A stretch of DNA of 64,000 nucleotides from positions 1 to 64,000 of the forward strand of contig JACKBR010000016.1 of assembly GCA_020634495.1 (NCBI GenBank). Reading direction: 5' to 3'. A program made the translations under genes and the position numbers. The stretch comes from Ardenticatenaceae bacterium (GTDB lineage: Bacteria > Chloroflexota > Anaerolineae > Promineifilales > Promineifilaceae). Positions 1-64,000 of this stretch are shown piece after piece. Under the pieces are notes generated by a model. The model saw only the letters and a program-made list of their open reading frames with translations. It did not search any database and was not told where the DNA came from. Each line of letters starts with the position of its first letter. Positions within the stretch are counted from its first letter, which is position 1.

Positions 1-496
1 GCCTGGCAGCAGACCGGATACGGCCGTAGGAATCAATTGAGGAAGTTTGCAGCAGAACGGCCGTTTCCACCAAATTAGGCGTAATCAAATCAGCCAGGGG
101 CAACAGATAAGCCAGATAAAGCTGCCGCACAACATCAGGGAACATCTGTTGGCCGCGATGGTTCACCAGCACCGGATCGATGACAACTTGAGATGGTTTG
201 AACTTTTGCAGCATTGCAGAGACGGCAATCAGTAGCTCTGCCCGCCCCAAAAAGCCCGTTTTTACGGCCGTTGCGCCATAATCACCCAACACAGCTTCCA
301 GCTGAGCCTGAACAAATTGAGGCGTCATCCAGGCCACATCTTTTACGGTGAGGCTGTTTTGGGCGGTAACGGCCGTTAGCACACTCATGCCATAGCCCCC
401 CAAGGCCGTCCACGTTTTCAGATCCGCCTGAATGCCCGCCGCGCCGCCGCTGTCTGAGCCGCCAATGGTAAGAAGTTTTACTGGTTCGTGTGTCAT
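1..496 (-). CDS. thiD: Hydroxymethylpyrimidine/phosphomethylpyrimidine kinase, 3' end outside window
   Basis: ThiD phosphorylates 4-amino-5-hydroxymethyl-2-methylpyrimidine and its monophosphate in cytoplasmic thiamine biosynthesis. The ATG is at 496 on the minus strand. Translation starts MTHEPVKLLTIGGSDSGG and continues AAGIQADLKTW, the glycine-rich N-terminus typical of ThiD. Further on come the substrate-domain stretch VVIDPVLVNH and the DLITPNLVE segment, both typical of this ribokinase-superfamily kinase. About 165 codons are present of the usual 260-270, and the ATP-binding C-terminal part lies beyond base 1. Three ACGGCCGT copies are in frame here (TAV twice, YGRI-type once). Family assignment is firm; whether the complete gene is a ThiD-ThiE fusion cannot be seen. 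Confidence 0.93.
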   Translation of the reverse strand, partial: MTHEPVKLLTIGGSDSGGAAGIQADLKTWTALGGYGMSVLTAVTAQNSLTVKDVAWMTPQFVQAQLEAVLGDYGATAVKTGFLGRAELLIAVSAMLQKFKPSQVVIDPVLVNHRGQQMFPDVVRQLYLAYLLPLADLITPNLVETAVLLQTSSIDSYGRIRSAAR

Positions 497-499
497 GGG

Positions 500-566
500 G
501 AGTGAGGAGTGAAACGTGAAACGTGATACCTGTTCCCCTCACGTTTCGCGCTTCACGTTTCATGTT
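500..566. repeat. Intergenic word-repeat hairpin (cgtgaaacgtga family)
   Basis: The gap between the thiD start and the next gene repeats gtgaaacgtgaaacgtga and then carries the inverted words cacgtttcgcgcttcacgttt, so the transcript could fold into a long hairpin. Similar words recur at 41565-41622 and 62025-62080. It may act as a terminator or as DNA structure; there is no long T-tract. Confidence 0.6.
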
Positions 567-935
567 TTATCCGGTAAAAATCACCTCAATTAGCGGGCTG
601 CCCACAACCAGTTCATCCAGCGAGTCAACTTGTTCGTGATACCAGGCCATCACCGGATCGCTCAGGATGGCGCGCCGCTCTGCGGGGTTGATGATGATGC
701 GGGCGTGGGCAGACAAATCAGCCTGCACCGACTGTTTTAGATGGAAGACAAAGTCTGGATTTTCTAGCAAGTTGGCGTACCAGTCCCGCGTGCCTGGGGT
801 GCCGGTGATGTAGATACGGCCGTTTACCTGCCTAAACCAAATCTCAATCCGCCGCAGGAGTCCACTTTTTCGCCCTCTGGTCGTTATGTCAATCAATTCG
901 TCTGTGGCCAATGCCTGCCGAATTTTTTCGTCCAT
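567..935 (-). CDS. Nitroreductase/deazaflavin-dependent oxidoreductase family protein (PF04075-like)
   Basis: A 122-residue split-barrel protein of the F420/FMN-type oxidoreductase family related to mycobacterial Ddn. Diagnostic features are the N-terminal TTRGRKSGLLRRIEIWF, which matches the family pattern T-xGRKSG-xR, and the core ITGTPGTRDWYANLLENPD, where the GxPxxxxWYxNLxxNP motif lies at about residues 45-62. Family members bind deazaflavin F420 or act on quinones and nitro compounds. A second paralogue lies at 62151-62666 and an F420:NADP oxidoreductase-like gene at 2925-3557. The substrate is unknown, and actual F420 use is inferred from the family. Confidence 0.8.
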   Translation of the reverse strand: MDEKIRQALATDELIDITTRGRKSGLLRRIEIWFRQVNGRIYITGTPGTRDWYANLLENPDFVFHLKQSVQADLSAHARIIINPAERRAILSDPVMAWYHEQVDSLDELVVGSPLIEVIFTG

Positions 936-943
936 GAAAATAT

Positions 944-1177
944 ACCCCGTTAAAAATCTGCGCTAATCTGCGTCCCATTTTCAGTAAGCATTTTAGCATA
1001 TCCGTTGCCGATTCAGTCAAGAAGCGATAGGATTCAGGTTCATTTTTCAACAGCACGCGGTCATTTTTGGAAACGGCCGTTGGGGCCACCCCCACTTTAA
1101 TTAGCCACAGAGAACTCAGAGAAAATATCTCTAAAATCTCTATGCCCTCTGTGGCCAAAAATTTACAGGATAAACCA
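944..1177. repeat. Leader region with gcagat- and cacagag-type word repeats
   Basis: The gap upstream of the ABC-F gene contains aaaatctgcgctaatctgcgt (about 953-973). A second segment is bounded by inverted words ttagccacagag (about 1098-1109) and ccctctgtggccaaa (about 1145-1159), which can pair into a long hairpin ending just before the start codon at 1178. The same words recur in other intergenic gaps. One ACGGCCGT copy is at about 1073. Confidence 0.55.
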
Positions 1178-2815
<1,638 letters not shown>

Positions 2816-2817
2816 GG

Positions 2818-2915
2818 ATATATCCGCAGATTACGCAGATCACACAGATTTTTTCTTTTTCTCTGCGTAACTTTGTGCCTTCTCTGGGCAGCTCTGTGTT
2901 CCGCTTTTCAAAAGG
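2818..2915. repeat. Intergenic word repeats (gcagatta and ctctgcg types)
   Basis: The sequence after the ABC-F stop carries atccgcagattacgcagat and then words of the type ctctgcgtaactttgtgcc and tctctgggcagctctgtgt. These resemble the gaps at 944-1160, 49707-49764 and 63360-63432. No strong terminator stem is evident. Confidence 0.5.
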
Positions 2916-2924
2916 AGTTTTGAT

Positions 2925-3557
2925 ATGAAAATTGCAATCATTGGCACAGGTAATGTGGGCAGCGCCTTGGGCAAGGGCTGGGCCAGCAAGGGACACACAA
3001 TCCTCTTTGGCACGCGACAGCCGGAGAGTGAAAAGGTGCAAAAGCTGCTGGCGGAAGTGGGTGAGGGGGGAACGGCCGTTTCCATCCCCAGCGCCATTCA
3101 GCAAGCCAATATCATCCTGCTGGCCACCCCCTGGAACGTTGTTTCCCAGGTAACAGAATCCGTCACAGATTGGCAGGGCAAAATCGTTATCGACGCCACC
3201 AACCCCATTGCCCCCGGCTTGCAGTTGGCCGTTGGCCACACCACCTCCGCCGCAGAACAGTTAGCCACCCACCTGCCAGGTGCCAGCGTGGTAAAAGCGT
3301 TCAACACCACCGGCGCAGAAAACATGGCTGATCCCCGCTACGACGGTGAACCGATCACCATGTTTATTTGCGGCGATGATGCGGATGCCAAAGCTACGGT
3401 CACCGAGCTGGCTGAAGGGCTGGGCTTTGATGTCGCCGATGTGGGTGGCCTGGAAACCGCCCGCTTCATCGAGCCGTTGGCTATGGTTTGGATCCATCTG
3501 GCGATCAAGCAAGGATTCGGCCGTAACATCGCTTTCAAGCTTGTCCACCGTTTATGA
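2925..3557 (+). CDS. NADPH-dependent F420 reductase-like NAD(P)-binding protein
   Basis: A 210-residue Rossmann protein resembling F420H2:NADP+ oxidoreductase (Fno/NpdG) and the related PF03807 family. The N-terminus MKIAIIGTGNVGSALGKGW carries the GxGxxG dinucleotide motif at residues 7-12, followed by TILFGTRQ, in which the T-R pair sits where NADP specificity is set. IDATNPIAPG and VVKAFNTTGAENM are the conserved family core. It could also be a substrate-specific NADP reductase without F420 use. Two PF04075 proteins in the window favour F420 chemistry. The start at 2925 follows aaaaggag with good spacing. The protein ends shortly after the helical dimerisation segment. Confidence 0.8.
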   Translation: MKIAIIGTGNVGSALGKGWASKGHTILFGTRQPESEKVQKLLAEVGEGGTAVSIPSAIQQANIILLATPWNVVSQVTESVTDWQGKIVIDATNPIAPGLQLAVGHTTSAAEQLATHLPGASVVKAFNTTGAENMADPRYDGEPITMFICGDDADAKATVTELAEGLGFDVADVGGLETARFIEPLAMVWIHLAIKQGFGRNIAFKLVHRL

Positions 3558-3650
3558 TCGATTTCTGATCGCTGCCTCCTTACACTGAATGGACAGGTGC
3601 CTAAAATGGCACCAACATTATTCATTGGCTTTGGCCTAAGGAGGCAGTAC

Positions 3651-4283
3651 ATGCAACAACGAAAATACATTGTCGGCAGCTTGATTCTTTTCTTCTTCTT
3701 GCTTACGGGCGGGCTAACCAGTTGTGCCCTGTTCGAAAGTGCATCCAACAGCGATCTAACCAACGCCGTGGGCATGGCCGAAGGAAACGGCCCTGGTTCT
3801 GGCCAATGGGTTCCCCCCGTCCCTAAAAACCGCAGTCAATGTTTGCAGCTCCACGCTACGGGTCTTAATCTTAAAGACAACCTGGTAACGAACAGTAACC
3901 AGTTGGAAGATATCAGGTTACGCTGCGTAGATGAGAAAGGGGAGTTTTTGCCCGGTGTCAATGTCAACGAATGCATTGCCAACTTTGACAAATTCTATAA
4001 CCCGGCCCAGCTGATTATTGCTGATCTTGTTGTTGGGGGAGTTCGCTATGAAGATAGCTGCACTTCCGCTGACGAAGACAATACGCTGCCTTCCTGGCCG
4101 ACATTAGCCGAAAAAGATGAGGAAGAGGGAGAAGAAGCGCCTAAGGCTACGGCCGTTCCCTCCGCAACAAAAGAACCAGCCGAAACGGAGGATCCATGGG
4201 GCTGCTGCCGGTGCCTGACCTGCACCCAACATCTCGACACTGGTTATATGTTACGGCCGTTAATCATTACACCTAAGGGCTAA
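3651..4283 (+). CDS. Putative lipoprotein, function unknown
   Basis: I choose ATG 3651 because a strong aaggagg lies at 3638-3644; the longer frame from 3597 has no such site. The 210-residue product has a signal peptide MQQRKYIVGSLILFFFLL and a lipobox LTSC with the lipidated Cys at about residue 25. The mature part has several cysteines (QCLQLH, RCVDE, NECIANF, DSCTS). A low-complexity linker KATAVPSATKEPAETED is followed by a Cys-rich tail, WGCCRCLTC. Two ACGGCCGT copies fall in the linker and tail. I do not recognise a family. Confidence 0.6.
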   Translation: MQQRKYIVGSLILFFFLLTGGLTSCALFESASNSDLTNAVGMAEGNGPGSGQWVPPVPKNRSQCLQLHATGLNLKDNLVTNSNQLEDIRLRCVDEKGEFLPGVNVNECIANFDKFYNPAQLIIADLVVGGVRYEDSCTSADEDNTLPSWPTLAEKDEEEGEEAPKATAVPSATKEPAETEDPWGCCRCLTCTQHLDTGYMLRPLIITPKG

Positions 4284-4300
4284 ATCCACACAAGCAAGAA

Positions 4301-4346
4301 GCCGCGATTTCTGAACGTTCATTTGGAACGTGTAAGTAATCGCGGC
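4301..4346. repeat. Nested inverted repeat between lipoprotein and sulfotransferase genes
   Basis: A 9-bp outer stem (gccgcgatt at 4301-4309 with aatcgcggc at 4338-4346) encloses a 6-bp inner stem (acgttc 4315-4320 with gaacgt 4326-4331). There is no T-tract after it, so it is more likely a processing or regulatory hairpin than a simple terminator. The next start codon is at 4370. A related word, gccgcgattt, recurs near the end of the downstream gene at about 5226. Confidence 0.55.
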
Positions 4347-4369
4347 TATAACAAACTCAAGGAAATTCA

Positions 4370-5260
4370 ATGCACCCATTCTCAGCAAGCCTGGCTTTGC
4401 CCTATTCATCTCATTCAAAGCAATTGCATCGCTTTACCCACCTAAAAACGAAGCACAAACAGATCTATGTCATTATTTCCCCACCAAGGTGCAGCTCAAC
4501 CGCATTTTCCAGAGTGTTTTGGGAACAGCCCACCATTCGATATTACAGCCACGAACCGTTTGAGGTGACTTATTACGACGGCAAAGAACTAACGGCCGTT
4601 GCCCATAAATTAAACAAGCCACTCGATCTGCTAAATGTTGAGCGCCTTCAGGATAGTTCTGGCAGCAGTTTGTTGATCAAAGAAATGCCCTACCAGGTAG
4701 GCGATAATTTCCCCATTTTGTGCGAAATTGCCAGCAAGCCCATCATCTTTTTAATGCGCGATCCCCGCTTAAATATTGCCTCCCGGATTGAAAAGAAGCG
4801 CATGGTGGGAGAAAGTATTTATTTTCCACACATTGAAACAGGGTGGGAATTGATCCAGGAGCAAATTGCCTATTGTGACGTGCAGGGAGTGCCGTACATG
4901 ATTGTGGACTCAACCGACTTTAGAAACCATCCCGATGATTTGTTTCCCCAGATTTTTGCCCAATTCAAGCTCCCGTTTTCCCCCGAAATGTTGGTGTGGA
5001 ACCCTTGCGAAGACAGCGTAGACCTCGATAATTTAGAAGGTAAACATCGTCATCTTTATGCGCGGGTTTTGAACAGCAACTCCCTACAACCCGCTACCGA
5101 AGCCATCCCAGAAATTGATGAATTTCCTGAGGCTCATGGCATTCGTGATCATGTTGAATTCTGTTTAGAAATCTACAATTCCCTAAAAGAGTCGCCTCAC
5201 AGACTCCATCCTCAAGTGGGCGTAGCCGCGATTTCTTATCGCGCATCTGAGGAACAGTAA
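4370..5260 (+). CDS. Sulfotransferase-family protein
   Basis: A 296-residue cytoplasmic protein of the PAPS-dependent sulfotransferase superfamily. IYVIISPPRCSSTAFSRVF (about residues 32-50) matches the 5'-phosphosulfate-binding loop (PPRSxSTAF type, here with Cys in place of the usual Ser). IIFLMRDPRLNIASRI (about 125-140) matches the 3'-phosphate-binding RDPR...S motif. Members transfer sulfate from PAPS to small molecules or glycans. The acceptor cannot be deduced. It stands alone, followed by a converging gene on the other strand. Start ATG 4370 follows caaggaaattca. Confidence 0.75.
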   Translation: MHPFSASLALPYSSHSKQLHRFTHLKTKHKQIYVIISPPRCSSTAFSRVFWEQPTIRYYSHEPFEVTYYDGKELTAVAHKLNKPLDLLNVERLQDSSGSSLLIKEMPYQVGDNFPILCEIASKPIIFLMRDPRLNIASRIEKKRMVGESIYFPHIETGWELIQEQIAYCDVQGVPYMIVDSTDFRNHPDDLFPQIFAQFKLPFSPEMLVWNPCEDSVDLDNLEGKHRHLYARVLNSNSLQPATEAIPEIDEFPEAHGIRDHVEFCLEIYNSLKESPHRLHPQVGVAAISYRASEEQ

Positions 5261-5295
5261 GAAACGGCCGTTACGCTTAGCGATTTTTCCATTCA

Positions 5296-7056
5296 CTAGC
5301 CCAAAACCGTTGCCATTGCTTTTGGAATCTGTTCAGCAAGTTCGGCAGCTAACAAGCCACGATCCTGGCCGCTAAGTTCCCCGACCAGCCCGTGCAGCGT
5401 ACCGCCCAGGCGGGCTGCGTCGTAGGGAGCCAATCCCTGCCCCAACAGCGCGGCAATGACGCCGCTGAGCACATCGCCGCTGCCGCCCACAGCCAGCACC
5501 GGGTTGGCAAAGGGCAGTAGCGTGGCCCGGCCATCTGGCGCGGCGACGACGGTGTACGCGCCTTTGAGCAGCACCACCTGATTCCATTTTTGCGCCTGGC
5601 TGGCTGCCGCTTCAATCCGATCCATCTCTAGCAATTCAGCCAAAGAGATACCCATCAGCCGCGCCATTTCTGCGGGGTGTGGCGTGAGCACACAGTTGGC
5701 AGGCAGACGCTGCCACCAGTTACCCAGCCGCGCCAGGCAGTTTAGCCCGTCGGCGTCGATCACTGTGGGCAGGTTTGGTGCAGAACCATTGGCAGGGAAC
5801 AAGGTGGTGATGAAGTCGTCGGCGTCGCCCAGGCCGGGGCCAACGAGCAGGGCGTTGTAATTGTTGGCGGTTTGGTGAATGATTTGGGCGGAAACGGCCG
5901 TTAACCTTCCCTCGTTCTGGCTGCGGCCGGTGTTCTGGCTGCGGCCGGTGTCCTCACCGAGCCACTGTTGCTCATTCGTCTCCTCAACTTCAGCATACGT
6001 CGCCTCCGGTAGCGCAATGGAGATGCCCAGCCGCAGCGCCTTCGGCACCGCCAACGCCACCAAACCAGCCCCCGCACGAAACGCCCCCTTTGCCGCCAGC
6101 AGCGGCGCACCGCGATACCGTTCGCAGCCAGCGGCGATGAGCAGCTTGCCAAACGTGCCCTTGTGCCCATCTTTGGGTCGTGCAGGCAGCAATTCCCGCG
6201 CCAGCGTCAGCGTAGCCACTTCCACCGGCACGTCGGCCACCATTTCTGGGGTGATGCCGATGTTGGCCACTACCAGTTCGCCAACGGCCGTTGCCCCCGG
6301 AAAGATAAAGTGGCCACGCTTTGGCCCGGCAAAAGTCACCGTCAGGTCAGCGGGCAGGGCCAGCGGATCGAGCTCGCCCGTGTCGCAGTTGAGTCCGCTG
6401 GGGCAGTCTACGGCGACGGTGAGGGGGTGAGGGGGTGAGGGGGTGACAAGGTGAGGGGGTGACAAGGTGACCGATGGTGAAGAAGGCACCTTGTCACCGG
6501 CAACCGCAGGTTGCAGCCACCTTGTCACCTTGTCAGAAAAATCAGTGAGGTTGGTTAATGTGGGACGGTTTTCCTCGGCCAGGGCAAGACGACGTTCTTC
6601 CAGACCGGCGGACACTTGCTGCATCAGCTTCGCCAGATCGCCCTCGATGGGACGGGTGACGCCAGTGCCCAGCAGGCCGTCGATGAGAACGTCGGTGATG
6701 CCGAGCCGGGTGCGCAAAACGCGAAAGCGCTGATCAAAGCTGGCCTCCACGGCAAAGAGGCTCATTTGCTGAATTTTGGCAAAGTTTTCATCTTGGGCCG
6801 GGTTGCGCGGCTTGAAGAGGTAGAAGGCCACGTCAGCGCCAGCTTGCGCCAGATAGCGCCCGGCGACCAGGCCGTCGCCACCGTTGTTGCCGGGGCCAAC
6901 CAGCACCAGCACGCTGGCATTTTCCACTGGCCAGCGGGCCATGATAGCTTCGGCCAGGCTGCGCCCGGCGGTTTCCATCATTTGGGCGTAGCTGTTGCCC
7001 TGGGAATCGGCCGTTTTTTCGGCGGCCACCATTTGGGAGACAGTAAATAGTTTCAT
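5296..7056 (-). CDS. nnr: Bifunctional NAD(P)H-hydrate epimerase / ADP-dependent NAD(P)H-hydrate dehydratase
   Basis: Repairs damaged NAD(P)HX. The N-terminal YjeF_N epimerase half starts MKLFTVSQMVAAEKTAD and has the nucleotide loop VGPGNNGGDGLVAGRYL (about residues 53-69) and VAVDCPSGLNCDTGEL. The C-terminal kinase-fold dehydratase half has KGTFGKLLIAAG, the LLVGPGLG loop, IDADGLNCLA, CVLTPHPAEMARLMG and the catalytic VGGSGDVLSGVIAALL region. Length is 586 residues against about 500-520 usually. The excess is a low-complexity, repeat-encoded segment inside the epimerase half (6418-6550) and a duplicated GRSQNT/GRSQNE in the dehydratase half (about 5925-5965). Reading frame is kept throughout. 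Confidence 0.95.
   Translation of the reverse strand: MKLFTVSQMVAAEKTADSQGNSYAQMMETAGRSLAEAIMARWPVENASVLVLVGPGNNGGDGLVAGRYLAQAGADVAFYLFKPRNPAQDENFAKIQQMSLFAVEASFDQRFRVLRTRLGITDVLIDGLLGTGVTRPIEGDLAKLMQQVSAGLEERRLALAEENRPTLTNLTDFSDKVTRWLQPAVAGDKVPSSPSVTLSPPHLVTPSPPHPLTVAVDCPSGLNCDTGELDPLALPADLTVTFAGPKRGHFIFPGATAVGELVVANIGITPEMVADVPVEVATLTLARELLPARPKDGHKGTFGKLLIAAGCERYRGAPLLAAKGAFRAGAGLVALAVPKALRLGISIALPEATYAEVEETNEQQWLGEDTGRSQNTGRSQNEGRLTAVSAQIIHQTANNYNALLVGPGLGDADDFITTLFPANGSAPNLPTVIDADGLNCLARLGNWWQRLPANCVLTPHPAEMARLMGISLAELLEMDRIEAAASQAQKWNQVVLLKGAYTVVAAPDGRATLLPFANPVLAVGGSGDVLSGVIAALLGQGLAPYDAARLGGTLHGLVGELSGQDRGLLAAELAEQIPKAMATVLG
6418..6545. repeat. Word-repeat element inserted in frame within nnr
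   Basis: The plus strand shows repeated gagggggtga followed by gacaaggtgac words, then the inverted words caccttgtcac twice (about 6489-6535). It can form a hairpin, and the four G5 runs at 6423-6458 could form a G-quadruplex. It is translated on the minus strand as a Pro/Ser/Thr-rich loop (SPPHLVTPSPPHP) immediately before the conserved VAVDCPSG strand. The same words occur intergenically at about 14133-14168. Confidence 0.8.
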
Positions 7057-7089
7057 AATCGCTTTTTGGCCAATCTATCCATCTAATCC

Positions 7090-7942
7090 AGGCTATTTGG
7101 CGCGTGGGCAGCCAAAACATCTCGATCCGCGGAACAAGTTGCTTGCTGTGAACAACAAAGAAAAGATGCCCCCATCTAGGAATTCTTCGTACTCTGGCTT
7201 GAGAAAGAGAAGTTGCCAACCGTTTTGCCTGAGCAACAGGAGCTAAGGGGTCGTTAGCTGCATGGCCAATAAAGGTGGGTACCTGAGCGCATAGTTTGGT
7301 TTATCTGGCAGCATATTGAGCTGTTGATGATCCAGGCGCACACCTGCCCGCCTTTTGGCTGGCATTTGTAATTGGCCAATATATTCCTTGCACCACGACA
7401 AGTGCGCATCTTGTAAAATTTGTTGGTTTGCTCTGGCGTTAGGCCATTGAGCGGACAAGTTGGGCCAATCCATATTTATAGATAAGCGCCAGAGGATCGA
7501 TGCGCACTACTCGATCCTGGAAGCGAATCATTATTCGAAAAAGACAGGCATCGGTTCTGGCGCAGCAACGATGGCGAAAGCAAAACCAGACCCCAACAAC
7601 GATCAGAAAAAATCCAAGCAAAAGTGAATAGCGGCGGGCGCACCGCCAGACAAGCTTCCACAACTGCGGCGTAGCGATTCCCTCGCGATCAATAATTCAC
7701 CAGCGCGATCGGGCCTGTTGCGGGACGTTTGGCCAATGCCTGAGGAAGAGCGGAGATAGCCAGCACGAGATACAAGAACAAAAGCGAAATTTGTTGCGAT
7801 TAAATAAGTGGGAAATGGCTAATGCTTGATCATAGCCACCTAACGTACCGTGTGATACTAAAACGGCGGGGCCTTCTCCGGCCAATGTATACTCTATTTG
7901 TCCCCCAGATACAGCTGCGGTTTTGCTAGCGGACATTTCCAT
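7090..7942 (-). pseudogene. Alpha/beta-hydrolase pseudogene with several frameshifts
   Basis: Hydrolase-family pieces appear in order but in different frames. From ATG 7942: GGQIEYTLAGEGPAVLVSHG (oxyanion-side strand). Next frame: LVSRAGYLRSSS and then LSGGAPAAIHFCLD, which occupies the nucleophile-elbow position (consensus GxSGGGP). Next frame: SDRCWGLVLLSP. Then RRAGVRLDHQQ, and finally IGHAANDPLAPVAQAKRL and the RIPRWGHLFFVVH region with the catalytic Asp and His neighbourhood. At least four frameshifts are needed. A good ribosome site (aggaggaacaagagg) survives before the ATG, and the gene follows the SDR gene closely, so it was probably an operon partner. The region has no ACGGCCGT copy. 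Confidence 0.85.
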
Positions 7943-7955
7943 CCTCTTGTTCCTC

Positions 7956-8945
7956 CTAGCGTCGCTTCTTCAATAGCCCTTGCTGCCAGTACCATTCTAA
8001 CGTTTGTTTTGCGCCTTCGGCAAACGGCGTGGGCTGGAAACCCAGCTCGTCGGCCGCTTTTTGGTAAGAGACGTGCCAATCCTGGAAGACATAGGGAGCC
8101 ATGTTGATGGGGTAAAACGGCTCGCGCCCGGTGAATTTGGAGAGCGCAGTCCAGGTGCGGGCCAGCAGCAGCACCATCCAGGTGGGAAAGTTAACCCGCC
8201 AATGGCCAATCCCGGCCAGATTGTTGACGATGGCGTTCACGCGGTTGTGCTCCAGTGATTGGCCGCAAATGTTGTAGATTTCACCAAAACGGCCGTTTCG
8301 CAGCGCCAACTCCACCCCCTGCACCACATCGGGCACAAAAACGGGGAAGGTGATGTGACGGCCGTTGTCTACCTTGATGCGCCAGCCTTTGAGCGGCTCT
8401 TCAAAAAAAAGGCGGTTAAAGGCATAACGACCCCACGGCCCGTAGAAGGCACCGGGACGCAGCACAATGGCGGGCAGCCCGTCCTGCTGGTGGGCAGCCA
8501 GCACGCGCTTTTCTGCTTCCAGCTTGCTTCGCTGGTACGGTTCCAGTGGATTGCAGCGTGTGGTTTCGTCGATGGGGCGATTGGTGGGCGGCTTGCCCAC
8601 AACGGCGATGGTGGAGATGTAGATGAAGCGTTTGATGGGCTGCTGGCTTATTGCCTGGAGAACGGCCGTTGTTCCCTCCACATTGGTTTGCCAAAACTCT
8701 TCTGGCTGGCCCCAAAAGCGAAACAGCCCGGCGGCGTGAATGATTTGCTCGCAGCCCGCGCAGGCTTTTTCAAGGACGGCCGTATCGGTAATATCTTCGG
8801 CATAAGCCAGCTCAACGCCTAATTTTTGCAAAAATTGGGTGTCGCTGCTGGGGCGCACCACAGCACGCAGCCGGTGGCCATGCTGCACCAGGGCAGGCAC
8901 CAGATGATGACCCAAAAAACCAGTTGCGCCTGTTATTAAAATCAT
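7956..8945 (-). CDS. NAD-dependent epimerase/dehydratase (extended SDR, 3-beta-HSD/DFR-like)
   Basis: A 329-residue extended short-chain dehydrogenase. MILITGATGFLGHHLVPAL carries the GxxGxxG cofactor motif (residues 6-12). IIHAAGLFRFWG is the typical NAG-like strand. FIYISTIAVVG supplies the active-site Ser/Thr and YQRSKLEAEKRVL the catalytic YxxxK. RPGAFYGPWGRYAF is the usual substrate-side loop. The overall pattern fits the 3-beta-hydroxysteroid dehydrogenase/dihydroflavonol reductase-like group acting on hydroxy-isoprenoid, sugar or flavonoid-like substrates; the substrate is not identifiable. The hydrolase pseudogene starts 13 bp after its stop. Confidence 0.88.
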   Translation of the reverse strand: MILITGATGFLGHHLVPALVQHGHRLRAVVRPSSDTQFLQKLGVELAYAEDITDTAVLEKACAGCEQIIHAAGLFRFWGQPEEFWQTNVEGTTAVLQAISQQPIKRFIYISTIAVVGKPPTNRPIDETTRCNPLEPYQRSKLEAEKRVLAAHQQDGLPAIVLRPGAFYGPWGRYAFNRLFFEEPLKGWRIKVDNGRHITFPVFVPDVVQGVELALRNGRFGEIYNICGQSLEHNRVNAIVNNLAGIGHWRVNFPTWMVLLLARTWTALSKFTGREPFYPINMAPYVFQDWHVSYQKAADELGFQPTPFAEGAKQTLEWYWQQGLLKKRR

Positions 8946-9015
8946 GTGGAATTACCAGTTGGCGAGTATGCGAGTATGCCAGTTTGACTCGTCCACTCGC
9001 ATACTTGCACACTTT
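8945..9015. repeat. Intergenic word repeat (gcgagtatgcgagtatg)
   Basis: The words gcgagtatgcgagtatg are repeated and followed by inverted actcgcatacttgcaca, able to fold into a hairpin upstream of the SDR gene and next to tRNA-Arg. A related composition (cgagtgagcgagtaag...ttttcactcgctac, ggcaaactggcaaact) occurs at 58725-58802. Confidence 0.55.
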
Positions 9016-9025
9016 TTTGGAGAGG

Positions 9026-9098
9026 TACCCCAGGAGGGAATCGAACCCCCAACCTACAGATTAGAAGTCTGTTGCTCTATCCGTTGAGCTACTGGGGC
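9026..9098 (-). tRNA. tRNA-Arg (anticodon TCT)
   Basis: The minus strand folds as a complete cloverleaf. The acceptor stem is GCCCCAG with CTGGGGT (terminal G-U pair) and the discriminator is A. The D-arm follows in GCTCAACGGATAGAGC. The anticodon stem ACAGA/TCTGT holds the loop CTTCTAA with anticodon TCT. The variable loop is short, and the T-arm is GGGGG-TTCGATT-CCCTC. Length is 73 nt and CCA is not fully encoded. It decodes AGA. Confidence 0.96.
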
Positions 9099-9139
9099 AA
9101 GATACCAGACGGCAATTCTAAACGGCATGTGGATGGGCG

Positions 9140-9844
9140 TCAACTTTGTCGCAGGGCCAGGGCTGCCGGGACAATTTCTTGTTGGAAACGGCCGTTTTCC
9201 AGCAGCCCAAACAAGCTTTCTAAATCCGGCAATATCTGGTTAGCCGTAAAGCGAATGGCCCAATGATGCACAAAGGGCGTCACGGCGATGATGTAGGTAT
9301 TGTCCTGGTAAGCCTGCCACATTTCCATTGCGGTGCCCATGCTGGGCTGCGGCAGGTAGGCAATGAGCAAATCGGCTTCGCTGGCCTTGTAGGTCATGCT
9401 CAGGAAGGTGTGGCGCGCTTTTTCCTCATCGTAATCAACACTGTTGGGATTTTCGGCCCAGGGGTCGATGAGCTGAACGTCGGGAATGTGCTGCCGCAGC
9501 CGCTCGCTCAGCTGCAAGCGATAATTTTGGCTTTCAATTTGTGTGTCGCGCCGGTTGGCCTGCATGACCCCAGCAATAAACACGCGCAGCGGCTGGCTGC
9601 CCCCGGCCGAAGGTGGGAAGAAACTGAGCTGGTCACCTTCTTGCAGCACCACATCTAGCTCGGCTGTTTGGCCATTGAGGGCAACGGCCGTTACCAAACC
9701 TTCATCAATACCAAGCAGATTCATGATGTGAACGGCCGTATCGCCTTCATCAACTTTTATGTCAAATGGATGATGCGGCAACCCTGGCGCACCGGCCGGA
9801 CGATTCGCCCGCAGCAATCCATATAATTTAATTTCTACCTTCAC
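9140..9844 (-). CDS. MoaD/ThiS-like ubiquitin-fold domain fused to a nucleoside deoxyribosyltransferase-like domain
   Basis: I choose the GTG start at 9844 (VKVEIKLYGLLR), preceded by ttggag with good spacing; the upstream frame lacks a site. Residues 1-85 look like a beta-grasp sulfur-carrier domain: VEIKLYGLLR, then VALNGQTAELDVVLQEGDQLSFFPPSAGG. In MoaD/ThiS the polypeptide ends at Gly-Gly, whereas here it runs on for about 150 residues. The second part (LRVFIAGVMQANR, the QLIDPWAEN region, SEADLLIAYLPQPSMGTAMEMWQAY) resembles nucleoside 2-deoxyribosyltransferase-like proteins (LIAYLP..SxGTxxEM). Fusion to a buried GG suggests the carrier function is lost or needs cleavage. The function is inferred only. 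Confidence 0.65.
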   Translation of the reverse strand: MKVEIKLYGLLRANRPAGAPGLPHHPFDIKVDEGDTAVHIMNLLGIDEGLVTAVALNGQTAELDVVLQEGDQLSFFPPSAGGSQPLRVFIAGVMQANRRDTQIESQNYRLQLSERLRQHIPDVQLIDPWAENPNSVDYDEEKARHTFLSMTYKASEADLLIAYLPQPSMGTAMEMWQAYQDNTYIIAVTPFVHHWAIRFTANQILPDLESLFGLLENGRFQQEIVPAALALRQS

Positions 9845-9970
9845 AAAAACTCTCCAACAACATTTTTGTAGGCGAGGCTTTCCCCTCCATCTTCGCGCCA
9901 AACCGCCTAAACAAAAAACCGTCGAGTCTGCAATGCCAAACTCGACGGTTCACCAGGCAACGTAAACCCA

Positions 9971-10417
9971 CTAATCTTCCAGAATAGGCCGGACGCCCTG
10001 GTAAATTTTGGGGCCACCCATTGTTTTAATAATCGTGCTGGGCGAACGCTTTACCTTTTGGGCAATTTCTTTGGCGGTCATGGGCTTGTTGGCATTCGCC
10101 AGCAGCACAATAAAAACAGCATCCACCAGTGAGGTGCGGGTTACAAAATCTTCTGGCAATTGGCTAAAATAAGCTTGAACAACGTATTGAAACCCATCAA
10201 CGCGGGTTACTTCGCCAGTTGCGGCGTCTACCAGATCAACTTCGTCGGTCTCAGATTCCAGATTAATGTCCTGGCCAATATCCAGGCGCGTAAAAAGGTA
10301 GGTCTTTAGATCAAGATCAGATTTGTCCCACCAATCGTAATCAATGTAAAAACGGGTGTCCGGCGTGGCTCGTTTGAGCATGGACACATTTAGTTTTGGT
10401 CGTGGACTTTTAGCCAA
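9971..10417 (-). CDS. Conserved hypothetical protein, 148 residues
   Basis: Starts at a TTG (AKSPRPKLNVSMLKRATPD) preceded by ggagag. The start is unusual, but no ATG in frame is better placed. The N-terminal half contains a YIDYDWWDKSDLDLKTYLF segment; the C-terminal half (SLVDAVFIVLLANANKPMTAKEIAQKVKRSPSTIIKTM) looks like a small helix-turn-helix, with AKEIA then SPSTIIKTM reading as a winged-helix recognition pair. It lies 38 bp downstream of the 527-residue unknown gene and is probably co-transcribed with it. A DNA-binding role is plausible but unproven. Confidence 0.6.
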   Translation of the reverse strand: MAKSPRPKLNVSMLKRATPDTRFYIDYDWWDKSDLDLKTYLFTRLDIGQDINLESETDEVDLVDAATGEVTRVDGFQYVVQAYFSQLPEDFVTRTSLVDAVFIVLLANANKPMTAKEIAQKVKRSPSTIIKTMGGPKIYQGVRPILED

Positions 10418-10455
10418 AGCAACTCTCCATAAAAGTACAATCCCTGTGAATCAAA

Positions 10456-12039
10456 TCAGGCCCCTTCTTGCCAGCGGTTTTTATCAAATTGCCAGTAATG
10501 ATCGCCAACAGGCAAAAAGGCTTGATGGCGGACCAATTCGGCAAATAGCGGGCCAGGCGGCATGCGGCGCAGCATGTTGATGGCGCTGTAAAGGGTCTTG
10601 GCGTGAACGGCGCTTTGCGGCGTCAACTCTGAAAGTTTAGGGAAGATTTCGGCCAACAAAGAGGAGACGGTGCGCTGTTGATTTTCGGCACGCCGCCACA
10701 GGACATCAATGGCGGCTACCACATCGGTGCCGACAACCATTAAATCGTCAAAGCCACAGCCTACGGAGCGGCGCTGAAGTTCAAAATGGATGCGGTTATC
10801 AACGGCCGTTGCCAGTCGTACCCATTCTCGCTGCGGACGTCTGCGATCATAGCCCAGGCTCAAAACGCCCGGCTCTGGCCCTGGCTGGATATGCACAAAT
10901 CCGCCAATGGGAATGCCGTTCTTCTCGTACCAGTCGCCCAGGCCATAGATGTAGCGGTGCTCATGCACAACCCAACCAATCACTTCCTCTTCGGTCTGGT
11001 CGTCGATGAAGCGGACGCGCTGCCGGGGGGAGTTGGTGGGGGGGAACAACGGCCGTATCCGTGAACCCAGCGGAATCACCCCGGCGTAGCGATGGGGGAA
11101 CAGCAGCGTAAACACAACGGGCTGGGGCGAGGCTGGCTCTTCCAAATCAGACCACTCATCATCCAGCTCTCGCTCCAGCAGCAGCAGCTGCGGACTGAGC
11201 AAAGCGCGGTCGTGGGGAATGGGCTGATAGTGCAGGCGGTCTGGCGCTTTTTGCACTTCTTCTGGCTCCAGGCGCTGCAAAAACCAGGCAACTTCACCTT
11301 TGGGAGCCACTTCGTCAAAGCGACTGTCGGCCATCAGGTAATAATTCAAAGAAAAATGCTGCACAGAGGTATCCAGAGTCGGGTCCATATCCAGGTGGGG
11401 CAAAATCTCTTCGGTAGGAAGCGGCCCGCCGCTGTTAATTTCTAGCACGGCTTCGGCCAGGTGCAAATGTCCGGCATTTACCTCAGCCATTAGCTGTTTT
11501 ACGAACCAGACATGCCCAACTTTCACAAACTCGGCGCGCTCTGTTAGTTCTTTGGCAACGGCCGTTTTCACCTGAGCGCCATACAACGCTACCAATTCAT
11601 CTACATCTACCTGTACCAGCTCAGCCAGCGCATTCCCTTCGTCGGCGTTCAGAATATGTTCTGGTTGCAGGTCTGCGGCAAATTCACGAGACTCTTTTTC
11701 AATCTCTACAGCAATCACCTTAAACTGGCCATCGTGCGGATTGTAACCATCGCGAACGGCCGTAACATCGCCATGCGCAAATTGCAGCGCAGGAAAGACC
11801 AGTTGGTCACCCAACTCATAGCTATTTTGCGGTTGATAAATAGTGCGACCAGACAGCTTTTTCTTCACCGTGCTGGCCTCTTCCGCTACCCGGTAAGCCA
11901 TGATCATGCGCACGATTTCATCTGTCGTTTGCGGCCGTTCAACCTCTAAAAAGTGATTGTAGATTTGTTCAATATCGGTGTTTGTTAGGGCAAAATCCGG
12001 TCCCCAATATGTTTCATTCTGGGTTCGGGGCTGAATCAC
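10456..12039 (-). CDS. Conserved hypothetical protein, 527 residues
   Basis: I choose GTG 12039 (VIQPRTQNETYWGP) because gaggaga stands just upstream; the frame is open 17 codons further. No signal peptide or membrane segment is visible. The protein is acidic and mixed alpha/beta. Recognisable stretches are TDIEQIYNHFLEVERPQTTDEIVRMIM near the N-terminus, a barrel-like QLVFPALQFAHGDVTAVRDG region, and a C-terminal part starting RIRPLFPPTNSPRQRVRF. I do not recognise a family. Co-orientation and close spacing with the following HTH-like protein suggest a shared role. Five ACGGCCGT copies lie in or beside it. Confidence 0.6.
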   Translation of the reverse strand: MIQPRTQNETYWGPDFALTNTDIEQIYNHFLEVERPQTTDEIVRMIMAYRVAEEASTVKKKLSGRTIYQPQNSYELGDQLVFPALQFAHGDVTAVRDGYNPHDGQFKVIAVEIEKESREFAADLQPEHILNADEGNALAELVQVDVDELVALYGAQVKTAVAKELTERAEFVKVGHVWFVKQLMAEVNAGHLHLAEAVLEINSGGPLPTEEILPHLDMDPTLDTSVQHFSLNYYLMADSRFDEVAPKGEVAWFLQRLEPEEVQKAPDRLHYQPIPHDRALLSPQLLLLERELDDEWSDLEEPASPQPVVFTLLFPHRYAGVIPLGSRIRPLFPPTNSPRQRVRFIDDQTEEEVIGWVVHEHRYIYGLGDWYEKNGIPIGGFVHIQPGPEPGVLSLGYDRRRPQREWVRLATAVDNRIHFELQRRSVGCGFDDLMVVGTDVVAAIDVLWRRAENQQRTVSSLLAEIFPKLSELTPQSAVHAKTLYSAINMLRRMPPGPLFAELVRHQAFLPVGDHYWQFDKNRWQEGA

Positions 12040-12314
12040 AACGTTCTCCTCGTTAACAGGGAAAATCAGGTATTTTAGTGCCCAACCCACACACTGTTAA
12101 CGTTTTGCTTAGGGTAAATTTGAGTTGAAGCACAGCGTAGGATTATACCAATCTGCCATCCCTACGCCAAAGTAATCACGATGCACCGCTGAAAACGCGC
12201 ACCGCAAAGGGACAAAGAGCGTTACGTTTTAAGAACCAGAGGGAAAACTCCCCGCGATTTGCCTGCCCTCACGGTAAATTTTGCTTATTCAGCAGAGCAA
12301 AAACGCCCACAATT

Positions 12315-13715
12315 TTAGGGGAATGGCGTCTCCAGCCATTGCAGGCCATTTACCGGCACGCCATGAATGCGCAAATCCCAATGCAGGTGCGGCCCGGTAG
12401 AAAGCCCGGTAGAACCACCAGCAGCAATCGCTTGCCCGGCCGTCACCACATCCCCTACCGCCACGTACGTTTCTGACAGGTGAAAATAGGCAGAGAGCAC
12501 CCCCTGACCATGATCCAAAATGACCGTGTTGCCGCGCAGTTCCAGCAGTTCATTAAAAACAACCATGCCATTGGCTGGCGCTAAAATAGGCGTGCCAATT
12601 GTCCCTGCAAAGTCCACACCTGAATGGTAAATCTCTACTGGCCCTCCGGCGTAGGAACGCGGATCGCCATACGGCGCAGTGACAATGGTTGTGGTTACGG
12701 GCGTGGTGAAAAGCCCCTCCCATTGGCGCGTTTCGCTGCTGGTCTGGTAGATTGGGTTCAGTAACGCATCTTCTTCCTGGCGCAAAACTGGATCATCGGC
12801 CAAGGGTATTTGCTGCAAGCTGTAGTTGCCAGGGTTTACCTGCACTGCCTGTTCAAACGGCCGCCACGGGCGGCTGCCCGACCCTTCCAGCCGGAGGGTG
12901 AACAATCCCGGCTCGGCAAAGGCATCGATGCCTACCAGGGCGGCAAAGCCATCGCCCTGTGGATAAAATTGCAGGGGCTGATCGCCAAACTGGCCAGACG
13001 GCCGTCCTTCCAGCACATTTTCTACGTAAATAGAAACGGTATTGCCAGGAATGATGGGAAACGGCCGTATCACCACCTGCTGCCACTCGCCCGTTAAATA
13101 TTGGAAAGGGCTCTCATTGGGGATGCGCAGTCGCTGCCCGGTGAGCAGGTAGGCCGAATAGGGCAGATCATTGGCAGCGGCCAGCACCACCGGAGAAATA
13201 TTGTATTGAGCAGCAATGGTGGCCACCGTTTCGCCTGGGGCCACCACATGGGGCGTGCCTGTTACCGGCTGGGGCAAGGCCGACCCGGTACGGCTCACGA
13301 CGGTGATCGTCTGGCCTGCGGCGGGTGGCTGCGTTGGGCTGATCATCCGGTTGGTTTGCAGGATGGCAGTAGGAGTGGTGTTGAAAACGGCCGCAATCTG
13401 CGCCAGCGTATCGCCCCCGCCAAGCGTGTAAACCGTAGCCACCGCTTCCCCCTCGCCGCCAGGGATGATGAGCGTTTGCCCCACAAACAAATTGTCGGCA
13501 TTGGCCAGACCGTTCAGCGCCAACAGCTCTTCAAGCGTAATGCCATACAGGCTGGCGATGTACGTCAGGTTTTCCCCCTCGGCAACTGTGTGCACGCGGG
13601 GGATGGGGTCGCTGCTGCCATCTGGTGCCGGGGCCGGGGTAGGATCGGCCGTTTGCGCCTGAACAGGAATTGGCAGCAGCAAAAGTAGTAGAAAAAAGAG
13701 TCCGATACGTTTCAT
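12315..13715 (-). CDS. Secreted M23 metallopeptidase with three LysM repeats
   Basis: A 466-residue exported cell-wall endopeptidase. It has a signal peptide MKRIGLFFLLLLLLPIPVQA, then three LysM modules: HTVAEGENLTYIASLYGIT (about residues 42-87), YTLGGGDTLAQIAAVFNTT (about 95-140) and HVVAPGETVATIAAQYNIS (about 155-200). A linker follows, then a lysostaphin-type M23 domain with HSGVDFAGTIGTPILAPANG (Zn ligands H and D) and YFHLSETY...GPHLHWDLR (HLHW). All expected zinc and catalytic histidines are present. LysM repeats bind peptidoglycan. The likely role is cell-wall remodelling or division. ACGGCCGT copies encode parts of the linker. Confidence 0.93.
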   Translation of the reverse strand: MKRIGLFFLLLLLLPIPVQAQTADPTPAPAPDGSSDPIPRVHTVAEGENLTYIASLYGITLEELLALNGLANADNLFVGQTLIIPGGEGEAVATVYTLGGGDTLAQIAAVFNTTPTAILQTNRMISPTQPPAAGQTITVVSRTGSALPQPVTGTPHVVAPGETVATIAAQYNISPVVLAAANDLPYSAYLLTGQRLRIPNESPFQYLTGEWQQVVIRPFPIIPGNTVSIYVENVLEGRPSGQFGDQPLQFYPQGDGFAALVGIDAFAEPGLFTLRLEGSGSRPWRPFEQAVQVNPGNYSLQQIPLADDPVLRQEEDALLNPIYQTSSETRQWEGLFTTPVTTTIVTAPYGDPRSYAGGPVEIYHSGVDFAGTIGTPILAPANGMVVFNELLELRGNTVILDHGQGVLSAYFHLSETYVAVGDVVTAGQAIAAGGSTGLSTGPHLHWDLRIHGVPVNGLQWLETPFP

Positions 13716-13746
13716 AAAATCTGTTGGTCAATTTTTAAAAATTGAC

Positions 13747-14118
13747 CTACTGGCTTGCTAAAAATTGAATATGATCACCCACCTTCACCCGGTTTACCAG
13801 CTCTGGCTGGCCTTCGATAACATAGCGGGCGGGCGCGGGTGGCACATAAGAGAGTCGCCACGGCTGGGCCACTACCGTGCCGACTACTTCACCGGCATCG
13901 TTCACCCAAATGACGCCCAACTCAAAAAAGACAAACAGCATGTGGATGGCGGTGTTTACCCGGTTGTCGCGGGTTTCCACCAGCACCAGGCCATCCTGTG
14001 GCCCCAGTTCACGCCGGAAGGTAAAACCGCGCAGCTTGCTGCCAAAACTATCGCACCACTTCGCCTGGGGGATAAGAACCTCACCGCTTTCTAGGTGAAC
14101 AATCTGTCGTGTACCCAT
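13747..14118 (-). CDS. DUF192 family protein
   Basis: I take ATG 14118 (MGTRQIVHLESGEVLIPQAKW), giving 123 residues, as usual for this family; the open frame upstream runs through intergenic repeat sequence. Conserved DUF192 elements are SKLRGFTFRRELGPQDGLVL, the hydrophobic AIHMLFVFFELGVIWVND strand-turn (family pattern IHMxFMxFPIDVxFLD) and the terminal VNRVKVGDHIQF (family GxxxGDxL). The biochemical function is unknown. It lies head-to-tail after (12 bp and a hairpin-poor gap from) the M23 peptidase gene on the same strand. Confidence 0.85.
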   Translation of the reverse strand: MGTRQIVHLESGEVLIPQAKWCDSFGSKLRGFTFRRELGPQDGLVLVETRDNRVNTAIHMLFVFFELGVIWVNDAGEVVGTVVAQPWRLSYVPPAPARYVIEGQPELVNRVKVGDHIQFLASQ

Positions 14119-14132
14119 CGGCTGGAAGTATA

Positions 14133-14168
14133 GTGAGGGGGAGACAAGGTGACAAGGTGACCGGGTGA
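14133..14168. repeat. Intergenic copy of the ggtgacaaggtgac word repeat
   Basis: Sequence of the form agtgagggggagacaaggtg acaaggtgacc upstream of the DUF192 gene repeats the words found in frame inside nnr at 6418-6545. It shows that the nnr insert belongs to a dispersed repeat type. Confidence 0.6.
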
Positions 14169-14312
14169 TCCTGGGAATGGTCTCATGGCTGGCTAAAGCA
14201 AAGATGAGTGTTGCTCGATGATTGCCTGACGGGGGATTGACGGCCGTTCCGGTACCAGATTTATAATTTCGGGCAGATTGTTTGAGCGTTTTCAGAAGGA
14301 ACTGAGGTGAAA

Positions 14313-14909
14313 ATGAGTAGGAAAAATTTATTTTGGTTCTTGTTTGTTGTGCTGACCGTGGTGCTAATATCTGGTTGCGAAACGTCTCGCCTATCTGGTG
14401 AAGCGGAGAGCCGTGGTGATGATGCTGTTGCGGATATGATCTACTTTGTGCCCGAAGAGGCAGATTTAATAGAAGCAGAATTGAGTCCTGATATCCTGTC
14501 CCGCAATGAATTCTTAGCCGAGAACGATTTATCGCTCCTTGCAACTTCGGATTGGGAAGCGGCGGCTGACCAACTTGCAAACGACCATGTTCAGGCACTT
14601 CTCATTCACCATGCTGCGCTTGCTTCTGTTAATCAAGCCGAGTTACAAATGTTTTTTGATGAAAACTCGTTGGTGGTGGCCGGCATTGGCATTCCTGGTC
14701 TGGAATTGGCGCAGTTTTTAGGCCATTCCGGGCTTTTTACAAGCACGTGGCCTGCTGATGAGGGATACACAACGCCGTACTACTTTTACGTTTATTCTTT
14801 GGAGATAAGCAACAATGGTCTGTCTAGCGGCAGTTCGACAGATTCACTGCTGGGAAACGGCCGTATCACCCCAATGTTTCGCCTCATCGCCGCGCATGGG
14901 CAAAATTGA
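14313..14909 (+). CDS. Putative lipoprotein, function unknown
   Basis: ATG 14313 follows aaggaactgagg; a GTG two codons upstream is an alternative start. The signal peptide MSRKNLFWFLFVVLTVVLIS ends in the lipobox ISGC. The mature 175 residues are acidic at first (SRGDDAVADMIYFVPEEADLIEAELSPD). Then comes a region that looks like an alpha/beta fold (VQALLIHHAALASVNQAELQMFF, then VVAGIGIPGLELAQFLG). I do not recognise a family. The neighbours are unrelated and the gene appears monocistronic. One ACGGCCGT copy encodes NGR near the C-terminus. Confidence 0.6.
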   Translation: MSRKNLFWFLFVVLTVVLISGCETSRLSGEAESRGDDAVADMIYFVPEEADLIEAELSPDILSRNEFLAENDLSLLATSDWEAAADQLANDHVQALLIHHAALASVNQAELQMFFDENSLVVAGIGIPGLELAQFLGHSGLFTSTWPADEGYTTPYYFYVYSLEISNNGLSSGSSTDSLLGNGRITPMFRLIAAHGQN

Positions 14910-14968
14910 GAATCATACACTTTTTTAAGCAGTACAACACCAGTTGTGGGTGGATGAACTGTTGGCTA

Positions 14969-15529
14969 TCACCGATCAGCTTGTCTTTGACTGACGAGAC
15001 TGTCGTAAATGGCCTGCGCCTGGGGGGAGTGGAAGGTATACGGCCGTTCCCAAAATTCCTCTAGCTGCTGATTCCCCGTTTGCTTTTCATACACCATCGC
15101 CTGTAGAAACATGTCTAATTTGTCGGCATCGTGTACCAGTTTGGCTTCTGGGGTTTGGGCCGCGTGCAGTTCCTCCCACAGTTCCATAAAGGCCGGGGCG
15201 AATTCGGTTTCGCTCAACATCTCCTGCATGGCACCCCGCTCTACGGCCGTTTTGATGCCGGGTGGCAGGTAGCGCCAGGCAGGCGTGGGAATGTCGGTCG
15301 TGAGTGCTTCGGGCAGGTCATGCAGGGCAGCAATGGCCAGCAGCCGCCCCAAATCAAGTTCTTCCTCAACAACCTGGGCCAAAACCATCGCGGCAAACAC
15401 GACGCCAAAGCTGTGGGCCGCCACGTTTTCGGCATTGGGCACGCCGCGCTGCACCCAGCCGGTGCGCGGCGTTCGTTTAAGCTGGTTGCCGTGTAAAAGT
15501 GTGTTGAGTACGGCCGTTACATCCATCAT
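14969..15529 (-). CDS. HD-domain phosphohydrolase, YfbR/HDDC2-like
   Basis: A 186-residue HD-superfamily protein resembling 5'-deoxynucleotidase YfbR and HDDC2. Motifs in order are WVQRGVPNAENVAAHSFGVV (first metal His at about residue 39), IAALHDLPEALTTDIPTP (HD pair followed by the E-A-x-x-x-D-I-P-T/P typical of this subfamily) and LVHDADKLDMFLQAM (D-A-D-K-L-D). Family members dephosphorylate dNMPs in nucleotide-pool control. The start ATG 15529 is one codon before a second ATG; either could be used. Confidence 0.88.
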   Translation of the reverse strand: MMDVTAVLNTLLHGNQLKRTPRTGWVQRGVPNAENVAAHSFGVVFAAMVLAQVVEEELDLGRLLAIAALHDLPEALTTDIPTPAWRYLPPGIKTAVERGAMQEMLSETEFAPAFMELWEELHAAQTPEAKLVHDADKLDMFLQAMVYEKQTGNQQLEEFWERPYTFHSPQAQAIYDSLVSQRQADR

Positions 15530-15539
15530 CTTTTCCTCT

Positions 15540-15821
15540 TAAAATAATTTAACGCAGGGGCGCAGAGAAAAAGAAATCTGCGTCCCGTTGTTCTTGTAAT
15601 TGTGGCTGGCGTAGGCCAATTGGGCAAACTGTGGGGCAAGCAGCGACGAATCAGCCGCTATTCACAGGCGAATTCAGTTACACTAACAGTCAGGAAGAAT
15701 GCGCAATGTAACCAATTTCAAAATTGCCTGTTATAAATTCGCTGAACCCCACGACATACTATCCAGAACGGCAAATGAAGCAAAGTTTGATTCATGGGCC
15801 AATCAATTTAGGAGAACATGC
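15540..15821. other. Intergenic region with gcgcagag/atctgcg repeat
   Basis: Upstream of the sigma-factor gene there is ttaacgcaggggcgcagag and then gaaatctgcgtccc, words of the gcagat family that could pair weakly. The open frame continues through 15699-15821 without a ribosome site. I see no convincing promoter hexamers here. Confidence 0.4.
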
Positions 15822-16448
15822 ATGTACCTCAACCAAACTGTTCAGGCGCCGATAGTGCCACTCTGGTTGACAATTAATGTCCTGTTGGCGGAAGCGCCTG
15901 CCACCATTGAGGATGATCGGGCGCTGGTGCAGGCGGCCCGGGCCGACCTACGCGCTTTTAATGGACTGTACGAACGGCACGTTACCCGCGTGTACCGCTA
16001 CCTGCTGGTGCGGGTGGGCAGCGTAGCCGACGCCGAAGATTTAACATCGCAAACTTTTTTGGTAGCCATGGAAAATCTGGACAAGTACAAAGGGGAACGG
16101 CCGTTCCTGGCCTGGTTGTTTGGCATTGCCCGGCACAAAGTTGCCGATAAATACCGCCGCCAAAAGCCAGAACTGTTCCTGGAAACGGCCGAGGATATGG
16201 CCGACCCTGAAGAAGCGCCTGATGATCTCGTCAGCCACAAGTTACAAATAGAAGCGGTCGCCCAAAAGCTGCAAACCTTATCACCCGACCGCGCCGAGGT
16301 AATCTCGCTCCGGCTGTTTGGTGGGCTGGACATACCAGAAATTGCTCGCCTGATGCGCAAGCAAGAGCCTGCCGTGCGCATGCTGCTGCATCGTGGGCTG
16401 CAAGATTTGCAAACCCGGCTTAATCCAAACCAGGAGGCAACCCTATGA
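15822..16448 (+). CDS. ECF-type RNA polymerase sigma factor
   Basis: A 208-residue sigma-70 family protein of ECF architecture. Sigma region 2 spans about residues 30-100, with FNGLYERHVTRVYRYLLVRV, DAEDLTSQTFLVAMENLDKY and WLFGIARHKVADKYRR. Region 4 spans about 140-200, with LQTLSPDRAEVISLRLFGGL, then DIPEIARLMRKQEPAVRMLLHRGL as the helix-turn-helix. The ATG 15822 follows ggaga. Its stop overlaps the start of the next gene (ATGA), so the two are translationally coupled. That neighbour has a short cytoplasmic N-terminus and one membrane helix, as expected for a cognate regulator. An ACGGCCGT copy encodes ERPF within region 2. Confidence 0.93.
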   Translation: MYLNQTVQAPIVPLWLTINVLLAEAPATIEDDRALVQAARADLRAFNGLYERHVTRVYRYLLVRVGSVADAEDLTSQTFLVAMENLDKYKGERPFLAWLFGIARHKVADKYRRQKPELFLETAEDMADPEEAPDDLVSHKLQIEAVAQKLQTLSPDRAEVISLRLFGGLDIPEIARLMRKQEPAVRMLLHRGLQDLQTRLNPNQEATL

Positions 16449-18529
16449 AAGAACAAGACCCAATCCTGGCGGACGAGCTCAGCCGTCGTATTGCAGCCGA
16501 GCTGCAAGGAAAGCGCCAACCGCCTGTCAGCGAAGCCATTGAACAAGAGGCCGAGCTGGCGGCCAAACTGATTAACCTGGCTCAAGACACCCATCCCGAC
16601 CCAGATTTTGTGGCCTCGTTGGGGAGCCAGTTAGCCAGACGAGCTGCGCAAAAGAAAAAAATACAAAAAACACATGCGCCGCCAGAACGGCCGTCGTTCT
16701 GGCAGCAGCTTACACAACTATTTAAGGAAGGAACAACCATGAATCGTAATAAATACCTACTGGGCGCTCTCGCCGCCCTGGTCTTAATTGTTGCCGCTGC
16801 CTTCATTCTGGCAAACCGCAACGGCAGCAATGAACCAGCCGCCATTGTGACAGACAACAGCGGACAAACGAATACAACCGATGATGCCAGCAATGAAAAC
16901 GCAGACCAAACGACGGATGAAACGGCCGTAACAGAAATTGCCGATCTGCCCGCCTTGCCCGCCCTAGAGGGCAGCGGCCAGGCGACGGGACTGGGCGGCG
17001 GTGGCGGGGCAAACCCCAGACCGCAATCAGGTGGCGGTGGCATTTCTACTGAAAGCGCCTCGCTGGATGTGGATGGCAACTTTGTCTACACCGATCCGTT
17101 TTCAGGCACGGTGTTTACGCTGAACACCACCCTGCCTTCAGGCCCTGTTCTTACCGCCGTGCTGCAAAACAAGCCAGACGAGGTCATCACCGCTGAACAA
17201 GCTCAGGAACTCGCTACCCGCTTTGGCTTTACCGGCCAGCTTTACCGGGAACAATATCCAGTTTTTGAGGATGAGTTTGGCGGGACAGCCTACGAGCCGC
17301 CCGTGGTTTTCCATATCTTTGATGGGCCGCGCAGCCTCATCATCGATGCCTGGGGCGTTTACTACAACGACACCAGCATCGTAAACGACTTTGATAACCC
17401 GCTGCCTTTTGAGCAAGCTGTACCCATTGCCGAAGCCTATGTGCAAGAGCATAACCTGATCGATTTTGAGTATGAAGTTCAGCAAATCTGGGGCACCGAT
17501 GTAAACTTTGTGCGCAAAATTGATGGGCAAGCCGTAAACCAACCTGAATTAACAGTGGGCGTGAGCAATGACGGCCGTATCTTCTTCGTGAGCTACCAGG
17601 TGATGCGCAATGCCCAACTGCTGGGCCGCTACCCCATCATCACAGCCCAAGAAGCCTGGGAAATCCTGCAAAGCGGCGTGGCCGAAAATGGCATCCTGTA
17701 CAACTACAATGCCAGACCAGAACTGGCCATTGAAGAACCGGTGATTATAGAAGACCCGCTTGCCGACCTTTACCAATTCTGGGTACGCGAATTTGCGCCT
17801 GGAGATGAAATCCATCTGTACGATTGGCCAGTTGTTTTCTTGCCGGTTGACAGCGGCGCTGACCCGCGCATTCAAGTTCGCAACTACATCGTTCAGGCCG
17901 ACTCTGGCACGCTCAATGCCCTGGCAGAACGTGTAGGCCAGCAAACCCACATTTGGGGGCAGGTTGGCCCGGATGGCACCACCATTGAGCTGGCTGGCTG
18001 GGACCCGATTGAGCAAATTAACGAGCCAATTTCTGGCCCCGGCACAATCAGCCGCACCGGTGATGAGGTGCTCTTTACCAATAATGACACCGGCACCATT
18101 TACATTATCCCCAATGCCCCGGCGGATTTGGCCGACGGCACAGAAGTGTATCTCTTTGCCTGGGCCGTTCGTGACCTGGGGTTGGCTTACCCGGCTGCCG
18201 ACTGGGAAAATATGGACAAGATTATCAATATTGAACCAGCAGCGGAAGATTTACCAATTGAAGAGCCAATCATTGATGAACCCCTGCCGGTTGACGGGGA
18301 CGGACGCGGTTTTGAACCATTCGTGTATGAAACGTTCACGGTGAATGAGGTTTCGCTGGCTTACTACACCACTTATAGCTGGCCTACCGATGACACGGGC
18401 GAATTCCGGTACGAGGGACAGCCCACGCTCATTGTGCAGCCCACCTGGAAGTTCTCTGGCCAGACAGACACGGGTGACAATATTGATTTCTACGTTCAGG
18501 CAGCAAACGCGGAGCTTGTAGATCGCTAA
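16445..18529 (+). CDS. Single-pass membrane protein, probable anti-sigma or sigma-associated sensor
   Basis: A 694-residue protein overlapping the ECF gene by 4 bp. The cytoplasmic N-terminus (about 1-98; MKEQDPILADELSRRIAAEL..., DFVASLGSQLARRA) is followed by a membrane helix YLLGALAALVLIVAAAFILA and a large outer part. The outer part begins with a Thr/Asp/Gly-rich linker including LGGGGGANP. It then has repeated beta-rich sections with ITAEQAQELATRFGF and ITAQEAWEILQSGV, both resembling PepSY-like helices. Genetic coupling supports control of the sigma factor by an extracytoplasmic signal; no classical zinc anti-sigma HxxxCxxC motif is present. Function is inferred from position. Confidence 0.7.
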   Translation: MKEQDPILADELSRRIAAELQGKRQPPVSEAIEQEAELAAKLINLAQDTHPDPDFVASLGSQLARRAAQKKKIQKTHAPPERPSFWQQLTQLFKEGTTMNRNKYLLGALAALVLIVAAAFILANRNGSNEPAAIVTDNSGQTNTTDDASNENADQTTDETAVTEIADLPALPALEGSGQATGLGGGGGANPRPQSGGGGISTESASLDVDGNFVYTDPFSGTVFTLNTTLPSGPVLTAVLQNKPDEVITAEQAQELATRFGFTGQLYREQYPVFEDEFGGTAYEPPVVFHIFDGPRSLIIDAWGVYYNDTSIVNDFDNPLPFEQAVPIAEAYVQEHNLIDFEYEVQQIWGTDVNFVRKIDGQAVNQPELTVGVSNDGRIFFVSYQVMRNAQLLGRYPIITAQEAWEILQSGVAENGILYNYNARPELAIEEPVIIEDPLADLYQFWVREFAPGDEIHLYDWPVVFLPVDSGADPRIQVRNYIVQADSGTLNALAERVGQQTHIWGQVGPDGTTIELAGWDPIEQINEPISGPGTISRTGDEVLFTNNDTGTIYIIPNAPADLADGTEVYLFAWAVRDLGLAYPAADWENMDKIINIEPAAEDLPIEEPIIDEPLPVDGDGRGFEPFVYETFTVNEVSLAYYTTYSWPTDDTGEFRYEGQPTLIVQPTWKFSGQTDTGDNIDFYVQAANAELVDR

Positions 18530-18604
18530 GATTGGTGAGCGTGTAACGAGGTAAGCGGGGAAACTAGCGCAACTAATTTCCCCGCTGCCCCAAACCCAAT
18601 CAGG

Positions 18605-18646
18605 AGACGGCCGTTTTCAAACAAAAGTGAAAACGGCCGTCTTTTT
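18605..18646. terminator. Bidirectional intrinsic terminator built from two ACGGCCGT copies
   Basis: The arm agacggccgttttc (18605-18618) pairs perfectly with gaaaacggccgtct (18629-18642) around a 10-nt loop and is followed by T-residues. It lies between the converging sigma-associated gene and the BTAD regulator, whose stop codon begins within the T-tract side. Each arm contains one ACGGCCGT. Confidence 0.92.
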
Positions 18647-21600
18647 AGGTATACGGCCGTAGCACTTCGGCCACCATCTCTGCCAAATCCGGCAAATTTC
18701 CTTCAAGGTCCAGGCTTTCTGCCAGGGCGGCCAACTGCTGCCCCGCCTTCTCCTGGGTTTCACGGGTGCTGGCCGGATGATGGTAGGCCAGCCGGAGCAG
18801 CTGGAGCGCCTGGGAGCGCTGCTCATCCTGAGCCAGTAAACCAGCCACCCCAACCAGGGCATCCAAAGCCAGGGGAGATGCCTGAATTTCCATTGACAGG
18901 CGCAGCGCCTCATGAAAGGCGCGCCGCGCCGCAGCCACTTCGCCAAGCTGGCTGGTCACTTCGCCCAAATTGATCAGTGAAATACTGATGCTGCGCCGGT
19001 TGCCCAGCCCTTTCTTCAGAATCAAACTTTCGTCGTGCAGGCGGCGGGCTTCGTCCAGCTCCCCCAGCCGCATGGCCACAACCCCGGCATTGCCCAATGA
19101 GGCGGCCTGGCCTGGCTTGTAATTAATTTCCTTGAAGATGAGTTGGCTTTCTTCGTAGTAGCGCCGGGCTGTGGCAAAATCCTGTTCGGCGTTGGCCAGG
19201 TTGCCCAAATTGTTTAGCACAACGGCCGTTCCATGTTCATCCCCTAATTCGCGCCGCAGTTGCAGGCTTGTTTCATAATAAGTACGCGCCGCGGCGTAGT
19301 CACCCAGCCGCTGGGCCAACGTGCCGCGCAAATTTTGCACAAAAGCCACCCCCTGCTGATGATTAATCTGGCTGGTGAGCGCCAGGCTGGTTTCTGCTTC
19401 GGCCATCGCCTGCTCATAATTTCCCTGAAAGCTGTGAACAATGGCCAGGTAGCTGTGCCCCAACGATAATTCTTTGGGGTCGTTGGCCGCCTGCAAATAG
19501 CTTTGGGCTTTTTCTAGCACCTGCCGCGCTTTTTCATATTGTCCCAAGAAGGTGGCAAAACGGCCGTAGCGCACCAGCAGACGGCCGTAGGATTGCTGCG
19601 CCCCCGCCTGGTGCATGGCCATCTCTTCCAAAGCAGCCAAAGCCCAGCCGTAAGCCGCCGCCCCATCCCGGAACCAGCCGCGTGACTCATACAAAAAGAA
19701 AAGGGAGACGATGGCCTGATTCAGCCATTGTGCTGCCCCGGCAGCCCTGTCTGCCAACGCAGGGTCTTCCAGGGCGGCTACGGCCCAGCGCCAGGCGGCA
19801 CGCACGTTTTCCAGCTCAGGCGTGAGCAAATCCAGGGCCAGCTGCCGTTCACCTGTTTGCCAACGCTCTTCTTGCTGGTGCAGCAGCAGCAAAAAGTATT
19901 GGGCCTGTCGCGCCTGCGCCGAAGTCGCCAACTCTGGCAGCTCGGCAAGCCGTTCGGCGGCAAATTGGCGCACCATTTCTAACATTTCAAAACGGCCGTT
20001 TGCCTCCCGGTGCAGTAGCGATTTATCCACCAACGCCGTTAAAGCCCACAGCGACGTTTGGGTCACCTGCCGGGCGGCTTCGCGGCTAAACCCACCCCGG
20101 AAAACGGTAAGTTGAGCCAGCACCTGCTGCTCCTCTGGCGTAAGCAGCTGCCAGGAATGGTCAAACACGGCCTGCAAGCTGCGGTGACGATCTGGCACAT
20201 CACCGGCCTGAGACTGTAAAAAGTCTATATTCTGGGCCAGTTCTTCAGCAATCTCGGCGCAGCTTAATTGGCGCACCCAGGCAGAGGCCAGCTCGATTCC
20301 CAGCGGCACGCCAGCCACCAGGCGGCAAATTTTGGCAATGTGCGGTTGGGTTTCGGCCGTGAGGGCAAAATTTACCTGGGCGCGCTGGGCCATTTGCACA
20401 AAGAGGTCAATAGCGTCGGATGGGCCAGCGTTTGTTTCTTCAGGTAAGGGGAGTGGTTCCACTTCATAGGTCCACTCTGTTTTCAGGTTCAGCCGCTCGC
20501 TGGAGGTGACCAGCAGCTTCACGTCGGGCAGCGCCTGGCTCATTTCTGCCAGCAGGGGGCTGCCTTTTAGCAAATGTTCAAAATTGTCCAGCACCAAGAG
20601 CATCTCTTTGGCCTGCAAGTAGTTGATAAGCTGTGTTTGGGGCGGCGCGGCCCCGCTAAAGGTGAAATCAACCGCTTCGGCAATGGCGGGGATAATAAAT
20701 TCTGGCGCGGGCACGGCGGCCAGCGGCACAAAAAAGACGCCGTTGAGGAAGGTGCCTACGGCCGTTTCGGCAATTTTTAGCGCCAGCCGGGTTTTGCCAA
20801 TGCCGCCCGGCCCTACCAGGGTCAGCAAGCGGCAGGACGGCCGTACCAACTGAGCCTGAATCTGGCGCAACTCCTGGGCACGGCCCACAAACGGAGCCAC
20901 AGCCACTGGCAAATTGTGGCGGCGAATGTCTACAGCGGCCCGAATCCGTTCGTAAAGCGCGGTCGTTTCTGGGGAAGGATCAATGCCCAGTTCTTCAACC
21001 AAAATGTCACAGCAAGTTTGGTATTGGCGCAGAGCTTCGGCGCGTTGGTCGTTGCGCGCCAGCAGCAGCATCATCTGGCGGTAAGCCCACTCGCTTAGCG
21101 GGGCCAGGGCCAACAGGCGGGCCGCGTAGCGAATTCCTTTTTCATATTGCTGATGGTCTAAAAAATGCTGTACCAGCCGCCGCAGCAGGTGAACGGCCGT
21201 GCGCTGAAAACGTTCGCGCTCCAGGGTAACCCACTCTTCAAAGCCCCGGCTGTCGCGAATATCAAACCCGGCCAAAAAGTCTGCCTGGTAGAGGGAAATG
21301 GCGGTTTCCCAATCTTCAATTGATTCGCTTTGGGCCAATTGCTGGAATACGGCCGTGTCCAGCCAATGAGAGCTGTCTTCTTTGAAGGCAACAGTTTGCC
21401 GGGTAATGTCTAAAAAGGGTTTGAAGCCCCGGCGCAGGCCAGACAGCAGCGAGCGTAAATTGGCCAGCGCTTGCTCGGCAGAGCGATCATCCCAGAAGAA
21501 GTCGGCCAGCAGTTCACGGGAATACGGCCGTTGCGTACAAACAAGATAAAGCAGCATAGCCTCAGCCTTGCGTGAGGGAATATTTGCCGGTTTGCCATTG

Positions 21601-21662
21601 AGTTTAATTGTAGTCTCACCCAGGAGGGTCAGTTCTAGCTTGGTCGTCATTGATTTAGACAA
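18645..21662 (-). CDS. SARP/MalT-like regulator: winged helix, BTAD, NB-ARC ATPase and TPR repeats
   Basis: A 1005-residue cytoplasmic transcriptional regulator. Residues about 5-100 form an OmpR-like winged helix (LELTLLGETTIKLNGKPANI, SRKAEAMLLYLVC). Residues about 100-245 form the bacterial transcriptional activation domain (ISLYQADFLAGFDIRDSRGF, EELGIDPSPETTALYERI). A STAND/NB-ARC ATPase follows with FVGRAQELRQIQAQL, Walker A GPGGIGKTRL, Walker B LLVLDNFEHLL and GVPLGIELASAWVR. From about residue 620 come TPR repeats (DYAAARTYYETSLQLRRELG, DFATARRYYEESQLIFKEI). Such proteins oligomerise on ATP and ligand binding. Target genes are unknown. The ATG could also be MTTKLEL five codons downstream. 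Confidence 0.9.
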   Translation of the reverse strand: MSKSMTTKLELTLLGETTIKLNGKPANIPSRKAEAMLLYLVCTQRPYSRELLADFFWDDRSAEQALANLRSLLSGLRRGFKPFLDITRQTVAFKEDSSHWLDTAVFQQLAQSESIEDWETAISLYQADFLAGFDIRDSRGFEEWVTLERERFQRTAVHLLRRLVQHFLDHQQYEKGIRYAARLLALAPLSEWAYRQMMLLLARNDQRAEALRQYQTCCDILVEELGIDPSPETTALYERIRAAVDIRRHNLPVAVAPFVGRAQELRQIQAQLVRPSCRLLTLVGPGGIGKTRLALKIAETAVGTFLNGVFFVPLAAVPAPEFIIPAIAEAVDFTFSGAAPPQTQLINYLQAKEMLLVLDNFEHLLKGSPLLAEMSQALPDVKLLVTSSERLNLKTEWTYEVEPLPLPEETNAGPSDAIDLFVQMAQRAQVNFALTAETQPHIAKICRLVAGVPLGIELASAWVRQLSCAEIAEELAQNIDFLQSQAGDVPDRHRSLQAVFDHSWQLLTPEEQQVLAQLTVFRGGFSREAARQVTQTSLWALTALVDKSLLHREANGRFEMLEMVRQFAAERLAELPELATSAQARQAQYFLLLLHQQEERWQTGERQLALDLLTPELENVRAAWRWAVAALEDPALADRAAGAAQWLNQAIVSLFFLYESRGWFRDGAAAYGWALAALEEMAMHQAGAQQSYGRLLVRYGRFATFLGQYEKARQVLEKAQSYLQAANDPKELSLGHSYLAIVHSFQGNYEQAMAEAETSLALTSQINHQQGVAFVQNLRGTLAQRLGDYAAARTYYETSLQLRRELGDEHGTAVVLNNLGNLANAEQDFATARRYYEESQLIFKEINYKPGQAASLGNAGVVAMRLGELDEARRLHDESLILKKGLGNRRSISISLINLGEVTSQLGEVAAARRAFHEALRLSMEIQASPLALDALVGVAGLLAQDEQRSQALQLLRLAYHHPASTRETQEKAGQQLAALAESLDLEGNLPDLAEMVAEVLRPYT

Positions 21663-22018
21663 TCCTTTGGCTCGGTGGATCGTTTTCGGATCGCTTGTGG
21701 AGTAAACTGCAACACATCAGTCAGGCTGTGGGCAAATGCAGCTACGTAAATGCTCCCAAAATCGGCTATATTATAGCCCACTCTCAGACTGTTATGAAGA
21801 AGAGAGAAATTGTTGCCCATGTTCCTCCGGGTTCACTCTACCAGGACAGATTTCTGCCAAACAGTCTATCGTTCCACCCGACAATGATTGAAGGATAGCT
21901 GAAACTGGGTTCATCAATCGAAAGGCAAATCATCAGCTTGAGATGCCATAGTATCCAAAAAATGAATGCCTGGCTTATCCTAATTCCCACATGGGCCGGT
22001 CTGCATAGGATTAACTCT
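21663..22018. other. Intergenic region, no gene seen
   Basis: The 356-bp gap between the divergent BTAD regulator and the small protein gene has no ACGGCCGT copy and no convincing open frame. I see no perfect promoter hexamers. It presumably holds the promoters of both divergent genes. Confidence 0.4.
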
Positions 22019-22213
22019 ATGAGCAAAAACCTACAGCATTATCACGCATATCTCTTACGTATCTGGCGCGAAGAAGCGGGCATGCCCTGGCGCGCCACGT
22101 TACAAAATCCGCATACAGGTGAGCAAGAGGGGTTTGCTTCGGTAGAACAGCTAATTGCATTTATTCGCAGCAAAACAGATGAGGAAGCAACCAATAACAA
22201 TTCCCCCTCATAA
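22019..22213 (+). CDS. Small conserved protein, 64 residues
   Basis: ATG 22019 begins MSKNLQHYHAYLLRIWREEA. The core WRATLQNPHTGEQEGFASVEQLIAFI looks like a compact beta-hairpin/helix module, with the pattern W-R-x-x-L-x-x-P-x-T-G-E...GF-x-S-x-E-x-L. I associate this pattern with small proteins next to BTAD/LuxR-type regulators in Chloroflexi; that association is from memory and not checked. It is divergent from the BTAD regulator. A terminator follows immediately at 22212-22230. Function unknown. Confidence 0.65.
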   Translation: MSKNLQHYHAYLLRIWREEAGMPWRATLQNPHTGEQEGFASVEQLIAFIRSKTDEEATNNNSPS

Positions 22214-22230
22214 ACGCGGGCGCGTTTTTT
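22212..22230 (+). terminator. Intrinsic terminator after the small protein gene
   Basis: The stem aaacgc (22212-22217) pairs with gcgttt (22222-22227) around gggc and runs into six T residues. It overlaps the stop codon of the 64-residue gene. Confidence 0.75.
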
Positions 22231-22708
22231 ATCATTTTGCTCCCTTGTAAACGATGCACAAAAATAACGGCCGTCTTTTCCGCAGACTATCTGGAAAACG
22301 GCCGTGCCCTCCCCACCCACACCCAAAATTTGACCATTTCCCCAGCCTCGCTATACTAAATAACTTGAAATGTTAGGGTTTTGTCACTAAGATGACCCGC
22401 ATTTCTTGGGAAGAGAACGATTCATCACAAAGGCATCTTCTGCCAATCAGGCGATTTCATGACTAAAATGTCAAAATCACGCTAAGCCGCAAATGAAATA
22501 ACATGGCCCCGAATCCACTGAGAAAAAACTCAGGTGGTATTTTGGCATATCTACCGCAAACAATCGAAGTTTTTTACTGACAAGAGCCTGTTAGTTTTTG
22601 TTCTAATTTAGAGGAGGTGCATACCCAAGATCAGAGAATCAAGTGAAGAATGCCGTACTTTAAGCTTGCTTTTAATAAGTTTTACTCTAGTTGGAGGAGA
22701 GAATCCCT
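22231..22708. other. Long leader region of the amino-acid ABC transporter operon
   Basis: Starts with two ACGGCCGT copies (22266, 22298) whose flanks cttttcc and ggaaaa pair, giving a second motif-based hairpin. A sigma-70-like promoter lies at 22330-22357, so the transcript would have a leader of about 340 nt. Inside it ccactgag (about 22518) and ctcaggtgg (about 22533) form a hairpin. No riboswitch family is recognised. The leader is AT-richer than surrounding genes and free of the motif. Confidence 0.5.
22330..22357 (+). promoter_or_regulatory. Sigma-70-like promoter upstream of the ABC transporter operon
   Basis: TTGACC (22330-22335) and TATACT (22352-22357) are separated by 16 bp. Both hexamers match consensus at five of six positions. 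It directs transcription toward the solute-binding protein gene 350 bp downstream. Prediction by eye only. Confidence 0.5.
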
Positions 22709-23887
22709 ATGAATAAGAAGAATGTTGTTATTGCCTTATTGGTCTTATTGGCTATGGCTCTGGTTGCCTGTGGTGGCGGCGAGCCAGAAACCGTTTTTGT
22801 GGAAGTAACCCGAATCGTTGAGGTACAGGGCGACACCGTGACCGAAACTGTGACAGAAACCGTAACTGAGACGGTGACAGAAACCGTTACCGAGACCGTT
22901 ACCGAGCAAGTTGCCGTTGAGTTTGCCGGTGGTGGCGACACGCTGGGTCTGGTGCAAGATCGCGGTGTACTAAACTGTGGCGGTAACGCCAACGTGCCTG
23001 GCTTTGGTTACCTGGACCCAGACACTGGTGGTTTTAGTGGGTTTGATATTGATTTCTGTAAAGCGATTGCTGCGGCCGTTTTGGGCGATTCCGAAGCGAT
23101 TGAAGTAACGCCAACCACAGGTCAGTCCCGCTTCCCCACCCTGCAATCTGGTGAGGTTGATGTGCTCATCCGCAACACCACGCACACCTTTAGCCGTGAC
23201 ACTGCTCTTGGCTTCGACTTTGCCCCAATCACCTTTTATGATGGTCAGGGCATGATGGTTCGTGCCGATAGCGGCATTACCACCCTGGCTGAGCTGGAAG
23301 GCGCAACCATTTGTGTTCAATCTGGTACCACCACAGAAAAGAACCTGTCTGACTACATGACCAACATCGGCGTGAATTACACACCACTGGTTGGTGATGA
23401 TGCCGTAGCTACTCGTGACGCTTACGATTCTGGCGCTTGTGATGGCTTCACGACGGATAAATCCGGTTTGGTTTCCAACCAAATTTTGCTGACTGACCCG
23501 TCTGCCCATGTCATCCTTGATGAGGATATGTCCCGTGAGCCGCTAGGCCCGCTGACTCGTCATGGCGACAACAACTGGAACGACATTGTGAGCTGGGTTG
23601 TGCAGTGTACCATCAATGGTGAATTCCTGGGCGTTGGCAAAGATAACGTAGACAGCATGTTGGGCAGCGATGATCCTGTTCTCCAGAATCTGCTTGGCGA
23701 AACCGGCGATTTGGGTCAGGCATTGGGTCTGAGCAATGACTTCTGCTACCAGGTTATTTCCCAGGTGGGTAACTACGCCGACATCTACAATGCAAACCTT
23801 GGCCCAGATACACCTTTCAATCTAGCACGGGCTCGTAACGCACTGTACACCGACGGCGGTATCTTGTATCCCACGCCGTTCAAATAA
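22709..23887 (+). CDS. Amino-acid ABC transporter solute-binding lipoprotein (AapJ/BztA-like)
   Basis: A 392-residue lipoprotein that captures polar amino acids outside the membrane and delivers them to the permeases encoded downstream. ATG 22709 follows ggaggaga. The signal peptide ends in LVACGG with the lipid Cys at residue 21. Residues about 43-70 are a tandem VTET repeat acting as a spacer. The binding domain starts LGLVQDRGVLNCGGNANVPG, with the family patterns GFSGFDIDFCKAIAAAVLGD, PTTGQSRFPTLQSGEVDVLIRNTTHTF, RDTALGFDFAPITFYDGQG and ACDGFTTDKSGL. These fit the general L-amino-acid (AapJ/BztA) group. Specificity is inferred. Confidence 0.93.
   Translation: MNKKNVVIALLVLLAMALVACGGGEPETVFVEVTRIVEVQGDTVTETVTETVTETVTETVTETVTEQVAVEFAGGGDTLGLVQDRGVLNCGGNANVPGFGYLDPDTGGFSGFDIDFCKAIAAAVLGDSEAIEVTPTTGQSRFPTLQSGEVDVLIRNTTHTFSRDTALGFDFAPITFYDGQGMMVRADSGITTLAELEGATICVQSGTTTEKNLSDYMTNIGVNYTPLVGDDAVATRDAYDSGACDGFTTDKSGLVSNQILLTDPSAHVILDEDMSREPLGPLTRHGDNNWNDIVSWVVQCTINGEFLGVGKDNVDSMLGSDDPVLQNLLGETGDLGQALGLSNDFCYQVISQVGNYADIYNANLGPDTPFNLARARNALYTDGGILYPTPFK
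22838..22912 (+). repeat. Tandem 12-bp repeat encoding Thr-Glu-Thr-Val units
   Basis: About six copies of a degenerate 12-mer (gtgaccgaaact, gtgacagaaacc, gtaactgagacg and variants) encode a repeated TVTE stretch between the lipidated Cys and the folded domain. It can work as a flexible or extended tether. The repeat number is likely variable between strains. Confidence 0.85.
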
Positions 23888-24011
23888 AATTCGTAACGAT
23901 TCAGGGGCGACGCATTTACCGAGGTGAGACGTATAAAACGAGTTGCTTAGAGAAGTGCCTCGCATCTTTGAGAGTTACTTAAGATTTTTTATTTGAGAAA
24001 CCTTTGATTTA

Positions 24012-24044
24012 AACACAGCCCGACACAGTGTGTCGGGCTGTGTT
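24012..24044 (+). terminator. Strong hairpin between solute-binding protein and permease genes
   Basis: A 16-bp arm aacacagcccgacaca (24012-24027) and its exact inverse (24029-24044) flank a single central base. Folding needs a short loop of three or more bases, but the stem is still about 15 bp. Partial termination or mRNA protection here would give more binding protein than permease, which is usual in such operons. Confidence 0.8.
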
Positions 24045-24144
24045 GTATCAAAACAAATTGCGACTTCTTTTTGTGTGGAATTGCGTGCAGTTCGTTGCGG
24101 CACGTATGCTTTGCGGTTAACAATCTGGAACAGGAGAAAAGCCT

Positions 24145-25767
24145 ATGTCGGACATACCGAATCGACCAGTACGGGGCAATGAGACGATCCCACCTTGGCG
24201 AGACGGCCGTATCATTGGGATTTTGCTACAAATTGCCTTCGTCATCTTCTTCATATTTAGCGCCAACTGGCTGTTCACCAACATCAATAACAACCTGGTC
24301 AACCTGGGTGAAGCCCAGTTTATCTGTAAAGACGGTACCTCCAGCCTGCGCTGCGCCTTCGACTTTCTCAGTGCTGATGCCCAGTTTGATATTCAGGAAT
24401 CTGTTATTGACTATGTACCGGCCGATTCCTATTGGCGTGCCATTGGTGTCGGCGCTTTAAACACCCTCAAAATTGCCTTCTTTGGCATCATCCTTACCAC
24501 AATTCTGGGCACATTCACCGGAATTGCCCGGCTCTCTAGCAACTGGCTGGTCAGCAACATTGCCAAGTGGTACATCGATCTGATGCGCAACACCCCGCTG
24601 CTGCTTCAGCTTTTCTTCCTCTACTTCGTGGTCTTTCTGGTCGGATTACCGCTCGTAGGCGAAGCTCACCAGCTTGGCCCCGTTTTCATTAGCCAGCGCG
24701 GCCTGAACTATCCTTCACTGGTGCCTATGTCTTCCTTTGCCACCTGGGTCGCGTTTATCGTGTTGGGCATTGTTCAGGCACAGCTTTTGTGGGTCATTTT
24801 AGGCCGACGCGAAGAACAAACTGGCCAAACCGCCAACCGCACTTTGTGGGTGATATTCTCATTTTTGGTCGTTGTGGCCATTGGTTGGTTTGTAGCGGGC
24901 AACAACAGCAACGACGAAGCGATGCTGGTAGCTCGCGCCGATCGGATTCGTGAATTTGACGATATTCCGGCATTGGTAGAACGTCGTTTGGGTCTCGAAG
25001 ATTTAGGTGAAATTGAGGAGCTGGTGGCTGCCGGAGACCTGGCCCAAGATGACGTAGACGCTGCTCAATTTACCATTTGCACACTCCAAGATTCTCCATC
25101 AGAAATCAACCTGACTTCACAGCTGCGCCGCGCCAACGTGCCGTTTAGCGTCAGTCGGAGTGACCGCGCTGACCAGGCCATTGGTGAATATGCTGAGGAC
25201 GGCTGCGACGCTTTTGTGGCGACAACGGCCGTTGTCGCTGCAGAGCGCGATGTGTTGGAAAACAGCACAGACCAGCTTGTGGTGCCATTGCCAGAAACCC
25301 CCGTTCGCATCTCTACCCCCAAGCTGGAAGGATTCAACTTTGTCGGCGGCACCAAAATGTCGCTGGAGTTTTCAGCCATTTTGCTGGGTCTGGTTTTGTA
25401 CACCGGAGCATTCGTAGCTGAAATTGTCCGGGCGGGCATTCTGTCGGTTTCCAAAGGGCAGTCTGAAGCAGCCAGGGCATTGGGATTAACCGAAACGCAA
25501 CGGCTTCGTTTGGTGGTGCTGCCCCAGGCGCTGCGGGTCATTATTCCGCCGCTTACCAGCCAATATTTGAATCTGACCAAAAATTCCAGTTTGGCGTTGG
25601 CTGTGCTGTTCCCCGACCTTGTGCGGACGATTAACACCATTATCAACCAGTCTGGTCGGTCAATTCAGCCAGTTGTCATTATGGCGCTCATCTATTTGTC
25701 GATTAGTTTGTTCATTTCATTCCTTCTGAACTGGTATAACCGGCAAATTACGTTGGTGGAGAGATAA
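24145..25767 (+). CDS. Amino-acid ABC transporter permease (AapQ/BztB-like) with an embedded binding-protein-like segment
   Basis: A 540-residue membrane permease of the polar-amino-acid family. The N-terminal cytoplasmic arm RPVRGNETIPPWRDGR precedes the first helix. The conserved transmembrane half includes AIGVGALNTLKIAFFGIILT and WYIDLMRNTPLLLQLFFLYF. The C-terminal EAA loop reads SKGQSEAARALGLTETQRL and is followed by VLPQALRVIIPPLTSQYLNL. Between about residues 265 and 400 an extra soluble region is inserted: an acidic helical part, then FTICTLQDSPSEINLTSQL and EYAEDGCDAFVATTAVVAAE. This resembles lobe 2 of the solute-binding protein encoded upstream. Length exceeds the usual 390-400 residues by about that insert. 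Confidence 0.9.
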   Translation: MSDIPNRPVRGNETIPPWRDGRIIGILLQIAFVIFFIFSANWLFTNINNNLVNLGEAQFICKDGTSSLRCAFDFLSADAQFDIQESVIDYVPADSYWRAIGVGALNTLKIAFFGIILTTILGTFTGIARLSSNWLVSNIAKWYIDLMRNTPLLLQLFFLYFVVFLVGLPLVGEAHQLGPVFISQRGLNYPSLVPMSSFATWVAFIVLGIVQAQLLWVILGRREEQTGQTANRTLWVIFSFLVVVAIGWFVAGNNSNDEAMLVARADRIREFDDIPALVERRLGLEDLGEIEELVAAGDLAQDDVDAAQFTICTLQDSPSEINLTSQLRRANVPFSVSRSDRADQAIGEYAEDGCDAFVATTAVVAAERDVLENSTDQLVVPLPETPVRISTPKLEGFNFVGGTKMSLEFSAILLGLVLYTGAFVAEIVRAGILSVSKGQSEAARALGLTETQRLRLVVLPQALRVIIPPLTSQYLNLTKNSSLALAVLFPDLVRTINTIINQSGRSIQPVVIMALIYLSISLFISFLLNWYNRQITLVER

Positions 25768-25769
25768 TC

Positions 25770-27983
25770 ATGACAACAATACCTCAGAGACAAACTCGAT
25801 TTAATCTACCGGCGGATTTCCAGGCGCAAATCAACCGTTTTGTGACGGAACAAATTACCCACTCCTGGCTGCTAACCCTCTGGCTGATTGTGCTGACGCT
25901 TTTTACAATCAATACGATTGTGGGGCGGGTACAGGCAGCGCCAGTTTCAACGATCATTGTGCTGGTTGTGTGGGCGGCTACAGTTATTTTGGTGGCCTTT
26001 AATGAATTACGGCATAAACACAATGCGCTGTCGCTCTGGCTAAAGAACAATATGTATAACACTATCACCAACATTCAGATCAGCTTGCTGATAGTGTTAG
26101 GGCTCATTGCCGCTATTGTTGCTTTTTATAATTATGCCTGGGTCAATGCCAGCTTTTTGTCTGTGCCCGCGGCCAAATACCGCGCCGAATTGGTTAGCGC
26201 CAACGGCCAGGAATATTGCTTTACGATGGGTGGGATAGACCTTGATATTTCGCCCACGACCATTGTTGAAGAACCGACAAGCCAATGTTTTCCCGTCTCC
26301 GAGCTTACAGCGCCGGTAGAAGGTGTGGTTGGCGAAGTTGCCACTTCTTTTTGTTTCGACGATTCTCCTAGCGACCCCGAAAATGGGGTCACCTGCTTTG
26401 AAAGCCTTGCCTTCAATCCTGATTTTTCTGATCATCCCGGCTTTTTTGTGGTAGAGCGGGAGTTCACCGGGGCCAACTGGGGCGCGGTGGAAGCCAATAT
26501 GACTACCTTGATGATCTTTCGTTTCAACCGGAATGAGGTGTGGCGCATCTGGGCTGTTATTATTATGCTGGGCGTGCTGCTGGTTCCCACAATGATTGTT
26601 TACCGGGACAGTTTTCAGAATAAGCGGGTTCGCCAGATAGTAACTTACTTGTGGTTGGCCACGCCTATCCTCATTTATCTGTTCTTGCGCGGTGTGGAGC
26701 CTGTGCCGTTTGAAGGATCGGTGGTTTCGGGCATTTGGAATGAGACGTTTGCCTGGACAAGTCCTTTGCAAGAGTTAACGGATGCGGGGCAAATTACGGT
26801 GGTAAACGGCCGTCCCTTCTTGCGTGGTGACGAGGGTGTCTTAAGCCCTATCAGCACCTGGGCGCGCCTGCGAGCCACCTTTACCGGAAACCGGGACTTG
26901 TTTGGCGTGTTGGGGCTTATCATCTTTGGTGGCCTAACCTGGTTTATTAACCGGCGGTATCCACAAAAAGAACGTGAAGGTGAGTTGGTTCGGTTTGGCC
27001 GAGCCGTTTTGCGCATTTTGCTGGTTATTACGGCCGTATTGGCCTTCCTGGCGCTGTTGCAGGTATTTGCCATGATCATCGGCTCCATCACCTACACCCG
27101 CGAATTGCTGGTTAATGAAACACCCCAGCAAGTTACCCAGCCGATTTTCTCCAGCATCGACCCAGATGTGAACTGGGGCGGCTTCTTGCTAACGCTGATC
27201 ATCACCATTTTTGCCATTGTGGTTTCCTTCCCCATCGGTCTGGTGCTGGCTTTGGGACGCCGCAGCAAGATTCGCGGCATTCCCGCCTGGCTGACCTATG
27301 GAGCCGCGCTTGTCATTGCCATCTTGGGCCTCATCAACAGCACACCAGCCCTTATCGAAGCGGCCCGCAATAATTTCGAGCTGGTTTTGGCTTACTGGCC
27401 AATTCTCGTTTTAATTATTGCCTACGCCTTCCAGCGAACTTTCAATGGCAATGTGTTGGCTGCCTTCAGTACACTCTACATTGAGTTTGTGCGCGGCGTG
27501 CCGCTCATTACCGTGATCTTTAGCGCCCAAATCCTTTTCCCCATTCTGCTGCCCCCAGGCCTGGAAATTCTAAATACCTGGCGTGTTTTGTGGGCCTTTG
27601 CCTTTTTTGCCGCTGCTTATCTGGCAGAAAACGTGCGCGGTGGTCTGCAAGCCATTCCCAACGGGCAGTACGAAGCGGCCGATTCGCTGGGCTTTAGCGC
27701 GTACCAAAAATACCGGCTCATCATCCTGCCTCAGGCGTTGCGCGTGGTCATTCCAGCCATTGTGGGCCAGTTCATTGGCCTGTTCAAAGATACAACGCTG
27801 GTGGCCATCGTGGGCATGTTCGACATTTTGGGTGTGGCCAACGCCATTGCTGCTCAGGAAGATTGGCTGGGCGTCCGACGCGAACCATACATTTTCCTGG
27901 CCGTCCTGTACTTTGTAGGCTCTGCTTTAATGACCGCCTACAGCCGCCGTCTGGAAAAACAAACTGGCCTGGGCGAGAGATAA
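25770..27983 (+). CDS. Amino-acid ABC transporter permease (AapM/BztC-like) with large extracytoplasmic inserts
   Basis: Starts two bases after the previous stop, so it is coupled to it. At 737 residues it is far longer than AapM (about 380-430). The C-terminal half is a standard polar-amino-acid permease: STLYIEFVRGVPLITVIFSA, IPNGQYEAADSLGFSAYQKY with the EAA-type loop, and LPQALRVVIPAIVGQFIGLF. The N-terminal half has several additional helices and an outer insert (about residues 130-245) with four cysteines in EYCFTMGG, SQCFPVSE, SFCFDDS and VTCFESL. A second loop at about 310-380 follows VEPVPFEGSVVSGIW. The inserts may dock the binding protein or sense substrate; this is inference. Confidence 0.88.
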   Translation: MTTIPQRQTRFNLPADFQAQINRFVTEQITHSWLLTLWLIVLTLFTINTIVGRVQAAPVSTIIVLVVWAATVILVAFNELRHKHNALSLWLKNNMYNTITNIQISLLIVLGLIAAIVAFYNYAWVNASFLSVPAAKYRAELVSANGQEYCFTMGGIDLDISPTTIVEEPTSQCFPVSELTAPVEGVVGEVATSFCFDDSPSDPENGVTCFESLAFNPDFSDHPGFFVVEREFTGANWGAVEANMTTLMIFRFNRNEVWRIWAVIIMLGVLLVPTMIVYRDSFQNKRVRQIVTYLWLATPILIYLFLRGVEPVPFEGSVVSGIWNETFAWTSPLQELTDAGQITVVNGRPFLRGDEGVLSPISTWARLRATFTGNRDLFGVLGLIIFGGLTWFINRRYPQKEREGELVRFGRAVLRILLVITAVLAFLALLQVFAMIIGSITYTRELLVNETPQQVTQPIFSSIDPDVNWGGFLLTLIITIFAIVVSFPIGLVLALGRRSKIRGIPAWLTYGAALVIAILGLINSTPALIEAARNNFELVLAYWPILVLIIAYAFQRTFNGNVLAAFSTLYIEFVRGVPLITVIFSAQILFPILLPPGLEILNTWRVLWAFAFFAAAYLAENVRGGLQAIPNGQYEAADSLGFSAYQKYRLIILPQALRVVIPAIVGQFIGLFKDTTLVAIVGMFDILGVANAIAAQEDWLGVRREPYIFLAVLYFVGSALMTAYSRRLEKQTGLGER

Positions 27984-27994
27984 TTCGCAATGCT

Positions 27995-28050
27995 AACCTC
28001 CCGGAGGTTTCGTCTTGTACGAAACTTCGGCAATAAACCTCCGGGAGGTT
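27995..28050 (+). repeat. Three hairpins between permease and ATPase genes
   Basis: Two near-identical palindromes, aacctcccggaggtt (27995-28009) and aacctccgggaggtt (28036-28050), flank tttcgt/acgaaa (28008-28013 and 28019-28024). The last palindrome is followed by ttattt, then a ribosome site caggaga and the ATPase start. It may set relative expression inside the operon through partial termination or RNA processing. Confidence 0.7.
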
Positions 28051-28071
28051 TTATTTCAGGAGAAAAATAAA

Positions 28072-28836
28072 ATGACAACAGCAGCAACGCTAACACAAAT
28101 GGAAGACGTCATTGTGGCGCAGAATATTAATAAATGGTACGGAGATTTTCAAGCCTTGCGTGATGTGAGCCTGACGGTGAAGTCGGGCGAGGTGATTGTG
28201 ATTTTGGGGCCTTCTGGCTCTGGCAAATCGACTTTCATTCGCACGCTCAACCGCCTGGAAGAGCATCAAAGTGGGAATATCATCATAGACGGCATTACGC
28301 TGAGCCATGATGTGCGCAACATTGCCGAGATTCGGCGGGACGTGGGCATGGTGTTCCAGCAGTTTAACCTGTTCCCCCACCTGACGGTGCTGGAGAATGT
28401 GACGCTGGCTCCGATTCACGTGCGCAAATGGTCACGGGAACGGTCTGAAGAAGTGGCCATGAAGTGGCTGACGCGGGTGGGCATCCCGGAGCAGGCGGGC
28501 AAATATCCTGGCCAGCTTTCTGGTGGGCAGCAGCAGCGCGTAGCCATTGCCCGCACGCTGGCAATGGAGCCAAACATTTTGCTGTTTGATGAGCCAACGT
28601 CGGCGCTGGACCCGGAAATGATTAAAGAGGTGCTGGACGTGATGCGCGACCTGGCGCGGTCTGGCTACACCATTCTGGCGGTGACCCATGAAATGGGCTT
28701 TGCCCGTGAAGTGGCCGACCGGGTAATCTTTATGGATGCGGGGCAAATTGTGGAGATCAATACGCCGGAAGATTTCTTCACCAATCCGAAGAATGACCGG
28801 ACGAAGTTGTTCTTGTCACAGATTTTGCATCATTGA
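28072..28836 (+). CDS. Amino-acid ABC transporter ATP-binding protein (AapP/GlnQ-like)
   Basis: The 254-residue cytoplasmic ATPase that powers the transporter encoded upstream. ATG 28072 follows caggagaa. All motifs are intact: Walker [11 protein letters not shown]-loop [21 protein letters not shown], signature [17 protein letters not shown], Walker [15 protein letters not shown] and switch [19 protein letters not shown]. The stretch [11 protein letters not shown] is typical of the polar-amino-acid (PAAT) subfamily. It closes the four-gene operon and is followed by a 19-bp terminator stem. Confidence 0.95.
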
Positions 28837-28854
28837 GTAAGTGAAAAGTGATAG

Positions 28855-28897
28855 AGTGAAAAGTAAAAAGTGACAAATTCACTTTTTACTTTTCACT
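28855..28897. terminator. Bidirectional terminator (word-repeat hairpin)
   Basis: The arm agtgaaaagtaaaaagtga (28855-28873) and its exact inverse tcactttttacttttcact (28879-28897) are joined by caaat and flanked by T- and A-runs. It separates the converging ATPase and membrane-anchored solute-binding protein genes. An extra agtgaaaagtga word precedes it, in the same word-repeat style as other gaps. Confidence 0.85.
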
Positions 28898-28899
28898 TT

Positions 28900-30819
28900 T
28901 TACTGCTCAAACCAAACCAGTCTTGGTCTAATTTGAACGGCCGTTTCCGGGGATGATCCAGTTTGTACGGCCGTTAACATTTCCCACCTAAAAAGATGTT
29001 TTTCTTCAATTAAAACGGGGCGGCTAAAGGGGAAGGCCGTGCGCATGGCGTTGGCTAAATCGTGCGGCAGGCGGCTCCAAAATTGGCTGGCGGTGGCCAC
29101 CGAGGGGCGGGCTGGCACCAGGCGGAACCGGGCGGAGGGTGCCTGTTCTGTTAGAAATTTGAGCCATTCCCAGGCAGCAAACGGCCGTTCCGAATCCATC
29201 GTCACAAACGCCCCCTGCACCCACAGCGGCGTAATGCCATCAAACCTGTCTGAGCCGGGGAAAGGCAATGCCCCCATCGGATCCATTTGCACCCGCAGTT
29301 CGTACAGCAAGGGAGACTCTACCCAAATGGCAGCCCGGCGGCGAGCCGACTGCCAGTTGGACAGCACGCCAGCCCGTTCTGTGGCGCTGAGGGCGGTAAG
29401 ATCAGCCACTTGCCCCGGCTGGCCAGCCAGACTGTGATACCAGTCCAGCGTGGCGGCAATGGCTTCTGGCGTCAGCGGCTGGTCGCACAGCACGGTGGCT
29501 TCTTCGCAGGTGTTGCCCCAGTTGTAGGCGTAAGAAAGTAGCGCATCTGGCCCCACGTCTAAAAAGCCCCATGCCAAAGAGCCATTTTGGGCTGCTGTGC
29601 CGTGGGAAACGGCCGTCATGTCGGCCACCATCTCCTCCCACGTCCAGCGAATAGTTGGTTCGGGACGGTTGGCGCTGCGGTAAGCTTCTTTGTCGTAGTA
29701 GAGCACGTTCATGCGGCCAGCCAGCGGCATAAACCACATCTGTTCCCGCCACCAGGCCCCCTGCCACAGCTGCTCGTAAAAGTCTGCCCGGTTGAAACGG
29801 CCGTCTGTCTGCATTAAATCGGTCAGGGGGCGCACGCTGCCAGCGGCCAACATCGCCTCGGTGGGAGCCGCGCCGACGGCATCCAGCCCGGCCACCTCAG
29901 CCAGCGTAGGCTCGGCGCTTTCCAGATAAACCAGCTCCAGGTGGATGCGCGGGTTTTGGGCCATGAATGCCTGGGCAGCCATCTCGTAATCGAGCAAGGG
30001 GAATTCGCCAGCGGGGATGCCAAAGCGGAGGGTGACTGCCCCAAAACGGTCGGCGATACGGCCGTCTACCATCTGCCAAAACAAGGGAGAAGGATCGCCA
30101 TTTTCATCCAGGCCAACCAGCCGGGGAGAAGGCAGGCGTAGATGATCGGGTGCGGCCGTTTCTTGAAAATCGTTGGCCAGGGTGATGGTGAACGGCCGTT
30201 CCGCCGTTGGACAGTCGGCCACGCACAGGGTGAGAATGCGTTCGGTGATGTGCTGGCCAATCTGCTCTGCCAGATCGGCATCGGTTTGGAAGTAGCTCAG
30301 CTTGCCCCAGGCAAAATCGACAAAGGTGAAGCTGCCCCAGTAGCCGGGCGCTTCTGGCTGACGAATCAGGCCGCCGTCTGGCTGAACTTGCCAAAAGGCA
30401 ACGCGCTGCAAGGGTTGGCCGCTTTCTGTCCACTGCACATTGGCCCAAATGAAGGTGTCGTGCTGTTCGGCGTGGGTGACGGTGGGGGTGTTGTGGTAGA
30501 GACGGCCGTTGAGCGGTTGGAGCTGGGCGGTGAACCAGGCGGCGTCATCAGCCTGGAAGCTGTAGAAAAGGTCGCCGTCTCCGGCCAGGTAAGCGTCTCG
30601 TTCAAAGTCGAGGGCGGTTTGCACCTGCTGGCGCAGGGCGCGTTCTGAGCTGGCAAGCTGTTCCTGCACGGTGCGCCCGCCCCACCACAGGCCAAACACC
30701 AGAACGGCCGTTAGCCCCAACCATACCCACAAACGCGATGATTGCGAAACGGCCGTGTGCGTTTGAGGCGTTAACTCATCCTCTTCCTCGCCAATTTGCC
30801 AATCGAAGCGCTCGCTCAT
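28900..30819 (-). CDS. Membrane-anchored extracellular solute-binding protein, family 1-like
   Basis: A 639-residue protein. It has a short acidic cytoplasmic N-terminus, one transmembrane anchor (LWVWLGLTAVLVFGLWWGG, about residues 30-48), a middle region of about 190 residues, and a C-terminal half resembling sugar ABC solute-binding proteins of family 1. Supporting segments are VTLRFGIPAGEFPLLDYEMAAQAFMAQNP, MWFMPLAGRMNVLYYDKEAY, PTIRWTWEEMVADMTA and ITPLWVQGAFVTMDSERPFAAWEWLKFL. It uses an uncleaved anchor rather than a lipobox, and no permease or ATPase genes adjoin it. It could be a sensor or an orphan binding protein. Nine ACGGCCGT copies lie in the gene. Confidence 0.8.
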   Translation of the reverse strand: MSERFDWQIGEEEDELTPQTHTAVSQSSRLWVWLGLTAVLVFGLWWGGRTVQEQLASSERALRQQVQTALDFERDAYLAGDGDLFYSFQADDAAWFTAQLQPLNGRLYHNTPTVTHAEQHDTFIWANVQWTESGQPLQRVAFWQVQPDGGLIRQPEAPGYWGSFTFVDFAWGKLSYFQTDADLAEQIGQHITERILTLCVADCPTAERPFTITLANDFQETAAPDHLRLPSPRLVGLDENGDPSPLFWQMVDGRIADRFGAVTLRFGIPAGEFPLLDYEMAAQAFMAQNPRIHLELVYLESAEPTLAEVAGLDAVGAAPTEAMLAAGSVRPLTDLMQTDGRFNRADFYEQLWQGAWWREQMWFMPLAGRMNVLYYDKEAYRSANRPEPTIRWTWEEMVADMTAVSHGTAAQNGSLAWGFLDVGPDALLSYAYNWGNTCEEATVLCDQPLTPEAIAATLDWYHSLAGQPGQVADLTALSATERAGVLSNWQSARRRAAIWVESPLLYELRVQMDPMGALPFPGSDRFDGITPLWVQGAFVTMDSERPFAAWEWLKFLTEQAPSARFRLVPARPSVATASQFWSRLPHDLANAMRTAFPFSRPVLIEEKHLFRWEMLTAVQTGSSPETAVQIRPRLVWFEQ

Positions 30820-31174
30820 ATCTCACCGCCGGGGTTTGGTTAGATTGTTTTTGAATCGGTGAGCTAAGTATAAAGGAAATACGGCCGTTCTGCATCTCTG
30901 TTCCCCATCCCCACACGGTTTTTCAGTAGTCCAACTCTTAAATAAAATAGGACGCTGATGAACGCAGATAAACGCTGATCTTTATAAAATCTGCGTCATC
31001 AACGTTTATCTGCGTCCCATTAGTTGTGGCGCGGCATCATTTGGGCGAGGCGGTACGAGAAATGGCGGCGCGTTAGCCCAGCGTTAGATCGCACCGCCTC
31101 GCCCCCACCGATTACCAATTACCGATTACCAATTACCGATTACGGTTTACCGTTTACCGTTTACGGTTCACGGG
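30820..31174. other. Repeat-rich intergenic region
   Basis: No gene is visible in this 355-bp gap between two minus-strand genes. It holds an ACGGCCGT copy (30879) and a gcagat-type hairpin (gatgaacgcagataaacgct at about 30957 against inverted atcaacgtttatctgcgtcc at about 31000-31019). A perfect 12-bp inverted repeat follows, gggcgaggcggt (31043-31054) with accgcctcgccc (31093-31104). A run of alternating accgattacc/aattacc and gtttaccgtttaccg words (31107-31165) ends next to the glycosyltransferase stop. These structures could terminate transcripts. Confidence 0.7.
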
Positions 31175-32170
31175 TTACTGCTCTTGCTTGGTGATAATCT
31201 GGCGAATGTAATAAACGGTTTTGTTTTGCGATTCGTAGTAGGTGCGCACAATCAATTCGGCGATGAGGCCCATCACCAGAAACTGCACACCGAGGATGAC
31301 CAGCAAAACGGCCAGGAGGAGGAGCGGCCGTTCACCGATCTGGAAATTATTAAAGCCGCGCCAAAACCGGGTTGCTTGAATTCCCGCCCAAATCTTGAGC
31401 CAGGTTAAATACAGCCCCAGCAGCACGCCCAATCCGCCAAATGCTGTGCCCATCATGCCAAACAGGTGCATGGGGCGGTCACTGTATTTGCGCAAAAAGA
31501 GGATGGTTATCAGATCGACGATGACGCGGAAGGTGCGCGAAATGCCGTATTTGGAAACTCCCGCCACCCGCGCCCGGTGGTTGACGGGCACTTCGGCCAT
31601 GCTAAACCCGGCAAAGCTCACCATTTCTGGAATGAAGCGGTGCAGCTCGCCGTAAAGTTTAAGTTCATTGGTCACTTCGGCGCGGAAGACGCGCAGCGAA
31701 CAGCCGCGATCCCGCAGGGGCACATCGCTCAGGCGGGCAATGAGCCGGTTAGCAATGAAGGAGGGCAGCTTGCGCATGAGGAAGGCATCTTGCCGGTTTT
31801 CGCGCCAGCCGTTGACCACATCGTAGCCTTCTTCCAGCTTGTTGATCATAGCGGGGATGTCGGCGGGGTCATTTTGGCGGTCGGCGTCCATGGTGAGGAT
31901 GTAACGGCCGTTTGCCTGGCTAAACCCCGCAGCAAAAGCGGCCGTTTGCCCATGATTGCGCCGAAACTGAATACCCACTACCCGGTTGTCTGCCTGATGC
32001 AGCGCTTCAATCACAGAAAAACTGGTATCATTGCTGCCGTCGTCAATAAAGATGACCTCGTAACTGAGTGGTTCATCCTTTAGCGCAGCGGTGATTTCGG
32101 CCAGCAACGGCCGTAAATTTTCTTCTTCGTTATACACGGGAATTACAATTGATAAATCTATCTTTTCCAT
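31175..32170 (-). CDS. Family 2 glycosyltransferase, polyprenyl-phosphate sugar type
   Basis: A 331-residue DPM1/GtrB-like membrane glycosyltransferase. I choose ATG 32170 (MEKIDLSIVIPVYNEEENL); the frame is open upstream. The GT2 nucleotide-sugar motifs are YEVIFIDDGSNDTSF, the DxD-type ILTMDADRQNDP, and RDRGCSLRVFRAEV. After the catalytic domain two transmembrane helices (HLFGMMGTAFGGLGVLLGLYL and LLLLAVLLVILGVQFLVMGL) anchor it, and the tail reads RTYYESQNKTVYYIRQ. Such enzymes transfer a sugar to undecaprenyl phosphate for export. The sugar is unknown. It is divergent from a second glycosyltransferase gene. Confidence 0.9.
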   Translation of the reverse strand: MEKIDLSIVIPVYNEEENLRPLLAEITAALKDEPLSYEVIFIDDGSNDTSFSVIEALHQADNRVVGIQFRRNHGQTAAFAAGFSQANGRYILTMDADRQNDPADIPAMINKLEEGYDVVNGWRENRQDAFLMRKLPSFIANRLIARLSDVPLRDRGCSLRVFRAEVTNELKLYGELHRFIPEMVSFAGFSMAEVPVNHRARVAGVSKYGISRTFRVIVDLITILFLRKYSDRPMHLFGMMGTAFGGLGVLLGLYLTWLKIWAGIQATRFWRGFNNFQIGERPLLLLAVLLVILGVQFLVMGLIAELIVRTYYESQNKTVYYIRQIITKQEQ

Positions 32171-32479
32171 CGTCTCACTTCTCATACGGCCGTTGCCCAA
32201 CCTTTGGAAAAACCTCCATTTAGCTGCCAGGGTGCAACGGTTGCACTTTTTTGGGGTTATTGTAAAAGCGGACACCCATCTTACTTGTCCATTGGCGTAA
32301 AAGCCAAAAGGTAGTTTGCCTAAAAATAGACCCAAAGATGGCTTTTACACAAGCAAACCACTCGGAAATCGTGCATCGTTTTTCAAATTAGTTTCTGTGG
32401 TTTGCTACGATGCAATCTCGCTCAGGCGCTCTTGCATTCGGGCGGGATTATAGCATATCGTCACGAAGGATTCGCGTTA
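32171..32479. other. Divergent intergenic region between two glycosyltransferase genes
   Basis: Contains one ACGGCCGT copy (32187) and, at 32232-32252, a terminator-like hairpin on the plus strand: gtgcaa, loop cgg, ttgcac, then six T. No plus-strand gene precedes that hairpin, so it may end a short RNA or be incidental. No clear promoter hexamers were seen. Confidence 0.45.
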
Positions 32480-33448
32480 ATGAAAGTTTCTGTCATTGCT
32501 ACTGTAAAAAATGAAGGGGAAGCGTTACGGCCGTTGCTGGATTCGCTCATCCAACAAAGCCAGATGCCCGATGAAGTCATCATTTGTGACGGTGGCTCCA
32601 GCGACAACACGCTGGAGATTTTAACCGAGTACAAGCTGTGGCTGCCCTTGAAAATTCTGGTTGCGCCTAACACCAACATCAGCCAGGGGCGGAATGTGGC
32701 CATTGCCGCCGCCGCTGGCCCCATCATTGCGGCTACGGATGCAGGCGTGGTGCTGGCTCCCTACTGGCTAGAAGAACTCACGCGCCCTATTCTTCAGGGG
32801 GAAACGGCCGTTGCCAGCGGCTGGTTCGAGCCTGATCCCTACACTGATTTTGAAGTGGTAATGGGTTCCACCGTCCTGCCCGCCCGGGGTGAGATTGTGC
32901 CCGAAAAGTTTTTGCCCTCCAGCCGCTCCGTGGCTTTCCTAAAATCGGCCTGGGAGGCGGTGGGCGGCTACCCAGAATGGCTGGATTACGGCGAAGATTT
33001 GGTGTTTGATTTTGCCTTGCGTGAGCAATTCGGCGATTTTCCTTTTGTGGATACGGCCGTTGCCTACTTCCGCCCCCGCAGCGACCTGACAGGGTACTTT
33101 AAGCAATATTACAACTACGCTCGCGGCGACGGCAAAGCCAACCTGTGGCCCAAGCGGCACGTGGTGCGCTATGCCACCTACCTCATTGGCCTGCCCTACA
33201 TTCTGCGCCTTATCTGGCGGGAAAAGTGGCCCGGTTGGGTCTTGCTGCTGGTGGGCAGCAGCATCTATTGCCAGCGGCCTGCCCAACGCCTTTGGGGCAA
33301 TACCTGGGGGTGGCGTCCGCCTTCCCGGCTGCGAGCTTTTGCCCTCATTCCCATCATTCGCCTGGTGGGGGATGTCGCCAAGATGCTGGGCTACCCGGTA
33401 GGGCTGCTCTGGCGCTGGCGGCACCGCGATTTGGTCGGTAATCGGTAG
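32480..33448 (+). CDS. Family 2 glycosyltransferase
   Basis: A 322-residue GT2 enzyme starting at ATG 32480 after cgaaggattcg; the longer frame from 32402 has no ribosome site. MKVSVIATVKNEGEALRPLLDSL is the GT-A fold opening. VIICDGGSSDNTLEIL and IIAATDAGVVL (a DxG in place of the usual DxD) form the nucleotide-sugar site, and EDLVFDFALREQFG supplies the catalytic-base ED-type motif. The C-terminal stretch has a hydrophobic helix (WPGWVLLLVGSSIYC) that may associate with the membrane. It probably glycosylates a cell-envelope glycan, but the acceptor cannot be identified. Confidence 0.88.
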   Translation: MKVSVIATVKNEGEALRPLLDSLIQQSQMPDEVIICDGGSSDNTLEILTEYKLWLPLKILVAPNTNISQGRNVAIAAAAGPIIAATDAGVVLAPYWLEELTRPILQGETAVASGWFEPDPYTDFEVVMGSTVLPARGEIVPEKFLPSSRSVAFLKSAWEAVGGYPEWLDYGEDLVFDFALREQFGDFPFVDTAVAYFRPRSDLTGYFKQYYNYARGDGKANLWPKRHVVRYATYLIGLPYILRLIWREKWPGWVLLLVGSSIYCQRPAQRLWGNTWGWRPPSRLRAFALIPIIRLVGDVAKMLGYPVGLLWRWRHRDLVGNR

Positions 33449-33545
33449 GTCAGTAATCAGTATGCGGTTGTTTGTAGCGAAATGGTTTTACTGAATAACT
33501 ATTTCACTGAAAACTGAATACTGATTACTGCATCAGGTGACCATT
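33440..33545. repeat. Intergenic tcagtaatcagtat word repeat
   Basis: Words such as gtcagtaatcagtat and then ctgaaaactgaatactgattactg form an imperfect hairpin after the glycosyltransferase stop. The same vocabulary (cagtattcagt, gattaccgatt) is seen at 37803-37930 and 31107-31165. Confidence 0.55.
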
Positions 33546-33612
33546 AGAAATCTACAAGAAGTGTCTCCCTCCACCTTGACGCTCCCCAGACCCATGCTAA
33601 GATTGCCCATCT

Positions 33613-33637
33613 CAGCCGACCTTCTGTCGGCTGTTTT
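33613..33637 (+). terminator. Intrinsic terminator just upstream of the TPR gene
   Basis: Stem cagccgac (33613-33620), loop cttct, stem gtcggctg (33626-33633), then four T. It ends only nine bases before the ATG at 33646, so it either stops the upstream glycosyltransferase transcript or attenuates the TPR gene. Confidence 0.75.
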
Positions 33638-33645
33638 ATGATGTT

Positions 33646-34857
33646 ATGATTATTGAGCGCAAAGACCCTCCCTATCCGCGACGTGGCCCATCTTGCCTGC
33701 TGGTGATTTTTATCGGCGTTGGCATCTTTTTTGGCATTTACGTCATCCAAAATGCGGAAGAAGTGCGGGATGTGATTGTGCCCACCCCCACCCCAGAACC
33801 CACCCGCTCTGCCGTTGAATATGCCCTGTTGGCCGACATTGCCGAGCGGGATGGTGCCTTGGAAGAAGCGGCAGGCTATTATGGCGAAGCGGTGCGGCTG
33901 GACGCCACCAAGCCAGAAATTTACATTCGTTACATTAACTTGCTGATCAAAATTGATGAAGCGGAACAAGCCCTGGCGCGGGCGGAGGAAGCGGCCGTTT
34001 TGGCCCCGGAGAATGACCGCATTTGGACGGCCGTTGCTGCCGCCCACATTGCCAACGGAGAACGCCTCAACGACGCAGGCGATCCCACCGCCGCCGATCT
34101 GCAATTTGCCGAAGCATACCGCGCTGCGGAAACGGCCATCAGCATAAACCCAGACAACGCCGATGGCTATGCTTACTCGGCGGCTGGCCTGGTGCTGCAA
34201 TTTGAGCCAGGACTTTACCAGGACGCTCAGTTTCGGGCCGAAGATGCCATAGTGCGTGAGCCAGACAATCCGCTGGCTCGTTTGTACATGGGCATTGTGT
34301 TGACGTACCAGGGTTTTTATACGGCCGCACGTGAGCAGTTTCAATTGGGCTTGCAGTCGGAGCCGCTGCCACAGCTTTATTATGAGCTGGGCTATAATTT
34401 TTATGGCGATGGCAATGTTTCGGAAGCCATTTTGAGCTTTCAAGATGCGGTGGCCATCGACCCCAATTTTGCACCGGGGTATGATGGCCTGGCCCACATG
34501 TATTTGCAGCTGGGGCAGGACAATCTGGCAGAAGAGAATGGCCTGCAATCGATTGCTTTGAATCCAAACGTGGCCCGGGCACACGGCCGTTTGGGGGAAG
34601 CGTATGTTCGGCTCAATAAGTACGAACAGGCCATTGAAGAGTTTAGTAAAGCTGTGGACCTTTACGGTGAACCAACAGAAGATAATGCCCGCTTCTTTTA
34701 CCTGTTAGCTGATGCCTACTTGCGCCAGGGGACTGAAAACTGCCCCCTGGCTGAACCCTATTTTCAGCAAGCTGCCGAGGTGAGCATTGCCTATGCCGAT
34801 GCCGCCCAGCAAGGGCTGGTTGAGTGCCGTCGCGCCGCCCTGGAAACCAGCCCCTAA
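33646..34857 (+). CDS. Membrane-anchored TPR-repeat protein
   Basis: A 403-residue protein with a short basic N-terminus, one transmembrane helix (SCLLVIFIGVGIFFGIYVI, about residues 17-35), a proline spacer VPTPTPEPTRS and then about eight TPR units. Clear examples are EEAAGYYGEAVRLDATKPEIY, AEQALARAEEAAVLAPENDRIW, VSEAILSFQDAVAIDPNFAPGY and YEQAIEEFSKAVDLYGEPTE. TPRs are protein-interaction scaffolds; the repeats would lie outside the membrane. No partner is evident. No Shine-Dalgarno sequence precedes the ATG, because the terminator hairpin occupies that space. Confidence 0.85.
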   Translation: MIIERKDPPYPRRGPSCLLVIFIGVGIFFGIYVIQNAEEVRDVIVPTPTPEPTRSAVEYALLADIAERDGALEEAAGYYGEAVRLDATKPEIYIRYINLLIKIDEAEQALARAEEAAVLAPENDRIWTAVAAAHIANGERLNDAGDPTAADLQFAEAYRAAETAISINPDNADGYAYSAAGLVLQFEPGLYQDAQFRAEDAIVREPDNPLARLYMGIVLTYQGFYTAAREQFQLGLQSEPLPQLYYELGYNFYGDGNVSEAILSFQDAVAIDPNFAPGYDGLAHMYLQLGQDNLAEENGLQSIALNPNVARAHGRLGEAYVRLNKYEQAIEEFSKAVDLYGEPTEDNARFFYLLADAYLRQGTENCPLAEPYFQQAAEVSIAYADAAQQGLVECRRAALETSP

Positions 34858-34893
34858 CGCTGCAAATTGGCAGAGCTTCCCCAAATTTATCCA

Positions 34894-36198
34894 TTAGCGG
34901 GGTACGGCCAGGCCCAGCGGATTCACTGAATATCCAGGAAAAATATCAGCCAGGCGCGGGTTATTGAGCCGTTTCTGAATTAATTCCCCCAACACATCGC
35001 GGAAGTCGGTGGTCACGGCCAGATCGCCAGGGCCGACGAGCTGCTCATCGTGCAGGCCCGGCCAGTTGGCAAACACCTGGCCGCCGTTGATGCCGCCGCC
35101 CAGCGCCATCATCATGCTGCCGTGGCCGTGGTCGGTGCCCAAACCGCCGTTTTCTTGCAGCCGCCGCCCAAACTCAGACATCACCACCACGGTGACTTTG
35201 TTCATCTGCGGCTGTAAATCTTCGTAGAAGGCTGCCAGCCCGTCGGCCAGTTCGGCAAGCAGGCCAGCCAGCGTGCCCACGGTGCCACCCTGGGCCACGT
35301 GGGTATCCCAGCCCCCCAAGTCGATGCAAGCCACTTCCACACCCACCTCTGCTTTAATCAGTTGGGCAACCAGGCGCATGGCCTGGCCAAATTCGTTTTC
35401 CTGATAAGCACGGCCGTTTGCCACATACCCGGCTGTATCAATCTTGCTCAATACGTCAATGGAGGCGAATGTTTGCTGGGCAACGGCCGTTAGCATGTCC
35501 TGGTTTTGCCGGTAAAGCGTTTGCAGGAGGCTGGTCATTTGCCCCACGCGCTCTGGCCTGCCCCCCAGATGGTAGTCGGCAATGGATTGCAGGGCGGTGG
35601 ATGAGACCGCGCCTGTGAGCGACGCAGGCAGCATGTCGCCAATGCCCACGGCGCGCAGCGAGGAGCTGTTGCCGCTGTCTAGCGTGGCCAGATGGCGGGC
35701 CAGCCAGCCGGTGTAATCGCCATTTTCGGTAGCGCCACGCTCCATTAAATCCATCGCTTCAAAATGGGAGCGGGTTTCATCGGGGGAGCCGGTGGCGTGG
35801 ATGAAGGCCATGTCGCCTGCGGCATAAATGGCGTGCAGCGGAGCCAGGGCGGGATGCAGGCCAAAAAAGCCATCGAGGTCTACGGTACGGCCGTCTACTG
35901 CGCGATTATCGTCTGGCCGGGGAATGCCAATGAGGGGCCGGTGCGCGTAATATTGGTCATCGCCGTGAGGCACCACCATGTTCAGGCCATCCGCCCCGCC
36001 GCGCAAAAAGATGCAGACGAGGGTGTCGCCAGCTGGCCCCACGTGCGGATCGGCCAGGCTGACGCGGGGCATCCAGGTGGGCAGCGCCACAATTTTGTTG
36101 CCCAACATCAGCGCCGCCGCCGACTGCACTCCTCGGCTCAAAAAGGTACGGCGGCTGACTCGTTCGTATTCCTGGCAATGGTTTGTTTGGGTTTTCAT
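34894..36198 (-). CDS. DUF1501 family protein, Tat-exported
   Basis: A 434-residue protein. ATG 36198 follows ggagaaattgc. The N-terminus carries a twin-arginine signal, VSRRTFLSRGVQSAAALML. Core DUF1501 motifs are LVCIFLRGGADGLNMVVPHGDDQYY, DGFFGLHPALAPLHAIYAAGDMAFIHATG, DETRSHFEAMDLMERG, VACIDLGGWDTHV and VVMSEFGRRLQENGGLGTDHGHGS. The family belongs to the alkaline phosphatase/sulfatase-like superfamily and is usually encoded beside DUF1800, as here (gap 52 bp). An extracytoplasmic enzymatic role is presumed; the substrate is unknown. Confidence 0.93.
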   Translation of the reverse strand: MKTQTNHCQEYERVSRRTFLSRGVQSAAALMLGNKIVALPTWMPRVSLADPHVGPAGDTLVCIFLRGGADGLNMVVPHGDDQYYAHRPLIGIPRPDDNRAVDGRTVDLDGFFGLHPALAPLHAIYAAGDMAFIHATGSPDETRSHFEAMDLMERGATENGDYTGWLARHLATLDSGNSSSLRAVGIGDMLPASLTGAVSSTALQSIADYHLGGRPERVGQMTSLLQTLYRQNQDMLTAVAQQTFASIDVLSKIDTAGYVANGRAYQENEFGQAMRLVAQLIKAEVGVEVACIDLGGWDTHVAQGGTVGTLAGLLAELADGLAAFYEDLQPQMNKVTVVVMSEFGRRLQENGGLGTDHGHGSMMMALGGGINGGQVFANWPGLHDEQLVGPGDLAVTTDFRDVLGELIQKRLNNPRLADIFPGYSVNPLGLAVPR

Positions 36199-36207
36199 GC
36201 AATTTCT

Positions 36208-36248
36208 CCAGTTCGGTAATTGAGTAATTGGGTAATTCAGTAATTGCT
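36208..36248. repeat. gtaattgggtaatt word repeat between DUF1800 and DUF1501 genes
   Basis: The short gap repeats ggtaattgagtaattgggt and aattcagtaatt. A similar taccc-aattac vocabulary is found at 57915-57950. Confidence 0.5.
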
Positions 36249-36250
36249 TA

Positions 36251-37798
36251 TCACGTCCATTGAAATTCGGGACTGGCCAGCATGAGGGCAATGCAGTCAC
36301 GCAAGCGGGTTTGGGCTTCATCCTCTTGTAAGGACTGGCTGGCAAGGTAGTCGGTGAACATGGCCAATTCGTTTTCTTGCAGGGAACGGCCGTAAATCAA
36401 TCCGGCAAATAGCTGAATGGCAGAAACGGCCGTGTCTGCCCCACCCGCCGCCAATAAATCATCCAGCGGCACGGTGGCTCCGGGAATCTCGTTGTGCAGC
36501 AGGGCCAGGGCAAAGTTCCAGCGCGGCAGCAAGTTAGCCGCCCACGCTTCAGAAACGTCCGGGTAGCCATCCGGCGGAGGCCAGAGGAACAGCGGCTGGC
36601 CCATCACCGCCATCCAGTCGGCCAAGGCCCGGCCCCGGCCAAAACGCAAATCAACATGAAGGGTGCGCAAAACAGAAACCATGAAGGTGTGCGGCCGTTT
36701 CAGTTTGGCCGGTGCGCTGGCAAATGCGTCGCTCAGGAAGATGACCCGCAGCATGGCTTTGATCTCGCCGCCGCTTTGCCGGTACGCTTCGGCCACCTGG
36801 GTAACCAGCTCGGCCGGTGGCGCATCGGCCACAAAACGGCGCACCAGCTTGGTGGCTAAAAAGGTGGCCGTGGCGGGATGCCCAGCCAGTAAATCAAGCA
36901 GCTCGGCAACTTCTTCAACACCGCGCCCGGCAGGGAAAATTTTGCCCAACACTCGCTTTTCGCCAAAGTCATGCCTGGCGTCATCAAAAATGAACTGGCC
37001 GCGCAAACGGCCGTTCCGGGCCACCGTCCAGCCAGTGAGGATGCGAGCCACTTCCTGCACATCCTGCTGGCTGTAGCCGCCGTTGACCCCCAGGGTGTGC
37101 AGCTCTAGCAGCTCACGGGCGTAATTTTCGTTGGGATGGCTCTTCTCGTTGCTGATGTTGTCCAGGTAAAGCAGCATCGCCGGGCTTTGGGCCGATGCGC
37201 CGAGTAAATCGCGGAAGTTGGTGAGGGCATACGGCCGTATCACCTCTCGGTCGTCCACAATTTTAGCCAGGGGCATCACCTGCTCTTTGCGCAAATAAAT
37301 GTTGAAATGGTCCGACCAAAACTCAACCATCGCCTCGTAAAGCTGCCGTTGGGAGTAAATGGCCCGCATGAAGGTAGAGCCAATCAGCTCGATGGTGGCA
37401 TCTTTAGGCTCCTGCTCCAGCAGCAGGCTGGCATCCATGTGGTAAAGGGTCTGGTGCCGAGCGATGAGGTCGCTGGCGGTGTCTGCAATGCCTTCATCGT
37501 TAAGCTGCTCTTCCAGATAAGCGGCTAAGCCCAGGCCAGAGACGCGCTCAATTTCGCCGGGAGCTGGGCCATATCCAGCCCGATTCAGCAGGCGGCGCAC
37601 CGGGTTTATTGCCTGGCTGGGCAAATTGGGAGCGCTTTGGGTGAGGGGAGCTGTGCCGGGAACGGCCGTTGGCAGGGTGAGCACCTCTGGCAAATCATTC
37701 TGGTTCAACTCCCGCCCAATGACGCTGCACCCGGCGGTTCCGGCAGCAACGGCCGTCAGGCCGCCCAGGCGGAGGAAGTCGCGTCTGGTTAATTTCAT
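36251..37798 (-). CDS. DUF1800 family protein, Tat/lipoprotein signal
   Basis: A 515-residue protein with a twin-arginine signal ending in a possible lipobox (MKLTRRDFLRLGGLTAVAAG then TAGC). DUF1800 core segments are VRRLLNRAGYGPAPGEIERV, LYEAMVEFWSDHFNIYLRK, HPNENYARELLELHTLGVNGGY, QDVQEVARILTGWTV and WPPPDGYPDVSEAWAANLLPRWN. It is always paired with DUF1501 in such loci, so the two products probably act together outside the membrane. The biochemical role is unknown. Several ACGGCCGT copies are embedded. Confidence 0.93.
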   Translation of the reverse strand: MKLTRRDFLRLGGLTAVAAGTAGCSVIGRELNQNDLPEVLTLPTAVPGTAPLTQSAPNLPSQAINPVRRLLNRAGYGPAPGEIERVSGLGLAAYLEEQLNDEGIADTASDLIARHQTLYHMDASLLLEQEPKDATIELIGSTFMRAIYSQRQLYEAMVEFWSDHFNIYLRKEQVMPLAKIVDDREVIRPYALTNFRDLLGASAQSPAMLLYLDNISNEKSHPNENYARELLELHTLGVNGGYSQQDVQEVARILTGWTVARNGRLRGQFIFDDARHDFGEKRVLGKIFPAGRGVEEVAELLDLLAGHPATATFLATKLVRRFVADAPPAELVTQVAEAYRQSGGEIKAMLRVIFLSDAFASAPAKLKRPHTFMVSVLRTLHVDLRFGRGRALADWMAVMGQPLFLWPPPDGYPDVSEAWAANLLPRWNFALALLHNEIPGATVPLDDLLAAGGADTAVSAIQLFAGLIYGRSLQENELAMFTDYLASQSLQEDEAQTRLRDCIALMLASPEFQWT

Positions 37799-37802
37799 GG
37801 TT

Positions 37803-37930
37803 CCTCACAGTCAGTGTTCAGTAGGTCAGTGTTCAGTAGGTCAGTATTCAGTGATCAACTGACCTACTGATTACCGATTACTGATTACCGATTACCGATT
37901 ACTGTTTCACTGATTACCGATTCACTGATT
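37803..37930. repeat. Intergenic tcagtgttcagtagg / gattaccgatt word repeats
   Basis: Tandem words gtcagtgttcagtagg (at least three) are followed by gattaccgattactgattacc runs and by inverted actgacctactga. It can form hairpins, and its vocabulary matches 31107-31165 and 33440-33540. Confidence 0.7.
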
Positions 37931-38440
37931 ACCAGCAACCGCCACCTGATCAGCCGCAGCCGAACGCGGCAGCCAACCCAACAAACCAAAAACGGCCGCA
38001 CCCATCACCGTAATGCCCACAATGGGGGCAAACAAAAACCAGCCGACAATGGGAAACAAGCAGGCCAGTTCATACACCACCGCCCCGCGCAGCCAGTTGA
38101 TGGCCTGGGAATTGGGTTTGGCCAGCAGGGTAATGCGCTTGGCCAGCAGACGGCTCATGCCCGCCGCGCCCAGCGTGCCCAGCCCCATGCCCACAAAAGC
38201 AGCCAAAAAGGCCGTGCCGCGCACCAGGCCAAGGGGTACATTGGCGGTAATGGCAATCCACAAAAGAAAAGCGGCCGTTACCGGAATGCCCAGAAAAAAG
38301 CTTTTGCCTGGAGTTTGCTCCAGCCGGGTGACGATATGGGTGGTGGTTTGCGGCATAAGCAAGTTGAGCGCCATCAGCAGCGCAGGCAAGCAAATTAAGA
38401 TGCCCAGCAGGGAATAAACAACAATGTAAACATCGACCAT
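37922..38440 (-). CDS. Four-helix integral membrane protein, unknown
   Basis: A 172-residue hydrophobic protein with about five predicted transmembrane stretches: IVVYSLLGILICLPALLMAL, FFLGIPVTAAFLLWIAITA, GTAFLAAFVGMGLGTLGAAG, LACLFPIVGWFLFAPIVGIT and the adjoining VMGAAVFGLLGWLP. A soluble loop MSRLLAKRITLLAKPNSQAI lies between. No catalytic motif is recognised. It follows no obvious operon partner; a repeat-rich gap separates it from the DUF1800 gene. Confidence 0.7.
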   Translation of the reverse strand: MVDVYIVVYSLLGILICLPALLMALNLLMPQTTTHIVTRLEQTPGKSFFLGIPVTAAFLLWIAITANVPLGLVRGTAFLAAFVGMGLGTLGAAGMSRLLAKRITLLAKPNSQAINWLRGAVVYELACLFPIVGWFLFAPIVGITVMGAAVFGLLGWLPRSAAADQVAVAGNQ

Positions 38441-38568
38441 GAGAATGCCTCCTTCGGGGGTGGCAAGGTTGGCAGCAAAGCCAACGTCTGATACTGGTTA
38501 TAGATACCAGTCACGTTCCCAAAAGTTGCAATCGATCTGTAAATTGTTTGTAAAACGGAGAATTCGGG

Positions 38569-39318
38569 TTAGCGGTTGAGCAATGCCTGGGTAGCAGGGG
38601 ATGGTTCTAAGCCAAACTGGTCTTGCATCATCTGATGGCAGGCCAGAAATTGGTTTGCCGCTTGCTTGGGTTGGTCTGCCTGCAAATGCAGCCTGATAAG
38701 CCAGCGATGCCAGCCTTCATGATGGGGTTCGATGGTGACTAGCTGCTTAGCGAAGCTGATGGCTTTTTTAATTTGCCCACTTGCTTCATACTGGGAAATA
38801 AGCTGTAGGAGGGTTTCTATTGCTTTTAACCGGTGCTGTTCGCGGGCCAGGGCAGCCCACTCCACAAACCCTTTGGCTTCTTGCACGTGAATCGTTTCTA
38901 GAAAATCGCCACGATATAGCTTGAGGGCGCGTTCTGGCTGTTGGGGAAGGGTTTGTTGGAAAACGGCCGTATCCAGCCACACCTCATACGCCGGGTTCAA
39001 CCGCACAGTTTGCCGGTTAATCAAAATAGCATCTTCACAAACGCGCCGCAGCCGGGAAAGCAGCACGCGCAAATTGTTGTTGGCCTGGTTCCGCGATTGG
39101 GCATTAAACAACAAAGAAGCTAAAACTTCACGTAGATGCGGGTAAGGATGGCATACCAGGTAAGCAAACAACGCATCTACTTTTTGCGAGGTGGTTTCGG
39201 CCAGGGGCTGACCATTAATTAAAAAAGATGGCTCACCAAAAAGATGTATTTCTAAATTGGTGGTGGTTTCAACCATCATCTTGTGCTCTGTAAACTGTTC
39301 TTGTTCTGTTGGCGGCAT
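38569..39318 (-). CDS. Short BTAD-domain regulator (winged helix plus BTAD only)
   Basis: A 249-residue SARP-like regulator. LEIHLFGEPSFLINGQPLAE and SQKVDALFAYLVCHPYP form the winged helix, and NNNLRVLLSRLRRVCEDAIL is its recognition region. ALKLYRGDFLETIHVQEAKGF and QFGLEPSPATQALLNR are typical of the BTAD. It ends exactly where the large regulator at 18645-21662 continues into its ATPase, so it is either a naturally short SARP or a truncated copy of the long form. The start may instead be ATG 39279 (MMVETTTN). Confidence 0.82.
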   Translation of the reverse strand: MPPTEQEQFTEHKMMVETTTNLEIHLFGEPSFLINGQPLAETTSQKVDALFAYLVCHPYPHLREVLASLLFNAQSRNQANNNLRVLLSRLRRVCEDAILINRQTVRLNPAYEVWLDTAVFQQTLPQQPERALKLYRGDFLETIHVQEAKGFVEWAALAREQHRLKAIETLLQLISQYEASGQIKKAISFAKQLVTIEPHHEGWHRWLIRLHLQADQPKQAANQFLACHQMMQDQFGLEPSPATQALLNR

Positions 39319-39539
39319 TGCTCTCTATCATGGTGAAACATCTACTACGAAAGCGCATGTTTAGCGGGTCAAACCAAAAATCCTGGTATTCGTCCGTCTA
39401 ATGAATTAAATTAGCTTATTCTGGTGCACTTTGAACAGATGTTTTCGTCAGTGGCCCGATAGTAATCCGACAAAGTTAACATTAGACTTACGTCTTACAG
39501 GCAGCGATTGGGCCAAAAGTACTGCTGGAGGTGATGGAT

Positions 39540-40118
39540 ATGAACGGCCGTAATTGGAAGCAAATTCTCGTTTTTGTGGCAATCCTGTGCCTAACTGTGA
39601 GCTGCGGTGGTGCCGAAACCAGTGCCGCGCCCACGCCAACCGTTGATCCTGCCCAGGCGATGCAGGCGGCCATTCAGGCCACCATGGCGGCTGAACAGGG
39701 CAACCGGGGCGAGCAAATGGCCGCCTGGCTAACAGAGCTAGACGAAGCCGAAGCCCAGTGGAAGGCAAATCCGGTGGAAAATTACCAAATTGAACTGCTG
39801 TACGTAGAAAGTCCCAAACAGGTGATCCAGATTCATACCGTCACCGTGGCGGATGGCGCGGTTGTGGACGAAGCCGTGCGTTGCAGCGACCAGGCACCAA
39901 ACTGCATCTTCAGCGACATCCCAACAGAGCGATTAACGATCCCTGGCCTGTTCCAAACGGCACGAGCGGCGCTGCAAAACGATGAAATTAATGAGTTTGG
40001 CGGTGGCTTTGACTTTCACGAAACCTACAGCTTCCCGCAGAGAATTAGCTTACGCACCACAGGGGCAAACGCGCTGCCCTGGTACTGGCAGGTGGAATCA
40101 TTTACCGCTAACGAGTAG
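39540..40118 (+). CDS. Lipoprotein, DUF6174-like
   Basis: ATG 39540 lies 8 bp after ggagg; a GTG/ATG six to nine bases earlier is possible. It encodes 192 residues with a signal ending in the lipobox TVSC. The mature part has a Thr/Pro linker, an Ala/Gln-rich helix (AQAMQAAIQATMAAEQG), then a domain ENYQIELLYVESPKQVIQIHTVTVADGAVV resembling DUF6174 (W-x(5)-Y-x-Y pattern), and TERLTIPGLFQTARAAL. Function unknown. One ACGGCCGT begins at the fourth base of the coding sequence, making the N-terminus M-N-G-R-N. Confidence 0.65.
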   Translation: MNGRNWKQILVFVAILCLTVSCGGAETSAAPTPTVDPAQAMQAAIQATMAAEQGNRGEQMAAWLTELDEAEAQWKANPVENYQIELLYVESPKQVIQIHTVTVADGAVVDEAVRCSDQAPNCIFSDIPTERLTIPGLFQTARAALQNDEINEFGGGFDFHETYSFPQRISLRTTGANALPWYWQVESFTANE

Positions 40119-40145
40119 ATTTACGAGGGGCAATGTACAAAAACG

Positions 40146-40184
40146 AAAAGAAACGGCCGTCTCCCACAGACGGCCGTTTCTTTT
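40146..40184. terminator. Bidirectional terminator built from two ACGGCCGT copies
   Basis: A perfect 17-bp stem: aaaagaaacggccgtct (40146-40162) with agacggccgtttctttt (40168-40184) around cccac. A- and T-runs at the ends allow termination in both directions, serving the converging lipoprotein and isocitrate lyase genes. This is the second terminator in the window with the motif in each arm. Confidence 0.92.
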
Positions 40185-40213
40185 ACCAAGGAGTGAATAG
40201 AAAAAACAGCTAA

Positions 40214-41518
40214 TTAAGCATGAGCCGGTTCAGGCGCATCCTCAAATTGAGCCTCTTCGGTTGAGCCTTTCAAAGCGGCCGTGGATGATTCACCACCGGA
40301 AACCGTCAATTGAATTTCATCGAAGTAGCCAGCCCCAACAAAGCTCTGGTGCTTCACAGCCCGGTAGCCATCGCTGGCTTCCAGATCAAATTCCCGTTCT
40401 TGCAGGCGTGAGTAGCCAGCCATACCTTCATTTTTGTAAGCCAGGGCCAGCTCAAACATGCTGGTGTTCAGCGCATGGAAACCCGCCAGCGTAACAAATT
40501 GGAACTTGTACCCCATTTTGCCTAATTCAACCTGGAACTTGGCAATGGTGTCTTCATCCAGATTGCGCCGCCAGTTGAACGACGGCGAACAGTTGTAAGC
40601 CAACATCTTACCAGGGAATTTTTCATGAATGGCATCAGCAAATTCTTTGGCCTCATCCAGGTCTGGTGTAGACGTTTCGCACCAAATGACATCCGCGTAT
40701 GGCGCATAAGACAGGCCACGGGCAATGGCGCTTTCCAGGCCGCCCTTCACGTTGTAAAACCCTTCACTTGTCCGCTCGCCAGTGATAAATGGCTGGTCAC
40801 GCGGGTCGATGTCGCTGGTGATAAGCTGAGCCGAGTCAGCGTCTGTCCGGGCGATGATGATGGTTGGCACACCCATCACATCGGCTGCCAATCGTGCCGA
40901 AATCAATTTTTGAATAAACTCACGGGTGGGCACCAGCACCTTGCCACCCATGTGGCCGCACTTTTTGGCGGAGGAAAGCTGGTCTTCAAAATGAACCCCG
41001 GCCACACCTGCTTCAATCATCATTTTCATGAGTTCAAAAGCGTTGAGTGAGCCGCCAAAGCCCGACTCTGCGTCGGCGACGATGGGGGCAAACCAGTAAA
41101 CGCCATTTTGGTTGTTCATGTGGTAAATCTGGTCGGCGCGCATCAGGGCATTGTTAATGCGCTGGGCCAGTTTGGGAGCGCTGTCGGCTGGATAAAGGCT
41201 TTGGTCTGGGTAGGTGTGCCCGGCGTTGTTGGCGTCGGCGGCCACCTGCCAACCGCTCAGATAGATGGCTTTTAATCCTGCCTGAACCATTTGCACGGCC
41301 TGGTTGCCGGTTAGTGCGCCCAGGGCATTGACATAATTTTCGCTGTGCATCAAGCGCCACAATCGTTCAGCGCCCATGCGGGCCAGAGTGTACTCAATCT
41401 GGACGGTTCCACGCAGGCGGCTAACATCTTCGGCGGTGTACGGCCGTTCAATCCCTTGCCACCGTTTATCAAATTTCCAACTATTTTCTATCTGCGTCAC
41501 ATCATACTGTTTCAACAT
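40214..41518 (-). CDS. aceA: Isocitrate lyase
   Basis: A 434-residue glyoxylate-shunt enzyme splitting isocitrate to glyoxylate and succinate. ATG 41518 follows ggagga. Motifs are [20 protein letters not shown], the metal-site [14 protein letters not shown], the catalytic signature [16 protein letters not shown] (Cys nucleophile in KKCGH), [10 protein letters not shown] and [11 protein letters not shown]. Length is typical. Malate synthase lies 94 bp upstream on the same strand, so the two form a glyoxylate-shunt operon divergent from a ScfR/RamB-like regulator. Confidence 0.97.
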
Positions 41519-41564
41519 GCTCACTCCTCCAAAAAGGGAATAAAATAGAGTTCTTTCGAATTTT

Positions 41565-41612
41565 TCATGAAGCGCGAACCGTGATGCGGTTCATCACGGT
41601 TTACGCTTCACG
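41565..41612. repeat. Hairpin between malate synthase and isocitrate lyase genes
   Basis: The words tgaagcgcgaaccgtgatg, cggttcatcacggtt and acgcttcacg contain overlapping inverted repeats (aaccgtgatg with catcacggtt, and gaagcg with cgcttc). They can fold on the aceB-aceA transcript and resemble the cgtgaaacgtga family. Confidence 0.65.
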
Positions 41613-43196
41613 CTAACTTAAATATTCGTAGGCTGGCAGCGTCAAAAACTCTGTAAATGTTTTGCCAATGATAATTTCTTCAAAAAGCTTGCCCGCAGCG
41701 CGGTATTTGCCTTGTTCAAACTGTTCTGCCCCGACCTGGCCCTTAATTTGTTGCAGCACAGCGGGAACCATTTCTGTAATAAGGTCTGGGGTAATGGAAC
41801 GGCCGTCTGCCAGTTTGGTGCCGGGGTTATGCAGCCATTGCCACACCTGCGCCCGTGAAATTTCGGCCGTCGCCGCGTCCTCCATCAAATTGTAGATGGG
41901 CACACAGCCACTGCCGTCCAGCCAGGAAGCCATGTATTGAATGCCCACATCGATGTTGGTGCGCAGACCGGCTTCGGTAATATTGCCCTCAGGCACGGCC
42001 AACAAATCTTCGGCCGTAATTTGCACATCCTCGCGCAGCCGGTCGATCTGGTTGGGGCCTTTCATCACCTTGTCAAATTCCTCTTTGGCAATGGCCACCA
42101 GTGCAGGATGCGCCACCCAGGTGCCATCATGGCCATCTTGCGCTTCTCGCTCTTTGTCGGCACGCACTTTGGCCAGGGCGGCATCATTGGCCGCCACATC
42201 ATTTTTGATGGGAATTTGGGCCGCCATGCCGCCCATGGCATGAATGCCGCGCTTGTGGCAGGTTTGAATGAGCAGCAGCGAATAAGAGCGCATCATGCGG
42301 GTGGTCATGGTCACTTCTGCCCGGTCTGGCATCACAAAATTGGGGTGATTGCGGAATTTGCGGATGGCGCTGAAGATGTAATCCCAACGGCCGCAGTTAA
42401 GCCCAGCCGAATGGTGGCGCAGCTCGTACAAAATTTCGTGCATTTCAAAGGCCGCCAAAATATTTTCAATCAGCACGGTGGCGCGAATGGTGCCCTGGGG
42501 CACGCCCAGCAAATCCTGAGCCAGCACAAAGACATCGTTCCACAAGCGGGCTTCTAAATGGCTTTCTAATTTGGGTAGATAAAAGTAGGGGCCGCTTCCC
42601 TTAGCAACCAATTTTTTGGCGTTATGGAAAAAGAAGAGACCAAAATCGAAAAGGGAGGCAGAAATGGCACGGCCGTTTAACAACACATGCTTCTCATCCA
42701 AATGCCAGCCACGCGGCCGCACCAACAGCGTGGCAATGTTGTCATTCAGCTTGTAAAACTTACCGTCTGGATTGGTAAAGGTAATGGTGCCATCGATGGC
42801 ATCGCAGAGGTTAATCTGGCCCAGAATGGTGTCTTGCCAGGTGGGCGAGTGCGAATCCTCAAAGTCGGCCATGTACATGTTGGCCCCAGAATTCAGAGCG
42901 TTGATCACCATTTTGCGGTCAACAGGCCCGGTAATTTCTACCCGTCTATCCATAAGGTCAGCCGGAATGGGGCCAACTTTCCAATCGCTGCTGCGAATTT
43001 CGGCCGTTTCCGGCAAGAAGTTTGGCATTTCCCCGGCATCCAGCCTTGCCTGCCGCGCAACCCGCATTTGCAACAATTCATGACGGCGCGCCGCAAACTT
43101 TTCCTCAAGCGAGGCAACAAAAGCCAGGGCATCTGGTGTCAGGATACGTTCAAATTCAGGGGAAGCTTGGCCGATAAGCTGAAGGTTGCGGGTCAT
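41613..43196 (-). CDS. aceB: Malate synthase A
   Basis: A 527-residue glyoxylate-shunt enzyme condensing glyoxylate with acetyl-CoA. ATG 43196 follows aaggag. Supporting motifs are [21 protein letters not shown], the metal-binding [12 protein letters not shown], the malate-synthase A signature [20 protein letters not shown], and the [17 protein letters not shown] and [13 protein letters not shown] segments near the active site. Length is standard for isoform A. It is the first gene of an aceBA operon. Its promoter region carries a perfect palindrome, TAGCGAATATTCGCTA, which also occurs in near-identical form near the divergent regulator gene. Confidence 0.97.
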
Positions 43197-43248
43197 TTGT
43201 GGGCTCCTTGCTACTTTTAAGTTCACAATTCACAAAAAAACTCTCCAA

Positions 43249-43264
43249 TAGCGAATATTCGCTA
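43249..43264. promoter_or_regulatory. Palindromic operator candidate, aceB side
   Basis: TAGCGAATATTCGCTA is a perfect 16-bp palindrome 53 bp upstream of the malate synthase start. A second copy differing at one base lies at 43331-43346. The placement between glyoxylate-shunt genes and an HTH regulator supports an operator role. Confidence 0.75.
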
Positions 43265-43330
43265 ATTGTGAAGAAAAGTATAAACGAAAGACGCACTGTG
43301 TCAAGGGGAAATCGGCGATTTTGTGATTGA

Positions 43331-43346
43331 TAGCGAAAATTCGCTA
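43331..43346. promoter_or_regulatory. Palindromic operator candidate, regulator side
   Basis: TAGCGAAAATTCGCTA repeats the 43249 palindrome with one changed central base. The site centres are 82 bp apart, near eight helical turns, which would suit cooperative binding. The regulator start is 70 bp downstream. Confidence 0.75.
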
Positions 43347-43415
43347 AAAGATGTATCATTGGTTTGTGTAGGAGTTTCCTGCGTCTTCAATAGATCAAAT
43401 AAAGGTGAGCCTTCT

Positions 43416-44924
43416 ATGACCAATAACCTTATCAATATTATTTTTGGCATGAAAGTGCGCCAGGCCCGCATGGAAACTGGCCTGACCCTTTCTGAATTTG
43501 CCAACCAGTGTGAGCTGTCACCTTCTTACGTAACGGAAATTGAAAAAGGTCGTAAATATCCTCGCGTAGATAAAATTATGCGCATGGCCGAGGTGCTGCG
43601 TAAGCCCTACGATGATCTTGTCTCCATCACGCTCTCCCCTTCAATGGCTTATCTCAGCACGACCCTAAAGTCGGCAACCTTTCAACGATTTCCATTTGAC
43701 GAGTTTGGCCTGGAATTGGGTGATTTGGTGACGCTGCTGACGCGGGAACCAGAAAAGGCAAGTGCTTTATTACACGCCATGCTAGAAATCGGCCGTCGTT
43801 ACGGCTTGCACGAGGAAGATTTTTTGCGTGCTGCGCTGCGCTCCTACCAGGAAATCCACGAAAACTACTTCCAAGAGTTAGAAGATGCAGCCCAGAAGTT
43901 TGTAGATAAATACGGCGAAAAGTATGGGTTTTCATCAGACCCGCCAGCCAGCCTTCAGGCGCTTAAAGCCATTTTGCAAGATGAGTGTGGCTATGAAATT
44001 GATTTGGAATCGATTCACAAACAACCCGCCCTGACAAAATATCGGGCCGTCTTTTTTGAGGGCAAAAAACCTCGTTTGCTTATCAATAATGCCTTAAATG
44101 AACGGCAGCTAAAATTTATTCTGGCACGCGAGGTAGGATACCAATTCCTTAAGCTGAAGGAGCGCTCTTTTGCTTCTACGCCTGACCAGATCAACTCCTT
44201 TCAGCAAATTCTCAATGATTTTAAGGCCGCCTATTTTGGTGGGGCGCTGCTCATGCCGCGCACGCACATGCTGTCTGATTTGCAGCATTTTTTTGAGCAA
44301 ACGACCTGGACACCTCATTTAATGCTGGCGATGTTGGACAAGTATCAGGTAACGCCAGAGATGTTGTTTTACCGTTTTAGCGAACTAATTCCTCAATTTT
44401 TTGGGGTGCGGCTGCATTTTTTGCGCTTTCATCATCGGGAGAACAGCGGCACTTACCAATTGGTCAAGCAGCTAAATATGAACCAGCTCATTGTGCCCAG
44501 CGGGATTGGGCTGTTGGAGCATTATTGCCGGCGCTGGCTTTCTGTGCGGCTGCTGCGCGATATGGAGGATGCGGAACGGGTGCCAACCGTTTCTGACCAG
44601 CCTCTCGTTGGGGTGCAGATGTCTGAGTTTGTTGAGTCGCAGGATAAGTTTTTGTGCCTGGGCTTTTCGCGTGAGCTTAGCTTGTCGCCGGGGATGACCA
44701 GCAGCGTCATTGTGGGTTTTCGGGTAGAGCCAGATTTAAGGAATACGATTCGTTTTGCCCAGGACCCGGCAATTCCTCAAGTAATTATTAATGAGACGTG
44801 CGAACGATGTCCTTTAACGGCCGAACAGTGCCGGGAGCGGGCTGCGGAGCCATCTATTTTGCGGGAACAGCAAAAGGAACGAGAACGCAAGTTGGCCCTG
44901 ATGGAAATTCAAAATCAGGTCTAA
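43416..44924 (+). CDS. ScfR/RamB-like XRE-family regulator of acetate/glyoxylate metabolism
   Basis: A 502-residue regulator divergent from aceBA; ATG 43416 follows aaaggtg. An N-terminal Cro/C1-type helix-turn-helix lies at about residues 8-65 (GMKVRQARMETGLTLSEFANQ, SPSYVTEIEKGRKYPRVDKI). A central IrrE/ImmA-like domain follows (LLINNALNERQLKFILAREVG). The C-terminal domain ends with CERCPLTAEQCRER, the three-Cys pattern of the short-chain fatty-acid regulator (ScfR) group. In Corynebacterium, RamB of this architecture represses aceA and aceB. The HExxH zinc motif expected in IrrE domains is replaced by REVGY, so protease activity is unlikely. The gene lacks ACGGCCGT copies. Confidence 0.88.
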   Translation: MTNNLINIIFGMKVRQARMETGLTLSEFANQCELSPSYVTEIEKGRKYPRVDKIMRMAEVLRKPYDDLVSITLSPSMAYLSTTLKSATFQRFPFDEFGLELGDLVTLLTREPEKASALLHAMLEIGRRYGLHEEDFLRAALRSYQEIHENYFQELEDAAQKFVDKYGEKYGFSSDPPASLQALKAILQDECGYEIDLESIHKQPALTKYRAVFFEGKKPRLLINNALNERQLKFILAREVGYQFLKLKERSFASTPDQINSFQQILNDFKAAYFGGALLMPRTHMLSDLQHFFEQTTWTPHLMLAMLDKYQVTPEMLFYRFSELIPQFFGVRLHFLRFHHRENSGTYQLVKQLNMNQLIVPSGIGLLEHYCRRWLSVRLLRDMEDAERVPTVSDQPLVGVQMSEFVESQDKFLCLGFSRELSLSPGMTSSVIVGFRVEPDLRNTIRFAQDPAIPQVIINETCERCPLTAEQCRERAAEPSILREQQKERERKLALMEIQNQV

Positions 44925-44951
44925 TGGGTGGGGCTGTAGGGCCAGGGGGAC

Positions 44952-47735
44952 TCAATAAGCTAGATTCTCTAAATTATTATATGTTTCAATGGCGGCCGAC
45001 AGGTCTTCTAACCGTACGGGCTTGCTGAGGTAAGCGTCCATGCCTGCGGCTAAAAATCGTTCGCGATCCCCTTTGAGGGCGTTGGCGGTGAGGGCAATGA
45101 TGTATGGCTGGGCAGACAGTGCTTGATTTTGGCGAATGATTTTGGTGGCAACGATACCGTCCATTTCTGGCATTTGCACGTCCATGAGAATAAGGTCGTA
45201 AGGGCTTTGATCCACCGCTAAGACAACCTCTTGCCCATTTTTTACCACATCGGCCTGATAGCCTAATCTTTCTAACATGCGCAGGGTGACTTTTTGGTTG
45301 ATGGCATTGTCTTCAGCCAGCAAGATACGCAAGCGATGGTTGGCATTTGTTATTCGACTCGACACGGCCGTTTCCAATCCAGCTGCTTCGTCTTCTTCAA
45401 CAGAAAGCGCACGTTCAAGCGCCAGGCGCAGATTTTTGGGCTTTACTGGTTTTGCAATTTGCATGGCAAACCCTGCCTGGGCATCTGCATCTAAAAGCTG
45501 CCCCATCGAGCTTAAAAGAATTAGAGGAAACGGCCGTTGGCCTGTTTGGGCCTGGATTGCCTGAGCCAACATGACGCCATCCATATTTGGCATTTGCATA
45601 TCAAGAATGCCTACGTCAAACTGCTGGCCTTGGGCCAACAGAGTCAGGGCTTTTTCACCTGAATCTACCAGGCTAGATTCCGCTTCCCAACAATATAAAT
45701 AATGCTTCAAGATTAGCCGGTTGATGTCGTTATCATCCACCACCAAGACCCGTTTACCAGACAACCCAGGCGGGGGAACGGCCGTAGCCTTTCTTGAAGA
45801 CTTTGTGGCCGCAATTTGAATCGTAAAGCTAAACGTAGACCCCACATCCGGTTCACTCTCCAGCCACATGGTGCCACCCATTGCCTCAGTCAACCGCTTG
45901 CTGATAGCCAACCCCAACCCCGTCCCGCCATATTGGCGAGTGGTAGAAGAATCCACCTGGCTAAAAGAACGGAACAAACGATCCATGCGCTCTGAAGGAA
46001 TGCCAATGCCCGTGTCCAGCACCGAGAAACGGATTTCTTGTATATTATTTTTGGCCGCCAACTGAGTAACTGATAAAAATACAGACCCCTCACTGGTAAA
46101 CTTGATGGCGTTGCTGAGTAAGTTGATCAAAATTTGGCGGAGCCGGGTTACATCACCCAGCAATATCTCAGGAATATTCTCGTCAAGAAGGTAGGCCAGT
46201 TCCAACCCCTTTTCAGTTGCCCTTGCTACGTTAATGTCTAAGGTCTCTTCCACACATTCACGCAAATTAAAAGGAACGTTTTCCAATTCCAGCTTACCTG
46301 CCTCAATTTTGGAAAAATCGAGAATATTGTTAATGATACCCAGAAGGCCATCCCCGCTTATGTGGATCGTCTCTAAAAAGTCGCGCTGTTCAGCATTGAG
46401 CGGCGTTTCCAACAGCAGTTCCGTCAAGCCAATGATGGCATTCATTGGCGTGCGGATTTCATGGCTCATGTTGGCTAAAAATTCACTCTTAGCTTCGTTG
46501 GCAACCTCGGCCGCTTTTTTGGCGTTTTCTGATTCATCATAAAGTCGCGCTTTCTCAATGGCTCCCGCCAGTTGTCCCGCGATTGTTTCTGCCAAACGAA
46601 CATCATCCTGGGTGAAATGATAGCCTGGCACGGTACGATCAATGCCGATGCTGCCAATAATCTTGCTTTGAGCACGAAGCGGCACAACCATAAGGCTTTG
46701 TGTTCTGCGCATCTTCATGACATCATGAATATCTTTGTGCATTGGATCTGTTTGCGCATTATCTACTAACACAGCCTCGCCGTGTTCAATAACACGTATC
46801 GTTCCGGGATTACTTAAAGGCAGCAGCATCCCAACGGAATTGGGTTCTTTTGGGTCCCGGTTGTAATTTGCGATAACGCGAAGTTCGGTGTGATCTTCAT
46901 TTAACAAGGAAATACCCGTACCACGGGCATCGAGCAAAACAGTCATTTCCTTAGCTACAATTGAAAGTGTGGTGTGCAAATCCAGGGTGTCGTTCAGTGC
47001 GTGCGAAATGTCATTCAAGGCAGACAGGTGCGAAACATGGGCGATTAATTTTTCGTTAGCCAGCCTGCTGTTTTTAACGGATTCTTCTAAGGCCTGGGTT
47101 CGGGCCAGAACTTTCATCTCCAGTTCATCACTTAGAGTCTGAAGCGCCAGATTACTTTGTTGGGCAGTTTGCAATGCTTTTTGCAGGTTACTAACCAGCA
47201 AATAGATCATGACGCCACTCAAAATGAAAATAAAGGTGTAGTCCGTCATGAGTTCTGAGGTTGGATCAGAAACTGACACGGCTCTTATGCCAGTATCTTC
47301 TAAATACACGATTGTCCAGCCCATGGCAATGGTTAAGCTAATAAACACCATTGCCAACCGCCAACTGGAAAGCAGACTGGCCATGAGGATGATCACTAAA
47401 TAGGCCATAAAGGTGGAGTCTTTTACACCATCGGCATTTAGAGCAAACATCGAAATTATCAGCCAGCCAACAAAAACCAGGGCTTGCGTACCAAGCTGCA
47501 AACGGCGAAGCCTGGTAATAATGTAGATTCCCATCAATATCACGATGGAGCCGGAAAGGATAAGGGCGTTATTAGCGGTTGGTTTGGCAGCGCCGGTAAA
47601 AATGCGAACAAAGTAGAGCACCGAAAGCAACCCGATAAGCGAAAGGATAATGATATTGAGAAGGCGAGCCTGGCTATTTTGTAACTCGTCTTCGTATGTG
47701 GGCGCGGCTAAGAGTTGTTTGAGCCTCTGGAGCAT
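44952..47735 (-). CDS. Hybrid sensor histidine kinase with GAF and two receiver domains
   Basis: A 927-residue membrane kinase. Residues about 25-190 contain about six transmembrane helices ([39 protein letters not shown]). A coiled linker leads to a GAF domain ([40 protein letters not shown]). HisKA has [19 protein letters not shown] with the phospho-His. The HATPase_c boxes are [19 protein letters not shown] and [12 protein letters not shown]. Two receivers follow: [11 protein letters not shown]...[14 protein letters not shown] and [11 protein letters not shown]...[13 protein letters not shown], both with the acceptor Asp. There is no HPt domain, so phosphate may pass to a separate HPt protein. 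No adjacent response-regulator gene. Confidence 0.95.
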
Positions 47736-48104
47736 CTAATTTTCCTCAATAAAAAAGAGTACGGCCGTATCATTTGTCTTAGAATCTATCCGAAAAAACC
47801 ACAGAGGAAAAAGAGAATTCAGAGGCTTTGAACCTAAACTCAAAAACCGCTGTGTACTCTGTGGCTAATAGTTGGATAGGTATTTTAACTGAACACGAAC
47901 TTATTTTTTCCCAATGTCGTAGCGCACTAACTTTTAGCACGTACATGGCTCATTTTCAGGTTAACATGGGTTCGTGATCGGATGTCATACTCTGGTTGTA
48001 TTGTGGGCAGAACAGCGGGTACAGGCAATCTGACTTTAGTCCCTTCGTATGAGAGAAGCGTTTAGGAAAACGGGTACATTTTTAGCTGAATGGCGGGGAA
48101 CCGT
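47736..48104. other. Intergenic region with cacagagg hairpin
   Basis: No gene is seen. It contains an ACGGCCGT copy (47760) and a long-distance inverted pair, accacagaggaaaaagag (about 47799) against tgtgtactctgtggcta (about 47850-47866), matching the cacagag words at 1098-1159. The rest shows no clear promoter hexamers or terminator. Confidence 0.5.
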
Positions 48105-48890
48105 TCAGGCGTTTTGCCACCGAGCCAAATGATCCTGGATGAATTCAAGAACTTGTTGGTGGGCCTGCTTACTATTCTTCACCGCAAACGGCCGTCCAAA
48201 GGCAACGTGGATTGGTTGGCAGCGGTCCAATGGGCCAAAGTCTCGCAGGTAACGGCCGTTGATCACAAAGTCGGTTTTCACGGCAACAGGCACCACAGAA
48301 ACGCCCGCTCTAGAAGCCAGCTTGACGCCCAGTGAGTTGAACTCGGCGGGGACGAACTGGGGGGTGCGGGTATGCTGCGGGAAGAGGATGATGGAACGGC
48401 CGTTTTTTAACTTTGCCACACCTTCAACCAGCACCTTCTGCAAATCCTCACGCGGGTTGGTGCGCCCGACGGTAATCGGCTGGCGGGAGCCAATCACCGG
48501 GCCAAACACCGGGTAGCGCGTCAGCGATTCTTTAATGACGTAGCTGACTTCCTGATGCAGGGGTAGCAAGCAGCCAAAGACGTTGCCTTCCAGGCTGCTC
48601 ATGTGGTTGCTCACAAACACCACGGGTTTGTCTAAATGGTGAATGTTATCCAGACCGGTGATATGAAAACGGCCGTTGCACTGCTCAAGCATCTTAAAAA
48701 CGGCGTAAGACGTACCCGCCCAGGCCAACCGGTCGTATTTACCCAGCGCCACCAGACGCCGCGCCTTGATAATTTCCCAAACAAATTGCAGATGCAGCGC
48801 CCACCGGCTACCGAGCAGCAGCCGATCCAGCCAGTGGCGCGTTGTGTTGGGGGGCGTATGGTAGTTGTCGTCGGGAAAGTAAGCATTCAT
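48105..48890 (-). CDS. Lysophospholipid acyltransferase family protein (PlsC-like)
   Basis: A 261-residue membrane-associated acyltransferase likely acting on glycerophospholipids. The block 1 motif reads VFVSNHMSSLEGNVFG (NHxxxxE, where NHxxxxD is usual). Block 2 appears as TVGRTNPREDLQKVLVEG, and block 3 as ILFPQHTRTPQFVPAEFNSLG, where FPEGTRS is usual and Gln-His replaces Glu-Gly. VSVVPVAVKTD is block 4. Divergent blocks mean the exact substrate is uncertain. ATG 48890 or 48886 may start the gene. An in-frame ACGGCCGT encodes NGR before block 3. Confidence 0.82.
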   Translation of the reverse strand: MNAYFPDDNYHTPPNTTRHWLDRLLLGSRWALHLQFVWEIIKARRLVALGKYDRLAWAGTSYAVFKMLEQCNGRFHITGLDNIHHLDKPVVFVSNHMSSLEGNVFGCLLPLHQEVSYVIKESLTRYPVFGPVIGSRQPITVGRTNPREDLQKVLVEGVAKLKNGRSIILFPQHTRTPQFVPAEFNSLGVKLASRAGVSVVPVAVKTDFVINGRYLRDFGPLDRCQPIHVAFGRPFAVKNSKQAHQQVLEFIQDHLARWQNA

Positions 48891-49040
48891 GCCGGGGATT
48901 ATACCCGGTTCAAAAGAGAAATCAGGGGGTTAGCGTGGTCTCATATTCGGTTTATCTGCCACGTACGCGGAGGCGTAAACGCCTCCGCCAAATATGAAAG
49001 ACCTCAGAGCCTTGTTTTTAGCCCAGCCGGGCTTGCACAA

Positions 49041-49694
49041 CTAGCCGGATGGCTTTAGCCCTCGGCGATCTTGCAGCCAGCCAAACATCAGCTCTGCGGA
49101 TGGTTGCTGCTGGGCAAACTGCCACAGTTCACCCGTGGCAAAAAGCTGCTTGCCCAGTAAAAGAGCTGGATTGGGTTGGGGAACGGCCGTTTCCACAAAA
49201 TCCACCCACGGATCGCGCCGGGTGCGCAACATCGCCTCCACCATCAGCGCCAACTGCACGTCTGCCAACGCCTGATTCTCGGCTTGATAAACAGGCAAAG
49301 CGCCCAGCGATTGGTACGGCGCGGTCTCGACCAAACAAGCGCTGCCCGCCAGCGGATCGGCACAGGCAAACTGCACCGCTTTGATGCGCATCATGCGAAT
49401 CGCGCCCAGGCACATCATGCACGGTTCCAGGGTGGTGTAGAGGGTACAGGTTTGGGGTGGCACATCGGTTTGGCTAAGCGCAACCAGCGCGTTCATTTCC
49501 GCGTGGGCCAGGCGGCTGCCTTGCAGTGGGGCGTCGGAATCAGTTTCGTGGATGGCGTTGCGGCCAGTGGCGACGATACGGCCGTCTCCATCATCCACAA
49601 TCACGGCACCAATCGGCAACGACCCGGCACAGTAGGCAGACCAGGCGTGGGTTACGGCCGTTTGCCACGGCAGGGAAAGTTGGTTCCAAAGCAT
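49041..49694 (-). CDS. Nucleoside/tRNA adenosine deaminase-like zinc enzyme
   Basis: A 217-residue cytidine/deoxycytidylate deaminase superfamily protein. I choose ATG 49694 (MLWNQLSLPWQTAV) over a TTG five codons upstream. Zinc and catalytic motifs are RLAHAEMNAL (HAE) and TTLEPCMMCLGAIRMMRI (PCxxC). LPIGAVIVDDGDGRIVATGRNA is the usual opening strand. The order and spacing resemble TadA and guanine deaminase-type members. An extension of about 70 residues after the core is unusual for TadA (about 150-170 aa), so another nucleoside or base may be the substrate. The function is likely a deaminase but specificity is open. Confidence 0.85.
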   Translation of the reverse strand: MLWNQLSLPWQTAVTHAWSAYCAGSLPIGAVIVDDGDGRIVATGRNAIHETDSDAPLQGSRLAHAEMNALVALSQTDVPPQTCTLYTTLEPCMMCLGAIRMMRIKAVQFACADPLAGSACLVETAPYQSLGALPVYQAENQALADVQLALMVEAMLRTRRDPWVDFVETAVPQPNPALLLGKQLFATGELWQFAQQQPSAELMFGWLQDRRGLKPSG

Positions 49695-49706
49695 GAGTGA
49701 AGGAAT

Positions 49707-49764
49707 CAAAGATTACGCAGATTTACCAGATTTTTTTATCTGTTTAATCTGCGAAATCTGTTGA
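49707..49764. repeat. gattacgcagat word-repeat hairpin
   Basis: The segment runs aaagattacgcagatttacc, then agatttttttatctgttt, then aatctgcgaaatctgttga. The words gattacgcagatt and aatctgcgaaatct pair to form a hairpin between the herA stop and the deaminase start. A near-duplicate occurs at 63370-63432. Confidence 0.65.
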
Positions 49765-49771
49765 TAAAAAA

Positions 49772-51412
49772 CTACCCATACGAAAACCAGTCATCAATCT
49801 CCTCCCCTTTCGGCTGCGGAGCGCTGCTTTTGCGGCCTTTCATATCCTCGTAGAACGTTTCGTCGTAGCGGCGCGAGCGTACGGGGATGGGCATCTTCAC
49901 GCCCCAGCCGAGCAGCAGCACCTCTTCCTTCTCTTGCAGACGAGCCAACATGCCGCGCAGCTGATCGCGCCCGGCCAGGCCAGTGAGCACAGCGCGGATG
50001 TCATCTTCATCCCCCAGCCAGCCGGTGATGCGGGTGCCCAACTGGCTCATCACTTCATCGTCAATGCCGGACGGCCGTTGGTCCACCACCAGCAGCGTCA
50101 CAAAATATTTACGCAGCTCGCGGGCAATAATGCCAAACGCCGTCTGCCCAGAAAGCTGCGGATTGAGCAGCTTGTGCGCTTCTTCGATGGCGATCAGCAG
50201 CGGACGCGGCGCGGCGTCGCCATGCGTCTTGTGCCGCTCGGTCTTCTTCACCCAATGCTGGCGAATGCGCCGCGTGAGGATGTTGGACACCAGCAAATAA
50301 TCCAGGTCGTTGTCGTATTCGCCAAAACTGAGGATGACATGACGGCCGTTTTCCAACTTATCCACAATTTCCGTCACAAAATCCTGCGCTGGGCGTTCCA
50401 CCACGTATGGCTTGTCGTTAATCACCGCCAGCTTGCGGTGCAGCGCCTCCGCCGCCTTTTCATGCACATTGTTTTGCCGCGCCCAGGCCGCCACGGAATT
50501 ATCGGCGGGGAACGTTTTGCCGCTTTCGGGATCGGTTTCCACCGCGCCCGGCTCCAGCTTCATAAATTCGGCAAACCAGTCTGGGCCAAAAGCGCGGAAC
50601 AGCGCGTTCAGCGTCACGCCTGCCGTGTCGGTCAGGTTCAGCGCCTCCGACAGCAGCTCGATGTCGCTGGTCTGGAAATCTTTGAGGGCAATTTCCAGGG
50701 TGAAGTCTGGCGCTTTGCCGCGCACCATCGCCCCTTTGCCCAGCGCCGCCACCTGCACCTTGCTGCTGCCAAAAAGGCTGCGCAGGCCGCGCACCGTCAC
50801 CATGCGGTCGGTGTCCGTGTCGTCAAAGGCGTACTCGTTGTGCATGTCGAACACCAGCGCGGCGGCCACGTCTTCCAGCATCAGCCCGGCCAGCACCATG
50901 CGCGTCAGGAAGCTTTTCCCCGTGCCCGTCGCGCCAAAAATGCCGCTGCTGCGCTTGACAAATTTGTTCAGATCCAGCCGCACCGGATAATCTTGCTCGA
51001 TGGTGTGCCCCACCACAAACATGCCTTTACCGTCTTTGCCAAAAATTTCATCAACGTCGGCCTCATTGGCCTGGCGCACCTCGGCATGATGGGCGGGCAC
51101 CGTTTTCACCGGCTTCGGCCCCGGATTTTCTTGTCCATTTGCTACCCGGTCGTCCCAAGCCGCCCGCTCTGGCGAGCCAAATTCCGGCCCGGTGTCCATG
51201 AGCAGCGTGGGGTACATCATCAGAGTGGTGTACAGCGTTTTGCCCAGCAGGGCTTGCTGGATGGCGGGCTGGAGCCGGTCGCTTTTTTCGTCGGCAAAGC
51301 GGGGGTCGGTGCTGCCCAGTTGCAAGTCGGTGATGAGGCCGTAGTAGTGGAAACGGCCGTTTTCACACACCACAAAGCTCCCTTCCTGCACCCGGTCCGC
51401 TGGCACCGTCAA
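49772..51412 (-). CDS. herA: HerA-family ATPase/DNA translocase, 5' end frameshifted
   Basis: HerA forms a hexameric dsDNA translocase that works with the NurA nuclease in DNA end processing. The 546-residue frame starts at a TTG (LTVPADRVQEG). Motifs are Walker A GIFGATGTGKSFLTRMV, Walker B PLLIAIEEAHKLLNP, and the arginine-side VDQRPSGIDDEVMSQLGTRI. Translation of the preceding bases in this frame gives IGYIVGGGLKEGFRIR, the expected HAS-barrel opening. However, the only ATG (51473) is one base out of frame because of an A6 run at 51464-51469. The true gene therefore probably starts at 51473 with a one-base indel. nurA is at 53170-54384. Confidence 0.92.
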   Translation of the reverse strand: MTVPADRVQEGSFVVCENGRFHYYGLITDLQLGSTDPRFADEKSDRLQPAIQQALLGKTLYTTLMMYPTLLMDTGPEFGSPERAAWDDRVANGQENPGPKPVKTVPAHHAEVRQANEADVDEIFGKDGKGMFVVGHTIEQDYPVRLDLNKFVKRSSGIFGATGTGKSFLTRMVLAGLMLEDVAAALVFDMHNEYAFDDTDTDRMVTVRGLRSLFGSSKVQVAALGKGAMVRGKAPDFTLEIALKDFQTSDIELLSEALNLTDTAGVTLNALFRAFGPDWFAEFMKLEPGAVETDPESGKTFPADNSVAAWARQNNVHEKAAEALHRKLAVINDKPYVVERPAQDFVTEIVDKLENGRHVILSFGEYDNDLDYLLVSNILTRRIRQHWVKKTERHKTHGDAAPRPLLIAIEEAHKLLNPQLSGQTAFGIIARELRKYFVTLLVVDQRPSGIDDEVMSQLGTRITGWLGDEDDIRAVLTGLAGRDQLRGMLARLQEKEEVLLLGWGVKMPIPVRSRRYDETFYEDMKGRKSSAPQPKGEEIDDWFSYG

Positions 51413-51463
51413 CCGAATGCGGAATCCTTCCTTTAAGCCGCCGCCAACAATGTAGCCGATTGA

Positions 51464-51469
51464 TTTTTT
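51464..51469 (-). other. A6 run with apparent one-base frameshift at the herA start
   Basis: From ATG 51473 the minus strand reads ATG GAA AAA ATC AAT. Removing one A gives MEKSIGYIVGGGLKEGF, a normal HerA N-terminus continuous with the main frame. Upstream in the main frame is a TAG stop and no ATG or GTG. It could be a sequencing/assembly indel, slippage, or a real mutation. Confidence 0.8.
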
Positions 51470-51526
51470 CCATGTCCTTACCTAACTGTAACTGAACGTT
51501 AGCACTTCACATCTGACTGCATATGC

Positions 51527-51532
51527 TATAAT
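51527..51532 (+). promoter_or_regulatory. Extended -10 element on the plus strand
   Basis: TATAAT at 51527-51532 is preceded by TGC, giving an extended -10; no good -35 is seen at proper spacing. It points away from herA, toward the short open frame at 51594-51704. Confidence 0.4.
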
Positions 51533-51593
51533 GCTAGTGAACCACTGAACTGCCTTGTGCGAAGCTGGTAGTTTTTATTTTGGATAACAAACA

Positions 51594-51704
51594 ATGCCAT
51601 TTGTCGTAACCGATGCGCGTATTCACAGTTTAATACCGGCATTTACACGATCAAGCCAATTTTCTAATTGCGGCATTTGTGATTTGGGTTGGTGTTCGAT
51701 TTGA
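51594..51704 (+). pseudogene. Possible ferredoxin N-terminal remnant
   Basis: A 36-codon frame begins MPFVVTDARIHSLIPAF. The opening MPFVVTDA is like the start of small bacterial ferredoxins (MPFVVTxxCIxC). In place of two expected cysteines it has R (CGT, one step from TGT) and S (AGT, one step from TGT). The frame then runs into the antisense of the DUF3800 gene and stops. An extended -10 lies 62 bp upstream. It may be the stump of a ferredoxin gene cut by the DUF3800 insertion, or a chance match. Confidence 0.3.
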
Positions 51705-52361
51705 TAATGCTTTACCAAAATCTAGTAACTTGTACATATAAATCAGTCGTGCAACAAATCGAAATCTGAATGAACTAAGACTGTTTAGAATCTTTTGCAA
51801 TGGGTCTTCAATCAAAAGAGTGATGTCTTTACGATAAGATTGATGACCAAACTGAGAAGGGATGTAGTTTATTGCCTGCAATCGCCGAGATGTTTTCCGC
51901 ATAGATGGCAATCTACCAGGATCCGTAATCATCATAAAAGTATCGCTACTGTATGTCTTCCGCATATCATTTTCAATTCTCTGGATTGAATATGTAAGAG
52001 CACGATCCAACACATTGTATTGATTAAAACGGGTCGCTTGTTGTTTGTTGATCACTACATTTACTATTTTTGCATCAAGTGTAGCAATTCGATCGCAAAA
52101 TTGTCCGATTATGTGGATACGAGTTTCATCATCCAGCCCAAGCTCCCTAAACGGCCTTTTGTTCAAGATAAATTGAGTTGTATGCATTTCCCATTTTGTA
52201 GGGAACTTGTATTCTCTGCTTAATTCTCTTCTAAATTCTCTGAAATTGATGAAATTTTCTCGCCAGCGGGTTACTTCACAGTAAAAGGCAGACAAAACAA
52301 ATAGTGGAGAGGAACCGGGCATTCCATCATCTCCAGATTCATCGTAATATACTAGATGCAT
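51651..52361 (-). CDS. DUF3800 family protein, inserted in the HerA-NurA locus
   Basis: A 236-residue protein starting MHLVYYDESGDDGMPGSSPL, whose YxDESGD opening defines DUF3800 (PF12686), with downstream FVLSAFYCEVTRW and KFPTKWEMHTTQFI segments. This RNase H-like-fold family is often seen near mobile or defence loci; its activity is not established. The ATG (52361) directly abuts the stop codon of the HAS-barrel gene (TAA then ATG), and the ribosome site aaggaacc lies in the end of that gene, so translation is coupled. The gene is visibly AT-richer than its neighbours, uses rarer codons (AGA, ATA, TTA) and has no ACGGCCGT copy, indicating transfer. Confidence 0.9.
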   Translation of the reverse strand: MHLVYYDESGDDGMPGSSPLFVLSAFYCEVTRWRENFINFREFRRELSREYKFPTKWEMHTTQFILNKRPFRELGLDDETRIHIIGQFCDRIATLDAKIVNVVINKQQATRFNQYNVLDRALTYSIQRIENDMRKTYSSDTFMMITDPGRLPSMRKTSRRLQAINYIPSQFGHQSYRKDITLLIEDPLQKILNSLSSFRFRFVARLIYMYKLLDFGKALSNRTPTQITNAAIRKLA

Positions 52362-53003
52362 TTAGGTTCCTTCTTGAGTTGGTCTGACCATTTCCAGACC
52401 CGGCAGCGCATCACTCAGCGCTTCCAACGTGGGAATGAGCACATCATAGTTGCTGCGCAGCAGTTCAATCAGTTCGTTGACGACTTCGACGGCCCAGGCC
52501 TGATCGTTGCCGCGCAGGGCGTAGGCGCTGGAAATGTGGGCCACGAGCAGTTGGTCCACCGGAACGGTGCTGCCCACAGCGCGCAAAATGAGGCGCAGGT
52601 AGCCTAAATTGTCTGTGAAGTCGCGCATGTCGCTGGGGTTGGTGACCAACTCGACGGGGTCGAGGTTGAGCGGGGGGCGTGGCGGAAGGCCGTGCTTGAC
52701 CTGGCCATTGAGCTGGTAGCCCACCGCCAGCACACTCATCTCAATGGGCAGCAGCCGGTTGTTGCGCTGGTCCTCAATCACTGACGGCGCGGGATTTTCG
52801 GCCAGCACCAGCCGCCGCACCAGCGGATCGTCGTCGATGCTCATATTGTAGATGAGGCCGTAGATGCACTCCCGGTCATCCACTGGCTGGGCCTGCACCA
52901 GCCCGCCAAAGGCTGGCACGCTGAGCTGCCCCACGCGGCAGCCTACGGCAAATCCCGTCGTGCTGGCCCGCAAAATACGGCCGATTTCCTGATTCTTACT
53001 CAT
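52362..53003 (-). CDS. HAS-barrel-like protein of the HerA-NurA locus
   Basis: A 213-residue protein whose N-terminus IGRILRASTTGFAVGCRVGQ then VPAFGGLVQAQPVDDRECIYGLIYNMSIDD resembles the beta-barrel (HAS-barrel) that precedes HerA ATPases and mediates contact with NurA. The C-terminal part, MRDFTDNLGYLRLILRAVGS and WAVEVVNELIELLRSNYDVL, is helical. It lies between nurA and herA on the same strand, so an adaptor in that complex is likely, though unproven. The family assignment rests on sequence feel and context. Start ATG 53003; the gene ends in TAA joined to the DUF3800 start codon. Confidence 0.7.
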   Translation of the reverse strand: MSKNQEIGRILRASTTGFAVGCRVGQLSVPAFGGLVQAQPVDDRECIYGLIYNMSIDDDPLVRRLVLAENPAPSVIEDQRNNRLLPIEMSVLAVGYQLNGQVKHGLPPRPPLNLDPVELVTNPSDMRDFTDNLGYLRLILRAVGSTVPVDQLLVAHISSAYALRGNDQAWAVEVVNELIELLRSNYDVLIPTLEALSDALPGLEMVRPTQEGT

Positions 53004-53033
53004 AATTCACCATCTATTCTATGTCATGCTGTA

Positions 53034-53161
53034 TTGTCATGCTGAACGAAGTGAAGCATCCCTAAAACCGTACATTTTCAGAAGTCCTGGCAAATCGGTG
53101 AACTCATCTGGCCTGGTTTATAGGGATTTTTCACTGCGCTGCGCTCCGTTCAAAATGACAA
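53034..53161. mobile_element. MITE/REP-like element with imperfect terminal inverted repeats
   Basis: A 128-bp element is bounded by ttgtcatgctgaacgaagtg (53034) and the inverse of ttgtcattttgaacggagcg at its right end (53161). Both ends continue to an atccct word (catccctaa on the left; tagggat on the right). It fits the dispersed gtcatnctgaacgaagtgaa-type inverted-repeat elements found in many bacterial genomes. It carries no gene, and lies between the HAS-barrel and nurA genes. Confidence 0.75.
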
Positions 53162-53169
53162 GCATTCGA

Positions 53170-54384
53170 TCAATATCCCTCGTGGCGAGTGCGAGCGCCT
53201 CGCGCCAAATCTTTGCTGCCTTGCTTGGAGGTGATGTCGTTGCTGACGCCATGCCGCTCCATGATGACGTCAATCATAAAGTTGAGTTCGCTGGCGTCTT
53301 GCCGCCCGACCACGGCCATCTCGTCGGCGCGGGCGATGACGTACGGATAGTTGCCCAGGATGCGGCATTGATCGATGAGTAGGCTGTGAACGGCCGTAAC
53401 CGCTCCCTCATCCTCCGCCACCCAACGGGGAATATCCACCCGGGCAATGTTCTGCCCAGACAGCCCCGGATTCAGGTAGAAAAAGCACACCTCGTTGGCC
53501 GCATCCTGCGCCATAAACACATCGTTGGGATCAGAAATGTTGGCAAACACAGCGCTGCGTTCGCCGGGAGCCAAAATTTGACCGAACAGATCGGCGTCGG
53601 TCACGCCCTGGGTTGCTTTGCGCTGACCGAGTTCCTTCCAATTGAACTGCGCGTCGGACAGGCCAAAAATGGAGCGCAGCAAGGTCATCACGGCGCTGGT
53701 GCCGGGGCGATCGATGTAGCCGCAGAGCAGCGCCCCCGCCTGGTGCATTCCGGTCATGTGGCTGCCCCATTCGGTAACGGCCGTATTATCCGCCACCCCC
53801 GCCGAGCCAATTGGCCAGTAGAGCAAACGCTGGTCTAAAATGGCCAGCAGCGGCGGGGCATTGTGCCTGTTTTCAACGGTTTTTCGCGCCAGCGTTTCAA
53901 TTTCCTTGATATCCCGCTCAATACTCACCGCGCCGGGCGTGTCGTGGAAGCTGGCTATCGCTTCGTCGCTGTCCGGGTAGAAGATGTCTGGCTGGGAGAA
54001 AGTTTCTGGCGTACGGCCGCTGCCATGATGGTAGATAATTCCGCCAACGTTAATGAGGTAGTACAGGTGCGCCGCGTGCCGGTCCGGCATGATCTGGCTG
54101 CCGTCGGCGGCGATGATCGTGGCTTGGACTGGCGGCGGCGGGGCGGGAATGTGGCTGTCGAGTGGTTCATTCTCGGAAAACGGCCGTGCCGAGCGGTAAA
54201 ATTTTTCGTCGGATTTTTCTTTAGCGGTGGCGAGGGCCTGGGAAACGGCCGTCCAATTCGTGCGATAAGTGTGCAAGGTGTCCAAGGCTTCCGCCACCCG
54301 CCCCTGCCGCTGCGTTAAACGACGGGCGGTGGTTTGGGCCATCTTTTCCAAATCGGCCGTGAGTTTTTCAAATTCCAGGGTCAT
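53170..54384 (-). CDS. nurA: NurA-domain nuclease
   Basis: A 404-residue nuclease predicted to work with HerA on DNA ends. I choose ATG 54384 (MTLEFEKLTADLEKM). N-terminal helices precede the NurA core. Metal-site motifs are ATIIAADGSQIMPDRHAAHL (D-G-S), LLAILDQRLLYWPIG (second Asp), MHQAGALLCGYIDRPGTSAV, and the C-terminal YPYVIARADEMAVVGRQDA with the final acidic cluster. Divergent from ftsK, with a promoter for ftsK in the 154-bp gap. The neighbouring HAS-barrel, DUF3800 and herA genes follow on the same strand, the first of them after a MITE-like insertion. Confidence 0.88.
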   Translation of the reverse strand: MTLEFEKLTADLEKMAQTTARRLTQRQGRVAEALDTLHTYRTNWTAVSQALATAKEKSDEKFYRSARPFSENEPLDSHIPAPPPPVQATIIAADGSQIMPDRHAAHLYYLINVGGIIYHHGSGRTPETFSQPDIFYPDSDEAIASFHDTPGAVSIERDIKEIETLARKTVENRHNAPPLLAILDQRLLYWPIGSAGVADNTAVTEWGSHMTGMHQAGALLCGYIDRPGTSAVMTLLRSIFGLSDAQFNWKELGQRKATQGVTDADLFGQILAPGERSAVFANISDPNDVFMAQDAANEVCFFYLNPGLSGQNIARVDIPRWVAEDEGAVTAVHSLLIDQCRILGNYPYVIARADEMAVVGRQDASELNFMIDVIMERHGVSNDITSKQGSKDLARGARTRHEGY

Positions 54385-54479
54385 GGACGCTATTGTATGT
54401 AAAAGCAGAGAAGTATCCAAGAATGGTTTTAAGTTCAGGCAAAATGCGCTGGCACGTTTTTTGCCAGCCTCAAGCTCGG

Positions 54480-54508
54480 CTGACGTGAAATTGCATCCAT
54501 GTTATAAT
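54480..54508 (+). promoter_or_regulatory. Sigma-70-like promoter of ftsK
   Basis: CTGACG (54480-54485) and a perfect TATAAT (54503-54508) are 17 bp apart. The start codon of ftsK is 30 bp downstream. Upstream, ctggca (about 54450) and tgccag (about 54462) flank a T-run and form a hairpin. Confidence 0.7.
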
Positions 54509-54538
54509 GCCCTTCTACCGATTAGGAACATCTGAGCT

Positions 54539-57241
54539 ATGGCTAAGAAGAAAACCAGCACGCGCAAAAAAACAACTCGCCGCAAAACGGAAGCCAAGTC
54601 CCGCACCACACGCGGCGGCACGGGCAAACGCACGCCCCGGAAGAAAACCACGACCAGGCGCAAAACCAGCACGCGCCCAAAATCAAGTCAGCCGCTTAGC
54701 CTAAATGTTGCTCAAAAAGCGCTGATGGTCGGCTTCCTCATTATTTGCATTACCGTGATTTTGGTATTGAGCCTGCTTTCGCCTAACCAGGGGCAGCTCA
54801 CCACGGCATTGGCTGGACTGATGCACCGCACCTTTGGCTGGGGCAGCGTATTGCTGCCGTTAATCACTGGCGGCATTGGGTTTTACTTAGTCTTGTGGGG
54901 CATGGAACAACCGCCTGAACTGCCAGCCTACCGGCTTACAGGAGCGGGTCTGCTTTACCTGGCATTCATGGGTTTTGCCTCCGTCACGTTGCTCATGCTA
55001 GAGAATGAGTTTTTTGATCCGTGGGCCATTGCTCGTGCCGAAAAAGGGGGTGGCTATGTGGGAGGCTTGATCGCTTCGCTGCTGATGACGGCCGTTGGCA
55101 ATTTAGGCACCATTTTTATCCTGACTGTCGTTGCCATCGTGGGCACCATTTTACTCTCTGGCGTCACGCGGGAAGATATGGGGCGGTATTTGCAGGCGCT
55201 GTTTAGCAAACGGCCGTCTTTACCCGCACCCGCCAACCGGGCCAACCGCCAAATCCCCATCAACCCCAGCCGTGCCCCGCGCAAGCCCGCCACCGAATCG
55301 GTTCAACCACGTCTTATTCCCGACGCAGCCGAGGCCGAAGCAGCCCCGGCCAAACCAGAAGCCAGACCAGCGCCCAAACCCGTTCGTGCAGGCCGTGACT
55401 CACGCCGCAAACCTGCCCCAGAAACGGCCGATACGCCCACCATCGTTACGCCCGTGTTTTTAGGCACAAACGGCCGTTCCCAGCAGCACAACTGGAAGCT
55501 TCCCATCCTTAATGAAATTTTAGAACCCGGCACCGACCTGGACCCCAGCGGAGCCGTCATTCGGGAGCAAGTTGAAATCATCGAGCACACCCTGGAAAGC
55601 TTCGGCGCACCGGCCACCGTGGTCGAGATTAACCAGGGGCCAACCATCACCCAGTTTGGCGTCGAGCCCAGCTTCATCCAAATGCGCAACGGCAAACGAA
55701 CCAAGGTAAAAGTGGGCAAAATCGCTGGCCTGGCCGATGACCTGACGCTGGCGCTGCACGCCCAATCAATCCGCATCCAGGCCCCTGTGCCCGGCAAAGG
55801 CTATGTGGGCATCGAAGTGCCCAATCCGGCCAAGGCGCTTGTTTCTTTGCGCGATGTCATGGAAACCACCGCCTTCGGCAAACTGAAATCACCGCTGCGC
55901 ATTGGCCTGGGGCAAGATGTCGCCGGGCAGCCCATTGTGGCTGATCTGGCCGGAATGCCCCATCTGCTCATCGCCGGGGCCACCGGTTCTGGTAAATCGG
56001 TTTTGGTGAATGCGATTATTGCCAGCCTGCTGCTGCTGAACACGCCCGACCAGCTTAAACTGGTCATGGTCGATCCCAAGCGGGTGGAGCTAACGGGTTA
56101 CAATGGCATCCCGCACCTGGCTGCGCCCGTGGTGGTGGAGATGGACAAGGTGATTGGCGTGCTGCAATGGGCCATGCGCGAGATGGACAATCGGTACAAA
56201 ATGTTTGCCGAGGCCGGGGCACGCAACATCGTCGATTACAACAAAAAGACAAAGCGCAATAAATCCATCGATCCGCTGCCTTACATCGTGATCATTGTAG
56301 ACGAGCTGGCTGATTTGATGATGCTCTCGCCAGAGGAAACGGAACGGGGCATTACCCGGCTGGCCCAACTGGCCCGCGCCACGGGTATGCACATGGTGAT
56401 TGCCACGCAACGGCCGTCTGTCGATGTGGTCACCGGGCTCATCAAAGCCAACTTCCCGGCCCGTGTGGCCTTTGCCGTCGCCTCCAGCACCGACAGCCGC
56501 GTCATTTTGGATGCCACGGGTGCGGAACGGCTGCTGGGCCAGGGCGACATGCTTTACCAAAGCCCGGACGCCGCCGCCCCGGTGCGCTCGCAGGGCTGCT
56601 TTGTGAGCGATGGCGAACTGAACAAGCTCATTGGCTACTGGCAGGCGGCCCGCCGCTTTAACGTGGTCTCCGCTGCTGAGAGCGTGCAGGCCAAACCAGT
56701 GGAGATTCCCTCGCAGCCTGTTACGCCGCCCCCGGCTGCCAAACCTGAACCAAAGCCCACCCCACCTGCCAGCCAGACAACAGTTGAAGCCCCGGTGGTC
56801 AACATGGGCAAAACGGCCGTTAAGCCAGTTGAAGAAGACGCCCCCACCATCGTGAGCCGGAAAACGGCCGAATCTCCCCCTGCCCCCAAACCAGAACCCT
56901 CACAGCCCACACCACCGCCTGCGGCAAAACCAGAAACCAAGCAGCAGCCTTTGTGGGAAGCGCTGCAAGAAATGGAAAATGAGGAGCCACAGGTAGAAAT
57001 TGACGACGACCTGATGCCAGAAGCGATTGAAATGGTGCGTAAACTAAACAAAGCGTCCACCTCGCTGCTGCAACGCCGCTTCCGCATTGGCTACACCCGC
57101 GCCGCCCGCCTCATCGACGCGATGGAGGAGATGGGCATCATCGGCCCGCCCACCGGCACCAGCAAAGCCCGCGAAGTGCTGCCCGTTGCTGGCGAAGATT
57201 CAGTTGTCAACGAGGAAGACAAGGAATCCAATAGTGCCTGA
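54539..57241 (+). CDS. ftsK: DNA translocase FtsK
   Basis: A 900-residue septal DNA pump for chromosome dimer resolution. The very basic N-terminus (MAKKKTSTRKKTTRRKTEAK, continuing for about 55 residues) is followed by four membrane helices (about 60-215: ALMVGFLIICITVILVLSLL, WGSVLLPLITGGIGFYLVLW, AGLLYLAFMGFASVTLLML, TAVGNLGTIFILTVVAIVGT). After a linker comes the translocase, with VVEINQGPTITQFGVEPS (alpha domain), Walker A IAGATGSGKSVLVNAI, Walker B YIVIIVDELADLM and MHMVIATQRPSVDVVTGLIKANFPARVAF. A Pro-rich insert (about 720-840) precedes the gamma winged helix SLLQRRFRIGYTRAARLIDAM. A Pro-rich spacer between motor and gamma domain is unusually placed and long. Confidence 0.96.
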   Translation: MAKKKTSTRKKTTRRKTEAKSRTTRGGTGKRTPRKKTTTRRKTSTRPKSSQPLSLNVAQKALMVGFLIICITVILVLSLLSPNQGQLTTALAGLMHRTFGWGSVLLPLITGGIGFYLVLWGMEQPPELPAYRLTGAGLLYLAFMGFASVTLLMLENEFFDPWAIARAEKGGGYVGGLIASLLMTAVGNLGTIFILTVVAIVGTILLSGVTREDMGRYLQALFSKRPSLPAPANRANRQIPINPSRAPRKPATESVQPRLIPDAAEAEAAPAKPEARPAPKPVRAGRDSRRKPAPETADTPTIVTPVFLGTNGRSQQHNWKLPILNEILEPGTDLDPSGAVIREQVEIIEHTLESFGAPATVVEINQGPTITQFGVEPSFIQMRNGKRTKVKVGKIAGLADDLTLALHAQSIRIQAPVPGKGYVGIEVPNPAKALVSLRDVMETTAFGKLKSPLRIGLGQDVAGQPIVADLAGMPHLLIAGATGSGKSVLVNAIIASLLLLNTPDQLKLVMVDPKRVELTGYNGIPHLAAPVVVEMDKVIGVLQWAMREMDNRYKMFAEAGARNIVDYNKKTKRNKSIDPLPYIVIIVDELADLMMLSPEETERGITRLAQLARATGMHMVIATQRPSVDVVTGLIKANFPARVAFAVASSTDSRVILDATGAERLLGQGDMLYQSPDAAAPVRSQGCFVSDGELNKLIGYWQAARRFNVVSAAESVQAKPVEIPSQPVTPPPAAKPEPKPTPPASQTTVEAPVVNMGKTAVKPVEEDAPTIVSRKTAESPPAPKPEPSQPTPPPAAKPETKQQPLWEALQEMENEEPQVEIDDDLMPEAIEMVRKLNKASTSLLQRRFRIGYTRAARLIDAMEEMGIIGPPTGTSKAREVLPVAGEDSVVNEEDKESNSA

Positions 57242-57863
57242 TAGAGAACAAAAAAGCATGATCGGTTGCCTGTTATGGTCTGGTCTTGGGGCAATTGTAT
57301 TTTATGCAGTGATTGTGGTCTTTGGTTTGGGTGCACGGACCTTAGCCATTTTGCCTGCCTGGGTTGGTGTTGTGAAGCAGGTAGCGGCAGCCGAAGTCAT
57401 TGATTTCAATGCGCCTAGCACAATAGAAGTGACTCTTAACAAAGGTCCTCACATGATCCTGAGTCAGTGGTCGTTTGCCGCGCATGAATTTAAGATTGTC
57501 TCTTTGAGTTCTGGTCAATCTATTCTGGTAGAACGGGAAACTCGTGAAATCAAATATGAATTGGACCAGTTAGAGGGCGATCTGCTTTATCATTTTTATG
57601 TGCCTGAAAACGGCCGTTATCGCATTACCGAAGAAGCAACAGCAGATAACACCGTTCAAATTGCCCCCAACTACTCTGTCCGCAACCAAATCGCGATAGC
57701 TTTATTCTACGGGCTGCTTGTGGGCGGCATTGTTTTACTTGTCTGGCTCTGGCGGCGACCAAAGCTGAAGGCAGAGGCTGCAGAAAGACAAACAACCGCC
57801 CGCCAAAAAGCCGCTAAATGGGACACCTTAACAAATTCCCAGGATGATGGACAAAATCAGTAA
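57234..57863 (+). CDS. Membrane protein with two helices flanking an outer beta domain, unknown
   Basis: I choose GTG 57234, overlapping the ftsK stop by 8 bp and preceded by aagga; ATG 57258 is the alternative. The 209-residue product has an N-terminal helix LLWSGLGAIVFYAVIVVFGL, an extracytoplasmic region of about 120 residues rich in beta strands (PSTIEVTLNKGPHMILSQW, LLYHFYVPENGRYRITEEAT), a second helix (IAIALFYGLLVGGIVLLVWLW) and a basic cytoplasmic tail. The outer part, with YHFYVPENGRYRI, resembles an emp24-like or pre-peptidase C-terminal beta-sandwich, but I cannot name a family. Overlap with ftsK suggests co-expression. Confidence 0.65.
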   Translation: MPDREQKSMIGCLLWSGLGAIVFYAVIVVFGLGARTLAILPAWVGVVKQVAAAEVIDFNAPSTIEVTLNKGPHMILSQWSFAAHEFKIVSLSSGQSILVERETREIKYELDQLEGDLLYHFYVPENGRYRITEEATADNTVQIAPNYSVRNQIAIALFYGLLVGGIVLLVWLWRRPKLKAEAAERQTTARQKAAKWDTLTNSQDDGQNQ

Positions 57864-57904
57864 ACGTTCTATGATCATTGCCAAACTGATTGGCAAAGGC
57901 GGGA

Positions 57905-57955
57905 ACATAAAGAAATTACCCAATTACTAAAATACCCAATTACATTTCCCCTTTT
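57905..57955. repeat. Intergenic taccc-aattac word repeats
   Basis: Sequence gaaattacccaattactaaa atacccaattac repeats its words upstream of the methyltransferase gene, resembling the gap at 36208-36248. Confidence 0.5.
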
Positions 57956-57979
57956 CGCCCTCAATCCAAGGTTTTGACA

Positions 57980-58690
57980 ATGGCACATCTACAAGGACAA
58001 GAACGCGCACAGTATGTGCAGAACATGTTTGCCCGCATTGCGGGCCGCTACGATTTGATGAACCGGCTGATGACCGGCGGACAGGACATTCGCTGGCGTC
58101 GTTACGTGATTCAGCAGGCAAGTTTGCCGAGGAACGGCCGTCTTCTAGACATCGCTACCGGCACGGGAGACATCGCCCTGGAGGGGCTGCATCAGGTGCC
58201 CAGCCTCCAGGCGGTTGGCGGCGATTTTACAGTGGAGATGATGCAGGCGGGCAAACAAATACCAGAACGCCAGCCGATCCAATGGGTGGGGTCAGACACG
58301 CTCGCATTGCCGTTTCCTGACGACACGTTTGATGCCGTCACTTCCGGCTTTCTCATGCGCAACGTTATCGACGTGCCGGGGGCGTTTGCTGAGCAGATGC
58401 GGGTGACAAAACCCGGCGGGCGGGTGGTGGTGCTGGAATCCAGCCCGCCAAAGAGGAATTGGTTACGGCCGTTTATCCTCATCCACCTCAACCACATCAT
58501 CCCCCTGCTGGGCAAGCTCATCACCGGCGAATCCGACGCCTACCGCTACCTGCCAGACAGCACCCAACAGTTCAAAGACCCCGACACCCTGGCCGACATC
58601 ATGCGCCAGACCGGTTTGCAAAACGTGACGTACAAGCTGTTCATGTTTGGCACCGTGGCCATCCACACCGGGCAAAAGCCGACCGATTAA
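57980..58690 (+). CDS. menG: Demethylmenaquinone methyltransferase (UbiE/MenG family)
   Basis: A 236-residue SAM-dependent C-methyltransferase of menaquinone synthesis. ATG 57980 (MAHLQGQERAQYV) is preferred to the TTG two codons upstream. YVQNMFARIAGRYDLMNRLM is the UbiE-family opening (VxxMFxxIAxxYDxMN). LLDIATGTGDIALEGL is SAM motif I. FDAVTSGFLMRNVIDVPGAF matches the D-x-x-x-x-x-F-G-L-R-N-V region with Met in place of the usual Gly-Leu. KPGGRVVVLESSPPKRNWL is the late motif, and YRYLPDSTQQFKDPDTLADIM is typical. Chain length fits MenG. No other menaquinone genes are nearby. Confidence 0.9.
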   Translation: MAHLQGQERAQYVQNMFARIAGRYDLMNRLMTGGQDIRWRRYVIQQASLPRNGRLLDIATGTGDIALEGLHQVPSLQAVGGDFTVEMMQAGKQIPERQPIQWVGSDTLALPFPDDTFDAVTSGFLMRNVIDVPGAFAEQMRVTKPGGRVVVLESSPPKRNWLRPFILIHLNHIIPLLGKLITGESDAYRYLPDSTQQFKDPDTLADIMRQTGLQNVTYKLFMFGTVAIHTGQKPTD

Positions 58691-58724
58691 CAATCGGAGT
58701 TAGCGGCATCGTAAGCAACTTTCA

Positions 58725-58805
58725 GTAAAGTTCGCGAGTGAGCGAGTAAGTTACCTTTTCACTCGCTACTGGCAAACTGGCAAACTCGCACACTGGTAAA
58801 CACAA
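58725..58805. repeat. Intergenic cgagtgagcgagtaag and ggcaaactggcaaactcgc repeats
   Basis: The gap between menG and the MBL-fold gene repeats gcgagtgagcgagtaag, its inverted cactcgctac, and ggcaaactggcaaactcgc. It is hairpin-prone and similar to 8945-9015. The MBL gene starts at 58808, immediately after. Confidence 0.6.
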
Positions 58806-58807
58806 AA

Positions 58808-59545
58808 ATGCTCACGCTCACCCAAATCTCCCCCCACGTCTGGATTTTGCCACGACACCCGGATAAAAACCGGGTACAGGCCACCATTGGCATGGTGATG
58901 ACTGGGGAGCAAACCATCCTCATCGACGCGGGTAACAGCTTGCAGTTAGCTCGGCAAATCCAGGCGACGCTGGCGGCAATGGATGCGCCGCCCATCAGCC
59001 ATGTGGTGTACACCCACCATCATTGGGACCACACCTTTGGCGCTTGCGTCTACGGCGTGCCGACCATTGCTCATCGCCTGAGCCACCAATTCTTGACCCA
59101 GATGCAGCAGGAAAACGTGGGTGAACGCTTCCTCCGCACCAAGGTGGAGCGCAATCCCAAACTCATTCTGGACTGGACGGCCGAAGATTGGGCCGAATTT
59201 GAAATTGTGCTGCCAGAAATCACTTACGAGGGCGAGGAACGGCTGCAATTTGGCGATGTGTCGCTGGAACTGGTGCATGTGGGGGGCGTCCACGCCGCCG
59301 ACTCCACTGTGGTCAAAGTGGTGGAAGATGGCGTTATGTTTTTGGGCGATTGTTATTACCCTGCGCCACGCTACGAAGACCCCGCCGACCAGATGCTGGA
59401 CATGGAAATGTTGGCCAATCTGCTGGACAAGCGTTACGACCAGTACATTGACGGCCACAACGCGCCAATGGAAACCCGGCATGTGCGCCGCATTTTGCGT
59501 TCACAGGCGCTGTTGGCCCGTTTGAATGAAACCAAACCAACCTGA
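58808..59545 (+). CDS. MBL-fold metallo-hydrolase
   Basis: A 245-residue metallo-beta-lactamase-fold hydrolase. The binuclear metal site motif HHHWDHTFG (about residues 70-78) is intact, with additional ligands predicted in LELVHVGGVHAADSTVV (His) and VMFLGDCYYPAP (Asp), and DGHNAPMETRH near the end. GMVMTGEQTILIDAGNSLQL is the usual opening. Members act as thioesterases, lactonases or phosphodiesterases. The substrate cannot be told. The start ATG follows a repeat-rich gap and no strong ribosome site is visible. Confidence 0.88.
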   Translation: MLTLTQISPHVWILPRHPDKNRVQATIGMVMTGEQTILIDAGNSLQLARQIQATLAAMDAPPISHVVYTHHHWDHTFGACVYGVPTIAHRLSHQFLTQMQQENVGERFLRTKVERNPKLILDWTAEDWAEFEIVLPEITYEGEERLQFGDVSLELVHVGGVHAADSTVVKVVEDGVMFLGDCYYPAPRYEDPADQMLDMEMLANLLDKRYDQYIDGHNAPMETRHVRRILRSQALLARLNETKPT

Positions 59546-59559
59546 GAAAAGATCATAAC

Positions 59560-59635
59560 GGAGGAACAAAGTAACGAAGAAACAAAGTTTTTGCTTTCTT
59601 TGTTTCTTTCTGCCTTCGTTTCTTTTTCATAAGCT
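59560..59635. repeat. Intergenic aacaaagtaacgaagaaacaaag hairpin
   Basis: Words aacaaagtaacgaagaaac and aaagtttttgctttctttgt, followed by ttctttctgccttcgtttct, form a long AT-rich hairpin between the MBL-fold gene and the selenoprotein candidate. It may terminate the MBL transcript. Confidence 0.65.
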
Positions 59636-59705
59636 TTTGCCGTTAAGCCTTTGCTTTAATCTTTGTGTAAGAAAGGTTACGGTGCAGTTGGGTATACTTA
59701 AGGGC

Positions 59706-60497
59706 ATGAAACGATTTTTGTGGCTTGTCCTGATTTTATTTATTTTTACTGGCTGTACCTCAGCAGCAGAAACGGCCGTATCCCCCCAACCTTCACCAGA
59801 AACGGCCGTCTTGCCCACGGTTCCACCCCCTGTTATCACTGAAGAACTCCCCCAAATGGCAGAGGCAACGGCCGTTCCCAACACCATCGAGCCAACCGAA
59901 GCCCCCGCAGAAGCAATTGCTGCTCCACCCGAACCAACAGCAGCGGTTGTGGTTGAAGTAGGGGTAACAAGCGGCCGTACCGACGAAGGCGCTTTTTTCC
60001 TGGGCGATCCCAACGCCCCCATCACCCACATCGACTATTCTGATTTTCTTTGAGGCAGCTGTCGTGCCTACGTGTTAGGCACAGAGCCAGACATTATTGC
60101 CAACTACGTGGAAACCGGGCGGGTAAAGCTCATATTTTGGCCCGTACTGAACCACGGTGATCCCAGCGTCTACTCAACGCTGACGGCCGAATGTATGGGC
60201 CAGCAAGACCCAGATTTATTCTGGGTAGCCCATGAGCATTTGTTCGCCAACCAGTCTGATTTGTGGCGGGCTGACCGGGATTATTACGTGAATACGGCCG
60301 TTGCTCTCGGTGCAGACCAGGCTGAGTTTGAAGCCTGCTATGATGGCCCCGACGGCATTGCTACCGTTTTGGAACTGGACAATATTCGCCGCCAGCGCAG
60401 CATTTTTAGCCAGCCCATCTTTGACATTAACGGGGAAATTTTTGTAGGCGCGCAGCCATACGACAGCTTTGCGGCCGTTTTTGACGCGCTACCATAA
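59706..60497 (+). CDS. Candidate selenoprotein: DsbA/thioredoxin-fold lipoprotein with in-frame TGA (Sec)
   Basis: Read through a single TGA (60051-60053), the frame gives a 263-residue lipoprotein. A signal peptide ends in lipobox FTGC (Cys17), a linker of Pro/Ala/Thr carries three TAV words from ACGGCCGT, and a DsbA-like thioredoxin domain starts at about residue 90. The active site is DYSDFL-TGA-GSCRAYV: TGA replaces the first Cys of CxxC (Sec116, Cys119). Downstream the frame keeps conserved family features, including the cis-Pro region IFSQPIFDINGEIFVGAQPY (Pro at about 237). A hairpin with bacterial SECIS-like geometry starts 10 nt after the TGA. No selA/B/C genes are in the window, so Sec use is inferred; a nonsense mutation is the alternative. 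Confidence 0.75.
60064..60082 (+). promoter_or_regulatory. Putative bacterial SECIS element
   Basis: Stem gtgccta (60064-60070) pairs perfectly with taggcac (60076-60082) around loop cgtgt. The apical loop lies 18-22 nt after the TGA, with a G as second loop base. An outer ggc/gcc (60054-60056 with 60086-60088) can extend it. This matches the known bacterial SECIS layout of a stem-loop just downstream of the Sec codon. Confidence 0.65.
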
Positions 60498-60594
60498 AAC
60501 AAACATAAATATTTTTGAACGTTTCCCGGTTTAATCTGCCTCGAACCAAACAAACTAGTTGCCTTCTCTCCGCTGCTGTATTAGTATTCAGTTT

Positions 60595-61317
60595 ATGTTC
60601 ATTGGGAATGCGGAAGACACTGCGGTAAAGATATTAATTGTTGACGACAACATCTCTATTTTGCGCGCCGTTGAAACGGCTTTGCGACGTGAAGCTTTTG
60701 TGGTGCATACGGCCGTTTCTGGCGAAGAAGCGCTCTCTGTAATCTCTCGTACCGGGCTGCCCCACCTGGCCATTATCGACTTAAATATGCCAGGCATGGA
60801 TGGGTTTGAGCTATGCGAAGCCATTCACGAGTTCTCCGACCTGCCCATCATCATGCTCACCGCCATCGACGATGAAGAAACCGTTGTGTTTGGGCTGGAT
60901 CGCTACGCGGAAGATTACATCGTGAAACCGTTTCGGGCAGCCGAGCTGGTAGCCCGGGTGCGGCGGGTGCTGCGCCGCATGGGGGATTTTGCCTACACGC
61001 TGGAACCCGTCATTAAAGTGGATGAAGATCTCCAGGTGGACTTTCCCAACCGCAAGGCGTTTGTCCGCGAGCGGCCCGTCCAGCTCACCCCCACCGAGGC
61101 CAAGCTGCTGTACATTCTCATGCGCAATGCCGGGCGCACCGTAACCAATGGCTTTTTGCTGCGCCGCGTCTGGCCCATGGACGATGCTTTTGAAGACAGG
61201 CTGCACACCCACATCTACCGCCTGCGCCGCAAAATTGAAGTTTCCCCCAAAGACCCCCATTACATTATTTCTGATTGGGGCACGGGTTACAGCTTTTTAG
61301 CCCAGCAAGAAGCGTAG
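60595..61317 (+). CDS. OmpR-family response regulator
   Basis: A 240-residue response regulator. The receiver (VKILIVDDNISILRAVETAL) has the acidic pair, phospho-acceptor in LAIIDLNMPGMDGFEL, Thr in IIMLTAIDDEE and Lys in DYIVKPFRAAEL. The winged-helix effector reads VQLTPTEAKLLYILMRNAGR, RRVWPMDDAFEDRLHTHIYRLRRKI and IISDWGTGYSFL. I take ATG 60595 (MFIGNAEDTAVKIL); no strong ribosome site is present. There is no partner kinase gene adjacent. The nearest is the hybrid kinase at 45-47.7 kb. One ACGGCCGT encodes TAV in the receiver. Confidence 0.93.
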   Translation: MFIGNAEDTAVKILIVDDNISILRAVETALRREAFVVHTAVSGEEALSVISRTGLPHLAIIDLNMPGMDGFELCEAIHEFSDLPIIMLTAIDDEETVVFGLDRYAEDYIVKPFRAAELVARVRRVLRRMGDFAYTLEPVIKVDEDLQVDFPNRKAFVRERPVQLTPTEAKLLYILMRNAGRTVTNGFLLRRVWPMDDAFEDRLHTHIYRLRRKIEVSPKDPHYIISDWGTGYSFLAQQEA

Positions 61318-61343
61318 TCCGGCAGCCTCAGCCAGGCCATCAC

Positions 61344-61997
61344 CTAAAACCAACTGTCTAAATTGGCCAGCACCTCATCAAGCGCGTTGTAACGATAATG
61401 CACGTGGCTGAAATCGGCCGTTTTTGTTTGCCGGTTGGGGATGGCAATCACGGTCATGCCCGCCGTGACCGCTGCTCGGCTGCCGGGGCCAGAATCCTCC
61501 AGCGCCAGGCAATCCTGCGGAGCAATGCCCAGCCGTTCGGCCGCCAGCAGATAAATTTCTGGATTTGGCTTGCCTTGTTTTACTTCATCACCGGCGGTAA
61601 TGGCCTGGCAGCGGTCTTGCAGGCCAAGCTGGTGCAATATTTCTACTGCGTGCGCCCTGGGGCTAGAGGTGGCCACGCCCCAAGGAATGTTGCGGCGGGC
61701 AATTTCGGCGTGCAGCGGCTGTAGGCCCGGCATCGTGGGCACGCCGTTGGCCCGAATCTGGCTGTAAATGGCAGCCCGCTTACTGATGATGGTGGGAACA
61801 GGTTCCGGCAAATTAAACAGCTCTTTAATGTATGGGGTACTGATGTCGGCGCGCAGCCCGATGATATTTTCTACAATTTCTTCGCTGAGCTTGTGGCCAT
61901 ACGGCCGTAAATATTCATCCCATGCCTGCTGCGACAAGGGTTCGCTGTCCACCATCAATCCATCCATATCAAAAACAATTGCTTTAAGTTGGCTCAT
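61344..61997 (-). CDS. HAD-superfamily hydrolase, beta-phosphoglucomutase-like
   Basis: A 217-residue HAD-IA phosphatase. ATG 61997 (MSQLKAIVFDMDGLMVDSEP) follows ggagatatttgg. Motif I FDMDGLMVDSEP (nucleophile Asp), motif II in VATSSPRAHAVEI, motif III Lys in EVKQGKPNPEIYLLA and motif IV ALEDSGPGSRAAVTAGM are all present, as in sugar phosphatases and beta-phosphoglucomutases. The cap is of the C1 helical type. The physiological substrate is unknown. Converges with the response regulator gene. Confidence 0.93.
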   Translation of the reverse strand: MSQLKAIVFDMDGLMVDSEPLSQQAWDEYLRPYGHKLSEEIVENIIGLRADISTPYIKELFNLPEPVPTIISKRAAIYSQIRANGVPTMPGLQPLHAEIARRNIPWGVATSSPRAHAVEILHQLGLQDRCQAITAGDEVKQGKPNPEIYLLAAERLGIAPQDCLALEDSGPGSRAAVTAGMTVIAIPNRQTKTADFSHVHYRYNALDEVLANLDSWF

Positions 61998-62024
61998 CCA
62001 AATATCTCCATGCGGCAAATTGAA

Positions 62025-62080
62025 AATGCGTGATGCGCGAAACGTGATTTGTCTTGGCTCACACATCATGTTTTATGAGT
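62025..62080. repeat. cgtgatgcgcgaaacgtgat word repeat
   Basis: Words gcgtgatgcgcgaaacgtga and then tcacacatcatg and tttatgagtcatg form an imperfect hairpin upstream of the HAD gene. It resembles 500-566 and 41565-41612. Confidence 0.45.
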
Positions 62081-62150
62081 CATGGGCCAAAAAAGGCGAA
62101 TTTTACCGTTTCTGTGTTTTTATGGCATCTTGCGTAAAATGGGCAGCATC

Positions 62151-62666
62151 ATGACCAATACCACTTCCAAAAATCTGCTGCAAAAAATCAACACCCGCAT
62201 CGCCATGTCGGCCGTTGGGGCCAGGCTGCTGGCCCGCACCATGCACCATTTGGATAGGGCGGTGCTGCGGCTGAGCAACGGCCGTTCAACAGCAGCCACC
62301 CTCCTTACCGGTTTGCAAATTCTTAACCTGACCACAACCGGAGCCAAAAGCGGCCAGCCGCGCACAATCCCGCTGGTGGCCATTCCTTACAGCCAGAACC
62401 GGCTTATTGTGATTGCCTCCAATTGGGGGCAGGCCAAACACCCCGCCTGGTATTACAATATTTTGGCCCATCCGCAGGTGCTTGTAACGCAAAACGGCCG
62501 TTCCCAAACTCACATTGCCCGCGAAACCAACGGCGCAGAACGAGAAGCCTGTTGGCAAGCCGCCCTGCAAACCTACCCCGGCTATGCTGCCTACAAACAG
62601 CGCACCAGCCGACAAATCCCCGTCATCGTTCTTACCCCTCAAACGGCCGTTGCCGATCACTCATAA
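62151..62666 (+). CDS. Nitroreductase/deazaflavin-dependent oxidoreductase family protein (PF04075)
   Basis: A 171-residue split-barrel protein paralogous to the one at 567-935. I choose ATG 62151 (MTNTTSKNLLQKINTRI). After an N-terminal helical part come LTTTGAKSGQPRTIPLVAIP (family TTxGRKSGxxRTxPL), the flavin/deazaflavin contact strand LIVIASNWGQAKHPAWYYNIL (family VAS..G...PxWYxNL) and PQVLVTQNGRSQTHIARE. This is a longer, more canonical Ddn-like form than the first paralogue. Probably uses F420 or a flavin; substrate unknown. ACGGCCGT copies encode NGR twice and TAV at the end. Confidence 0.85.
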   Translation: MTNTTSKNLLQKINTRIAMSAVGARLLARTMHHLDRAVLRLSNGRSTAATLLTGLQILNLTTTGAKSGQPRTIPLVAIPYSQNRLIVIASNWGQAKHPAWYYNILAHPQVLVTQNGRSQTHIARETNGAEREACWQAALQTYPGYAAYKQRTSRQIPVIVLTPQTAVADHS

Positions 62667-62763
62667 AATCCCAATCCCATCTTCACATTTTCTAAACAGG
62701 TTCTTTCTAAGATTGGCCCGGCTTTGGCCAAACGACTATTTTATGAAGAGCGAGGTAAAAAAA

Positions 62764-63351
62764 ATGAGCGGAAAAATGAAAAAGATGGGTCTGCTGGCCC
62801 TGATGCTGTTATTGTTATTTGGTCTGGTGGCCTGCGGTGGATCTGCCCCGGTGGCTGAAACGACAACGGAAACGGCCGTTGTCACATCACCCACCGAAGC
62901 TGCCAGCACACCAGAAACGGCCGTTGAAGAAGCAGCCCCCGAAGAAACGGCCGCTGTGGCAATTGTTGCCGTAGAAAATGAAAAGCTCAACCTGAATGAA
63001 GCGTCCGGCGACGACTTCCTGAACGCTATCCCCAACTTTAGCAGCCGCATGGTTCGTGAATTCCAGGAATACCGACCTTACATCAGCATTCAGCAGTTCC
63101 GCCGAGAGATTGGCAAATATGTCAGCGATGAGCAGGTGGCTGAATATGAGCAATATGTTTATGTGCCGGTGGATGTGGATGAATCGGATGCGGCAACGTT
63201 GATGCAGCTGCCGGGTGTCGATGAGGCCATTGCAGAGATGTTGATCGGGGAACGGCCGTTTGGTTCCAACGACGCCTTCCTGACAGCCCTGGCAACCCAC
63301 GTCTCGGCCGACGACGTTAGCCTCGCAGTGGGCTATCTGGCCGCAGATTAA
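62764..63351 (+). CDS. HhH-motif (ComEA/PsbU-like) lipoprotein
   Basis: ATG 62764 is placed 8 bp after gagg; ATG 62743 is an alternative. The 195-residue lipoprotein has a signal ending in LVACGG. A linker follows with repeated T-E-T-A-V words from ACGGCCGT copies at 62871 and 62917. The domain starts EKLNLNEASGDDFLNAIPNF, the N-x-N-x-A-x-x-x-x-L opening of ComEA-type helix-hairpin-helix, with a second unit DAATLMQLPGVDEAIAEMLI. Such domains bind DNA in competence proteins or act structurally (PsbU). Secreted and lipid-anchored, it could bind DNA at the cell surface. Confidence 0.75.
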   Translation: MSGKMKKMGLLALMLLLLFGLVACGGSAPVAETTTETAVVTSPTEAASTPETAVEEAAPEETAAVAIVAVENEKLNLNEASGDDFLNAIPNFSSRMVREFQEYRPYISIQQFRREIGKYVSDEQVAEYEQYVYVPVDVDESDAATLMQLPGVDEAIAEMLIGERPFGSNDAFLTALATHVSADDVSLAVGYLAAD

Positions 63352-63359
63352 CCCGCAAT

Positions 63360-63432
63360 TGCGAAAAAATCAGCAAAGATTACGCAGATTTAATAGATTT
63401 TATCTGCAAAATCTGTGTAATCTGCGGATTAT
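63360..63432. repeat. gattacgcagat word-repeat hairpin
   Basis: Words agcaaagattacgcagattt, taatagattttatctgcaaa and atctgtgtaatctgcggat pair around their inverted copies to form a hairpin. It closely matches 49707-49764 and lies between the HhH lipoprotein and the last gene. Confidence 0.65.
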
Positions 63433-63450
63433 TTTTGAGGAGATTGAGCC

Positions 63451-63882
63451 ATGAGTCCAGAATTGGTTAACCACCGGCTGCGCCGCTTTTTGTTTGTGCT
63501 GGCCGGGTTCATTTTTATCGGCAGCATTGTGGAGCTGGCGTTAGAGGGGCATACCCAAAGCCCGGTGCAATGGATTCCGTTTGTGTTGAGCGGTTTAGGG
63601 TTGGTGGGGGTAACGGCCGTTCTCATCACGCCCCAACGCAAAACTCTCATCAGCCTGCGTGCCGTCATAGGGTTGGTGGCCTTCGGCAGCTTCTTTGGCA
63701 TTTTTGAACACATCGAACACAACATTGCCTTCGCCCTGGAAATTCGCCCCAACGCCGTATTGAGCGATGTCTTTTTTGAAGCGTTAAGCGGAGCAAATCC
63801 CCTGCTGGCTCCCGGCATTCTGGCGCTTGGTGCCCTGTTAGCCCTGGCCGCCACCTATTACCATCCTTCCCTAAATTCGTAA
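63451..63882 (+). CDS. Small integral membrane protein, unknown
   Basis: A 143-residue protein with four predicted helices (FLFVLAGFIFIGSIVELAL, WIPFVLSGLGLVGVTAVLI, AVIGLVAFGSFFGIFEHIEH, LLAPGILALGALLALAATYY). A strong gaggagattgagcc precedes ATG 63451. The third segment holds conserved-looking His and Glu residues (FEHIEHNIAFALEI), which could bind metal or participate in transport, but I do not recognise a family. It ends 118 bp before the window end, where nothing more is seen. Confidence 0.7.
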   Translation: MSPELVNHRLRRFLFVLAGFIFIGSIVELALEGHTQSPVQWIPFVLSGLGLVGVTAVLITPQRKTLISLRAVIGLVAFGSFFGIFEHIEHNIAFALEIRPNAVLSDVFFEALSGANPLLAPGILALGALLALAATYYHPSLNS

Positions 63883-64000
63883 TCCTCTGCGCCTGTTTTG
63901 CCCTGTTGATTCAGGCGCGCCCCTTTCAAATCCTCTCAAATATTGCTCGATTCTCATATAAACTGGCTGAATCATAAAGAGATGTTTATGATAGGTTTGT

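Follow-up and report, generated by a model that had tools for sequence, protein, structure and literature searches.

An iterated palindrome in an uncultured group of Chloroflexota, counterpart of cyanobacterial HIP1

The window considered here, the whole 64-kb stretch of DNA that was analysed, raises the question of why a single palindromic octamer, ACGGCCGT, should recur from one end to the other, and what kind of system could keep it there. A sequence-only reading had counted about 128 copies by eye where roughly one was expected, and the exact count agrees: 128 copies, or 2.0 per kb, against a mean of 1.07 in 100 dinucleotide shuffles (maximum 3). Under an order-3 model 4.4 copies are expected, and ACGGCCGT has the top z-score among all 8-mers in the window. 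The proposed Markov test gave the same answer on a larger scale, with 1375 copies against 20 expected (order-3, motif masked) in a 791-kb pool of sequence of the same type. The copies are distributed as follows:

20..63620, no strand: 128 exact ACGGCCGT copies, mean spacing 501 bp, the first at 20-27 and the last at 63613-63620

Even spacing was looked for and not seen; the spacing is close to random, and in the window approximately exponential (mean 501, sd 497). As had been claimed, the copies occur in genes and spacers and in all reading frames: by our own gene model the three phases hold 57, 35 and 26 copies, and 10 of the 128 lie outside predicted genes, which make up 88.8% of the window. 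The motif is somewhat denser in genes than outside them, at 1.81 against 1.37 per kb for the ACGGCCGT type, 1.66 against 0.63 in genome G007, which uses another version, and 4.03 against 2.39 where the bare hexamer CGGCCG is used. The extended form AACGGCCGTT, which had been said to dominate, is indeed the commonest 10-mer; since it accounts for 44 of the 128 copies, it leads rather than dominates.

The closest relatives of the window are Chloroflexota MAGs from several different isolates. In eight of ten relatives' genomes there are 6,147-12,866 copies of ACGGCCGT, so the idea that the motif is confined to this window, which would have been damaging to the sequence-only reading, fails. Genomes of the ACGGCCGT type make up 27 of the 52 in the family, with 0.99-2.1 copies per kb, and 8 of the 298 in a sample of the class.

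The unit held in common is CGGCCG, and the letters outside it vary with the lineage. This core is shared by most versions of the palindrome, recurring in four of them, and it is enclosed, according to lineage, by A..T, G..C, T..A or by no preferred letters. Relatives with a replacement palindrome carry GCGGCCGC (G007), TCGGCCGA (G309 and G104) or TGCCGGCA (G316), and 14 of the 52 family genomes have no clear word, seven of these without k-mer analysis. Both the recognised unit and the strength of the motif pressure are now measured: the excess over the masked order-3 expectation is 68-fold for the ACGGCCGT type, 40-fold for GCGGCCGC and 17-fold for the bare hexamer. Flanking preferences are palindromic and version-dependent, graded in most ACGGCCGT samples, and fixed long flanks, such as occur in mobile repeats, were not found around the motif.

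Individual copies stay at their positions both across genomes that share a version and in those of the hexamer type. The sequence-only reading had suggested looking for conservation at aligned sites, and at about 81% DNA identity window sites were retained in 143 of 171 cases, against 473 of 1893 for octamers of the same composition. In four near relatives, third codon positions are 91-99% identical within motifs and 61% identical elsewhere. The core was retained at 8 of 9 sites in hexamer-type genomes against 1 of 27 in genomes using another word, the numbers being small. In G007, G309, G104 and G316, 27 of 30 aligned site pairs were without gaps; genomes with another word have lost the old copies mostly through base changes. 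Individual sites are given below:

2113..2120, no strand: ACGGCCGT in an ABC-F ATPase gene, kept in 8 of 8 motif-type relatives at protein identities down to 71%, gone from G007, which is of the GCGGCCGC type
40153..40160, no strand: ACGGCCGT outside the genes of our own model, kept in 4 of 4 relatives aligned there
40170..40177, no strand: a second ACGGCCGT outside the genes of our own model, kept in 4 of 4 relatives aligned there
41440..41447, no strand: ACGGCCGT in an isocitrate lyase gene, kept in 7 of 7 aligned relatives and in G008, lost in G007, G309 and G104
50071..50078, no strand: ACGGCCGT in a HerA-like gene; its core survives in G289 and G331, both of the hexamer type, but not in G007, G309, G104 or G316
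50342..50349, no strand: ACGGCCGT in the HerA-like gene; its core survives as ACGGCCGT in G289 and as TCGGCCGT in G331, but not in G007, G309, G104 or G316
51353..51360, no strand: ACGGCCGT in the HerA-like gene, replaced by ACGGCCGC in G289, TCGGCCGC in G331 and GCGGCCGC in G007, with the same core and other outer letters in all three
56410..56417, no strand: ACGGCCGT in an FtsK-like gene, kept in G006, G143, G161 and G289, absent in G309, G104 and G316

The DNA-level pressure overrides amino-acid choice. In sampled genes Thr-Ala-Val is 3.9-fold over-represented, and the motif encodes 96% of its occurrences. Every octamer version leaves characteristic tripeptides of its own, the most anomalous in the sampled proteins being Thr-Ala-Val, Ala-Ala-Ala or Ser-Ala-Glu. 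Such an imprint matters for inferring selection on proteins, for assigning phages to hosts and for the binning of metagenomes.

To our knowledge, the function of HIP1, the cyanobacterial palindrome with which ACGGCCGT had been compared, is still unsettled. On anatomy the comparison is sound: ACGGCCGT is a palindrome and the most over-represented octamer of its window, it occurs about 1-2 times per kb, in genes and spacers, it deviates mainly at its first and last positions (not so in G007), and relatives lacking it use alternate palindromes with the same core. HIP1 (GCGATCGC) was described in 1995 (PMC3497702); its density is given as about 500-2500 per million bases, with alternate HIPs and deviations at the outer letters in cyanobacteria (PMC4390886). 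With the HIP1 features taken from that source (PMC4390886), the two share the palindromic octamer, a copy every 0.5-1 kb or so, outer letters that vary most, palindromic extensions and, in some relatives, replacement by a sister palindrome built on an unchanged core, namely TCGATCGA for HIP1, and GCGGCCGC and TCGGCCGA for ACGGCCGT. ACGGCCGT is not HIP1 itself: it has another core, CGGCCG, the nearest relatives of the window are Chloroflexota and not cyanobacteria, and it differs in having bare-hexamer lineages, a measured protein imprint, a presence in phage contigs and, in the two enzyme families searched, no orthologous methyltransferase that tracks it. Some HIP1-rich genomes lack a CGATCG enzyme (PMC4390886). 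The main text of PMC4390886 contains no word starting with "phage", nor the phrase "other bacteria", and an unpublished remark by one author holds that octamers reaching the frequency of HIP1 occur in very few bacterial genomes (PMC3497702). The literature searched, the coverage of which is incomplete for HIP1 among prokaryotes, yielded no description of such a palindrome from Chloroflexota.

ACGGCCGT is a new counterpart of HIP1 in an uncultured group of Chloroflexota. The iterated palindromes here form a set independent of the cyanobacterial one, in which several versions occur inside a single family, some relatives use the hexamer alone and phages bear the motif. Such a set provides comparative material beyond the reach of one fixed octamer; the recogniser should track the version.

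Methyltransferases, considered as a simple cause, gained no clear support from the two families searched. No single orthologous methylase among PF00145 and PF01555 tracks the motif, and there are candidates in every genome searched. PF00145 is present in 11 of 16 genomes and absent from G002, G003, G004, G008 and G176, so that 5 of the 12 ACGGCCGT-type genomes in the set lack it, single absences being weak as the completeness of the MAGs is not given; candidate enzymes matching PF01555 occur in all 16. When ORFs of at least 200 aa from 80 loci (L101-L180), a subset of all matches, were clustered, the largest group was a 690-aa protein of the PF01555 type, present in 11 of 16 genomes and as a fragment in G002. 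It has matches in 42 of the 52 family genomes, weak in G316 and G143, and none in G326, G161, G289, G331-G333 and G212; this most shared methylase is missing, or at most weakly matched, in six hexamer genomes, G326 and G143, and occurs also in many motif-poor genomes. In the class sample, where up to four candidates were scored in each genome, it is found in 57 of 298 genomes at E <= 1e-30, and 7 of the 31 genomes with strong matches (E < 1e-170) carry at least 0.9 copies of ACGGCCGT per kb. Its relatives within the scored candidates number at least 1635, and it is distantly similar to DUF1156/HmaB proteins; it therefore seems to be a gene of wide distribution and not what causes the motif. 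A different enzyme in each genome may be responsible instead.

The phage contigs number 22. Some carry the motif at host-like density, and contigs with terminase, portal, protease or tape measure genes bear it. A phage-borne cognate methylase was also considered and discarded: no m5C-type match occurred in 25 viral pieces, and N4/N6-type matches were limited to L337 and L339.

We tentatively favour, at somewhat less than an even chance, a palindrome system of the HIP class belonging to this Chloroflexota family, most likely in the form of HIP-style, modification-directed repair. A cellular protein would recognise CGGCCG on every replicating DNA, with A..T outside the hexamer and a weak further continuation in the lineage of the window, and, assuming equilibrium, would bias allele survival by some 4 natural-log units. 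The old strand would carry a chemical mark at the palindrome, such that near-sites turning into sites would be preserved and departures repaired back; sites would therefore ratchet up and stay, and altered outer contacts of the recogniser would yield a new version.

Several alternatives were weighed. A protein that organises the chromosome or recognises self DNA (Chi-, KOPS- or nucleoid-factor-like, or a mark-sparing defence) could have its sites kept and multiplied by selection on binding, not by biased repair, with phages copying the mark so as to be taken for self. We regard this as somewhat unlikely; graded palindromic flanks resembling a dimeric protein site, host-like density in phage contigs, in-place retention at a cost to proteins and the lack of a tracking orthologous methylase all speak for it. 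Chi, which acts with RecBCD, is a directional octamer, strand-skewed relative to replication, and KOPS is also directional, whereas ACGGCCGT has no direction; moreover, its spacing is nearly random and its higher density in genes is not obviously predicted by a chromosome function. Chi shares with it the character of a genome-wide over-represented oligomer, of a class named as machine-recognised (PMC4390886). Another reading, which we consider unlikely, is a genome-wide self-mark not based on methylation, with a recogniser evolving dialects (A..T, G..C, T..A around CGGCCG); if true, all DNA that lasts in the cell, that of phages as well, would be forced to carry the word about once per 0.3-0.6 kb, with enough force to write its own tripeptides into proteins.

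The DNA uptake sequences known to us are non-palindromic and have an orientation, while ACGGCCGT is an exact palindrome with palindromic flanks. The earlier comparison with uptake sequences is not favoured by palindromy or by the motif-bearing phage contigs with structural genes, which uptake does not predict, and a Neisseriaceae-like system, in which cells take up motif-bearing DNA and transformation spreads and maintains the motif, is distinctly improbable, even though density and placement inside genes fit. Neisseriaceae sequences likewise show thousands of copies and lineage dialects around a constant core (PMC3630211). That a GGCC-cutting system purged GGCC except in protected CGGCCG is very improbable. 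In the G161 sample 208 of 251 GGCC lie within CGGCCG, that genome has an M.HaeIII-like enzyme, GGGCCC is rare in six of six samples and AGGCCT in most; however, the 17-fold and 68-fold excesses go beyond mere sparing, TGGCCA is also common in the window (64 against 35 expected), PF00145 has the gaps noted above, and the G161 enzyme does not explain the excess in other genomes. Ordinary composition, codon or protein constraint, a mobile repeat or an assembly artefact can be set aside almost entirely: beyond a moderate GC content nothing favours them, and they are refuted by the shuffle and masked-Markov controls, by three reading phases, spacers and tripeptides that follow the DNA version, by the missing long flanks and by MAGs of different isolates.

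As to the repair model, no single orthologous methylase of the two families searched tracks the motif, near-miss depletion is modest to nil, and selection for bound sites would give the same counts and retention; for HIP1, maintenance by selection is the finding of a later paper as cited in PMC6604393. Near-miss depletion was dropped as proof of biased repair. Inner near-misses of ACGGCCGT stand at 0.64 of expected, a modest depletion, with 4 of 63 control palindromes as low; those of GCGGCCGC in G007 are unexceptional at 0.73 (3 of 15 controls equally low), and those of the bare hexamer, at 1.00, show no depletion. By position, the inner neighbours of ACGGCCGT range from 0.48 to 0.90 of expected and the position-1 neighbours reach 2.40, G007 being the exception with position-1 neighbours of GCGGCCGC at 0.48.

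The window contains 128 copies of the octamer palindrome ACGGCCGT, in which the core CGGCCG is preceded by A and followed by T (the A..T version). They lie between positions 20 and 63620, and this exact count agrees with the approximately 128 copies reported in the sequence-only reading. Dinucleotide shuffles gave a mean expectation of 1.07, and the octamer has the highest z-score among all 8-mers of the window (128 against 4.4 for an order-3 model). Of 178 CGGCCG cores, 128 carry A before and T after, while the next most frequent contexts, ACGGCCGA and ACGGCCGC with 18 copies each, have A on one side; the full AACGGCCGTT accounts for 44 of the 128. Distances between copies (mean 501 bases, standard deviation 497) are those given by random placement. 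All three reading phases contain copies (57, 35 and 26), and a further 10 lie outside genes, according to our gene model of long ORFs, which covers 88.8% of the window.

Confinement of the motif to the window, which that reading had named as grounds for rejection, was not found, since ACGGCCGT is abundant in relatives: eight of ten genomes carry 6,147 to 12,866 copies (with 83 in G007 and 9 in G010), and 27 of 52 family genomes, on our thresholds, are of A..T type. The genomes compared are mostly MAGs of unstated completeness. At least 0.9 copies per kb occurred in 8 of 298 genomes sampled from the class, and 56 loci mostly from other phyla (L025-L080, 957 kb) yielded 5 copies. For the ABC-F protein encoded in the window at 1175-2812, the closest relatives were Chloroflexota MAGs.

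Relatives of the ABC-F protein
Anaerolineaceae NAT123, 95%
SJ142, 94%, match cut by contig end
KLAP72, 92%
Ardenticatenaceae CFX1, 82%

Other family members iterate different versions of the palindrome. Genome G007 carries 12,040 copies of GCGGCCGC (the G..C version) in place of ACGGCCGT; in DNA samples, TCGGCCGA (T..A) is iterated in G309 (59 in 45 kb) and G104 (61 in 40 kb), TGCCGGCA in G316 (12 in 10 kb, and 3,665 genome-wide in the control column of the family count), and the bare hexamer CGGCCG in G161, G331, G332, G289 and G212. Whole-genome hexamer counts agree with these samples, with 21,019 CGGCCG in G161 (4.1 Mb) against 132 for the hexamer read backwards, and G333 resembles G331 and G332. 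Besides the 27 A..T genomes, the family includes one G..C and six hexamer genomes, and the remaining 18 comprise the two T..A genomes, G316, G311 with a weaker A..T signal, and 14 without a clear word; k-mer analysis covered seven of these 14, in samples of 7.6-45 kb, and showed a weak CGGCCG excess in G077, G328 and G329.

Palindromic continuations differ between the octamer versions. T follows ACGGCCGT in 53-72% of cases in the window, G009, G001, G321, G008 and G143, with C preferred some bases further, and there is no such T preference in G003 and G262; G is preferred after GCGGCCGC and A after TCGGCCGA. The hexamer genomes show nearly no flank continuation, with a mild A..T preference around CGGCCG in G289. 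In a tree of three proteins from 16 genomes, with several partial rows and a root placed by our choice on the hexamer genomes, G007 fell beside G327 and G143, both of A..T type (support 0.97), and the T..A pair formed a group of its own (1.00), with lower support elsewhere.

With the motif masked in order-3 models, the enrichment was 68-fold for pooled A..T DNA (791 kb; 1375 seen, 20 expected), 40-fold for G007 (216 and 5.4) and 17-fold for hexamer DNA (570 and 33), which, if at equilibrium, would correspond to scaled pressures of about 4.2, 3.7 and 2.8 natural-log units, respectively.

The imprint extends to proteins, where in-frame reading of the DNA word predicts the anomaly for every octamer version. 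Among 482 long ORFs from A..T DNA there are 631 Thr-Ala-Val tripeptides against 161 predicted from neighbours, 96% of the 631 being explained by 606 phase-0 motif copies, and 177 Asn-Gly-Arg against 51; the two are also the two most anomalous tripeptides of the window alone (47 against 10.4 and 21 against 3.9). Correspondingly, G007 shows Ala-Ala-Ala (141 against 66) and Arg-Gly-Arg (34 against 10), and the T..A genomes Ser-Ala-Glu (42 against 9.3). No Thr-Ala-Val excess was seen in the hexamer pool (22 against 24.5), motif-poor genomes (8 against 10.6) or the outgroup (9 against 14).

Individual sites persist in place. Gap-free alignments, with one or more of seven relatives, were obtained for 78 of the 128 window sites, gapped octamers being left out. 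The whole octamer was kept in G009 (42/50), G001 (44/56), G321 (31/36) and G002 (26/29), at 80-81% DNA identity, and in G003 (10/14), G308 (8/13) and G327 (5/5), at 74%, whereas control octamers of equal composition were retained at 22-30% and 11-15%, respectively. Pooling the four nearer relatives gave 143/171 against 473/1893 for controls, where each site is counted once per relative and the observations are hence non-independent. Third codon positions were 91-99% identical inside motifs against 61% elsewhere in these four, and 71-100% against 51-53% in the other three. More remote ACGGCCGT genomes kept 9/11 (G008), 5/5 (G143) and 3/5 (G006), and the copy at 2113 is present in all eight motif-type relatives read.

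Where another word rules, the fate of the sites differs. Hexamer genomes kept the core of window sites in 4/4 (G289), 3/4 (G331) and 1/1 (G161) cases, against 10/106 hexamers of the same composition (P = 6e-7), whereas it was kept in 1/7 in G007, 0/6 in G309, 0/8 in G104 and 0/6 in G316 (P = 3e-6 against the hexamer genomes), the sole survivor being site 51353, which reads GCGGCCGC in G007. Retention in these four genomes was not significantly lower than in their own controls (49/250; P = 0.06). Since the core is kept in hexamer genomes and lost in other-word genomes, sites are held by the version in force and not as mutational cold spots, although the alignments behind persistence and loss are small, as are the numbers.

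Viral DNA carries the motif too. Scanning IMG/VR for two close AACGGCCGTT yielded 25 stretches from 22 contigs, 16 of the 25 with at least 0.8 ACGGCCGT per kb (maximum 3.7) and nine with 0.18-0.66, barely above the two copies used as bait. Genes for terminase, portal, head protease or tape measure are present on four pieces (L348, L355, L338 and L354), which hold 27, 31, 22 and 11 copies against 0.21-0.64 expected, and five motif-rich pieces pooled show the same tripeptides as A..T DNA. As the contigs were picked by motif, they demonstrate the existence of such phages and not their frequency. The densest piece, L332 (3.7 per kb), encodes FtsK/SpoIIIE, transglycosylase and MoxR-type proteins, and rather than a phage it may represent a plasmid or a conjugative element. 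A scan of 30 proteins, which make up a small share of the viral contigs, gave no match to any integrase family.

We consider it very probable that this is a phenomenon of the HIP class, named after the highly iterated palindrome HIP1 of cyanobacteria, whatever its agent. Four of the five class features tested were found, and the fifth, a cognate methyltransferase, stands here at candidate level. It is like HIP1 in its working and constitutes a distinct variant, since sequence and host differ. A putative recogniser would read CGGCCG plus outer letters particular to the lineage, and would bias fixation toward the motif on chromosomes and, seemingly, on phages. In Elhai's model of HIP1, which includes alternate HIPs, methylation-directed mismatch repair ratchets up the sites (PMC4390886), and repair of this kind would yield the pattern found here. 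Modification-directed repair is the explanation that we tentatively favour, although a search of two methylase families did not identify its enzyme. A bound site under selection, or used in self-recognition, would fit the observations too, and we regard it as possible but rather unlikely, while DNA uptake as the agent appears improbable.

A DNA-methylase-like protein of 690 aa, encoded at L161:1270-3339 (G008) and neighbours, is common across the family; it bears a distant likeness to DUF1156/HmaB defence methylases and, in several relatives, lies near homologs of the window's 49-54 kb region (a HerA-like gene and neighbours). G161 encodes a full-length M.HaeIII-like m5C methylase (L102:1429-2715; 420 bits to 1dct), and 208 of the 251 GGCC in its sample fall inside CGGCCG.

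Several other palindromic hexamers are nearly absent from the window, namely GGGCCC (0, 36 expected), GGCGCC (1, 41 expected), GCCGGC (2, 41 expected) and CTGCAG (2, 23 expected), with GGGCCC scarce in G007 and G008 as well. The window contains a glyoxylate bypass cluster at 40214-44924, where isocitrate lyase adjoins malate synthase A, together with a helix-turn-helix regulator of weak RamB likeness, far under the RamB family cut-off. Repeats of about 100 bases, mostly outside gene models, resemble small dispersed MITE- or REP-type repeats and recur on several contigs of relatives, including G001, G002, G003 and G321.

Repeats of about 100 bases in the window
30914-31025
32297-32406
37810-37930
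47778-47885, good RNA fold (z -3.95)

A word of 30-40 bases at 53025-53064, with 95-100% matches at several places in G008 and one in G006, is apparently a short dispersed repeat. In the G143 samples L239-L240, GAAGATAC and TCTTCTCA are in strong excess, with 24 each in 40 kb, perhaps reflecting a tandem array.
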